Shown here: positions 1 to 36,053 of the stretch, piece by piece | Layout: every line of letters starts with the position of its first letter | How positions within the stretch are numbered: position 1 is the stretch's first letter | Assembly: GCA_947627515.1 (NCBI GenBank) | Contig: CANQWI010000005.1 | Span: forward strand, 1-36,053 | Reading direction: 5' to 3' | DNA length: 36,053 bases | Source of the DNA: an uncultured Clostridia bacterium | GTDB lineage: Bacteria; Bacillota; Clostridia; Christensenellales; Borkfalkiaceae | Translations under genes and position numbers: made by a program | Notes under the pieces: generated by a model | Told to the model about the DNA's origin: nothing | Database searches by the model: none | The model's input: the letters and a program-made list of their open reading frames with translations, nothing else

Positions 1-2
1 CT

Positions 3-1349
3 CTTGAGACATGGGCAGAGGACCTCATTGCGCGCAGATTGCCCCGCATCTACGGCATTTTAAAGGAGATCAACCGCCGCTTCTGCGACGATCTGTGGCA
101 CCGCTTCCCGGGAGACTGGAACAGGATCTCCCGCATGGCCGTTCTGTCGCACAATACCGTCCGCATGGCCAACCTTTGCGTCATGGGCTCTCACAGCGTC
201 AACGGGGTTTCCGCGCTTCACAGCGAAATCATCAAGGACAGCATTTTCCACGATTTTTACGAATATACGCCCGAGAAATTTACCAATGTCACAAACGGCA
301 TCGCCCACAGACGTTGGCTCAACCAGTCCAATCCCGAGCTCTGTGCGCTTCTGAACGACTGCATCGGTACGGGATATGCGAAAAATGCGGAAAAGCTTGC
401 CGAGTTCAAGAAATTTGAAAATGACGAGAGCGTTTTAAAACGTCTCGGCGAGATCAAGCGCATCAAAAAGGAGCAATTTGCGCAATATGCAAGGAGCTAT
501 CAGGGCGCGGTCGTCGATCCGAATACGCTCTTTGACGTGCAGGCAAAGCGCATGCACGAGTACAAACGCCAGCTTCTCAATGTTCTGCACATCATCGGCG
601 AGTACAATGACTTGAAGGAAAACCCCGACCTCGACGTTCAGCCCAAGACATACATTTTCGGTGCCAAGGCCGCGGCTGGCTACGATATGGCAAAGCAGAT
701 CATCAAGCTCATCTGCTACCTTGCCGAGGATATCCGCAAAAATCCGAGAGTTAACGAGAAGCTCAACGTCATTTACATGGAGAACTACAATGTGACGATG
801 TCCGAGAAGCTCATGCCCGCATCCGAGATCTCAGAGCAGATCTCCTTGGCGGGGAAGGAGGCGAGCGGCACGGGGAACATGAAGTTTATGATCAACGGTG
901 CGCTCACGATCGGGACGCTCGACGGAGCAAATGTGGAAATGACGGAGCGCGTCGGTTCAGACAACATCTTCATCTTCGGCCTCAAGGCAGACGAGGTGAA
1001 GGAGCTGTGGAGCCGTGGATACAATTCAAGCGCGTATTATAACCAAAACTATGCGATGCGGCAGATCATCGAGTCGCTCATCGTCGGCTTCAACGGTTGC
1101 TCATTTGCGGATATCGCCAATTATCTTCTGCGCAACGCGCCCGTCGCCGATCCCTATATGTGCCTTGCGGATTTCGAATCGTACGCCCAGACCAAGAGCG
1201 TCATGACGGAGCTTTACCGCACCGATCAAATGGGATGGAACAGAAAATCGCTCAACAACATCGCCGCGGCGGGATATTTCTCCGCAGACAGAAGCGTCCG
1301 CGAGTACGCGACAAGGATCTGGAATCTCAAGCCTCTGAATACCAAATAA
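3..1349 (+). CDS. glgP: Glycogen/starch (maltodextrin) phosphorylase, 3' part only
   Basis: The reading frame is open to the left edge, so the gene begins upstream; about 448 C-terminal codons are visible. The family releases glucose-1-phosphate from alpha-1,4-glucans in the cytoplasm using pyridoxal phosphate. Family signatures seen are AKRMHEYKRQLLN (from about 541), EASGTGNMKFM with the cofactor lysine encoded at 882-884, and NGALTIGTLDGANVEM directly after it. The end (RIWNLKPL) is typical of the family. The stop lies 7 bases before the next gene, a glucan hydrolase, so the two probably form a storage-glucan degradation operon. Family assignment is secure; glycogen versus maltodextrin preference cannot be told from this fragment. 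Confidence 0.95.
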   Translation, partial: LETWAEDLIARRLPRIYGILKEINRRFCDDLWHRFPGDWNRISRMAVLSHNTVRMANLCVMGSHSVNGVSALHSEIIKDSIFHDFYEYTPEKFTNVTNGIAHRRWLNQSNPELCALLNDCIGTGYAKNAEKLAEFKKFENDESVLKRLGEIKRIKKEQFAQYARSYQGAVVDPNTLFDVQAKRMHEYKRQLLNVLHIIGEYNDLKENPDLDVQPKTYIFGAKAAAGYDMAKQIIKLICYLAEDIRKNPRVNEKLNVIYMENYNVTMSEKLMPASEISEQISLAGKEASGTGNMKFMINGALTIGTLDGANVEMTERVGSDNIFIFGLKADEVKELWSRGYNSSAYYNQNYAMRQIIESLIVGFNGCSFADIANYLLRNAPVADPYMCLADFESYAQTKSVMTELYRTDQMGWNRKSLNNIAAAGYFSADRSVREYATRIWNLKPLNTK

Positions 1350-1356
1350 ACCGCCA

Positions 1357-3207
1357 ATGTATTATTACGATCCACTCGACAGGGCCTGCAAAAGCGTTTG
1401 CGGAGCCATTCCCGCCGAAGGCAGCCTGTCGTTCCACCTCTATAGCAAAGAAGAGAGCGGAGAAGCAGCATTCTCCGCTCAATCTTGTACGCTGATCCTT
1501 TGGAAAGATGGGGAAACGGCGCAGCTTTTCCCGATGAAGCGGGAGGAGGACGGCTTTTCCCTGCATCTTTGCTTTCATGAGACAGGCCTATATTTCTACC
1601 ACTTTGAGCTGGACGGCAGAAAATTCAAATGCGGCGTCCTGAGAAGGGGATGCTTCAACGACAATGCCGCCGATTGGCAGGTCACCGTCTATGATGAAGA
1701 ATACAAAACGCCCGACTGGTTCAAGGGCGGCGTCATGTATCAGATCTTTCCGGACCGCTTCTGCCGCGGCGAGGGAGCATACCCCGTTGCCGAGGGGAAA
1801 ATTTTGCGCGAGGATTGGGGCGGGCTTCCCTCCTTCCGTGCAAATGCGGATGGAAAGATCCCAAACAATGATTTTTTCGGCGGGAATCTGAACGGGGTAA
1901 GGCAAAAGCTCGGCTATCTGAAGGAGCTCGGCGTCACGGCGATCTACTTTAACCCCATTTTCGAGGCGTTCTCCAATCACCGCTACGATACGGGCGATTA
2001 TCGCAAAATCGACCGCCTTCTCGGCACGGAGCAGGAGCTTGACGATCTCATTCGGGACGCAAAAGAGCACGGCATCCGTATCATTCTCGACGGCGTCTTT
2101 AATCACACGGGCGACGACAGCCGCTATTTCAACAAATACGGCAGGTATGACAGCGTCGGGGCCTATCAATCCGAGGCCTCACCCTACGCCGATTGGTACA
2201 AATTTAAGGAGTTTCCTCGGCGATATGACTGCTGGTGGGGCATTGAGATCCTGCCCGAGGTCAACGAGACCTCGGCGTCCTATCAGGACTTTATCATGGG
2301 AAAGGACGGCGTGCTGAAGCAGTGGCTACGGCATGGGATCGGCGGCTACCGCATTGATGTTGCGGACGAGTTGCCCGATTTCTTCCTGCAAAAGCTACGT
2401 GAAAGCGTCAAGGAAGAGGATCCCGACGCCATCATTATCGGCGAGGTTTGGGAGGACGCCTCCAACAAAATTTCCTATGATGTGCGGCGAGAGTATCTGC
2501 AGGGCTACGAGCTTGACAGTGTAATGAACTACCCGTTGAAAAACGGCATCATCAACTTCATCCGCACGGGCATGACCTACCTGCTGCGCGAGACGATCGC
2601 GACCCTTCTCGACAATTATCCCAAAACCACGCTCGACAGCCTGATGAATATCCTCGGTTCGCATGACACGCCCCGCATCCTCACCGTGTTCGGAGGCGAG
2701 GACTGCACCGACAAGGAGGAGATGGCCGTGCGCTTTATGAGCGACGAGGCGCGGGCAAGAGCCAAGAAAATGCTGAAAATGGCAGCCGTTCTCCAGTTTA
2801 CGCTCCCCGGAGTGCCGTGCATCTATTACGGGGATGAGGTCGGGATGGAGGGATATCAGGATCCATTCTGCCGTAGATGCTTTCCATGGGACAATATCGA
2901 CGAGGAGCTACACGCCTTCTACCAAGCCCTCGGCCGTATCCGCGGCGGCAGTATGAAGGGAATTTTTGCGGAAGGGAATTACAGGGAGCTGTATGCCGAC
3001 ACAGCCTGCCTTTTGTATGAGAGAAGAAACGGGGACGAAAGCGTTGTTGTCTTTGTAAATCGCGGCTCCTGCAAATACACTCTGCATTTTGACGGCACGC
3101 GGCAGGAGGTTCTCACAAATGAACTTTTTACAAAGAAAATCACCGTAGAGCCGTACTCCTGCGGTATTTTAACGAAATACTATGTCTTACATAATACCTA
3201 TGTCTGA
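1357..3207 (+). CDS. GH13 alpha-glucan hydrolase (neopullulanase / cyclomaltodextrinase / maltogenic amylase type)
   Basis: 616 residues. An N-terminal beta-rich region (about 1-115) resembles the CBM34-like domain of GH13_20 enzymes. The catalytic barrel follows: YQIFPDRF, DGVFNH, GGYRIDVADE (nucleophile Asp334), IIGEVWED (acid/base Glu363) and GSHDTPR (Asp437). No signal peptide is visible, so it is probably cytoplasmic and acts on oligosaccharides alongside the upstream phosphorylase. No Shine-Dalgarno precedes the ATG; translation may be coupled to the upstream gene. The natural family end appears to be VEPYSCGIL. The last codons (YYVLHNTYV) and the stop come from a palindromic repeat at 3177-3216. 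The exact substrate cannot be fixed. Confidence 0.9.
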   Translation: MYYYDPLDRACKSVCGAIPAEGSLSFHLYSKEESGEAAFSAQSCTLILWKDGETAQLFPMKREEDGFSLHLCFHETGLYFYHFELDGRKFKCGVLRRGCFNDNAADWQVTVYDEEYKTPDWFKGGVMYQIFPDRFCRGEGAYPVAEGKILREDWGGLPSFRANADGKIPNNDFFGGNLNGVRQKLGYLKELGVTAIYFNPIFEAFSNHRYDTGDYRKIDRLLGTEQELDDLIRDAKEHGIRIILDGVFNHTGDDSRYFNKYGRYDSVGAYQSEASPYADWYKFKEFPRRYDCWWGIEILPEVNETSASYQDFIMGKDGVLKQWLRHGIGGYRIDVADELPDFFLQKLRESVKEEDPDAIIIGEVWEDASNKISYDVRREYLQGYELDSVMNYPLKNGIINFIRTGMTYLLRETIATLLDNYPKTTLDSLMNILGSHDTPRILTVFGGEDCTDKEEMAVRFMSDEARARAKKMLKMAAVLQFTLPGVPCIYYGDEVGMEGYQDPFCRRCFPWDNIDEELHAFYQALGRIRGGSMKGIFAEGNYRELYADTACLLYERRNGDESVVVFVNRGSCKYTLHFDGTRQEVLTNELFTKKITVEPYSCGILTKYYVLHNTYV

Positions 3208-3216
3208 CATAGTATT
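3177..3216 (+). repeat. Palindromic repeat element, copy 1 (long, tandem form)
   Basis: Two adjoining palindrome-like units of about 18 bases, TATGTCTTACATA and TATGTCTGACATA, with ATACTATGTC and GACATAGTAT as outer inverted ends. The second unit and its left flank match the three other copies. Here the junction reads TTACATAATAC followed by an extra C and CTATGTCTGACATA, so the open frame seen in other copies (LHSTMSDI) is shifted and ends at TGA. The element therefore provides the C-terminus and stop of the GH13 gene. Its orientation relative to the host gene is the same as at the other three sites. Confidence 0.85.
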
Positions 3217-3631
3217 TAAAATTGAAGGATATCCAAAATTTCCCGGTGAATGCTGAAATTGGGTGTAAAATGACCTGCAAAGCATATGTGTGAGAAATGC
3301 TACGGCGAATCTTGCATCGGAATGATGGAAATTGTTTTGGAAAAGCTTCGGCTAATTTTCCAAAAAAATCGTAAATACAACATCCGTCATAAAATAAAAA
3401 AAGTATTTCCGAAAAAATGCTTATCAGGGAGAATATGCAAAATACAAAAAAATCGCCCAATTTCCCCCTTTTATACCCCATAACTATTCGTAAAAGCGTG
3501 ATTTTGCGAACAGTTCTCAGTGTATCACAAACTCCTCTCTCTCAAGAGCTTGCGCGAAAATGTCTTATGGCTGTGAAAGGCTGTCGCTTTCCCCTCGGTG
3601 AGAAATTTTCATAAATCACTCTTTTACGGCA
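3217..3631. other. Non-coding stretch with one hairpin
   Basis: AT-rich intergenic region between the GH13 gene and the tyrosine recombinase. I see no credible gene. An imperfect inverted repeat at 3335-3365 (TTTTGGAAAA and TTTTCCAAAA arms around AGC-TTCG-GCT) could fold in RNA. It lacks a following run of T, so it is a weak terminator candidate at best. Confidence 0.5.
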
Positions 3632-3660
3632 TTGACATCTTCCCCGTTTTGCGTTATAAT
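3632..3660 (+). promoter_or_regulatory. Consensus sigma-A promoter of the tyrosine recombinase gene
   Basis: TTGACA at 3632-3637, a 17-base spacer, TATAAT at 3655-3660: a perfect match to the housekeeping consensus. The -10 ends only 6 bases before the ATG at 3667, so the predicted start of transcription falls on or beside the start codon and the mRNA should be leaderless. Confidence 0.85.
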
Positions 3661-3666
3661 CCAAGC

Positions 3667-4734
3667 ATGGCAAACCGTAGCGTCAACTATTATCAGGAAC
3701 GGAATTTAAAGAATCTCGAACGGATCGACGGCCTCCTCGATGAGCTTCCAGAGTACTGCGAGGATTTTTTCCGTGGCGTCGAGGAGCGTACCAGCGTTCT
3801 TACCCGTCTCAACTATGCCTATGACCTCCGTATCTTTTTTGATTTTCTCTCAAAAAAACGTTTTAAAAACAAATCTCCCAAAGAGATCACGCTTGAGGAT
3901 CTCGAGCAGGTCACGGACACAGACATCGAGATCTTTCTCTCCTATCTCTCCCGCTATACCTATGGCGGCAAGCGTCTCTCCTGCAACGAACGCGCCAAGG
4001 CGAGAAAGCTCTCCACCGTGCGTTCCCTCTTTAAATACTTCTTCAATAAGGGCCTCATCTGCGTCGATAATGCCGCCAAGGTCTCCACGCCCAAGCTTCA
4101 TGAGAAGGAGATCATTCGTCTTGACGGCAACGAGGTAAATGAGATTTTAAACACGGCAGAGTATGGAAACGGGCTTTCTCCCCATGCCTCCCACTATCAT
4201 GACCGCACGACTGTGCGGGATACGGCCATCCTGACCCTGTTTTTGGGCACGGGCATCCGTATTTCCGAGCTTGTCGGGCTCAACAATGAGAGCATCGACT
4301 TTGACAACAACTCCTTTATCGTCACGCGCAAGGGCGGGAATCAGGCCATTTTGTACTTTTCCGATGAGGTCGCAGACGCGCTCGCGGCCTATATCGAACA
4401 AAAAAAAGGCGACCCGAAGGTCCCCGATGGCTCCCCCTCCCCCCTCTTTCTCTCCATGCAATATAAGCGGATCACGGTGCGGGCGGTTGAAAATCTTGTC
4501 AAAAAATATGCCAAGATCGTCTCGCCGCTCAAAAAAATCACACCGCACAAGCTCCGCTCCACCTATGGCACCGCACTTTACAGGCAGACGCATGATATCT
4601 ACATCGTCGCAGATGTTTTGGGCCATAGAGACGTCAATACGACGCGAAAACACTATGCTGCAATCACAGAGGACAATCGCAAATCTGTTGCCGATAAGGT
4701 AAAGCTCCACCGTACCGAGGAGGACGATGAGTGA
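3667..4734 (+). CDS. Tyrosine recombinase (XerC/XerD-like)
   Basis: 355 residues from the ATG at 3667. I prefer this to the in-frame GTG at 3598 because the perfect promoter lies between them. An N-terminal SAM-like core-binding domain (about 35-135) is followed by the catalytic domain. Catalytic residues seen are Arg198 (GTGIRISEL), Lys222 (TRKGGN), His294 and Arg297 (HKLRSTYG), His320 (LGHRDVNTTRKHY) and nucleophile Tyr330. All are present, so it should be active. The stop overlaps the start of hflX by four bases. The setting beside hflX and lexA looks chromosomal, favouring a Xer-type dimer-resolution role over a phage integrase, but no dif site was recognised in the window. Confidence 0.85.
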   Translation: MANRSVNYYQERNLKNLERIDGLLDELPEYCEDFFRGVEERTSVLTRLNYAYDLRIFFDFLSKKRFKNKSPKEITLEDLEQVTDTDIEIFLSYLSRYTYGGKRLSCNERAKARKLSTVRSLFKYFFNKGLICVDNAAKVSTPKLHEKEIIRLDGNEVNEILNTAEYGNGLSPHASHYHDRTTVRDTAILTLFLGTGIRISELVGLNNESIDFDNNSFIVTRKGGNQAILYFSDEVADALAAYIEQKKGDPKVPDGSPSPLFLSMQYKRITVRAVENLVKKYAKIVSPLKKITPHKLRSTYGTALYRQTHDIYIVADVLGHRDVNTTRKHYAAITEDNRKSVADKVKLHRTEEDDE

Positions 4735-5966
4735 AGACGGCCGAAATTATCTATGTGATCCAGCCCGTTGAGGGCGAGAATGCCCGTGTTCTGCATGACG
4801 AGATCGTCTCTCTTATCGAGAGTGCGGGCGCGGAGTATGCGGGAACGATCTATCAGGGCATACGCGAGATCGATCCTGCTACCTACATCGGCAGCGGGAA
4901 GCTTTCAGAGCTTAATCAGCGGCTCGAGGGGCTCGATGTCACCGTCCTTTTCAACGGCGAGCTCTCCCCTTCCCAGACGCTCAACATCTCCAAGGCTCTT
5001 GACGGCCGCAAGGTAATCGACAGGACCACCCTGATCCTCGACATCTTTGCCCTTCGCGCCAAGAGCAACGAGGGAAAAATTCAAGTCGAGCTTGCCCAGC
5101 TCAAGTATCTCTATCCCCGTCTCAAGGGAAAGGGAGAGGCACTTTCCCGTCTTGGCGGCGGGATCGGCACGCGTGGTCCCGGGGAGACGCGGCTTGAGAC
5201 GGACAGGCGGCACATCAGAAATCGCATCCGTGCCCTTGAGGGAAGGCTCAGCGAGACGGAGAAGCGTCGCAGCCTGCAGGTCAGCCGCAGAAAAAAAGAG
5301 CAGATCAGAACGATCGCCCTTGTCGGCTATACGAATACGGGGAAATCCACCCTTCTCAACCATCTTACGGGTGCGGAGGTGCTTGTCAAGGACGCTCTCT
5401 TTGCGACGCTTGATCCCACGGCGCGGGCATTTGAGATCGAAGGCGTCCCCTTTCTCCTTGTAGATACGGTCGGATTCTTACAGAGCCTCCCCCATCATCT
5501 CATCGAGGCCTTCCGCTCCACGCTCGAAAGTGCGCTCAACTGCGACCTTGCGCTCGTCGTCTGCGACGCAAGCGGCGAATATGAAATGCAGATGAGGACG
5601 ACCCTCTCCACTCTCAACGACATGGGCTTTTCCTCTCCCTATCTTGTCGTGATGAATAAATGCGACCTCGTGGAAAACAGAGAGGCCCTTCCCAAGGACG
5701 CCGTTTGCATTTCAGCCTCGAACGACCTCGGCCTCGAGGAGCTCAAGCGCAGGATCTTTGACGCCCTGAAGGACCAATTTGTGCGGGCAGAACTCTGCAT
5801 TCCCTATGAAAAAATGGCACAGTACAGTGTCATACGCTCCCTTCTTACCGAGCAAGCCGTGGAATATACCGACGACGGTGCGATCGTCAAGGCAATCATT
5901 CCCGCATATTATGCCCAAAAATTTACTTCGTTTTCTCGGGATCTCCGTCATAATTCGGATCCATGA
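4731..5966 (+). CDS. hflX: Ribosome-associated GTPase HflX
   Basis: 411 residues with a GTG start that overlaps the stop of the preceding gene (GTGA) and a strong AGGAGG at 4719-4724. Domain order is family-typical: an N-terminal HflX domain, a basic linker with the GGGIGTRGPGE motif, then the G domain with GYTNTGKSTL (G1), DTVGFLQSLPHHL (G3) and NKCDL (G4). HflX splits stalled 70S ribosomes in related bacteria. The last 44 bases overlap the 3' end of the Cys-rich mini-gene on the opposite strand. No terminator is evident after the stop. Confidence 0.95.
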   Translation: MKTAEIIYVIQPVEGENARVLHDEIVSLIESAGAEYAGTIYQGIREIDPATYIGSGKLSELNQRLEGLDVTVLFNGELSPSQTLNISKALDGRKVIDRTTLILDIFALRAKSNEGKIQVELAQLKYLYPRLKGKGEALSRLGGGIGTRGPGETRLETDRRHIRNRIRALEGRLSETEKRRSLQVSRRKKEQIRTIALVGYTNTGKSTLLNHLTGAEVLVKDALFATLDPTARAFEIEGVPFLLVDTVGFLQSLPHHLIEAFRSTLESALNCDLALVVCDASGEYEMQMRTTLSTLNDMGFSSPYLVVMNKCDLVENREALPKDAVCISASNDLGLEELKRRIFDALKDQFVRAELCIPYEKMAQYSVIRSLLTEQAVEYTDDGAIVKAIIPAYYAQKFTSFSRDLRHNSDP

Positions 5967-6120
5967 TGATCCTGTCGATCTTGATCGTGGCATAATCCTT
6001 GATGTCGAGACATTTCCCGCAGTTGTCGCAGATCTTGTTGGGGTCAAGGTCGCAGACCATACATTCAAGACAGCCGTCGCATTCCTTTGTCTCGTCGAGA
6101 ACACACATTTTTGTTTCCAT
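5923..6120 (-). CDS. Small cysteine-rich protein, putative metal binder
   Basis: 65 residues with eight cysteines in the first half, arranged as CVLDETKECDGCLECMVCD and then CDNCGKC. The paired CxxC motifs suggest zinc or Fe-S binding, though the spacing is not that of a classic 2[4Fe-4S] ferredoxin. Similar short Cys-rich proteins next to lexA occur in other Clostridia as far as I recall, but I know of no assigned function. The 3' end runs 44 bases into hflX on the opposite strand. The ribosome binding site is weak, and Met5 is an alternative start. It is divergent from lexA, and the lexA operator lies in the shared 112-base gap, so SOS control is possible. Confidence 0.75.
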   Translation of the reverse strand: METKMCVLDETKECDGCLECMVCDLDPNKICDNCGKCLDIKDYATIKIDRIIMDPNYDGDPEKTK

Positions 6121-6176
6121 ATCTATAGTTTACCACGAAAATTCAAAAAAAGCAACAAATATTTCTCAAAACCATG

Positions 6177-6188
6177 GAACATTTGTTT
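6177..6188. promoter_or_regulatory. LexA (SOS) operator
   Basis: GAACATTTGTTT fits the Gram-positive LexA/DinR box GAAC-N4-GTTY. It overlaps the -35 of the lexA promoter, as expected for autorepression. It also lies upstream of the divergent Cys-rich mini-gene. Confidence 0.85.
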
Positions 6189-6215
6189 GCGATATTTTTT
6201 TATTTGTGCTATAAT
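6187..6215 (+). promoter_or_regulatory. lexA promoter
   Basis: TTGCGA at 6187-6192, a 17-base spacer and TATAAT at 6210-6215. An AGAGGTG ribosome binding site follows before the ATG at 6233, so this gene has an ordinary leader. Confidence 0.8.
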
Positions 6216-6232
6216 ACCTGTAGAGGTGAAGT

Positions 6233-6841
6233 ATGATAAATCAAGACAGATTGATGGAGCTCTTTGATTATGTCCGTCGGTACAATGACGAAAACGGGTT
6301 TCCCCCCTCCGTCCGCGACATCTGCGAGGCATTGAATATCAAATCTACCGCAACAGTCTACGACTATATCAACAGACTGCGGGAGCAGGGCTATCTCGAG
6401 AAGTCAGCCAAGAAAAACCGCTCCGTGACCGTTCGAGGGTGCTCCTCGGTGCGCATTCCTCTCCTCGGCGTGGTCAACGCAGGCCGGCCCATCCTCGCCG
6501 TGGAGAATAACGAGGGATATTATACCCTACCCGAGGCGGAATTCAAGGGTGATGATCTGTTTTTACTCCGTGTGCACGGCGAATCCATGATCGAAGCGGG
6601 CATTTTTGACGGAGATAAGATCATTGTCAAGCGTCAGGAGAGTGCCGAAAACGGCGAGATCGTTGTCGCCATGTTCGACGACGGGACGATGAACGGCGCT
6701 ACGGTCAAACGCTACTTCCGGAGGAACGGGAAAATCATTCTGCACCCAGAAAACAGCACAATGGAAGATATTGTTCCCGAAAATCAGGAAAGTATTAGGA
6801 TCCTCGGTAAAGTCATCGGCCTCATGCGCAGTTTTCGGTAA
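6233..6841 (+). CDS. lexA: SOS repressor LexA
   Basis: 202 residues. The N-terminal winged helix (about 1-65) has the LexA pattern PPSVRDICEALNIKSTATVYDYI. The self-cleavage site is Ala83-Gly84 (VNAGRP), and the catalytic dyad is Ser118 (HGESMIEAG) and Lys159 (ATVKRY). All parts for RecA-stimulated autocleavage are present. The operator at 6177-6188 shows autoregulation. I saw no second clear LexA box elsewhere in the window, although I could not scan systematically. Confidence 0.97.
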   Translation: MINQDRLMELFDYVRRYNDENGFPPSVRDICEALNIKSTATVYDYINRLREQGYLEKSAKKNRSVTVRGCSSVRIPLLGVVNAGRPILAVENNEGYYTLPEAEFKGDDLFLLRVHGESMIEAGIFDGDKIIVKRQESAENGEIVVAMFDDGTMNGATVKRYFRRNGKIILHPENSTMEDIVPENQESIRILGKVIGLMRSFR

Positions 6842-6883
6842 AACACTTGAGAGCGTGCAGAAAACCATATCAGGAGGATAGGT

Positions 6884-7324
6884 ATGAAATCGATACGAAA
6901 TTTGCTCTTGACGGCGCTTTTGGTAGGTGTCGGCGCATGTCTTACCTCTTGCGGAGGCTGGGAAAAGGGCGGCTGGAAGCATTATTCCCTTGATTTTTCT
7001 CCCGGCAGTTTTCTTATTCACGACTATGAAGATGGGACTGTTTTTACGCCCGAGTCGAAAATCGATCTCTCCTTGACTGAACCTTCCGACGATACAGATG
7101 GGTTTGTGGCGTGTGTTGATGGCGTTGATGGGGACGTCTATTTCATATTTTACAATCTTGCGGACGATGTGAAAAGTATCGAATATGATTATATCGCCGA
7201 GAGAAGCATTGATTTACGGGCAGAGAAGTACAACGGCGACAGCGAGAATTTTACCTTATACGCATATGATTGGACGGATAGGATCTATTGCATGGCTTTT
7301 GATATCTTATTTGTGGCAGAATAA
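6884..7324 (+). CDS. Small predicted lipoprotein of unknown function
   Basis: 146 residues. The N-terminus is a lipoprotein signal: two basic residues, the hydrophobic run LLLTALLVGVGA and the lipobox LTSC, predicting a lipid-anchored extracellular protein of about 125 residues. The mature part is acidic, rich in Asp and aromatic residues, with no family I recognise. A strong AGGAGG precedes the ATG, and a terminator follows at 7338. It starts 42 bases after lexA and may be co-transcribed from the SOS-controlled promoter. Confidence 0.75.
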   Translation: MKSIRNLLLTALLVGVGACLTSCGGWEKGGWKHYSLDFSPGSFLIHDYEDGTVFTPESKIDLSLTEPSDDTDGFVACVDGVDGDVYFIFYNLADDVKSIEYDYIAERSIDLRAEKYNGDSENFTLYAYDWTDRIYCMAFDILFVAE

Positions 7325-7337
7325 ATTCATTGAAGTT

Positions 7338-7372
7338 AAAAAATCGGACGGAAATTAGCCGCCCGATTTTTT
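7338..7372. terminator. Bidirectional Rho-independent terminator
   Basis: Arms AAAAATCGGACGG and CCGCCCGATTTTTT with a 7-base loop and one mismatch. The A run on one side and T run on the other serve both the lipoprotein gene and the convergent membrane protein gene. Confidence 0.85.
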
Positions 7373-7377
7373 CATAG

Positions 7378-7914
7378 TTAAATCAAATCTGCTTTGAGTA
7401 AGTCGTTTCCCCTCTCGAGAATATCCGCAAGTTTCTCCTCCGTCTGGTCGATCACGGGCAGGACCTGCTTTGTTTTCTTTGCAACCATCTTTTGGAAGAT
7501 CAGATAGTTGACCCCGCAGAGAGCGATCCCGACGATGCCGAGCAAAATGCCACCGATGAGAGCGGACAAATTGTTTTCAACGAGCATGCAGAGGCACATG
7601 CCGCCGCCGAGTATGAGCGCGGCCACGATCCCGAACAGATAGGAAAAGACGCTTGCACCCGTCCGTTTGGACCTTTCGAGCCCGTTGAGGGAATCAAATG
7701 TTTCCTCGGCCTGTCGCTCGAGTTTATTGAGCTCCCCCTTGTGCTTTTGTTTTCTGTCACGGCGAAGCGACAGGGTGACACCTTCCACCGCGGAAACGTT
7801 CGTCCCCGTGACCTCCCAACCAAATGCCTCATAGAGGTCCATCGCCCTCGCTTGATCTCTTGCTTTGACCGATGCGGTCTTGTACTCATAGGACACAAAA
7901 TCTTTGTCTTGCAT
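7378..7914 (-). CDS. Membrane protein with two transmembrane helices, unknown function
   Basis: 178 residues. A soluble N-terminal half (about 1-85) contains a short basic stretch (SLRRDRKQKHK) and a likely coiled segment. Two hydrophobic helices follow (about 88-113 and 117-140), then a charged C-terminal helix. I do not recognise the family. AAGGAG lies before the ATG. The gene is divergent from a TetR-type regulator with 187 bases between them, the usual layout for a regulator and its target, so it may be controlled by that regulator. Confidence 0.75.
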   Translation of the reverse strand: MQDKDFVSYEYKTASVKARDQARAMDLYEAFGWEVTGTNVSAVEGVTLSLRRDRKQKHKGELNKLERQAEETFDSLNGLERSKRTGASVFSYLFGIVAALILGGGMCLCMLVENNLSALIGGILLGIVGIALCGVNYLIFQKMVAKKTKQVLPVIDQTEEKLADILERGNDLLKADLI

Positions 7915-7975
7915 TGTAACAATTCTCCTTTTGATAAATTTTCTCTTGCGGAGAGTCGGCTAACGCGCGTTTCGG

Positions 7976-8004
7976 TTGACTTTTCCGTGAGACAAGTGTA
8001 TCAT
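7976..8004 (+). promoter_or_regulatory. Promoter of the TetR-family gene
   Basis: TTGACT at 7976-7981, a 17-base spacer and TATCAT at 7999-8004. No long perfect dyad that I would call the TetR operator was found in the gap. Confidence 0.65.
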
Positions 8005-8101
8005 AGAATAAAATCGTCGAAAATGCAACTCCACGGAGGGGCCTTCAGACACTTCCCCGCAAACTGTCTGCCAAAATAAGACAAAAAGGAGAATATGTAT
8101 C

Positions 8102-8623
8102 GTGGAATATACGTCGGAAGAATATACAAGGCACTACATTGTGCAGGCCCTCTTCCTTCTGATGGGTGAATATGAATACGGCAAAATCAGCGTCACCGAT
8201 ATTGCCCAAAAGGCGGGCGTCGGCAGGGCGACGTTCTATCGATACTTTAAGTGCAAGGAGGACGTCATTGAGTTCTACTTTTCGCACAACACGAGAGAAT
8301 TCATGTCCGAACAGCATTACTATCCGCGGTGCAGGGCAGACTATCTCTCGATCGCCCGCGACGTCTTTGAAAAATTTCAAAAGAACAGGGAATGCTTCAC
8401 CCTCATCAAGCGTGCGCACTTGGAATATCTTTATCTCGATTTCCTCAACAAAAAAATGATCGAAACGTTCAAGCACGATTATCCCGACGAGGACCTGTAT
8501 AAGCCCTATCTTTTTGCGGGAATGATTTTCAACGTCTCCATGGCATGGCTTGCCGACGGGTGTGAAGGCTCTGCCGCACAGCTTGCAAGGATATTTGTCG
8601 ATTCCATCAATATCGGTGAGTAA
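8102..8623 (+). CDS. TetR/AcrR-family transcriptional regulator
   Basis: 173 residues, GTG start preceded by AAAAAGGAG. The N-terminal helix-turn-helix is clear at about 27-58: ISVTDIAQKAGVGRATFYRYF followed by KEDVIEFY, the TetR signature. The C-terminal ligand-binding half shows no feature that identifies an inducer. It is divergent from the two-helix membrane protein gene, its most likely target apart from itself. A bidirectional terminator follows. Confidence 0.9.
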   Translation: MEYTSEEYTRHYIVQALFLLMGEYEYGKISVTDIAQKAGVGRATFYRYFKCKEDVIEFYFSHNTREFMSEQHYYPRCRADYLSIARDVFEKFQKNRECFTLIKRAHLEYLYLDFLNKKMIETFKHDYPDEDLYKPYLFAGMIFNVSMAWLADGCEGSAAQLARIFVDSINIGE

Positions 8624-8624
8624 T

Positions 8625-8658
8625 AAAAAACAAGCGGTTTTCCCGCTTGAATTTTTTT
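8625..8658. terminator. Bidirectional Rho-independent terminator
   Basis: CAAGCGG and CCGCTTG arms around a TTTTC loop, with an A run on the left and seven T on the right. It ends both the TetR gene (+) and the rluB operon (-). Its T run overlaps the rluB stop codon. Confidence 0.9.
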
Positions 8659-9370
8659 ACAGATTTTTCAGATAAAAGACCTCTTCCTGCGAGAGGCGGC
8701 GGCATTCCCCTCGGTCGAGGCCGGAAAGGGTCAGCTCCCCGAGCTTGATGCGCTTGAGGAATTCCACGGGCTTACCGACGACCTCAAACATGCGTCTTAT
8801 TTCATGGTTTTTCCCCTCCGTCAGCGTTACATGGAGCTTGGTGTAATTTTTGTCTGTCTCAATGACGTTGATGCGGCATTTTTTTGTGACGACGCCCCGC
8901 TCGAGCTCTACCCCCTCCCGGAGCCGATTGAGCTGGATGGGAGAAATGGAGCCGTTTACCTTGACGAGATAGGTCTTGGGGATCTCGCTCTGCGGTGCGG
9001 TCAGACGGTAGGCAAGCTCGCCGTCATTGGTCAGAATGATGAGGCCCTCCGTATCGTAGTCGAGGCGGCCGACGGGGAACACTCTTCCTGCGCCTGCGGG
9101 AAGAAGCTCCATCACAGTCCTTCTCGGCCGCTCGGTTTTTTCGTCATTCACGGTACACACGCAGCCCTTGGGCTTGTTTAAAAGATAATATTCGTATTTT
9201 ACCTTGTGGGAGAGCGTCTTCCCGTCAAGGGTGACATGATCGGTGGGTGTAACATCATCCCCTGCCCTTGCTATCCTTCCGTTGATGGTGACTCTTCCCT
9301 CGGCAATGATCTCATCCGCGCCCCGTCTTGAGGCGACGCCCTGTTCGGCCAAAAATTTATTGATCCGCAT
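8657..9370 (-). CDS. rluB: 23S rRNA pseudouridine synthase, RluB/RsuA family
   Basis: 237 residues from the ATG at 9370; an in-frame GTG at 9394 lies right against AGGAG and fits the family less well. The N-terminal S4 RNA-binding domain (MRINKFLAEQGVASRRGADE) is followed by the catalytic domain with GRLDYDTEGLIILTNDG, whose first Asp is the catalytic residue, and EGKNHEIRRMFE near the end. The family isomerises uridine in rRNA. It is last in the DUF2953-gerW-dac-rluB run, an arrangement common in Clostridia. Confidence 0.93.
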   Translation of the reverse strand: MRINKFLAEQGVASRRGADEIIAEGRVTINGRIARAGDDVTPTDHVTLDGKTLSHKVKYEYYLLNKPKGCVCTVNDEKTERPRRTVMELLPAGAGRVFPVGRLDYDTEGLIILTNDGELAYRLTAPQSEIPKTYLVKVNGSISPIQLNRLREGVELERGVVTKKCRINVIETDKNYTKLHVTLTEGKNHEIRRMFEVVGKPVEFLKRIKLGELTLSGLDRGECRRLSQEEVFYLKNL

Positions 9371-9408
9371 TTGTATCGCAGAGCCTCTCTGCACTCCTTG
9401 CTTTCTGC

Positions 9409-10413
9409 CTATATAATATACAAATTCTGCGAAAAAAGCAAGTCGTTTTGCAGGTGGATGTGCAATTGCCCTGCAACTTCTCCGCTTTTCACGGGAAGCG
9501 GGTCCTTTAAATCGGTTTGAAATCGCAGACTCCTCAGCTCCGTCCTCCTGAGAGGATAGAGGAAATCACACTTGATTTCAAAATTTTCCCATGGGGCAGA
9601 GCGATCGCAGAGCTTGAACATCTGAAACTGCCCGAAGCATTCATCGAGGAGCTCCGTTGTCCGTTCGTACATCTCGGGAGAGCCCAAAACGACGCTTACA
9701 AGCCGCATCCCCTCCCTCTCCGCGCAGGTCACAAGGCATCTTCCAGCTGCCGTTGTAAAGCCTGTTTTGACGCCGATCGCGCCCTCATATTGGGAAAGTA
9801 GCTTGTTTTTGTTTTTCCAGCCGCGCGGCTCATAAAATTTGCAAGAGACGATCTCGCGGAAGGTCTCGTTTTCCATCGCATATGAGGAGATTAGGGCAAG
9901 ATCGCGGGCGGTCGTGTAATGGTGTGCGTTGGGAAGGCCGTGCGGGTTGACAAAGAAGCTCCCATCTGCACCGAGCAGGGCGGCTTTTTCGTTCATTTTC
10001 TCAGAAAAGGCCTCCACGCTCCCGCTGTGATGCAGGGCGAGGGTCACGGCGCAGTCATTCCCCGAGCGAAGCATGAGCCCATATAAAAGCTCTCTGACGG
10101 TATATTCCTCCCCCGCGCGGAGATAGACGCTGGAGCCCTCCACCCCCTCTGCGGCCCTCGGGATCGTCACAACCTCGTCGAGGCTGCAGTCGTCGAGGAT
10201 GAGAATGGCCGTCAACACCTTTGTCGTGCTCGCCATGGGGAGCTTAGAAGAGGCGTTCAGGCCATGAAGAATACGCCTTGAGGACACCTCAACAACGCAT
10301 TCGCCCTTGGAGGGTGCCGCGGCATGTGGGGTGACGGGCCGCCCTCCTATGATCAGCAGGGTCATGACGAGTGCGGTCGCAAGAGAGATCCACAAGAATT
10401 TACTTCGATTCAT
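9409..10413 (-). CDS. Serine-type D-alanyl-D-alanine carboxypeptidase (DacB/PBP5 type)
   Basis: 334 residues from the ATG at 10413. A signal sequence or membrane anchor (WISLATALVMTLLIIGG) leads to a peptidase S11 domain with all three motifs: STTK (nucleophile Ser), SGN and KTG (GVKTGFT). The family trims the terminal D-Ala from peptidoglycan stem peptides. The position after gerW/ytfJ suggests the sporulation-linked DacB type, but the sequence does not prove spore-specific expression. The start overlaps the gerW stop by 14 bases. A second S11 enzyme (dacF) lies at 15.2 kb. Confidence 0.93.
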   Translation of the reverse strand: MNRSKFLWISLATALVMTLLIIGGRPVTPHAAAPSKGECVVEVSSRRILHGLNASSKLPMASTTKVLTAILILDDCSLDEVVTIPRAAEGVEGSSVYLRAGEEYTVRELLYGLMLRSGNDCAVTLALHHSGSVEAFSEKMNEKAALLGADGSFFVNPHGLPNAHHYTTARDLALISSYAMENETFREIVSCKFYEPRGWKNKNKLLSQYEGAIGVKTGFTTAAGRCLVTCAEREGMRLVSVVLGSPEMYERTTELLDECFGQFQMFKLCDRSAPWENFEIKCDFLYPLRRTELRSLRFQTDLKDPLPVKSGEVAGQLHIHLQNDLLFSQNLYII

Positions 10414-10792
10414 TTTCCCCGCTTCCGACCTTGTCGACGATCTTATTGACGAGCTCCCCTGCCTTTTCAATCAATCCGTCGATGGGGTCGTCGGTGAGAT
10501 GGACGATACGGCATTCAACGCCGTCGTCGATGAGAAATCCCGCTGGCTTGAGGTTGATCACTGTTCCCGCTCCGCCCGCAAAAGGATAGGTCTCGTCGAG
10601 CTTGACGGCCTTTACCTCGCCGTATTCGCCACCGCCCGAGAGATACCCCATCGTCACCTTGGTAAAGGGGATGACCTGTGCCCCGCTTGCGGTCAGGACG
10701 GGCTTGCCGATGATGGTGTTGACGTCGATGAGACTTGTCAACTGCTCCGCTGTCTTTTCAAGAATGCTGTCGATCTTTTTTTTCTTATCCAA
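10400..10792 (-). CDS. ytfJ: GerW-family sporulation protein (YtfJ)
   Basis: 130 residues, TTG start with GGAGG ten bases upstream. The core carries the family pattern GKPVLTASGAQVIPFTKVTMGYLSGGGEYG and a glycine-rich turn (FAGGAGT) before the LKPAGFLI strand. Proteins of this family occur in spores and have been linked to germination, but the molecular role is not known. The 5' end overlaps the DUF2953-like gene by 55 bases, and the 3' end overlaps the carboxypeptidase gene. Confidence 0.88.
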   Translation of the reverse strand: MDKKKKIDSILEKTAEQLTSLIDVNTIIGKPVLTASGAQVIPFTKVTMGYLSGGGEYGEVKAVKLDETYPFAGGAGTVINLKPAGFLIDDGVECRIVHLTDDPIDGLIEKAGELVNKIVDKVGSGENESK

Positions 10793-11319
10793 TTTATCAA
10801 TGCCTCCAATGCTTTTTTTGTGAATGCCATGCCGAGCACGAAGCCGTTCAGAACGGTCGCCGTCTCGAGGGTGAGCTTCAGACAGGGCTTTTCGCCCAGA
10901 AGCGTATTATTCTTGAGCTGAAGAAAGGGATGCTTGGTGCGAAGATAGGCAAAGCTTCCCCCGCCGACCGCCTGCAGGAGTGCAGCGACAAAAATGCCTG
11001 CAATGCTTTCCGCACCCCCTGTCTCCAGCGTCTGACGAAATCTCCAGAGCTGAAAGCCCTTGGTGATCTCATATTTTTTGCGTGTGTCTGCCATCTTGTC
11101 ATAGGGGATGAACACGGCTTTTTTTCTTGTGAGATGGATGGCGATCCCCTCTCTGTCGAGCTGTCCGTAGCCGCCGAAGAGCTTGAAATGGCGATAAAGC
11201 GAGAGAGAGAACCACGCACGATTTTTCGAAAGGTCCACATAGGTGTCCAGCCACAGAAACACGGGAAGAAAGGTAAAGAGAAATCCCGCAAACGTGGACC
11301 ATACAAAAAAATCGCCCAT
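10738..11319 (-). CDS. DUF2953-like membrane protein
   Basis: 193 residues from the ATG at 11319. One N-terminal transmembrane segment (about 6-25, FAGFLFTFLPVFLWL) is followed by a soluble domain with basic and aromatic strands. DUF2953 proteins commonly precede gerW/ytfJ in Clostridia; I assign the family from context and general form, without a strong motif. The start codon lies inside the 3' arm of a terminator hairpin (11313-11335), and no ribosome binding site is visible. No other good in-frame start exists before the hydrophobic segment. Expression may therefore be low or conditional. Confidence 0.7.
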   Translation of the reverse strand: MGDFFVWSTFAGFLFTFLPVFLWLDTYVDLSKNRAWFSLSLYRHFKLFGGYGQLDREGIAIHLTRKKAVFIPYDKMADTRKKYEITKGFQLWRFRQTLETGGAESIAGIFVAALLQAVGGGSFAYLRTKHPFLQLKNNTLLGEKPCLKLTLETATVLNGFVLGMAFTKKALEALINWIRKKRSTAFLKRQRSS

Positions 11320-11335
11320 AACCGTAATATGGGCG
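11305..11335 (-). terminator. Rho-independent terminator after scpB, overlapping the next start codon
   Basis: A perfect 8-bp stem (CGCCCATA and TATGGGCG) with a 7-base loop and a following run of seven T. The 3' arm contains the ATG of the DUF2953-like gene. Confidence 0.85.
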
Positions 11336-11368
11336 AATGCTCGGAAAATATTTACAGAGAATTGATTT

Positions 11369-12106
11369 TCAGCCGATTTTGACGAGATCGTTGTCTTCAA
11401 GGTCCTTAAGAAAATCGGGGATCTCATACCCGTCGCGGACCTCTTCCCTCTGAGGCAGCGTCGGCTCCTCCTGTGTCTTTTCAACGCCCTCCCCGCCTTC
11501 GTCGCCATCGCCGTCACCATCGTCCCCCTCATAGTCCTCACGGGCGTAAAGGTAGCTGTCCCGCTCGTCCTGCGTCGCATTGCGGATTGCCTCGAGGAAC
11601 TGATTATAATCGGGAAGGTCCTCAAGGGTATTCAGCTTGAAGCGTTTTAAAAATTCATCCGTCGTCGCAAAGAGGATGGGATGGCCGATGGCGTCCTTTT
11701 TTCCGCAGGGATAAATGAGCTTTAAATCAAGTAAAACATTCACCGCATAGTCGCTGTTGACCCCGCGGAGCATCTCGATCTCGCTCCTCGTGATCGGCTG
11801 CTTGTATGCAATGATCGCCGCGCACTCGAGAACGGTGCGGGTGAGCTCCTTCTCGCGGATGGGATTGAGAACTGCCGCGACCTGCTCCTTATAGATGGGA
11901 TTGGTCGCAAGCTGAGCCTTTTTATTGAATTCAAGAAGACAGATCCCAGCCTCCTCTCCGAACCTCTCCTTGAGCTCGCCGAGGGCTTTTTTGACCGCAT
12001 TTTCTGTCACGGAGAGCTTGTCCGCGATGTCGGAGATCGCGACCGCCTTCCCCGATGCGAAGAGTATCGCCTCAATTATAGTCGTCAATTGTTCCAAAGG
12101 GTTCAT
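11369..12106 (-). CDS. scpB: Segregation and condensation protein ScpB
   Basis: 245 residues. The two winged-helix domains of ScpB are present: EAILFASGKAVAISDIA at the start and ECAAIIAYKQPITRSEIEMLRGVNSDYAV, GHPILFATTDEFLKRF in the centre. The C-terminal tail (about 190-245) is acidic and low complexity (DDGDGDGDEGGEG), longer than the usual core. ScpB dimers bind ScpA to form the kleisin part of SMC condensin. AGGAGG precedes the ATG. The gene overlaps scpA by 35 bases and a terminator follows. Confidence 0.96.
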   Translation of the reverse strand: MNPLEQLTTIIEAILFASGKAVAISDIADKLSVTENAVKKALGELKERFGEEAGICLLEFNKKAQLATNPIYKEQVAAVLNPIREKELTRTVLECAAIIAYKQPITRSEIEMLRGVNSDYAVNVLLDLKLIYPCGKKDAIGHPILFATTDEFLKRFKLNTLEDLPDYNQFLEAIRNATQDERDSYLYAREDYEGDDGDGDGDEGGEGVEKTQEEPTLPQREEVRDGYEIPDFLKDLEDNDLVKIG

Positions 12107-12869
12107 CCTCCTTTCTGTCGGGATTCAATGAGATCCAGATCTCGCCGAACGATTCTTCCTGCTTTACGCACAAAAACTGCAGTTTCAAAAGCTCAAGCAT
12201 GGCCTGAAAGGTCGTCACGATCTCAGGTTTTGTGTAGTCCCGCGAGAATAGCTCGTCAAACCTGACGGGTTTCCCCCCCTCAAGACTCTCGAGAATGAAC
12301 GTCGCCTTCTCTTCGACCGTGAATTCATCCCGCGGGATCTCACGCATTTCGGAGCTGTCGCGCTTGCTTTCCCGCCGTAGCATCAGCCCCTGCAGGGCTG
12401 TGATGAGGCCGTCGAGGGTGAGAGACTCAAGATTGAATACTGTCTTAGTCTCCCCGACGTCCTTATCGGGCTCCTTGAAATAATAGCCGACGGTCTCCAA
12501 CTCGCGGAGTTTTCCCATCTCCTCCTTGATGAGCTTGTATTCCTCAAGAGCCTGAATGAGGCGATCCCTCTCATCGTCGATCTCCTCCTGATATGCGGGA
12601 TCCTCCTCAATGTTGGGAACGAGGTATCTCCCCTTGATCTTGATGATGGACGCGGCGATGTTGAGATAGTCGCTCACCTTATCGACATCCAGATAGGGAA
12701 GGCCCTTCATGTAGTCAAGAAACTGCTCGGTGACCTGCGAGACAAAGATATCCTTGATCTCGATCTCCTCCCTGTTGATGAGATAGAGAAGAAGGTCCAA
12801 GGGGCCCTCAAAGTTGTTGAGGACGGTCGTATAGTCGACGACCGATTCAAATTTGTCGCGATCTACCAT
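12072..12869 (-). CDS. scpA: Segregation and condensation protein ScpA (kleisin)
   Basis: 265 residues from the ATG at 12869, with GGAG nine bases upstream; a longer in-frame reading upstream lacks support. The kleisin N-terminus FEGPLDLLLYLINREEIEIKDI is unmistakable, followed by VSDYLNIAASIIKIKGRYLVP and a C-terminal winged helix (RDEFTVEEKATFILESL). ScpA links SMC heads and ScpB for chromosome segregation. The start overlaps the M50 protease gene by 7 bases, as in many Clostridia. Confidence 0.96.
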   Translation of the reverse strand: MVDRDKFESVVDYTTVLNNFEGPLDLLLYLINREEIEIKDIFVSQVTEQFLDYMKGLPYLDVDKVSDYLNIAASIIKIKGRYLVPNIEEDPAYQEEIDDERDRLIQALEEYKLIKEEMGKLRELETVGYYFKEPDKDVGETKTVFNLESLTLDGLITALQGLMLRRESKRDSSEMREIPRDEFTVEEKATFILESLEGGKPVRFDELFSRDYTKPEIVTTFQAMLELLKLQFLCVKQEESFGEIWISLNPDRKEDEPFGTIDDYN

Positions 12870-13591
12870 ATGAGCGATCTCCAGATTTGAGAAATATGCA
12901 CGCCGAACGCAGGCTCCCATGCGGCTCGGATCGGGAAGCCGAGGATGTTTTGCGCAAACTTGAGGATCCAGCCGAGGATGTTGCAGTAATCCATGACAGG
13001 GAAGCCTGCACGGACAAAGATATTGCAGAGGAAGCTTTCCGCGATCAAAAACAGCAGGATATAGTAGCCGTAGCGGCGAAGGAACCGATATACCTTGCCA
13101 TGACGGCGGCTGAGTGCGTCGACGATGCGGAAGCCGTCCAAGGGATAGAACGGAAGTAGATTAAAGACGCAAAAGCCGAGGCTGTAGGCAAAGAGGAAAT
13201 ACAGAAGGTCTGTCAAAAACGCCGTCAGAAACGGGATCTCGGGCATAAAATACACCGCGACAAGGAAGAGCGGATAAAAGAGAAAGGCCATGAGATAGTT
13301 CATGACGATCCCCGCGCTTGCCGTAAGTCCAAGCCCGAGACGGTATTTTTTGAAGTTATTCGGATCGATCGGAACAGGCTTTGCCCAGCCAAAGCCGACG
13401 AGCGTGAAGCAGATCAGTCCGAGCAGGTCGAAGTGCCTGAGCGGATTCAGGGAGAGCCTGCCATAGAGCTTTGCCGTCGGGTCTCCGCAGCGATAGGCGA
13501 CGAAGGCATGCGCAAACTCATGGAGGGTCAGAACGACCGCGACCGCAAAAAAGCTTGCGAGAAGCTCGATGATCCTTTCAGCGAATTGCAT
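12863..13591 (-). CDS. Site-2 protease family (M50) intramembrane metalloprotease
   Basis: 242 residues with about five hydrophobic segments. The zinc motif HEFAH is in the first membrane helix, and the third ligand motif NLLPFYPLDG is downstream, matching the compact Rv-type S2P family without a PDZ domain. A substrate cannot be inferred. It begins the M50-scpA-scpB operon, a common order in Firmicutes. The promoter's -10 ends seven bases before the ATG and no ribosome binding site fits between, so the mRNA is probably leaderless. Confidence 0.92.
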   Translation of the reverse strand: MQFAERIIELLASFFAVAVVLTLHEFAHAFVAYRCGDPTAKLYGRLSLNPLRHFDLLGLICFTLVGFGWAKPVPIDPNNFKKYRLGLGLTASAGIVMNYLMAFLFYPLFLVAVYFMPEIPFLTAFLTDLLYFLFAYSLGFCVFNLLPFYPLDGFRIVDALSRRHGKVYRFLRRYGYYILLFLIAESFLCNIFVRAGFPVMDYCNILGWILKFAQNILGFPIRAAWEPAFGVHISQIWRSLIW

Positions 13592-13598
13592 ATTCTAC

Positions 13599-13627
13599 AT
13601 TATATCAATTTCAAGCAAAAAAAGCAA
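13599..13627 (-). promoter_or_regulatory. Promoter of the M50-scpA-scpB operon
   Basis: On the minus strand, TTGCTT (13627-13622), 17 bases, TATAAT (13604-13599). Only seven bases (GTAGAAT) separate the -10 from the ATG. Confidence 0.75.
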
Positions 13628-13628
13628 G

Positions 13629-13659
13629 AAAAAAGCGGATATTCCGTGAAAAATCCGCT
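13629..13659 (-). terminator. Second terminator downstream of lysA
   Basis: AGCGGAT and ATCCGCT arms with a 12-base loop, then six T on the minus strand. It backs up the terminator at 13695-13718. Confidence 0.75.
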
Positions 13660-13694
13660 CCCTTCATCAAAATTAAGTCTGAAATATTAAGAGT

Positions 13695-13718
13695 AAAAAG
13701 TCGGTTTCCCTCCGATTT
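13695..13718 (-). terminator. First terminator downstream of lysA
   Basis: AAATCGG and CCGACTT arms (one G-U pair) with a 7-base loop, then a T run, starting two bases after the lysA stop. Confidence 0.75.
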
Positions 13719-13719
13719 G

Positions 13720-15045
13720 TCATTTCAGCGAATCGGGAAGGGCGTCAAAGCGGACAAGGTCCTCATACCGTTGCGGTCTTATGATGTATTCCGCCTTTCC
13801 CTCCCTCACAAGAACTGCAGGAGGAATGAGGTTGCGGTTGTAGTTGCTTGCCATGGAATAGTTATATGCTCCCGTCGAGAGCACGGCGACGATGTCTCCG
13901 ATGTGCGCCTCGGGAAGCTCCATATTGACGCCGATGAGATCGCCACTCTCGCAGCATTTTCCCGCCAAAGAGACTAGCTCCGTGGGCTTCTCCGCGGCGC
14001 GGTTTGCAAGAAGTGCCGTGTATTTGGACCCGTATAGGCAATATCTCGGATTGTCGAACATGCCGCCGTCGATGGCGACATATTTCCTGAGCCCCTTGAT
14101 CTCCTTGACAGCTCCCACTGTATAAAGCGTGACGCCGGCCTCCCCCACGATCGAGCGGCCGGGTTCGATGAGAAGACGCGGAAGAGGCAACTCCTTCTCC
14201 CTGCACTGCGTCCTGACGGCCTGAATGAGCGCGGAAAGATACTCCCCATATCCGTCTGCGGAGATCCTCCTGTCCTCATCGGTATACCAGATGCCGAAGC
14301 CCCCGCCCATGTTGAGCTCGGAGGGAGCAAAGCCGTATTTTAAACGCATGCTCGCTGCAAAGTCGAGCACCTTTTCGACGGCGAGCACAAAGGAGGCCTT
14401 CTCAAAGATCTGCGACCCGATATGGGAATGGTAGCCAACGAGACGGAGATGTCTCATCTTGAGAAGCGCGGAGACCATTTCCTCGGCAGAGCCGTCAAAG
14501 ACAGAAAAACCGAATTTGCTGTCAGGGGTGGCGGTCTGTACGAAGGCATGCGTGTGGGCCTCGACCCCGGGATTGATGCGGAGCATGACCCTCTGCACGA
14601 TGCCGCGCTTTTCGGCCTCCCCTTCAATGCGCTCCGCTTCGGTCAGCGAGTCGACGACGATGCACCCGACTCGATAATCAAGCGCAAGCTCTATTTCGGA
14701 GGGAAGCTTGTTGTTCCCGTGGAAATAGATCCTCTCCGCAGGGAAATTTACCTGCATGGCCGTATAAAGCTCCCCGCCCGACACGACGTCCGCGCCGATC
14801 CCTTCCTGATTTGCAATCGCATACATCGCCTTGCAGGAGAAGGCCTTGGAGGCATACAGGACGAGTCCGTTGCCCTTATATTCCCGTTGAAGGGTGTCCC
14901 GATAACTCCGCATCATCCTGCGGATCTGCGCCTCGTCAAAGACGTAGAGCGGCGTCCCGAAGCTTTTTGCAAGCTCCACACAGTCTGCGCCGCCGATCTC
15001 AAGATGTCCCTCTTGATTGATTTTAAGTGTTTCTCTTTCGTTCAT
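13720..15045 (-). CDS. lysA: Diaminopimelate decarboxylase
   Basis: 441 residues from the ATG at 15045, six bases after AGGTGA; an ATG two codons earlier sits too close to that site. It performs the last step of lysine synthesis, decarboxylating meso-diaminopimelate. Motifs seen are YASKAFS (PLP lysine), GYHSHIGSQI, the glycine-rich LNMGGGFGIWY, EPGRSIVGEAG, CCESGDLI and GAYNYSMASNYN, covering both the barrel and C-terminal domains. It stands alone between its own promoter and two terminators. Confidence 0.96.
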   Translation of the reverse strand: MNERETLKINQEGHLEIGGADCVELAKSFGTPLYVFDEAQIRRMMRSYRDTLQREYKGNGLVLYASKAFSCKAMYAIANQEGIGADVVSGGELYTAMQVNFPAERIYFHGNNKLPSEIELALDYRVGCIVVDSLTEAERIEGEAEKRGIVQRVMLRINPGVEAHTHAFVQTATPDSKFGFSVFDGSAEEMVSALLKMRHLRLVGYHSHIGSQIFEKASFVLAVEKVLDFAASMRLKYGFAPSELNMGGGFGIWYTDEDRRISADGYGEYLSALIQAVRTQCREKELPLPRLLIEPGRSIVGEAGVTLYTVGAVKEIKGLRKYVAIDGGMFDNPRYCLYGSKYTALLANRAAEKPTELVSLAGKCCESGDLIGVNMELPEAHIGDIVAVLSTGAYNYSMASNYNRNLIPPAVLVREGKAEYIIRPQRYEDLVRFDALPDSLK

Positions 15046-15065
15046 GATCATTCACCTGTTTTCAA

Positions 15066-15094
15066 ATTATATCACACCACAAATTTTTTTACAA
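15066..15094 (-). promoter_or_regulatory. lysA promoter
   Basis: Minus strand TTGTAA (15094-15089), 17 bases, TATAAT (15071-15066), directly after the dacF terminator. No obvious lysine riboswitch fits in the remaining 20-base leader. Confidence 0.75.
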
Positions 15095-15095
15095 G

Positions 15096-15133
15096 AAAAA
15101 AAGACACAATCGCCGTAAATTTGCGATTATGTC
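15096..15133 (-). terminator. dacF terminator partly built from a palindromic repeat
   Basis: On the minus strand the arms GACATAATCGC and GCGATTGTGTC (11 bp, one G-U pair) enclose a 9-base loop and precede seven T. The first six bases of the upstream arm, GACATA, are the end of the repeat element at 15127-15153. Confidence 0.85.
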
Positions 15134-15153
15134 TGACATAGTACTATGCAAAA
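15127..15153 (-). repeat. Palindromic repeat element, copy 2
   Basis: In the direction of dacF transcription it reads TTTTGCATAGTACTATG then TCAGACATAA, starting three bases after the dacF stop. It contains the overlapping palindromes CATAGTACTATG and TATGTCAGACATA. It is untranslated here but would encode LHSTMSDII; its TCA for TCT difference from copies 3 and 4 is silent (Ser). Confidence 0.9.
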
Positions 15154-15156
15154 TCG

Positions 15157-16302
15157 TCAATTCCAACTTTTCGCGGTCTCTCGGAAGGCGTCCCACCATG
15201 AATATGCGGGTGCTTCCTCGACAGCGAGCAGCCTTGTACGAGCGATCTCGATCCCGTCGAGGTACAAAACGGCCTCCCCCGCTTCCTCTCCAGTCTTCAC
15301 GGGTGCGGAGAGATTATTTACCTCAAGCTCCACACTGCATTCTCCCGATTCGCCCTTTTTCCCGAAGGCGACGAGCGGTTTTTCTGCGGTAAGCGAGACC
15401 TCCTTCTGTCTGCTCCCCTTGACAGACGCCTTCTGTCCGACCGTCTCCCCGGCCCTTATGATGACCCTGCTCTCATATCCGTTGAAGGCCTCATCGAGGT
15501 AGGAGGAGACGAGCGCATTCCTGCTCTTGGAGCTCGAAGCACCGATCACGACGCTGATGATCCGCATATCTCCGCGCTTGGCCGTCGCGGCAAGGCAGGA
15601 GCCCGCTTCGTTGGTAAAGCCCGTTTTCCCGCCGTCACAGCCTTCGTAGAAACGAATGAGCTTATTGGTATTCGTCATTTGGATGGTCCTTCCGTCGGGA
15701 TGAACAAAATCCTCCATCCAGACCTTGGTGAGCTCAAAGTACCTTTCGTGCCTTAAAAGTGCGGCAAGCATGACGGCGACATCCCTTGCACAGGAGTACT
15801 GCGGCTCCTTGGGAAGGCCCGTACAGTTCGCAAACAGCGTATTCTCCGCGCCGAGCTCCCTTGCCCGTTCGTTCATCCTGTCGATAAAGGCAAACTCGCT
15901 TCCCGCGACCCGCTCTGCGATCGCAACACAGCTGTCATTCGCCGAGCAGACTGCGATGGACTTTAAAAGTGCCTCTGCCGTGTAGGACAGCCCCGCCTCG
16001 AGAAAGACCTGCGACCCGCCCATGCTCGCCGCATTTTCACTGACCGTGATCGTTTCGTCATAGGAAAGCTCCCCCCGCTCCACAGCCTCAAAGGACAAAA
16101 GAAGGGTCATGATCTTGCACATGCTCGCGATCGGAAGCCGTTTCATCTCATCCCTCGCAGAGATCACGCTGCCCGTCTCGTATTCGCAGGTGTAGCTCGC
16201 CTTGCAGTCGGGCTCTGCCGCAGCTGCCCTGACGCCCGCCCCGCTTGAAATCGTCATAATTCCCGCCGCAAGCAACGCGGCACCGCAGATAAATTTTTTC
16301 AT
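15157..16302 (-). CDS. dacF: D-alanyl-D-alanine carboxypeptidase, DacF type
   Basis: 381 residues from the ATG at 16302 (GTG at 16308 is an alternative). A signal peptide (about 1-26, ending AAAAEP) precedes the S11 domain with SMCK (nucleophile Ser), SAND (SxN) and KTG (GGKTGFT), then a beta-rich C-terminal domain (about 270-375) ending in an aromatic amphipathic stretch (YSWWDAF) that could anchor the membrane. Cys inside the SxxK motif is less common than Thr or Met. The match to DacF, a spore-cortex peptidase, rests on position after a SpoIIM-like gene. No ribosome binding site is visible, so translation may be coupled. Confidence 0.9.
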   Translation of the reverse strand: MKKFICGAALLAAGIMTISSGAGVRAAAAEPDCKASYTCEYETGSVISARDEMKRLPIASMCKIMTLLLSFEAVERGELSYDETITVSENAASMGGSQVFLEAGLSYTAEALLKSIAVCSANDSCVAIAERVAGSEFAFIDRMNERARELGAENTLFANCTGLPKEPQYSCARDVAVMLAALLRHERYFELTKVWMEDFVHPDGRTIQMTNTNKLIRFYEGCDGGKTGFTNEAGSCLAATAKRGDMRIISVVIGASSSKSRNALVSSYLDEAFNGYESRVIIRAGETVGQKASVKGSRQKEVSLTAEKPLVAFGKKGESGECSVELEVNNLSAPVKTGEEAGEAVLYLDGIEIARTRLLAVEEAPAYSWWDAFRETAKSWN

Positions 16303-16336
16303 AACCACAGTTTGCGGAGACGGGCAGAATTTACTC

Positions 16337-16933
16337 CTACAAAATTTTTCCTATCGGGTGAAAGAGTGCGAGCAGGAGAAGTGCTTCGAATAAATAGACT
16401 GCCGCCGCAAAAATGAGCAGGATGAAAAGATCCTTGAAAAGCTCGAGAAGGTCCCTCGCGTAGAAGCAGAAGTGAAACGCCCGTCCGAAGGAGAGCGTCG
16501 CCGCAAAAACGAAGAGGATGTCGATCGCAAAATGTACGGGAAGGTAAAGCACAAAAACGACGAGTGCCCCCGTCATGCCGTAATAATCAAAGAAGACAAG
16601 GATGCTTCCCCCGAAGGTAAACGCCCTATAGACGAGCACTGCAAGCGGAAGAAGCAGCGCGATCGGATGCATTCCTCCCAAAAGAATGAGCAAAAGCAGG
16701 AGTGCGCACCCGCCGAGGCGTTCAAGAAAGATCAAAAAGACATTGGTATCCGAATAGCAGATGTCGAGGAGAAAGGTTTCACACAGATTGAGATGGTATT
16801 CATAGACGGCCACAGACTTCAAAAGGCACATCCCGAGGATGGTAAAGAGCAGGACGAGCGCAGAAAGAAAAATGAGCGTCTTTTTCCTCTCCAGTGCCCT
16901 GCCGAAAAACCCATGGAAAAAAGAAAGGTCCAT
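16337..16933 (-). CDS. spoIIM: SpoIIM-like integral membrane protein
   Basis: 198 residues with about five hydrophobic segments (about 20-42, 68-90, 92-112, 118-142, 172-192) after a basic N-terminus (RALERKK). The central YRAFTFGGSILVFF and YGMTGALVVFVLYLPVHF pattern resembles the SpoIIM/DUF95 family. In Bacillus SpoIIM joins SpoIID and SpoIIP in engulfment. Context supports the call: it precedes dacF, and its start is preceded by the same -10-like CATATCAT as spoIIIAA, consistent with sigma-E control. The family call is moderate, not certain. Confidence 0.65.
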   Translation of the reverse strand: MDLSFFHGFFGRALERKKTLIFLSALVLLFTILGMCLLKSVAVYEYHLNLCETFLLDICYSDTNVFLIFLERLGGCALLLLLILLGGMHPIALLLPLAVLVYRAFTFGGSILVFFDYYGMTGALVVFVLYLPVHFAIDILFVFAATLSFGRAFHFCFYARDLLELFKDLFILLIFAAAVYLFEALLLLALFHPIGKIL

Positions 16934-16938
16934 ATCCT

Positions 16939-16946
16939 ATGATATG
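16939..16946 (-). promoter_or_regulatory. Candidate sigma-E -10 element of the spoIIM-like gene
   Basis: Minus strand CATATCAT, five bases before the ATG (AGGAT between). It is identical to the -10 found before spoIIIAA, but I do not see a good ATATTT -35 at the right spacing. Confidence 0.45.
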
Positions 16947-16970
16947 AACCAAAATCTCCCATGATTCGGC

Positions 16971-17029
16971 TTAACCCTTCAACATATTTTCAATGCCGAT
17001 GCCATATCCCCGCGTCGGATCGTTCAAAA
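16971..17029 (-). pseudogene. Orphan 3' end of spoIVB
   Basis: In the spoIVB frame this reads LNDPTRGYGIGIENM followed by LKG and a stop. It lacks the rest of the gene and lies downstream of hipA. It matches the C-terminal codons of the intact spoIVB 1.6 kb away. It is probably the original spoIVB end, separated from the gene by arrival of the hipBA cassette. Confidence 0.85.
16983..17029 (-). repeat. 47-bp direct repeat flanking the hipBA cassette, left copy
   Basis: Matches 18583-18629 at 46 of 47 positions (mismatch at 16995). The two copies bracket about 1.55 kb holding hipB, hipA and the spoIVB terminator. Confidence 0.9.
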
Positions 17030-17053
17030 GGCATGAGTAATTGTCAATATGCT

Positions 17054-18157
17054 CTAGGTGCATTTGTGGATATTCTCTTTGATGCTTTCTAATATACCCG
17101 TAGTTTTCCCCTTTGCGAGGCCGACATACGCCGCCAATTTGAGTAAATCTTTCTCCGTGGGATTCGGGTTCCCCATCACCGTCATCTCATGCTCGGGCTT
17201 GTCGGGCGTTCTCGTGAGATCGTAGGCGGGAGAAAGGCGGTAGCCGCCGAGCATTTCATCATAGAGGAAGGAGATATTCTTCCCGTGGTCGTCCTTATTG
17301 CCGTAGAGAACGTTGAAAGTCATGCGGACGAATGCCTCATAGAGGTCGCGCTTGTCCGCGCAGATGTTCTCGATGACTTGGAAAAGGTGAACATAATCCA
17401 GATTGGGGATCCTGTGCGTTGTCTCAAGGAGAGAAGAGAGCGACACGACATGCACCCTTCTCCCCTCTTTGCGGTCAAACCGTTTCGCGCCGAAGTACCC
17501 GCTGCACTTCTTTGACGGAAACAGCTTGAATTCGGTGACGTCGAGCCCGCACTTTTTCGCCGCCGCATTTGCATTGAATTCCATAAGACCAACATCGGGC
17601 GGGTCGATCCTGCATGGAAATTTGACGATCCACTCTTCTCCGTCGATCCTAAGATGTGCCTTCGGCCGTGCGCCGCCGCTCGAACCGCCCGCAAGATACA
17701 GTCCGTCCAGATCCCCGACCGCTTTTTCCGTATCATTCAGAACGGCGTTCGCCTCTTCCGCAAGTTCTTCCAAATCAAAGTGAGAATCTGCCGTTTCGGC
17801 TGCCTGTGTCGGCTCGTAGTTGAGTCCGCCGAGACCGTTTTCGCCGATGAGAGAAAGCCTGGTGAGCGGATTCAACTTTTCATAATTGACGCTCTTTCTT
17901 GCACACATGCGGTTTACGAGCAGTTCCCCCCAGCCGTCGGGAAGGCTGTCGTGAAAGACGCCGAAGAGTCCCCCAAAGTTGTCCTTACGGTCAATAAAGA
18001 CATCTCCCTTGAGCGGCAGAGAGAACGGAGAGATGGAAAAGCCGTTCTTCAGCCAATCGGCATCGTATTGGAAGGCGATCCCCTCGTCCACGACCGCAAG
18101 ATAGCCGACGGTCTGCCCGTTGTATTTTACCGTCAATTTTTTCACTTCGCCGATCAT
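17054..18157 (-). CDS. hipA: HipA-type serine/threonine kinase, toxin of a toxin-antitoxin pair
   Basis: 367 residues. The N-terminal subdomain (about 1-105) has the HipA pattern PFSLPL and DSLPDGWGELL. The kinase part shows the nucleotide loop GGSSGGARPK (157-166), a candidate Lys179 (IVKF), the catalytic segment GNKDDHGKNISF (286-297) and the metal-binding Asp in SPAYDLT (about 313). All key residues are intact. HipA kinases phosphorylate aminoacyl-tRNA synthetases in studied species and slow growth; the target here is unknown. The start overlaps hipB by four bases (ATGA). It is slightly shorter than the E. coli protein. Confidence 0.92.
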   Translation of the reverse strand: MIGEVKKLTVKYNGQTVGYLAVVDEGIAFQYDADWLKNGFSISPFSLPLKGDVFIDRKDNFGGLFGVFHDSLPDGWGELLVNRMCARKSVNYEKLNPLTRLSLIGENGLGGLNYEPTQAAETADSHFDLEELAEEANAVLNDTEKAVGDLDGLYLAGGSSGGARPKAHLRIDGEEWIVKFPCRIDPPDVGLMEFNANAAAKKCGLDVTEFKLFPSKKCSGYFGAKRFDRKEGRRVHVVSLSSLLETTHRIPNLDYVHLFQVIENICADKRDLYEAFVRMTFNVLYGNKDDHGKNISFLYDEMLGGYRLSPAYDLTRTPDKPEHEMTVMGNPNPTEKDLLKLAAYVGLAKGKTTGILESIKENIHKCT

Positions 18158-18441
18158 TTCTTGTACTCCTTCACGCTCAAGATGATCTCGTGCCTGAAGA
18201 GTTCTTCAAAGTCGGAAAGACAGCCGATGGCATTCGCGAGCTTGATAAGAGAGCGGAGCGAGATCTCACCCGTCTGCTCGAATCTTCTGATTGAGGCATA
18301 GGACACGCCCGATGCCTGCGTGAGAGCTTTTTGAGAAAGCTTCCGCTCCTTTCGTCTCGCCTTGAATCGTTCAACTAAGCCGTCGATTGTCGATTTTTCC
18401 GTGAGCGTCGGGACAAAGTCCCCGATATCAAAACTTTTCAT
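18154..18441 (-). CDS. hipB: HipB-type antitoxin, helix-turn-helix (XRE) repressor
   Basis: 95 residues with one helix-turn-helix at about 30-65: LSQKALTQASGVSYASIRRFEQTGEISLRSLIKLANAIG. The pattern is that of HipB-like XRE repressors that bind both the operator and HipA. It is translationally coupled to hipA. Its promoter at 18451-18479 lies in AT-rich DNA with two TATTATTTT direct repeats spaced 20 bases, which could be repressor contacts. Confidence 0.9.
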   Translation of the reverse strand: MKSFDIGDFVPTLTEKSTIDGLVERFKARRKERKLSQKALTQASGVSYASIRRFEQTGEISLRSLIKLANAIGCLSDFEELFRHEIILSVKEYKK

Positions 18442-18450
18442 ATCGCTATT

Positions 18451-18479
18451 ATTTTAGCAAATTTATATTATTTTGTCAA
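18451..18479 (-). promoter_or_regulatory. hipBA promoter
   Basis: Minus strand TTGACA (18479-18474), 17 bases, TAAAAT (18456-18451), close to consensus. The cassette thus has its own promoter downstream of the spoIVB terminator. Confidence 0.8.
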
Positions 18480-18525
18480 TGAATTGCGAAAATATTAGTC
18501 AAAAAATTATAGCTTGTTTTTTCTT

Positions 18526-18551
18526 AAAAAAGACCCTCGTCGGAGGATCTT
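18526..18551 (-). terminator. spoIVB terminator
   Basis: Minus strand arms AAGATCCTC and GAGGGTCTT (one G-U pair) around CGAC, followed by six T. It insulates hipBA from spoIVB transcription. Confidence 0.85.
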
Positions 18552-18570
18552 CTTTGAAATCACCAAATTT

Positions 18571-19581
18571 TCAATTTTTTATCATATTTTCAATCCCGAT
18601 GCCATATCCCCGCGTCGGATCGTTCAAAAAGACGTGGGTGACGGCCCCGATGAGCTTGCCGTTCTGTACGATGGGACTGCCACTCATGCCCTGCACGATG
18701 CCGCCCGTCTCCTCGATGAGCTTTTCATCGGTTACCTTGATCACGAAGTTCTTGTTCTCACGATTATCTATATCGACTTTTGCAATGCTCACCTCATATT
18801 TTTGAGGAAATGTACCGTCGATCGTCGAGTAAATGACTGCCTTGCCGATGGTCGCCTCCGAGAGCGGTGCGAGCTTTACCGTCTCAAGATGGGAAAAGTC
18901 GTACCCCTTTTCAAATGTCCCATAGAGGCCCGTGTCGAGGACGGTCTCTGCCTGCGCGATCCTTTTATCGTTGAGAAAAAGCCCTCTGAGCTCCCCAGCC
19001 TTGCCCCGTTTCCCCTTGTTGACCCCGATTACGCTGCAAAGATAGACCTTCGGATCGGAGATCTCGAGCGACTGGTTGTTCTCATCGCATACCGCATGGC
19101 CGAGGGAGCCAAAGGCGAGCGTGTCCTTTTTGATATAGGTCACTGTGCCGATGCCCGTCAATGTGTCGCGGATGAGCACGCCGATCTTGTATTTGCCGTT
19201 TTTCTTGTCCTTGACGGGTGAAATGCCGACCTCCGCAGTCTCCCCGCCTCGTTTGAGAGTAAAGACAATCTCCCTGCCGTTGCTTTGCTCAAGGGAACGG
19301 TTCATGTCGGCGATGGACCTTATCCGTATCCCGTCGGCGGCACAGATGAGGTCGCCGATCCTGAGCCCGACCTCCTCCGCGGGACGGTGGATCCCATCCT
19401 CTGCAACGACCTCGGAGAGCCCGATAACCTCAGCACCTCCCGCAGAGAGCGAGAAGCCCGCCGTCATTCCCCCGAGATAATATTCGTCAGAAGCGGCACT
19501 TGCCCTGTTTGCCGTCCCGCCGAATAAGGCAAGGACAACGAAAAGCGCAAAGGCCGCAAAAATAAATTTCAGCCTACGCAT
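18571..19581 (-). CDS. spoIVB: SpoIVB serine peptidase (sporulation signalling, S55)
   Basis: 336 residues. An N-terminal membrane or signal segment (FIFAAFALFVVLALFGG) precedes a PDZ domain (about 70-122, VGLRIGDLICAADGIRI) and the S55 peptidase domain with GHAV (His162) and GGIVQGMSGSPI (nucleophile probably Ser300). In Bacillus it is made in the forespore, secreted to the intermembrane space and triggers pro-sigma-K processing. Shorter than the Bacillus enzyme but complete in motifs. The last 17 or so codons lie in the 47-bp repeat, and the end (MIKN) differs from the orphan end (MLKG). A sigma-G-like promoter and CGGAGG precede it. No spo0A follows. Confidence 0.95.
   Translation of the reverse strand: MRRLKFIFAAFALFVVLALFGGTANRASAASDEYYLGGMTAGFSLSAGGAEVIGLSEVVAEDGIHRPAEEVGLRIGDLICAADGIRIRSIADMNRSLEQSNGREIVFTLKRGGETAEVGISPVKDKKNGKYKIGVLIRDTLTGIGTVTYIKKDTLAFGSLGHAVCDENNQSLEISDPKVYLCSVIGVNKGKRGKAGELRGLFLNDKRIAQAETVLDTGLYGTFEKGYDFSHLETVKLAPLSEATIGKAVIYSTIDGTFPQKYEVSIAKVDIDNRENKNFVIKVTDEKLIEETGGIVQGMSGSPIVQNGKLIGAVTHVFLNDPTRGYGIGIENMIKN
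18583..18629 (-). repeat. 47-bp direct repeat flanking the hipBA cassette, right copy (in spoIVB)
   Basis: Encodes the C-terminal LNDPTRGYGIGIENM of intact spoIVB. It has 46 of 47 identities with 16983-17029. Confidence 0.9.
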
Positions 19582-19601
19582 GAAAACCTCCGTTTGGAGA
19601 T

Positions 19602-19631
19602 TATTTTGCGTAAGCCGTGACGTTCTATTCA
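19602..19631 (-). promoter_or_regulatory. Candidate sigma-G/sigma-F promoter of spoIVB
   Basis: Minus strand TGAATA (19631-19626), 17 bases, CAAAATA (19608-19602), near the forespore consensus TGAATA / CATACTA. It fits the known forespore expression of spoIVB in Bacillus. Confidence 0.6.
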
Positions 19632-19647
19632 GGTCAGAAGCATGGCA

Positions 19648-21339
19648 TCAGAGGGATTTTTTGTAATCGGAGGCCTCGCGAAGAAGCTCCTCTGCATGTC
19701 TTAAAGCGATCTCTCCCGTGTCCCCGCCGATGAGACGAGCGATCTCGGCACGCTTTTTCTCCCCCTCGACAAGAGAGATGCGGGTGAGTGTTCTGCCGTT
19801 CTCTTCGACCTTTTCAATGAGAAAATTACTGTCCGCAAAGGCCGCGATACGGGCGAGATGAGAGACCGCGACGATCTGGACGCTTTGGGAGATTTTGCAG
19901 AATTTTTCCCCGACGACCCTTGCCGTCCTCCCGCCGATCCCCGCGTCGATCTCGTCAAAGATATATGTTCCGATGCCGCTGACGCCGGAAAGCTGTGCCT
20001 TGACTGCCAGCATGAAGCGGGACATTTCACCGCCGCTGATGATCCTTCCGAGCTCCTTCGGGGGCTCCCCTTGGTTTGCGGAAAAGAGGAATTTGACCCC
20101 GCCGAGCCCCTCGCTCGTCGCGCTGCCGACATCCTCCCGCCCGTAGTCTGAAAAGAGGATCTCGAATCTTGCGGAATTTATGTTGAGCGTTTTCAGCTCG
20201 TCCGTGACACGGGTGCAAAACCCCTTGGCAGCGGCCTTTCTCGCCTCTGTGAGCCTTTGGCAGGCCGCAAAGAGCTTGTCGTCGGTCTTGCTCAGCTCCT
20301 CAGTCAGCCATTCGGATCTCTCCGCGCTGTTTTCGAGAAGTTCGCACTCCTCAATTGCATTTTGCAGAAATTCCATCGCAGAGGAAATCGAACCGCCGTA
20401 TTTTCGCTTGAGGGTGCGCAGCTCGTCGAGACGGTTTTCCACACGCTCGGCCTCTCTCTCATCCACGTCAAAATCGTCAAGCTCCCCTTCCACCTCTCCT
20501 GCGATGTCTTCGACCTCGGCAGAGGCGGCCTCAAGGCGGTCAGCAAGGGCACCGTAGCCCTCACCAAAGCGGGAAAGCGAACGGAGGGTGCGGATCGAAC
20601 CGCGAAGAGCGTCGCAGCTTCCGCCGTCCGAAAGAAGAAGCTCCCTTGCCTCGGAGAGCCCGTCCTTGATCTTCTCGGCATTGCGAAGCCTTTCACGGCG
20701 GGCCAAAAGCTCCTCCTCTTCGCCTTCCCTGAGCTCTGCACGTGTGAGCTCATCGATGCGAAAGCGAAGAATGTCGAGCTTGCGGCTGCGCTCCCCCTCA
20801 TCCCCGCCAAAAAGGGCGAGCTCGTTCAAAAGCCTCCTTCTCTCGGAAAGCAGCGTCTGCACCTCCGACCTTGCGGAGGCGACCGGCTCCCCTGCGATCC
20901 CGTCGAGCAGACGGAGCTGATTGGATTCCTTTAATAAATAGAAATGCTCGCTCTGTCCGTGGACGTCCACGAGGAGCGAGGTGATACGGCGAAGCATCGC
21001 TGCGGTGATCGGGCAACCGTTGAGCTTCAGCGTCCCCCTCCCGTCGGCGGTGAGGCGGCGCGAAATAATGAGGCTCTCCTCCGCTTCGATATCCATCTCC
21101 TCAAGAAGTGCGGATATCGCGGGGTCGCGGAAGGTAAATTCGGCACGTACCAGACATTCCTTCTCCCCGTAACGTATCATGCCCTTGTCTGCCTTGGCAC
21201 CGAGGACAAAATCGATGCATTCGAGAATGACGGATTTGCCCGCACCCGTCTCCCCTGAAAGGACATTCAGGCCTTCAGAGAACTCGAGGTCTGCGGACTC
21301 TATCAGTGCAGCATTTCGAATCGAAAGACTCTTTAACAT
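19648..21339 (-). CDS. recN: DNA repair protein RecN (SMC-like ATPase)
   Basis: 563 residues. Walker A is SGETGAGKSVI (about 28-38). Long coiled-coil arms fill about 150-390. The ABC-type signature ISGGEMSRFMLAVK and Walker B IFDEIDAGIGG close the head domain. RecN acts early at double-strand breaks. It starts five bases after argR, and this argR-recN-spoIVB order is conserved in sporulating Firmicutes. Confidence 0.97.
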   Translation of the reverse strand: MLKSLSIRNAALIESADLEFSEGLNVLSGETGAGKSVILECIDFVLGAKADKGMIRYGEKECLVRAEFTFRDPAISALLEEMDIEAEESLIISRRLTADGRGTLKLNGCPITAAMLRRITSLLVDVHGQSEHFYLLKESNQLRLLDGIAGEPVASARSEVQTLLSERRRLLNELALFGGDEGERSRKLDILRFRIDELTRAELREGEEEELLARRERLRNAEKIKDGLSEARELLLSDGGSCDALRGSIRTLRSLSRFGEGYGALADRLEAASAEVEDIAGEVEGELDDFDVDEREAERVENRLDELRTLKRKYGGSISSAMEFLQNAIEECELLENSAERSEWLTEELSKTDDKLFAACQRLTEARKAAAKGFCTRVTDELKTLNINSARFEILFSDYGREDVGSATSEGLGGVKFLFSANQGEPPKELGRIISGGEMSRFMLAVKAQLSGVSGIGTYIFDEIDAGIGGRTARVVGEKFCKISQSVQIVAVSHLARIAAFADSNFLIEKVEENGRTLTRISLVEGEKKRAEIARLIGGDTGEIALRHAEELLREASDYKKSL

Positions 21340-21344
21340 GGGAT

Positions 21345-21800
21345 TTATGCCTTGAGGATGGCATTGAGACGTTCTGTGACGATCTTGGTCTCCTCGTTGT
21401 TTTCACAAATAACGACGACGGTATCATCACCTGAGATACAGCCGACGACCTCACGGTATTCGAGACGGTCGACAACGACCCCCGCATTGGAGCCGTTCCC
21501 ATTGAGCGTCTTGATCACGATGAGGTTCCCGACCGCACGGATGCTGAGGACGCATGCCTGAAAGAGAGAGCGCATTTTATCCGAGAGACCGCTCTCCTTC
21601 TCCGTCATAGAGGCATAGCGGAAACGCTTGGTGATGCCCTTGACCTTGAAGAGGCGCAACTCCTTGATATCGCGGGAGACCGTCGCCTGCGTCACGGAAA
21701 AGTTTCTCGCGGCAAGCTCCTCGCAGAGCTCCTCCTGCGTTTCGATTTCCATTTGTTCAATGATTTCGAGAATTTTTGTGTGTCTTGCGTTCCTTAACAT
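21345..21800 (-). CDS. argR: Arginine repressor ArgR/AhrC
   Basis: 151 residues. The winged-helix DNA-binding domain (about 1-70) has TQEELCEELAARNFSVTQATVSRDIKELRL, and the C-terminal domain binds arginine through GCISGDDTVVVI. It normally represses arginine biosynthesis and activates catabolism, but no arginine genes are in this window. It lies between nadK and recN and is probably transcribed from the nadK promoter. Confidence 0.96.
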   Translation of the reverse strand: MLRNARHTKILEIIEQMEIETQEELCEELAARNFSVTQATVSRDIKELRLFKVKGITKRFRYASMTEKESGLSDKMRSLFQACVLSIRAVGNLIVIKTLNGNGSNAGVVVDRLEYREVVGCISGDDTVVVICENNEETKIVTERLNAILKA

Positions 21801-21815
21801 CGAATTTTTCCCTTA

Positions 21816-22604
21816 TTACTTGATTTTTTCAGTGATTTTCATAAAATACCCGTGCTTGTTGCGAGTGAGGAAGGTCGCAACGCGGTCAGCCCTTTTTACG
21901 ACGACCGTGCTCCCCGCCCTGAGTTCGCCGAAGAAGCCCCCGTCGCAGTAGAGAAGAAGGTCGCCCTCCGAAACGGTGAAGGAGAGCACCGCCGAAGCCG
22001 CATAGACGATGGGACGGCTCTTCATCGAAAAGGCGCAGACCGGCGTCAGCATGAACGTTTCACACTCAGGCGTCATGATGCTCCCCCCTGCCGAGAGAGA
22101 ATATGCGGTGGAGCCCGTCGGGGTTGCGACGATAATGCCGTCAGCCGCGATCTCTCCCGCATCGCTTCCGTCAAGCCTGACGCCGACACGGACGACCTTG
22201 TTTTCATCCTGCGGCGTCACGGAGCGGAGAAGAGAACATTCGTTGAGACAAAATGCCCTTTTCCCGCCGAGGTCGACCTCCAGCATCGTGCGATCGAGAA
22301 GGTCGCAGTCTTCAGAGAGAGCGAGGCTGACCGCCTCCTCTAAATCATCCCGCTCAAATTCCGTCAGAAATCCAATACGGCCGAAGTTGATGCCAAAGAG
22401 CGGGATCCCCGCCTCAGCGGCAAGGCGGGCGGCCTTGAGCACCGTTCCGTCACCGCCGAGCACGATCAGCCGATCAAAGCCCTTGATCGCATCCTCCCCG
22501 TCGACAGTCTCAGCCTCAGCCCCGCCGCTTCGAAGCGCGGAAAGCAGTATATTTGCATAAGAATCATCGACCTGATGTTTATGAAAGAAGATGCCGATTT
22601 TCAT
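21816..22604 (-). CDS. nadK: NAD kinase
   Basis: 262 residues from the ATG at 22604. The in-frame ATG at 22616 overlaps the -10 of the promoter and cannot be used from that transcript. Family motifs are VLGGDGTVL, INFGRIGFLTE, LNECSL and DGIIVATPTGSTAYSLSAGG. It phosphorylates NAD to NADP using ATP or polyphosphate. Only about ten bases separate the -10 from this ATG, so the leader is a few bases at most. Confidence 0.96.
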   Translation of the reverse strand: MKIGIFFHKHQVDDSYANILLSALRSGGAEAETVDGEDAIKGFDRLIVLGGDGTVLKAARLAAEAGIPLFGINFGRIGFLTEFERDDLEEAVSLALSEDCDLLDRTMLEVDLGGKRAFCLNECSLLRSVTPQDENKVVRVGVRLDGSDAGEIAADGIIVATPTGSTAYSLSAGGSIMTPECETFMLTPVCAFSMKSRPIVYAASAVLSFTVSEGDLLLYCDGGFFGELRAGSTVVVKRADRVATFLTRNKHGYFMKITEKIK

Positions 22605-22614
22605 ACCATCGACC

Positions 22615-22643
22615 ATTATACAACGTTAATCGCATAATTGCAA
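22615..22643 (-). promoter_or_regulatory. nadK-argR-recN promoter
   Basis: Minus strand TTGCAA (22643-22638), 17 bases, TATAAT (22620-22615). It separates this group from the dxs-tlyA transcript. Confidence 0.7.
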
Positions 22644-22684
22644 GCATTTTATGCATAAATACAAAAAAATTTTTTCAAAATTTT

Positions 22685-23458
22685 CTAAGATTGTTTCCTA
22701 TCGTAAACTGTAGAACGGAATAAAAATTCATTTTCAGAGATGTGCTCGCCGCCCTTTTTCAGAAAGACGAGATATTCGAGGTTCTTTTTCTCCCGTATCG
22801 GTGCATTGACAATGTTTTGGACTGCAAAACCGAGCCCCGAGGCAAATGCATAAAACCCGCTCAGGAGCTTCCGATGATAGCGGATGGGCAGGAGACCGGT
22901 TTTTCCGAGACCGATCCCATCGCATTCGAACTGCGGCTTGAAGAGGACAAATGCCCTGCCCTCCTCGCCAAGAATGGAAAAAATTGCCGGCAGAATTAGG
23001 CGAAGGGAAATAAAGCTCAGATCTGCCGTGACGACGTCGATTTTTTCGGGAAAGCTCTCGCCTGTCAGATATCTTGCGTTGGTCTCATCCATGACAACGA
23101 CGCGGGGATCGGAGACAAGCCTCCTGTCGAGCTGGCTTTTTCCGACATCGACACAGTATACCCTACCCGCCCCGCGCTGCAGCAGACAGTCGCAGAACCC
23201 GCCGTTGCTTGCCCCAAGGTCGGCTACAGTCGCCCCGTTTACGCTCTCACCGAAGACGGAGAGCCCCCTTTCAAGCTTAAAGCCCCCGTTGGAGACAAAG
23301 CACTGCGTCTCCTCGGGGAATTCGAAGGGCTCATCCCCCTTGATCTCATCCTTGGAGGAAACGGGTCTCCCGTGACATAAAACAAGCCCCCGCGAAAGGG
23401 CCTGCTGTGCCTTGGTACGGGAGCCGAATTTTTCCGCAAAAAATTTATCTGCCCGCAT
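22685..23458 (-). CDS. tlyA: TlyA-family rRNA (2'-O) methyltransferase
   Basis: 257 residues from the ATG at 23458, with GGGGAG upstream; a longer open frame exists but its extra N-terminus lies within dxs and is not family-like. The S4 RNA-binding domain (MRADKFFAEKFGSRTKAQQALSRG, about 1-60) precedes a FtsJ-like methyltransferase fold with VADLGASNGGFCDCLLQRGA for SAM binding, and LFKPQFE. It overlaps the dxs stop by 14 bases. Homologues methylate cytidines in 16S and 23S rRNA. Confidence 0.93.
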   Translation of the reverse strand: MRADKFFAEKFGSRTKAQQALSRGLVLCHGRPVSSKDEIKGDEPFEFPEETQCFVSNGGFKLERGLSVFGESVNGATVADLGASNGGFCDCLLQRGAGRVYCVDVGKSQLDRRLVSDPRVVVMDETNARYLTGESFPEKIDVVTADLSFISLRLILPAIFSILGEEGRAFVLFKPQFECDGIGLGKTGLLPIRYHRKLLSGFYAFASGLGFAVQNIVNAPIREKKNLEYLVFLKKGGEHISENEFLFRSTVYDRKQS

Positions 23459-25151
23459 ATTTTTTGATCTCCCCGATGATATTTTGAACGCCAAGGCCGT
23501 ATTTTTCCATGAGTGACGAGACCTCGGCATGCGGCAGGAGCTTTTCATCATACCCAAAAGAGAGCACCGTCCTTCCGCTGTTGCGATAGAACGAGGCAAT
23601 TTTCTCGCCGAGCCCCCCCGTCCGCACGTTGTCCTCGATGGTCACAATAAGAGACTCCCTGCGCGAGGAGAGAAGCTCCTCATCGAGCGGCTTTAAAAAC
23701 CTTGCATTGACGATTGAGCAATCGACATTGCATTGGGCAATAAGACCGTCGCGAACCTCCTCTGCGAGCTTCAGACAGCGTTCCCCCGCCGCAAGGATTA
23801 CTATGTCAGACATAGTACTATGTAAAACCTCGAATTTTCCAAATTCAAACGAAATGCATTCCCCCTCCGTCCCCTCTCTCGGGTAACGGATCGCAAGCGG
23901 ATGCATGTATCCGACGCTGAAAGAGAGCATTTTTCTGAATTCTGCGATATTTTTGGGGATTCCGATTGCCAAATTCGGAATAAAGGAGAGATAGGAAAGG
24001 TCAAAGATCCCCTGATGGGTCTCCCCATCCGCACCCGTCGCCCCCGCCCTGTCGATACAGAACACGACGGGAAGGTCCTGTCCGCAGACGTCATGGATGA
24101 TCTCGTCAAAAGCCCTCTGCAAAAAGGTGGAATAGATCGCATAGTACGGCTTCATTCCCTGCGACGCAAGAGACGCACAGAGCACCGAGGCATGCTCTTC
24201 GCAGATTCCCACGTCAAAGGCGCGTTCAGGGAAGGCCTCGAAGAAGCCGCGCAGGCCGAGGCTGTCTGTCATGGCCGCCGTCACGGCGACGATCCTGTCG
24301 TCCCTTCCCGCAAGTGACGTCAATTCCTCTCCGAGCGCCCGCGAATACTCCGAAGCCGTGACCTTGGGCCCCACGCCGTGCGTCTGCATGGGCGCGTTTT
24401 CGGAAAAAGGATATCCCTGCCCCTTTCTTGTGACGGTGTGCAAAAGGACGGTGCCCTTTTTCAGCTGCTCCTTCGCCGTTTCCAGTACAGGCAATAGCTC
24501 GTCGAGGTCGTTCCCGTTGACAGGCCCGAGATATCTGAGCCCGAAATGCTCTAAAAGTGCGACATCCTCAAGCGGCTTTTCAGCCTTCAGCTCCTCAAAG
24601 ACTTCATGCGCCCCGCCGACCGTGGGAGAAATTGACATCCCGTTGTCGTTGAGAATGATGAGAATACTTGTATTCAGGATCTTCAGGCTGTTCAATGCTT
24701 CATAGATGAGTCCGTTCTGAAAGGAGCCGTCTCCAACGACCGCGATCACGGAGAAGGACTCTCCCTTGAGGTCCCGCGCCTTTGCGATCCCGAGTGCGGC
24801 CGAAATTGCGGTCCCCGCATGGCCCGTGTCATAGCAGTCATATTCGCTCTCCTCGCGCTTCGGAAAGCCCGAGATCCCGCCCTCCCTGCGGAGCGTTGAA
24901 AATTTCCCCGCCCTGCCCGAGAGGAGCTTGTGCGTGTAGCACTGGTGCCCGACATCAAATATGATCTTATCTGTCGGGAAATCAAAGACGCGGTGAAGCG
25001 CGACCGTAAGTTCCACGGCTCCGAGATTGGACGAAAGATGCCCGCCGCACACGGAAACGGTCTCATAGATGGTCCTCCGTGCCTCTGCGCAGAGCGATTT
25101 CAGTTGTTCGGGGGTGAATTTTTTGAGTTCCCCCTTGATAAGATCCTTCAT
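23445..25151 (-). CDS. dxs: 1-deoxy-D-xylulose-5-phosphate synthase
   Basis: 568 residues, at the short end of the family. It joins pyruvate and glyceraldehyde-3-phosphate in the first step of the MEP isoprenoid pathway. Seen: DVGHQCYTHKLLSGR, the thiamine diphosphate motif VVGDGSFQNGLIYEALN, the pyrimidine domain with THQGIFDLSY and IRYPREGT, and the C-terminal transketolase domain. At the start of that third domain, between FEV and VILAAGE, the protein reads LHSTMSDI, encoded exactly by a palindromic repeat. Compared with remembered homologues the loop is of about normal length, so the element replaced or matched a surface linker. The gene is coupled to ispA upstream. Confidence 0.95.
   Translation of the reverse strand: MKDLIKGELKKFTPEQLKSLCAEARRTIYETVSVCGGHLSSNLGAVELTVALHRVFDFPTDKIIFDVGHQCYTHKLLSGRAGKFSTLRREGGISGFPKREESEYDCYDTGHAGTAISAALGIAKARDLKGESFSVIAVVGDGSFQNGLIYEALNSLKILNTSILIILNDNGMSISPTVGGAHEVFEELKAEKPLEDVALLEHFGLRYLGPVNGNDLDELLPVLETAKEQLKKGTVLLHTVTRKGQGYPFSENAPMQTHGVGPKVTASEYSRALGEELTSLAGRDDRIVAVTAAMTDSLGLRGFFEAFPERAFDVGICEEHASVLCASLASQGMKPYYAIYSTFLQRAFDEIIHDVCGQDLPVVFCIDRAGATGADGETHQGIFDLSYLSFIPNLAIGIPKNIAEFRKMLSFSVGYMHPLAIRYPREGTEGECISFEFGKFEVLHSTMSDIVILAAGERCLKLAEEVRDGLIAQCNVDCSIVNARFLKPLDEELLSSRRESLIVTIEDNVRTGGLGEKIASFYRNSGRTVLSFGYDEKLLPHAEVSSLMEKYGLGVQNIIGEIKKYAGR
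23799..23827 (-). repeat. Palindromic repeat element, copy 3, in frame in dxs
   Basis: In the sense direction it reads TTTTACATAGTACTATG then TCTGACATAGTA, encoding LHSTMSDIV. It differs from copy 4 by a silent TTG to TTA change and by GTA for ATA after the core. Confidence 0.9.
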
Positions 25152-25152
25152 T

Positions 25153-26019
25153 TCAATGGTCTCTGTTTCTCACAAGGGAGATGATCCCTTCGAAAAATTC
25201 TCTATTCTTGGGGAAAACGTCAATTTCGCGCATGCTCCGTGCGGCATAGTCGTCCGCAAGCTCCTCTGACCGTTTGAGGCCGAGCACCTTGACGCAGGTG
25301 AGCTTATCCTCCAGCCGATCCTTGCCGAGCGTCTTCCCCATGCGCCGCTCGCTGCCCTTTTCATCGAGAAGATCGTCTGTGATCTGAAAGAGTGTCCCGA
25401 GGTCCATGCCGAACGATCCGACAGCCTCCGCATTCCCCCCCCCGAGAATGGCAGCCATCTCAAGCGGCGCGGAGAGCAGGCGGCCCGTCTTGTGTCTGTA
25501 AATAAAAAGGAGCTCTCCCTCGCCGCCCCTTCTGCCCGACCAAAGGATATCCGCAGACTGCCCAGCGATCATCCCATCGGCCCCCGCAGCGGATATAAGA
25601 CGTTTGACTGCCGAAAGGTGCCCTTCATCCATCTTAGCGGTCAGACAAAGCTCAAAGGCAAGGTTTAAAAGAGCATCTCCCGCTAAAATCGCGTTGTCCT
25701 CGCCGAAGACCTTGTGACAGGAGGGTTTTCCCCGTCGGAAATCGTCGTTATCCATGGCAGGAAGGTCGTCGTGGATGAGAGAATAGGTGTGGATGCATTC
25801 GATGGCCGCGGCAAGAGATTTTTCCTGCAAATAATCCAGCCCGAAGGCGTCGAGCCCCGCAAAAAAAAGGACGGGACGGATGCGTTTCCCCCCCGCAAGG
25901 AGAGAATATCGCATGCTTTCAGTCAGGACCGCGGGAGAAAATTCCATCCCTTCCGCGACTTCAGAGAGCATCTGCTCCACCGCGGAGAGGTATTCGTGAT
26001 ATTTTTCCGTAAAATTCAT
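25153..26019 (-). CDS. ispA: Polyprenyl (farnesyl) diphosphate synthase
   Basis: 288 residues. Both aspartate-rich motifs are present: LIHDDLPAMDNDDFRRG (first, with its two-residue insertion) and ITDDLLDEKGS (second). GGKRIRP lies near the N-terminus. It makes C15 (possibly C20) prenyl diphosphates from MEP-pathway units and so works with dxs one base downstream. The start overlaps folD by four bases. The xseA and xseB genes usually found between folD and ispA are absent. Confidence 0.95.
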   Translation of the reverse strand: MNFTEKYHEYLSAVEQMLSEVAEGMEFSPAVLTESMRYSLLAGGKRIRPVLFFAGLDAFGLDYLQEKSLAAAIECIHTYSLIHDDLPAMDNDDFRRGKPSCHKVFGEDNAILAGDALLNLAFELCLTAKMDEGHLSAVKRLISAAGADGMIAGQSADILWSGRRGGEGELLFIYRHKTGRLLSAPLEMAAILGGGNAEAVGSFGMDLGTLFQITDDLLDEKGSERRMGKTLGKDRLEDKLTCVKVLGLKRSEELADDYAARSMREIDVFPKNREFFEGIISLVRNRDH

Positions 26020-26864
26020 TTCAAAGACCTCTCTGCCGCATCGACGGTATTCTTCAGCAGCATAGCGATCGTCATGGGGCCGACGCCGCCCGGGACGGGA
26101 GAGATCATCAGAGCTCTTTCCTTGACGCCTTCAAAGTCGACATCGCCGCAGAGCCTGCCGTTTGCGTCCCTGTTTGTCCCGACATCGACGACGACTGCTC
26201 CCTCCTTGACCATGTCCGCTGTGATGAGGTGCGCCCTCCCCGCGGCAACGATCAGAATGTCCGCGGTGCGCGTAAAGGCCGCAAGGTCCATCGTTTTGGA
26301 ATGGCAGACGGTGACCGTCGCATCCGCGTTGAGGAGGAGCATCGCCATCGGACGGCCGACAATACTGCTTCTGCCGACCACAACGGCATGCTTTCCCGCA
26401 ATCTCAACGCCGTATCGCCTGAGAAGTTCCATGATCCCCAAGGGGGTGCAGGCGACCGTCCCGCTTCTGTTTAATGAAAGAAGCCCGATATTGTATTCGG
26501 AGAAGCCGTCGACATCCTTTTCGGGCGGTATTTTTGAAAGGACCGCCCGCTCGTTGAGCCCGTGCGGGAGAGGAAGCTGGACCAGTATCCCGTCCACATT
26601 CTCATCTGAGGCAAGCCCTTCGACGAGCTCCTCTGCCTTCTCCTGCGCCGTATCCGACGGCAGCAGATGCAAGATCGAGGAGATCCCGACCTCCTCGCAG
26701 GCCTTGACCTTGTTGCGGATATAGACCATGGAGGCTGGGTCGTCGCCGATACAGACGACTGCAAGCCCAACTCGTCTGCCGCTTTTTTCTTCAAACGTAG
26801 CGGCGCGGAGCTTGAGGCCTGCGCGGATGTCTGCGGCCGTATTTTTCCCGTCTAAAAGGATCAT
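26016..26864 (-). CDS. folD: Methylenetetrahydrofolate dehydrogenase / cyclohydrolase FolD
   Basis: 282 residues, complete. Folate-binding residues are in MVYIRNKVKACEEVGI (Tyr and Lys), followed by LVQLPLP, PPEKDVDGF and the NADP-binding VVGRSSIVGRPMAMLL. It interconverts methylene-, methenyl- and formyl-tetrahydrofolate. Four-base ATGA overlaps with nusB upstream and ispA downstream show tight operon packing. Confidence 0.97.
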   Translation of the reverse strand: MILLDGKNTAADIRAGLKLRAATFEEKSGRRVGLAVVCIGDDPASMVYIRNKVKACEEVGISSILHLLPSDTAQEKAEELVEGLASDENVDGILVQLPLPHGLNERAVLSKIPPEKDVDGFSEYNIGLLSLNRSGTVACTPLGIMELLRRYGVEIAGKHAVVVGRSSIVGRPMAMLLLNADATVTVCHSKTMDLAAFTRTADILIVAAGRAHLITADMVKEGAVVVDVGTNRDANGRLCGDVDFEGVKERALMISPVPGGVGPMTIAMLLKNTVDAAERSLK

Positions 26865-27250
26865 TGGTTGATAAATCCTCCCAAAACTCCGTTGACAAAG
26901 TCGGTAGAGTTTTCCGTAGAATATTTACGGGCGAGATTTGTGGCCTCGTTGACAGAGACAACGGGAGGAATCTCGTCAAAATATCTGATTTCGGCGAGTG
27001 CGATCAGCATGACCGCACGGTCTGCGGCATAGATGCGCTCCTCGGCGAAATTGGTCGTCCTTTCGGCGATTGCAGACAACAGCTCCGCGCGGTGCTCCTT
27101 AACGCATGCAAAAAGAGCCTCGGCAAAGGAGATATCCTCCTCCGTCAGCTTATCGGCCCGATAGACAGACCTGCGGAAGGCCTCGTCATTCTCATTGAAC
27201 ATGTCGGCAAATACAAGCTTGAAGGCCGATTCTCTTGCGTTACTTCTCAT
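26861..27250 (-). CDS. nusB: Transcription antitermination factor NusB
   Basis: 129 residues from the ATG at 27250, with GGGAGAG just upstream. The all-helical fold shows the family start RESAFKLVFADMF and the conserved RAVMLIALAEIRYFDEIPPVVSVNEATNLARKY ending in FVNGVLGGF. It binds boxA RNA with NusE during rRNA transcription. A strong hairpin (27271-27297) lies in the short gap after asp23. Confidence 0.96.
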   Translation of the reverse strand: MRSNARESAFKLVFADMFNENDEAFRRSVYRADKLTEEDISFAEALFACVKEHRAELLSAIAERTTNFAEERIYAADRAVMLIALAEIRYFDEIPPVVSVNEATNLARKYSTENSTDFVNGVLGGFINQ

Positions 27251-27270
27251 GTAGCTCTCCCATAGTAAGA

Positions 27271-27297
27271 TTTCCCCCTGCCGTATCGAGGGGGAAA
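27271..27297 (-). other. Strong stem-loop between asp23 and nusB
   Basis: Perfect 9-bp arms TTTCCCCCT and AGGGGGAAA with a 9-base loop. No T run follows, so it looks more like an mRNA-stability or processing hairpin than a terminator. Confidence 0.7.
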
Positions 27298-27300
27298 CCG

Positions 27301-27693
27301 TCAATTATTTTTCAAGTCGTCCTGCGCGGCTTCAGGATCCGAGGAGGCCTCGGCCGCCCCTTCGCGTTGTGCTGTCTCGGGGAAAATGACACTTTGGACG
27401 TGAACATCCACCTTGGCGATTTTATATTTGGTCATGGATTCGACCATCTGCTTGATATTCTGCTGAATGCGGTAGGCGAGCTCGGGGACCTTGTTGCCGT
27501 AGTGGGCAATGACTGAGATGTCAACAAAGATGCCCTCCTTCTCAAAGCAGAGCTTGATGCCCTTGCTCTTGGAGGGAACGAGCTCGATCCCCTCTGTCTC
27601 CTGCAGGCTCAGCACGACGATCCCGCTCACGATGTCGGAATTGTAGGTGATCTTGCCCTTCTGACCGTTCGGATTATATTTGATGCTTGCCAT
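27301..27693 (-). CDS. Asp23/Gls24-family envelope stress protein
   Basis: 130 residues. The core (about 10-108) matches Asp23/DUF322: GKITYNSDIVSGIVVLSLQETEGI, FVDISVIAHYGNKVPELAYRIQQNIKQMVESMT and VDVHVQSVIF. The acidic C-terminal tail is low complexity. It is the counterpart of Bacillus YqhY, which sits beside nusB and has been linked to fatty-acid synthesis control; here accB and accC are absent. AAAGGAG and a promoter precede it. Confidence 0.93.
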   Translation of the reverse strand: MASIKYNPNGQKGKITYNSDIVSGIVVLSLQETEGIELVPSKSKGIKLCFEKEGIFVDISVIAHYGNKVPELAYRIQQNIKQMVESMTKYKIAKVDVHVQSVIFPETAQREGAAEASSDPEAAQDDLKNN

Positions 27694-27712
27694 AATATCT
27701 CCTTTGGAGTCT

Positions 27713-27741
27713 ATTATAGCACATCTTTTTGGATTTTACCA
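27713..27741 (-). promoter_or_regulatory. Candidate promoter of the asp23-nusB-folD-ispA-dxs-tlyA operon
   Basis: Minus strand TGGTAA (27741-27736), 17 bases, TATAAT (27718-27713). The -10 is perfect and the -35 weak. The -35 lies just inside the gap after the spoIIIAH stop. Confidence 0.55.
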
Positions 27742-27751
27742 CTGTTTTTTC

Positions 27752-28237
27752 TTAACTTTCTGCGTAAACAGGCATAATTATTACATTTCCGTTGCGAACA
27801 TTGTACTCGATCTCGAGTGCGTAGAAAATCTTGGTGATGTTGTCCTCGGTGAGCTCGTTGGAATTGACAAAGACGTTGATGTTGTTGGCGTCCGTGATGG
27901 TGACCGCGGCGTCGGAGAAGCCGATTGCCTTGACGATGGATTCCAGCACAAGCTCATCCTCCATGAGCGAAACAAGCTCCTGCTTTCTCTCGACGGCACT
28001 CGTATACTCTGCGGTGTCCTTTGCGTAGGTCGCAATGATGCTGTCAAGCTGGACGAGCTCCTCGCTGCGTGTGGAACTGCGGGTATCCCTGTAGGTCGTG
28101 AAATAGGTCGCTTTGACGGTCGCACTGCCGTCGACGGGAGTGTTCCGTGTGCCAGCGAGCACAAAGTTGACGACAGCGACGACGGCGAGAAGCAGGACAA
28201 GCGTGGACATGATGGCGATTTTTTTGGTGTTGGACAT
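27752..28237 (-). CDS. spoIIIAH: Stage III sporulation protein AH
   Basis: 161 residues. One N-terminal transmembrane helix (about 8-28, IMSTLVLLLAVVAVVNFVLA) is followed by a helical linker with the family pattern ARSEELVQLDSII-like (RSTRSEELVQLDSI) and a YscJ-like domain (about 90-155, DAAVTITDANNINVFVNS). SpoIIIAH sits in the mother-cell membrane and pairs with forespore SpoIIQ to form the feeding channel. AAGGAG precedes the ATG. Confidence 0.92.
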   Translation of the reverse strand: MSNTKKIAIMSTLVLLLAVVAVVNFVLAGTRNTPVDGSATVKATYFTTYRDTRSSTRSEELVQLDSIIATYAKDTAEYTSAVERKQELVSLMEDELVLESIVKAIGFSDAAVTITDANNINVFVNSNELTEDNITKIFYALEIEYNVRNGNVIIMPVYAES

Positions 28238-28270
28238 GGTTTTATCTCCTTATTACAATAGATTCCGATA

Positions 28271-28615
28271 TCAGCCTGCGGGATACACCCGAATATTCCG
28301 CGTCCCGAGGGAGAGCGCGGTGGCGGCGACCTCCATGAGGCGGGTCCTTGTCAGGATCCCGTCCTCTCCCTCAAAGATCACGACGGCACTCACGGGGACC
28401 CCGTTTTGCTTTGAGATCATCACGGTCGCCGATTTGACACCATCGATTTCGCTCAGGAGGACGCTGAGACGTTTTTCCTCCTCCGTCGCGGTGTATGCCG
28501 TGGGTTTATCCTGACGGAAAAAGACAAAATAGACGAGGATCAACAGCAAAAGTGCCGCGGCCCCGATGAGGACGATACGCGCTGTCTTGTTTTTAAAAAG
28601 CTCCTTGAGTCTCAT
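28271..28615 (-). CDS. spoIIIAG: Stage III sporulation protein AG
   Basis: 114 residues, about half the Bacillus length. A transmembrane helix (about 14-34, IVLIGAAALLLLILVYFVFF) precedes a compact ring-building motif domain (LLSEIDGVKSATVMIS, ILTRTRLMEVAATAL, NIRVYP). The usual long linker and extra beta-triangle insertion are missing. SpoIIIAG forms a large oligomeric ring between mother cell and forespore, so the short form may build a simpler ring. It overlaps spoIIIAF by four bases. Confidence 0.9.
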   Translation of the reverse strand: MRLKELFKNKTARIVLIGAAALLLLILVYFVFFRQDKPTAYTATEEEKRLSVLLSEIDGVKSATVMISKQNGVPVSAVVIFEGEDGILTRTRLMEVAATALSLGTRNIRVYPAG

Positions 28616-29064
28616 GTGACCTCCGTCTTACAGCCGTACCGCTCCCCGATCTCCCGCCCGATCGCAGACAATATATCTATATGAGTCTCTTCCCCGTTTA
28701 TTCCGAAATCGGTGACGTGAACGATGATTTTTTCATAGGAAAAATCGTCGAAGGAGCGCGAAACCTCCACCTCGGCCTCGACGCCGAACCTGCTTTTCAG
28801 AAGGCACCCGACCTCCTCCACATCCTCGCGAGAGAGTAGCTTGGAATAGGCCGCAAGATAGCTCTCATCCGTATCGAGCTCTGCGCTCGGGAGAAGCGTC
28901 TTAGGATCCCTTGCAAACCTGACAAAGGGCGTGATGAGCACGACAAAAATGAAGAGACGGGTCATCCCCTTGACGAATTTTCCCATCCTGCCGCTCGGGG
29001 CGATGATGGAGATCACTGCAGAAATGAGAACAATGCCTGCAATGCTCAGAACATACCCCTTCAT
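28612..29064 (-). CDS. spoIIIAF: Stage III sporulation protein AF
   Basis: 150 residues from the ATG at 29064, which shares one base with the spoIIIAE stop (TGATG); the longer ATG at 29088 is less likely. Two transmembrane helices (about 4-24 and 33-52) precede a cytoplasmic RBM-like domain with the amphiphilic strands VEAEVEVSRSF and KIIVHVTDFG. It belongs to the SpoIIIA-SpoIIQ complex. Confidence 0.9.
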   Translation of the reverse strand: MKGYVLSIAGIVLISAVISIIAPSGRMGKFVKGMTRLFIFVVLITPFVRFARDPKTLLPSAELDTDESYLAAYSKLLSREDVEEVGCLLKSRFGVEAEVEVSRSFDDFSYEKIIVHVTDFGINGEETHIDILSAIGREIGERYGCKTEVT

Positions 29065-30260
29065 CAGAAAAATACCCCCGTCGAGCATACGAGCAGAAGG
29101 ATTGAGAGAAAATACAGGAAGGCGATGCAGAGGAGCCCGGCGAGAAAATATCCCGTATCCCCCGCAAGACGGGACAAAAATCCCGAGATCTTCCCCCCGA
29201 CAGGCTCCGTTGCGGCCGCCGAGAGCCTTAAAAACAGCTGAAAGACCGCAAATAAGAGGACGGGTCGGAGGATCGTCCCGAAGAGAAGAAAAACGGAGAA
29301 GGAGCCAAGAGCATTTTTGATGAGAGAACTGCCCGCAACGACGAGCTCGACGCCGCCCGACAAAAACCCACCGACCAAAGGCACGGAGCCCGAGATCACA
29401 TACTTTGCAGCCTTCAGAGAGATCCCGTCATACTGGGCCGCGGCAATGCCCTGCACCGTCAAAAAGACGGAAAATACCCCCAATATCAGCCCGATGAGCC
29501 ATTTATTGACGCTTTTGAAGAGCTCTCCAAGCCTTTCTGTCCGCACATCCTCGGAGAGATTACCGACAAAGGCAAGAACGATCACGACGATCGAGGTCGG
29601 GATCACGAGGGAGGTAAAGAGCTGTGTGACCCCCCCGCTCATGAAGGCAACGGCGGGACGGTAGATGCCGACGGAGACGGCTCCCCCGCTTGCGGCCATC
29701 AGCGTAAGAAGGAGCGGGTAGACAAGCTCCATCTGCCTTTGCATAGAGGTGATCGCCGAAAATCCCGCATCCAGCACGCTGATGAGGCATGCGAGCACCG
29801 TTGCTCCCACGGAAATGTATCCGACAAAGTGTATTATGTCAGACATAGTACTATGCAAAAGGTCACTTTTCGCAGAATTCAACACCCCACAGAGGATCGT
29901 CACGGCCAAAATAACTGCAAAGGCGGGAAGTAATATTTTCCCCTGCTCCCAAACGAGCGACAGGACCGCACTCGTCAGCGAGCTGTAATCGAGGGAAAAA
30001 TCCCCCGTGATCAGGCTTCTGAGCTTGTCCTTGACGGAGACGCCGCGGAAGGCCGTGAGTGTGTCGAGATACTCCTGCAGCTCCTTCGTGTCGAGGGAAT
30101 CGATGAGCTCCCTGATGTTGTCCTGAAGCTCCTCCCTTGCTGTGGACTCTGCAGACGCATCTGCCCTTCTGTAGCCCCCCATTGAGAGGAAAAGAAGGAG
30201 CAGCATCATCCCAAGAAGGATGAGAAGCACTTTTTTTCTCTTGGACTGTACACTCCTCAT
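29064..30260 (-). CDS. spoIIIAE: Stage III sporulation protein AE
   Basis: 398 residues from the ATG at 30260, which overlaps the spoIIIAD stop by four bases. A signal-like segment (LLILLGMMLLLLFLSMGG) is followed by an extracytoplasmic helical part and six or seven membrane helices, ending LVCSTGVFF. It is a multi-pass membrane component of the SpoIIIA channel. In the segment after the second main helix (LAVTILCGVLNSAKSD) the protein reads LHSTMSDI, supplied in frame by the palindromic repeat at 29832-29860, before FVGYISVGATVLACL. From memory, homologues have a loop of similar length here. Confidence 0.93.
   Translation of the reverse strand: MRSVQSKRKKVLLILLGMMLLLLFLSMGGYRRADASAESTAREELQDNIRELIDSLDTKELQEYLDTLTAFRGVSVKDKLRSLITGDFSLDYSSLTSAVLSLVWEQGKILLPAFAVILAVTILCGVLNSAKSDLLHSTMSDIIHFVGYISVGATVLACLISVLDAGFSAITSMQRQMELVYPLLLTLMAASGGAVSVGIYRPAVAFMSGGVTQLFTSLVIPTSIVVIVLAFVGNLSEDVRTERLGELFKSVNKWLIGLILGVFSVFLTVQGIAAAQYDGISLKAAKYVISGSVPLVGGFLSGGVELVVAGSSLIKNALGSFSVFLLFGTILRPVLLFAVFQLFLRLSAAATEPVGGKISGFLSRLAGDTGYFLAGLLCIAFLYFLSILLLVCSTGVFF
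29832..29860 (-). repeat. Palindromic repeat element, copy 4, in frame in spoIIIAE
   Basis: In the sense direction it reads TTTTGCATAGTACTATG then TCTGACATAATA, encoding LHSTMSDII. The core is the same as copy 3 except for silent TTG versus TTA. Confidence 0.9.
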
Positions 30261-30652
30261 GCGAGATACCCCAATAGCTGCTTGATGAGCGTAAGCACGC
30301 TCTCGAGGATAGGGATCGCAAGCACCAGGATCACGACCTTTCCGCAAAAAATCAGCTTGTCGGCGACAGAATTTGCCCCGAAATCGTTTAAGATGCCCGC
30401 GCTGAATTCCACCAGATATCCGATCCCCACCATCTTCAGCAGAATTTTACAGAGGGACGAGTCGATCCCCGTGCCGTCTGCGATCTCGCCGAAGATCGAA
30501 ATGCTGTCCCGAAACACCTCAAAGACAAAGAGCAGCAGGATGATCGATCCTGCGACCGTGACGGCAAAGGCGAGCTCGGGCTTCGTCCCCTTCAGAAGCA
30601 ATGCGGCGACCGCCGTAATAAATGCAATTCCGACGAGTTGGAATATCTGCAT
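30257..30652 (-). CDS. spoIIIAD: Stage III sporulation protein AD
   Basis: 131 residues, four hydrophobic helices, with the family features LVGIAFITAVAALLLKGTKPELAFAVTVAGSIILLL and KMVGIGYLVEFSAGILNDFGANSVADKLIFCGKVVILVLAIPILESVL. A small integral membrane part of the SpoIIIA complex. One base separates it from spoIIIAC. Confidence 0.95.
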   Translation of the reverse strand: MQIFQLVGIAFITAVAALLLKGTKPELAFAVTVAGSIILLLFVFEVFRDSISIFGEIADGTGIDSSLCKILLKMVGIGYLVEFSAGILNDFGANSVADKLIFCGKVVILVLAIPILESVLTLIKQLLGYLA

Positions 30653-30653
30653 G

Positions 30654-30851
30654 TCAATACACCCCGAAGATGGTCTGGATCGTGTTGAAGAGGTCCCCGA
30701 TCATTGTGACGGCGACGGTCAGGGCAATGACGAGCCCCACGATCGAAACGACCGTGGAGATGTCCTCTCTCTCGGACTTTTTCAGCACCTGACAGACAAC
30801 GGTGATGATGATTCCAATCGCGGCAAGCTTGAAGATAATTGAAATATCCAT
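30654..30851 (-). CDS. spoIIIAC: Stage III sporulation protein AC
   Basis: 65 residues, two hydrophobic helices (IIFKLAAIGIIITVVCQVL and VVSIVGLVIALTVAVTMI) joined by a short charged turn KKSERED, with the typical end LFNTIQTIFGVY. Length matches the family. It starts three bases after spoIIIAB. Confidence 0.95.
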   Translation of the reverse strand: MDISIIFKLAAIGIIITVVCQVLKKSEREDISTVVSIVGLVIALTVAVTMIGDLFNTIQTIFGVY

Positions 30852-30854
30852 ATC

Positions 30855-31313
30855 TTATATGATGAGAATGACGAAGGCAAGGCCTGAAAGGAGCCCCAGC
30901 TTGAGATACAGTCCCCCGCGCTCCTTGGCTGCCTTCTCACTCTCTCCCTTTTTGCTCTCAAGCGTCTGCTTTTTTGCAGAGAAATAGTCCTTTTGCGAGT
31001 TGGAATCCCCCGTCCCGAGCATTTTGAGATATTCCTCGCACTCCCGCCTCTCCTGCTCTGTGAGATATTGGAGCTTAATCTCCGTTTTCCGATCCTCCAG
31101 AAGCGTGTAAAAATCCCCGCCTCTCTCCAGCTGCTCCCCGATGAGCTCCCCGAGCGGCCTTCTCCTGTAGGTGAGCTCGTTGAGATATTTGTCGTTAAAG
31201 GAGGCCATCTGCGCATAAAACTTTCTCCGTGCCCTGTATTTTGCCGCAGCAAGATAGCCGAGAAGGCTACAAAATGCGACAATGAGTACCGCGAGAAGCA
31301 CTTTAATCCACAT
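30855..31313 (-). CDS. spoIIIAB: Stage III sporulation protein AB
   Basis: 152 residues from the ATG at 31313, with GAGG at suitable distance (GTG at 31325 is the alternative). A transmembrane helix lies at each end (KVLLAVLIVAFCSLLGYLA and LYLKLGLLSGLAFVILII) around a helical domain, as in the family. The spoIIIAA stop lies inside the start of this gene. It belongs to the SpoIIIA complex. Confidence 0.92.
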   Translation of the reverse strand: MWIKVLLAVLIVAFCSLLGYLAAAKYRARRKFYAQMASFNDKYLNELTYRRRPLGELIGEQLERGGDFYTLLEDRKTEIKLQYLTEQERRECEEYLKMLGTGDSNSQKDYFSAKKQTLESKKGESEKAAKERGGLYLKLGLLSGLAFVILII

Positions 31314-32139
31314 TCTCGCCCTCACTGCTTACGATTTTACCCACTCTCCCGAGGCCGTCGAGGACGACATAGCGTGAAAAGATCTTTTCAGGCACATCTT
31401 CGGGTCTTTTGAGATGCGCGGAGGCAAGGACGGCGATTCCCCCGTCGATTGCCCTTTTTACGGCCAAATAGTCCTCGGGAAGGAGCTCGTCCGTGACAAT
31501 AACGTCCGGCCGCATCGCACGGATCCCTGCGGTAAAGGCCGTGAGCTTGTCCGCAAAGCAGATCACATCCGCGCTTTCCCCGAGCTCACCCGCGGAAAGC
31601 TCCCCGCGCTCGTCGCTGACAAGGACATTTTTTTGGGTCCGTTCGCAGAGCAGGCGGCAAAGATCCCGCAGGATCGTCGTTTTTCCCTCTCCCGGCGGGG
31701 AAAGAATGAGGACCGAGCAGATTCCTTCTCCAAAGCAGCGCGTGTAGATGGTCTCTGCACACCCCTTGACGTCATGCGGAATGCGGATACAGACAGAGGT
31801 GATGCGGTTGACGGAGAGGACCCTCCCGCTGTCATAGACAAATGTCCCCGCGATGCCGATCCTCTCACCCTCCTCCCCCGTTAAAAATCCCTGCCGCAGC
31901 TGATTTTCGACCGCATAGACGGAGTGGCCGCTTGCCGCAAGGATGAGCTCATTGATCTCCTCTGCGCTCGGATGGAGGGCGGCAGCTCGGCCGCACACCC
32001 CGTTTTCGTTCAGATATCGGAATACGCCCCCAACATTCCCCGTAAGGGGCCTGTCCGCACGAACTCTGAGCTCGTACAGCGTATTCAGATTGATATGCCG
32101 CACGGCGTTTCGGATACGCGGTGGAAGAAATTTCAACAT
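31303..32139 (-). CDS. spoIIIAA: Stage III sporulation protein AA, AAA-type ATPase
   Basis: 278 residues. The N-terminal domain starts FLPPRIRNAVRHINLNTLYELRVRADRP, showing that the ATG at 32139 is the true start. Walker A is SPPGEGKTT (147-155) and Walker B DVIVTDEL, with ASAHLKRPED after it. It powers the SpoIIIA-SpoIIQ channel, like secretion ATPases. The start codon follows the -10 of a sigma-E promoter by six bases with no room for a normal ribosome binding site. Confidence 0.95.
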   Translation of the reverse strand: MLKFLPPRIRNAVRHINLNTLYELRVRADRPLTGNVGGVFRYLNENGVCGRAAALHPSAEEINELILAASGHSVYAVENQLRQGFLTGEEGERIGIAGTFVYDSGRVLSVNRITSVCIRIPHDVKGCAETIYTRCFGEGICSVLILSPPGEGKTTILRDLCRLLCERTQKNVLVSDERGELSAGELGESADVICFADKLTAFTAGIRAMRPDVIVTDELLPEDYLAVKRAIDGGIAVLASAHLKRPEDVPEKIFSRYVVLDGLGRVGKIVSSEGENVD

Positions 32140-32145
32140 CCCTAT

Positions 32146-32174
32146 ATGATATGAAAAAGCTCGTCCAAATATGA
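32146..32174 (-). promoter_or_regulatory. Sigma-E promoter of the spoIIIA operon
   Basis: Minus strand TCATATTT (32174-32167), 13 bases, CATATCAT (32153-32146). The -35 matches the mother-cell sigma-E consensus and the -10 is close to CATACAAT. This agrees with the known sigma-E control of spoIIIA. The predicted transcript begins at the ATG. Confidence 0.8.
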
Positions 32175-32202
32175 AAAAAGACCTCCCGCAGGAGGCCTTT
32201 TA
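32174..32202. terminator. Terminator after the GH51 gene, abutting the spoIIIA promoter
   Basis: Minus strand arms GGCCTCC and GGGAGGTC around a short loop followed by six T; the reverse strand also has a T run. The last T of the run is the first base of the sigma-E -35. Confidence 0.88.
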
Positions 32203-32212
32203 AAACATTTTC

Positions 32213-34816
32213 TTATTCGATCACAAATACCGAGACGCTGTTCTTTTTGATAAGAGCCCTGAGCTCGTTGTTCTCAATGGATATTTCGCTCTCGGTGGGC
32301 TCGATGTTGTGCTTCTTGCCAGCCTTGACGTTGATCTCGTTGATTACGGTGACATCCTCGTCCCAAAGCGTCGTGACATGCGCCTTGGTCCTGCTTCCGA
32401 AGCCCTTCAGCTCCGCACACAGCTCCTCATCCTTATCGGAGACATTGACGACCTTGAGGTAAATTTTCCCGTCGTCGCCGACCGTTGCGGACTCAAAGAC
32501 GCGCTCATTGACCTTCCAAATGTGCTTATCGAGCACCTCATGCCATGCGCCGTCCTTCAGGATGCTCGCGGTAAACCTTTTCGCGGTGTAGACAAGCTTG
32601 AGGACGTTTCCCTCGGGCGAATAGCCGAGGAATTTATCCTTGCCCATCATCTCGCAGACCGTGCGCATGAAATCCACGCGCTTGTCAAAGGACACATCGT
32701 AGCCCTTGTGATTTTTGCCGTATTGACAGCAAATGGAGAAGCCTGCACTGTCCATCGTGCCGATATCTCTCACATCCGAGACGCCGACGCCGCCAATAAA
32801 GCTCTGCTCTCCCGAGAGACGACGGAAAGAGATCTCAACCTCGCAGCTACCGAAGCTTTTTGCATCGTAGTAGAAGCCGTTGAAGGCCTCGCTCTCCTCG
32901 ATGATAAGCTCACCGTTCTCGATATGCCCGCCGCAGCAGTTGGGATAGACCTTCCAATCCCCCATTCCGTCCTTGAAGTCGTGCTCATAGAGCACCTCCT
33001 TTGTTGCAATGTCGCGGACAACAACTCTTGAGACCGCACTTGCCGTCCTGTGGCCGCCGATGAGAAGGCCGCCCGCGTTGTCGTCGTTGACGGTAGAGAC
33101 GTCCGTTAAGGTATACCTGCCGACATTTCCCGCAAACATCTGCTGCACATAGTAGTTCGGCGTAAGCATGACGTCACGGGCGTTGAACCAGATGAGGTTG
33201 GGCGTCCAGCGATAGTGGTATGTGGAGGCAAACAGCGGCGCATAGCAGGTCATTTTGACGACATCCGAATTGCGCTCGCAGCCCGTCAGGAAGGCCGCCT
33301 CCGAAAGGGCAGACTTGAGGTTGTTGTCCCCGTTGAGCCTTCCCCTGCCGTCCGACATCGTGTGCATGGCATATTCACCCATAAAGACCTTTGCACCCGC
33401 TCTGTCATAGCAGTCGTACCGCTTGGTATTGTCGATAAACCACTGGTAGGAGTTGTAGACATGTTCGTCGACGATCATGTCGCGGTACTTCTCGTTGATG
33501 GTCTTCCACGAATCGTTGCTGTCCTGCGGACGGATATCCACGCCCGCACTCGTCACAACGGTGATATTGAAGAGCTTTAAAAGGTCGGTGAGCCTGCCCT
33601 TGTACATGTACTGCCTTACGCCGAGCAGGCATGAGGCAAAGTTGTCGAAGTATTCATACCCCCAGTTCTCGTTGCCGATGCCGATATAGTCGAGTTCAAA
33701 AGGAGCAGGATGCCCCATATCCGCGCGGACCTTTGCCCAGTATGCCTCGTTTTTGTCGCTTGAAGAGATGTCCCCCTTTGCAAAATAAATGAGGTCGGCG
33801 ACATTGTCAATTACCTCGCTCTGGAACTGCTTTGTCCCGGGAACGATGCGTTGATACCCCGTCTTGCGCTGTTCCCCCATGCGGATCTGGCACAAAAGCC
33901 CGCAGTGAAGCACGGGGAGCGGCGCCATGTTGAGGTCCTCGCACAGACAGAAATATTCATAGAAGCCGACGCCGTAGGACTGCATATACCGCCAGACGCT
34001 CGGTTTTTGACGGCGCTGCTCAAGAGGGCCGACCGTCTCTCTCCATTTATATTGGTAGTCAAAGCTGACGTCTCCCTCAACGACACAGCCGCCGGGGAAG
34101 CGCAGGAAGGAGGGATGGCAATTTTTCATCGCCTCGACGATGCGGGGCGAAAGCTTGCCGCTCCTGTATTTTTTGGGATCTCCCCAGACGGTCGCGGGCA
34201 GCAGGGAAACATAGTCGATCCCCAGCCTGCCGTTTCCCTCGAGGGTCATGCAGAGTCTCCCCATCGTGTCCTTTTCGGCGACAATGGAACAGCCGACCTT
34301 GATCCAATCTCCGTCCGTTCCCTCGGGGATCCTGATCTCGCCAACCGTGGTGTGTCTCCCGTGTGCGCCGCGGATAAATACCTTTGCGACCCCCTTGAAG
34401 CCCAGCCGCTTTACCCACATGGAGAAATTGTACGTCTCCTTATTGACGACGGGCATCCCATAGATGTCATACCCGCCGTTGGTATAGTACCCGGGATTTT
34501 CAAGATGATAGATCCCGCCGACGTCAAGGAGAAGGTAGGACGGATTGTTTTCATTCATGCCCCCCTTCGTCGTGATCCTTCTCGGACCCGCGCCATAGAT
34601 ATCCCAGTAAAAGGCCTTATTCTTGCGCGCCTCCACATAGGATTCACAGTTAAAATCGTCGTAGGTGAAATACTCATACTCGAAGGAATTGTTGATCACC
34701 ATTTCGGCGTTCAGACCGCCATCCGCGGATTGATTGATGTCCTCAAAAAACAGCCCGTAGAGATGTTTGGAGACATCGACGCCCCTCTTTCTTGCATCCA
34801 GCGTATAATGCAGCAT
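32213..34816 (-). CDS. GH51 alpha-L-arabinofuranosidase with extra C-terminal insertion
   Basis: 867 residues from the ATG at 34816, with GGGAGAG upstream. The start HLYGLFFEDINQSADGGLNAEM is typical of GH51. A beta-rich module (about 120-230) follows, then the barrel with FPGGC, GIGNENWGYEY (acid/base Glu) and KVFMGEYAMH (nucleophile Glu). In the C-terminal region a beta-sandwich-like stretch of roughly 140 residues (from HDFKDGMGDWKVYPN) is inserted before the closing strands, resembling a DUF1080/laminin-like fold. No signal peptide, so it probably acts on imported arabino-oligosaccharides. It has its own promoter and terminator. Confidence 0.93.
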   Translation of the reverse strand: MLHYTLDARKRGVDVSKHLYGLFFEDINQSADGGLNAEMVINNSFEYEYFTYDDFNCESYVEARKNKAFYWDIYGAGPRRITTKGGMNENNPSYLLLDVGGIYHLENPGYYTNGGYDIYGMPVVNKETYNFSMWVKRLGFKGVAKVFIRGAHGRHTTVGEIRIPEGTDGDWIKVGCSIVAEKDTMGRLCMTLEGNGRLGIDYVSLLPATVWGDPKKYRSGKLSPRIVEAMKNCHPSFLRFPGGCVVEGDVSFDYQYKWRETVGPLEQRRQKPSVWRYMQSYGVGFYEYFCLCEDLNMAPLPVLHCGLLCQIRMGEQRKTGYQRIVPGTKQFQSEVIDNVADLIYFAKGDISSSDKNEAYWAKVRADMGHPAPFELDYIGIGNENWGYEYFDNFASCLLGVRQYMYKGRLTDLLKLFNITVVTSAGVDIRPQDSNDSWKTINEKYRDMIVDEHVYNSYQWFIDNTKRYDCYDRAGAKVFMGEYAMHTMSDGRGRLNGDNNLKSALSEAAFLTGCERNSDVVKMTCYAPLFASTYHYRWTPNLIWFNARDVMLTPNYYVQQMFAGNVGRYTLTDVSTVNDDNAGGLLIGGHRTASAVSRVVVRDIATKEVLYEHDFKDGMGDWKVYPNCCGGHIENGELIIEESEAFNGFYYDAKSFGSCEVEISFRRLSGEQSFIGGVGVSDVRDIGTMDSAGFSICCQYGKNHKGYDVSFDKRVDFMRTVCEMMGKDKFLGYSPEGNVLKLVYTAKRFTASILKDGAWHEVLDKHIWKVNERVFESATVGDDGKIYLKVVNVSDKDEELCAELKGFGSRTKAHVTTLWDEDVTVINEINVKAGKKHNIEPTESEISIENNELRALIKKNSVSVFVIE

Positions 34817-34875
34817 GTTTTCTCTCCCGAAAGCGCATCCCCCTTTTCTTTTTCGGACCGCCTTCTGCAAACGGT

Positions 34876-34904
34876 ATTATACCATTGAATCACGGTTTCG
34901 TCAA
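34876..34904 (-). promoter_or_regulatory. Promoter of the GH51 gene
   Basis: Minus strand TTGACG (34904-34899), 17 bases, TATAAT (34881-34876). The leader is about 50 bases with a normal ribosome binding site. Confidence 0.8.
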
Positions 34905-34973
34905 TATTTTGCAAGTATATTTTATCTTGAAATTAAATATTTCATTTTTTCCTTAAGAATGAAAATGACGAAC

Positions 34974-34998
34974 AAAAAAGGACGCCTTGAAGACGTCC
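34974..34998 (-). terminator. Terminator of the flavodoxin-like gene
   Basis: Minus strand GGACGTCT and AGGCGTCC arms (one G-U pair) with a 3-base loop, then six T. Confidence 0.85.
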
Positions 34999-35043
34999 GA
35001 AGCAAGCCAAATATGTGGTTCAAAGAACCCTCACGGATGAAGC

Positions 35044-35667
35044 TCAAAGTCCGTCATGAAAATTGGTATGTGCACCCCGTTCGAGGGCAGGAAGACCGAG
35101 CTTCTCCCTCCCGAGCGCGATGGATTTTACGAGGAAGGCCATGCTGCGGCCGAGATTGCGCATGGTCTGAAGGCCCTCCTTGTCCTTTTCGACGTCCTCC
35201 TTGGTGTAGCCGTGCACCTCGTTCCAGTAGGTGCTTGAGGCGATGGGCATCCCGCAGATGGTGAAATACTTATTGATCTCGTCGTAAGCGGAGGTACTGC
35301 CCGCCCGCCTCGAGGAGAGCACGCATGCGCCGACCTTCATCGACTTCTCAAAGGAGGTGCTGTAGAAAAGCCTGTCGAGGAGGGAAAGAACGGACCCGTT
35401 CGCCCCTGCATAGTAGACGGGCGTCCCCACGACAATGCCGTCTGCAAACCTGAATTTCTCCCCGAGCACGTTCACAAGGTCGTCAAAGACACACCTTCCG
35501 TTTCTTTTGCAGTATCCGCACGCCGTGCAGCCGCGAATGCTTTGCTTTCCGATCGAAAACATCTCCGTCTCGATCCCCTCTCTCTGTAGGGTCTCCTCGA
35601 CCTCCTTGAGTGCCCTTGCCGTGCAGCCGTCCTCGCGCGGACTGCCGTTCAACAACAAAACCTTCAT
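35044..35667 (-). CDS. Flavodoxin-like NAD(P)H-dependent FMN reductase (iron-sulfur flavoprotein family)
   Basis: 207 residues from the ATG at 35667, which has AAGGAGG six bases upstream. The N-terminal FMN phosphate loop is LLNGSPREDGCTARAL. CTACGYCKRNGRC gives the four-cysteine pattern of iron-sulfur flavoproteins, and TPVYYAGANGSVLSLLDR is the second flavin loop. The family moves electrons from NAD(P)H or ferredoxin to small acceptors; the substrate is unknown. It is monocistronic. A perfect dyad at 35744-35760 upstream may be an operator. Confidence 0.88.
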   Translation of the reverse strand: MKVLLLNGSPREDGCTARALKEVEETLQREGIETEMFSIGKQSIRGCTACGYCKRNGRCVFDDLVNVLGEKFRFADGIVVGTPVYYAGANGSVLSLLDRLFYSTSFEKSMKVGACVLSSRRAGSTSAYDEINKYFTICGMPIASSTYWNEVHGYTKEDVEKDKEGLQTMRNLGRSMAFLVKSIALGREKLGLPALERGAHTNFHDGL

Positions 35668-35688
35668 CGAAATCCTCCTTTTATTCAA

Positions 35689-35890
35689 TATTCTACGATC
35701 TCAATGTATCATAGCTGTGGAAAAAGCCATAGGCTGATAATTTCAAATTGTATCAATTTGAAAGCAGGTTATTCCTTATCTGCATAATTTTTCAGCCATT
35801 CTCTTTTTTTCGCGGTAAAAAATACTTACTGCTTACAGTATATAAAAATATTGACCATAAGTCAAGGTATTTGAAAAGCTATAGGGATTT
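35689..35890. other. Non-coding junction between the reductase gene and the recombinase end
   Basis: About 200 AT-rich bases with no credible gene. It holds the dyad at 35744-35760 and a short palindrome TTGAC-CATAA-GTCAA at 35851-35865. If the right-hand recombinase belongs to an integrated element, the element boundary should lie in or near this stretch. Confidence 0.5.
35744..35760. promoter_or_regulatory. Candidate operator dyad upstream of the reductase gene
   Basis: CAAATTG-TAT-CAATTTG is a perfect inverted repeat with a 3-base centre, about 80 bases before the reductase ATG. Its form suits a dimeric MarR-, HxlR- or TetR-type regulator. No regulator gene is visible nearby. Confidence 0.5.
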
Positions 35891-35939
35891 TTAAATTCCT
35901 CTATAGCAAAATAGCTTGAACTCAAGGTTCAAGCTATTT
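35877..35939. other. Two adjacent hairpins at the recombinase 3' end
   Basis: One hairpin has perfect 13-bp arms, AAATAGCTTGAAC and GTTCAAGCTATTT, around TCAAG at 35909-35939. The other pairs GCTATAG with CTATAGC at 35877-35906, with a bulge. They lie within or just beyond the end of the partial recombinase frame and may act as its terminator, although no long T run follows. Confidence 0.65.
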
Positions 35940-36053
35940 ATACTTGGTGCACCGAGGCAATTATAATCCGAACACAAAAGCTCGTCAAGGCTGACCGTTT
36001 GCGTTCCGTTTTTATAGTTAAAAATGAAAGTTACTTTGTCATCATAGAGGTAA
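35891..36053 (-). CDS. Probable large serine recombinase, C-terminal fragment at the window edge
   Basis: The frame is open to the right edge, so only about 53 C-terminal codons are seen. YDDKVTFIFNYKNGTQTVSLDE followed by SDYNCLGAP resembles the C-terminus of Clostridia serine site-specific recombinases (Tn-type, resolvase plus recombinase plus zinc-ribbon), which end with a YDD...FNYKDG...SDL..GAP pattern. After GAP the frame runs on through 17 codons (SINSLNLEFKLFCYRGI) that are encoded by the hairpin sequence. The catalytic domain is outside the window, so the call is by resemblance to remembered family ends. Confidence 0.6.
   Translation of the reverse strand, partial: YLYDDKVTFIFNYKNGTQTVSLDELLCSDYNCLGAPSINSLNLEFKLFCYRGI

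Follow-up and report, generated by a model that had tools for sequence, protein, structure and literature searches.

Architecture-imparting polar sequences such as KOPS, together with parS and matS, are dispersed along bacterial chromosomes and strand-polar, with some copies lying within genes, and the Rickettsia palindromic elements are palindromes of which some copies lie within reading frames, in one frame. Uptake sequences (DUS/USS) number in the hundreds, with an orientation bias by gene end and reading frame, according to the accessible part of PMC2346458. For the E. coli DNA gyrase, the accessible part of PMC6379681 describes a motif with a ~36-bp centre and two ~47-bp arms of ~10.75-bp phased G/C, symmetric about a cut with a 4-bp stagger, and reports that BIME-2 elements are enriched in gyrase cleavage sites. 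Enrichment of gyrase downstream of transcription units is described in the available portions of PMC6379681 and PMC12393610, and is judged in the former not to be hard-wired.

Here we describe a family of short palindromic sites in the Borkfalkiaceae, starting from a 36,053-nt stretch of DNA from an uncultured Clostridia bacterium (contig CANQWI010000005.1), referred to below as the window.

Sites in the window

All four places listed in a first-pass annotation of this DNA are present in the window. A weight matrix scores three of them as strong copies and the fourth as a degenerate double copy, and gives no match in the reversed window. The sequence CATAGTACTATG occurs exactly three times, with no further occurrences at up to two mismatches (100 shuffles of the window, two mismatches allowed: mean 0.28, maximum 2). 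The site at 15125..15153 (minus strand, 43.7 bits) is intergenic, with the stop of a D-Ala-D-Ala carboxypeptidase gene just upstream and a PLP decarboxylase gene beyond; a simple scan of 14900-15400 found no terminator. The example flanking stretch 15054..15214 extends 80 bp either way from the central W of this site at 15134, an extent that we infer for the single copy from the family-level ~10.5-bp A/T phasing. The two other strong copies both read LHSTMSDI and lie in dxs (23799..23827, minus strand, 41.3 bits; host gene 23445..25151, minus strand, identified by Pfam and PDB relatives) and in spoIIIAE (29832..29860, minus strand, 44.6 bits; host gene 29064..30347, minus strand, identified by Pfam), the latter having a flanking gene in common with five other site loci. 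The fourth place, 3168..3224, covers the 3' end and stop of a GH13 gene (assigned by Pfam) and consists of two overlapping inverted copies (3168-3196, plus strand, 21.4 bits; 3196-3224, minus strand, 9.4 bits); it is therefore a damaged double site. Beside it lie genes for a single tyrosine recombinase, for an HflX-like GTPase (named from its Pfam domains) and for LexA, and their reading as a recombinase trio was rejected.

Distribution among genomes

The assembly to which the window belongs (1.53 Mb, 71% complete) contains 15 exact CATAGTACTATG places and, when two mismatches to the 16-mer are tolerated, ~30 places (control 0), and G087, a genome of another genus, contains 69 sites in 609 kb, or about one per 9 kb (reversed control 0). 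The copy number, which the first-pass annotation had proposed to compare with a shuffled-genome expectation, thus strongly exceeds that of the controls, and the family is far larger than the four copies noted there. The repeat is present in each of the 61 sampled genomes of the genus, and named relatives among the matches listed include Ca. Borkfalkia and Ca. Gallimonas. Genera g1, g5, g8, g10 and g11 bear sites. Genera g7, g6, g2 and g9 have no or almost no sites, and a search for an alternative core in 277 kb of G066, from a site-poor genus, gave no strong one. In other families, G226 (f27) has one matrix match in 400 kb and G364 (f30) has three, one of them strong, in 288 kb; the CATATCGA arrays of G226 are a different repeat. 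The first 400 kb of G121, scanned for replication polarity at the starting threshold, gave one match against two in the reversed control, and its site listing was disregarded as its iterated matrix drifted (861 matches, 753 in the control).

At least 118 stretches were matched in relatives, of which the 80 listed (83 sites) were used for the analyses of placement, phasing, tracts, polarity and flanking genes, and the remaining 38 (39 sites, 20 of them flank-dissimilar) were reserved as a held-out phasing check. Reduction by flank similarity leaves 61 of the 83 sites, and 52 of the 79 that are long enough. Flanking genes are shared with sites among the 83 listed from relatives by 17 of the 23 own sites. 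The sharing of site positions across genera is not significant (9/14 versus 9/28, p 0.096).

The core and its in-gene copies

The core is a ~29-bp palindrome centred on a base (W), to which the phase symmetry of the flanks fits to within ~1 base, and it holds ~34 bits of information (G087 matrix). Its half-sites, RCATARTA, are ordered > < >, and the core is therefore polar. The frame TTG CAT AGT ACT ATG TCW GAC ATA is the sole stop-free sense frame, as the first-pass annotation had noted. In G087, counted from codon phases, the 13 in-gene sites in sense orientation are divided between that frame (8) and another (5). Frame use thus looks like a consequence of where stop codons are absent, and not like the tuning for tolerance as protein that the annotation had further suggested.

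In-gene copies are known in dxs, spoIIIAE and miaA. The dxs copy is retained at the DNA level: within the genus it can be recognised in 29 of the 30 dxs genes compared (30 genomes with loci; 59/61 genomes had a dxs match), with excess synonymous conservation across the 30. The gene that lacks it (L069) encodes a protein of unchanged length. In DXS, LHSTMSDI takes the place of native residues with a length difference of ~1 residue (three alignments shown, 32 sequences matched), and comparison with solved DXS proteins reveals no long insertion at the site.

Helically phased A/T flanks

New here is the arrangement of the flanks, in which A/T tracts around the 29-bp core are phased at ~10.5 bp, symmetrically about the central W. 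In each of four site sets the phasing, with arms on both sides of the centre as in gyrase-type sites, is clear in either direction out to ~55 bp; by 80-90 bp it is fading. Among the 52 de-duplicated sites its amplitude is 0.25 (left) and 0.21 (right) at 13-53 bp, and 0.13 and 0.07 at 54-94 bp, against a control mean of ~0.03. Near-window amplitudes are 0.19 and 0.18 in the own genome (23 sites), 0.32 and 0.18 in G087 (52 sites), and 0.26 and 0.16 in the 20 held-out flank-dissimilar sites (control maxima 0.13 and 0.11). In the far window, both arms are phased only in the first set; for the own genome, for G087 and for the held-out sites, the left arm equals or slightly exceeds the control maximum and the right arm does not rise above control level. 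Modulo 10.5, the peaks lie 5.5-6.2 bp away from the dyad. The phased tracts consist of AA/TT runs, at 0.45 in the peaks and 0.12 in the troughs, and contain few TA steps. Per-site phase scores in G087 are positive in 39/40, 10/10 and 11/12 sites of three location classes; the wider collection of 234 site phase scores includes weak matches and orthologues. The spacings within nine close same-orientation site pairs correspond to whole turns (R 0.88, with the period fitted afterwards and eleven 17-bp pairs, in which the core is read on both strands, excluded), and the seven pairs of at least 15 bits give R 0.86.

Placement and strand polarity

Sites are mostly intergenic, near 3' ends and in convergent gaps, and rarely occupy divergent gaps. 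Gene calls for placement came from a custom simple caller rather than a standard gene finder. In G087, 50 of 68 sites are intergenic, compared with 14% non-coding DNA, which is the extragenic, 3'-end location of REP/BIME type, though 18/68 lie in called genes. The 48 convergent gaps of this genome hold 11 sites and the 47 divergent gaps hold three; the other two sets, which were chosen around sites, have none in 10 and none in 30 divergent gaps. Placement in the locus set leaves out 13 edge sites and keeps orthologues (dxs many times), so that the pooled orientation counts of this placement analysis, and the pooled p values, are inflated; G087 alone is the unbiased set.

Within convergent gaps, 26 of 29 sites lie on the local majority strand (8 kb), or 25 of 29 with larger G087 radii. 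The majority strand is followed in G087 by 11/11 sites at an 8-kb radius and 10/11 at 15 and 30 kb, and by 15/18 in the genus loci and own stretches. For host genes a stricter class scheme was used, since convergent gaps made the looser one ambiguous. Where the host gene opposes the local majority, the few cases available show the site following its host in 3/5 (8 and 15 kb) or 3/6 (30 kb) in G087, and in 2/3 in the genus loci and own stretches. The uniform orientation relative to the touched gene, claimed from the four copies, thus holds in the window and is elsewhere a bias, with no rule. GC skew in G087 gives no clear replication direction, and gene strand is our one guide to replication polarity.

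Proposed function and alternative readings

Taken together, the sites look like fixed chromosome-handling sites and not like a jumping element. Our preferred reading, held tentatively, is a DNA-wrapping site that handles chromosome topology or architecture, with gyrase as its most likely reader. The core would sit at the dyad of ~110-160 bp of DNA, with A/T tracts facing one side at each helical turn, and this phasing would let the DNA wrap round a core-bound protein. Such sites could be strong gyrase sites hard-wired into the chromosome, dealing with positive supercoils in front of replication and where genes end, much as has been suggested for BIME-2 in E. coli. Gyrase is the leading candidate because the E. 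coli motif has the same layout as these sites, and we regard it, taken on its own, as a possible reader, with somewhat less assurance than wrapping in general. Several observations speak against it: sites are absent or nearly so from g7, g6, g2 and g9, although gyrase is, to our knowledge, to be expected in every bacterium; the dyad of the core falls on a base, whereas gyrase cuts with a 4-bp stagger; the far right arm stays at control level in three of the four site sets; and the downstream enrichment in E. coli is judged not to be hard-wired (PMC6379681). The ~34-bit core is, moreover, far above the degenerate E. coli gyrase motif, which suggests either that another, sequence-specific protein is the reader or that a drive is at work.

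The first of these is the strongest competitor, although still rather doubtful: the site would be bound by a nucleoid or segregation protein, sequence-specific and so far undescribed, which itself wraps or bends DNA, and the polar core of the site would orient a translocase or loader along the chromosome in a KOPS- or parS-like role. A binding site of this sort had been offered in the first-pass annotation as its second choice, and the phased flanks, the polarity and the avoidance of divergent gaps now favour it. It agrees with the high core information, with the tracking of the local majority strand in convergent gaps, where adjacent transcription gives no preference, and with a patchy genus distribution that fits gain and loss of a dedicated protein; against it stand the lack of a candidate protein in our searches, the uninformative GC skew and a handful of host-following cases that are too few to be decisive. 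Lrp/AsnC was ruled out, PF01037 not being found in the site-bearing G086, G029, G044, G123 and G121; the domain is found in the site-bearing G033 and G132 and also where sites are few or absent, in both g6, all six g7 and 4/6 g9 genomes searched. CodY, considered because of a similarity at the central TCWGA, was ruled out by its presence in 0/41 genomes. A drive could take the form of an uptake signal sequence, for which site-bearing DNA is preferred and transformation spreads and maintains near-consensus copies. We consider this unlikely: ComEC, the sole uptake gene searched, is found in 61/61 genomes and the ~34-bit core of ~200 sites (extrapolated) would exceed the need of binding alone, but genera poor in sites or lacking them have ComEC just as regularly, the strand polarity seen in convergent gaps would not be expected, and we know of no uptake sequence with symmetric phasing on both sides.

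More improbable still is that the site serves a conventional transcription factor as its operator or acts in RNA as a 3'-end element. The core is palindromic, some sites lie just upstream of genes, such as one that we take from its start to be thrS, and a second hairpin is marginally above shuffles (83.1% versus 81.7% of cells; covariation score reached by 7/500). Against this reading, divergent gaps are nearly empty, the regulators Lrp and CodY are ruled out, the window has no Rfam match, and RNA leaves the helical phasing unexplained; the central hairpin is no better than shuffles (77.8% of cells paired versus 77.7%), and an RNA hairpin is therefore disfavoured. The first-pass annotation had preferred a mobile or spreading element tolerated as protein, in the manner of the Rickettsia palindromic elements. 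A mobile palindromic element of this, REP/RAYT or MITE type, inserting into genes and read through, we now consider very improbable despite the numerous near-identical palindromic copies, of which those in genes frequently have one frame open. The lack of a long insertion in DXS, the synonymous retention in dxs, the equal length of the site-free L069 protein (1/30) and the flanking genes held in common by 17/23 own sites argue against mobility, and viral contigs contain no exact 21-mer. A RAYT/TnpA-REP transposase, also put forward for checking, was rejected as a necessary mobiliser: Y1_Tnp (PF01797) is found in 27/61 genomes, including the site-bearing G033, G123, G069 and G087, but was not found in the near-complete, site-bearing G086, G029, G044, G132, G067 and G121.

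If gyrase reads the sites, this lineage would have hard-wired gyrase sites near gene ends, unlike E. coli as portrayed in the accessible part of PMC6379681, and direct tests become possible of how site strength positions supercoiling. If another protein reads them, a gut clade with few cultured members would have a DNA-wrapping chromosome system not described before. The specific version of the latter, with ~200 sequence-defined, strand-polar, nucleosome-like wrapping sites per chromosome read by a dedicated protein, is on balance doubtful; if true, it would amount to a hard-wired architecture system whose sites have the strength to dictate codons in housekeeping genes, dxs, spoIIIAE and miaA among them. 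On either reading, a DNA site appears, in many species, to shape the amino-acid sequence at fixed places in housekeeping proteins.

Comparison with known systems

Like the Rickettsia palindromic elements, the sites are palindromic with some in-gene copies in one frame, but here native residues are replaced, with no long insertion at the tested gene (DXS), and flanking genes are common to different species. With DUS/USS, as covered in the accessible part of PMC2346458, they share hundreds of copies (extrapolated here) and an orientation bias by gene end and reading frame, and differ in their longer core, symmetric phased flanks and strand polarity, an uptake role being putative. REP/BIME-2 of enterobacteria are likewise many short palindromes, mostly intergenic near 3' ends; here, however, some site-bearing genomes are Y1-less, there is little sign of mobility, the flanks are phased, and copies lie in dxs, spoIIIAE and miaA. 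As in KOPS, parS and matS, the sites are dispersed and strand-polar with some copies inside genes, whereas the 29-bp core with phased flanks is particular to them and their replication polarity is read from gene strand. Strong gyrase sites and the E. coli motif (Mu SGS, pSC101; available portion of PMC6379681) share the ~36-bp centre, the phased symmetric G/C-A/T arms and the association with regions downstream of genes; the sites described here, where gyrase binding is putative, differ in having a conserved ~34-bit palindrome, many near-identical copies and a base at the dyad.

Copies of the core and evidence against mobility

All four places at which the first-pass annotation had put copies of the palindromic core in the window are occupied. 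Three are core sites on the minus strand, at 15125..15153 (weight matrix 43.7 bits), 23799..23827 (in dxs, 41.3 bits) and 29832..29860 (in spoIIIAE, 44.6 bits), while the copy in the GH13 gene (3168..3224) is a degenerate overlapping pair (21.4 and 9.4 bits) and not one intact core. This degenerate copy is adjoined by a tyrosine recombinase, an HflX-like GTPase and LexA in a row (window 3598-6841). The 12-bp palindrome CATAGTACTATG has three exact matches in the window (shuffles of the window, scored with a tolerance of two mismatches, average 0.28) and occurs at 15 places in its own 1.53-Mb, 71%-complete assembly. There, the proposed excess over a control is borne out by the 16-mer TATGTCNGACATAGTA (≤2 mismatches), with 27 forward and 28 reverse matches, many of them one palindrome read twice, and none for its reversed control.

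The repeat had been proposed to be a mobile element tolerated as protein (LHSTMSDI), in the manner of Rickettsia palindromic elements, and several results speak against this. When DXS is aligned with solved DXS enzymes, LHSTMSDI occupies the place of native residues (length differs by ~1 residue). Of 30 dxs genes compared within the genus, the window's among them, 29 keep a recognisable core; in the dxs of locus L069 the core is absent and protein length is unchanged. For 17 of the 23 own sites, flanking genes recur beside sites in a set of 83 from relatives, a test of common neighbours and not of exact position (two of the 17 are in one cluster). The RAYT/Y1 transposases suggested as mobilising enzymes were not found in several near-complete genomes that bear sites. 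Synonymous codon identity at nine scorable site codons is 0.30 higher than at other dxs codons for the same amino acids, and both windows over the site rank top two of 381 in a synonymous conservation scan of the gene. MiaA also contains HSTMSDI. Sharing of site positions across genera (9/14 vs 9/28) is suggestive only.

Abundance and distribution

In 609 kb of genome G087 (genus g10), 69 sites score at least 8 bits, against none in the reversed sequence, and the count is almost flat across thresholds from 6 to 20 bits. The density of one site per 8.8 kb extrapolates to ~200 sites per genome. The core in G087 is TTTTGCATAGTACTATGYSNSRCATARTA, carries ~34 bits (G087 matrix) and varies at its centre (GTCWGAC, GCGTGAC, GTGTGAC, GTCACAC, GTCACGC and others). 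At C7:37359 and C1:185045 (contig:position) the gene that follows apparently takes its start codon from the core (ATG TCW GAC), the proteins starting MSDK according to a simple in-house gene caller. The same 609 kb (C1, C2, C3 and C7) contains a strongly repeated unit resembling a CRISPR array, with many 12-mers present ~112 times (e.g. ATTTCAATCCAC).

With at most one mismatch, the element is present in 61/61 sampled genomes of its own genus and in 89/151 of the family (14/18 genera). Counts are high in genera g1, g5, g8, g10 and g11, lower in g3, and zero or almost zero in g2, g6, g7, g9, g13 and g16. The exact 21-mer occurs in Ca. Borkfalkia faecigallinarum and Ca. Gallimonas gallistercoris, among the at least 118 stretches listed, and has no match in the viral contigs searched; these names suggest that the family is Borkfalkiaceae. 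A sequence-only model, scoring up to 20 candidates in each genome of the order, matches 68/297 of these; most matches beyond the family are weak. In the class it matches 6/343, all six from the own family. In 277 kb of G066 (g7), neither a 12-bit site nor another obvious core was found; CGAACTTAAAAA-type words are mildly over-represented there. Contig C1 of G121 (g8) is nearly without sites over 1-400000 on a first pass and has matches at 548-819 kb; regional clustering is possible in this genus. Hairpin-like units in clusters, linked by CATATCGA (57 copies in 400 kb; reversed word, 1), are a different repeat family in G226 (family f27).

In a library with few subscription journals, no published account of the element was found in titles and abstract openings on Christensenellales palindromic repeats, Borkfalkia/Gallimonas/Borkfalkiaceae (12 of 42 papers), and Clostridia REP and gyrase; the string CATAGTACTATG matched one unrelated paper, on oat.

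Placement and orientation

Intergenic DNA holds 50 of 68 sites in G087, where non-coding DNA is 14%. By gap type there are 11 sites in 48 convergent, 36 in 261 co-directional and 3 in 47 divergent gaps (convergent vs divergent, Fisher p 0.04). In sets chosen around sites, convergent and divergent gaps hold 2/15 and 0/10 (own genome) and 19/56 and 0/30 (genus loci). The element is oriented with the genes in 29/36 co-directional gaps and 13/18 in-gene sites of G087 (p 0.10 for the latter); pooling three sets, with orthologues kept in, gives 57/68 and 64/77. In convergent gaps, where adjacent transcription sets no preference, the local majority strand is followed in 11/11 sites of G087 (10/11 at larger radii) and 15/18 in the genus and own sets. 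Polarity may therefore belong to replication, but the majority strand is a proxy only, and the stronger operon could be what sets polarity; GC skew in G087 is uninformative on replication direction.

Helically phased flanks

A new feature of the element is its phased flanks. When rows are aligned at the central W, A/T content is seen to oscillate about every 10.5 bp to either side of the core; peaks lie at distances of ~17, 27, 37, 48, 58 and 69 bp from this dyad, and the pattern fades after ~80-90 bp. In the first set the near window (13-53 bp) has amplitudes of 0.25 on the left and 0.21 on the right, and the far window (54-94 bp) 0.13 and 0.07; randomly shifted rows give ~0.03. The near window repeats this in the same phase in the own genome (23 sites; 0.19 and 0.18), G087 (52 sites; 0.32 and 0.18) and 20 held-out sites with flanks unlike any earlier site (0.26 and 0.16; control maxima 0.13 and 0.11). 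In the far window, the left arm reaches 0.11, 0.10 and 0.11, near or just above control maxima, and the right arm is at control level in these three sets. Phasing is therefore secure over ~110 bp and may extend to ~160 bp; in the far window left exceeds right in 4/4 sets. Phase scores in G087 are positive for 39/40, 10/10 and 11/12 sites, intergenic and in-gene sites agreeing. Nine same-orientation site pairs are spaced by whole turns (R 0.88, with the period fitted post hoc).

Candidate readers of the site

An RNA hairpin reading is disfavoured, and Lrp/AsnC and CodY are excluded as readers: Lrp/AsnC was not found in several site-bearing genomes, and CodY in none of the 41 searched. An uptake signal sequence is possible: ComEC is present in 61/61 genomes, and one report (PMC2346458) describes for uptake sequences the gene-end and frame-orientation bias that the element has, but neither symmetric phasing nor strand polarity is expected of such a signal. 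A putative nucleoid or segregation protein that wraps the DNA, the alternative raised by the first-pass annotation, remains nearly as likely a reader as gyrase.

Our preferred inference is a wrapped chromosome site that handles DNA topology, its most likely reader being gyrase. Against gyrase stand the high core information, sister genera nearly without the element, a base at the dyad and a weak far right arm. The gyrase motif of E. coli is symmetric and spans 130 bp (PMC6379681): a centre of 36 bp lies between two arms of 47 bp with G/C content phased at 10.75 bp, a pattern attributed to DNA wrapping round the C-terminal domains of GyrA. Gyrase cleavage sites concentrate downstream of transcription units and within BIME-2 (PMC6379681; PMC12393610). 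The element matches this layout and has a conserved core besides.
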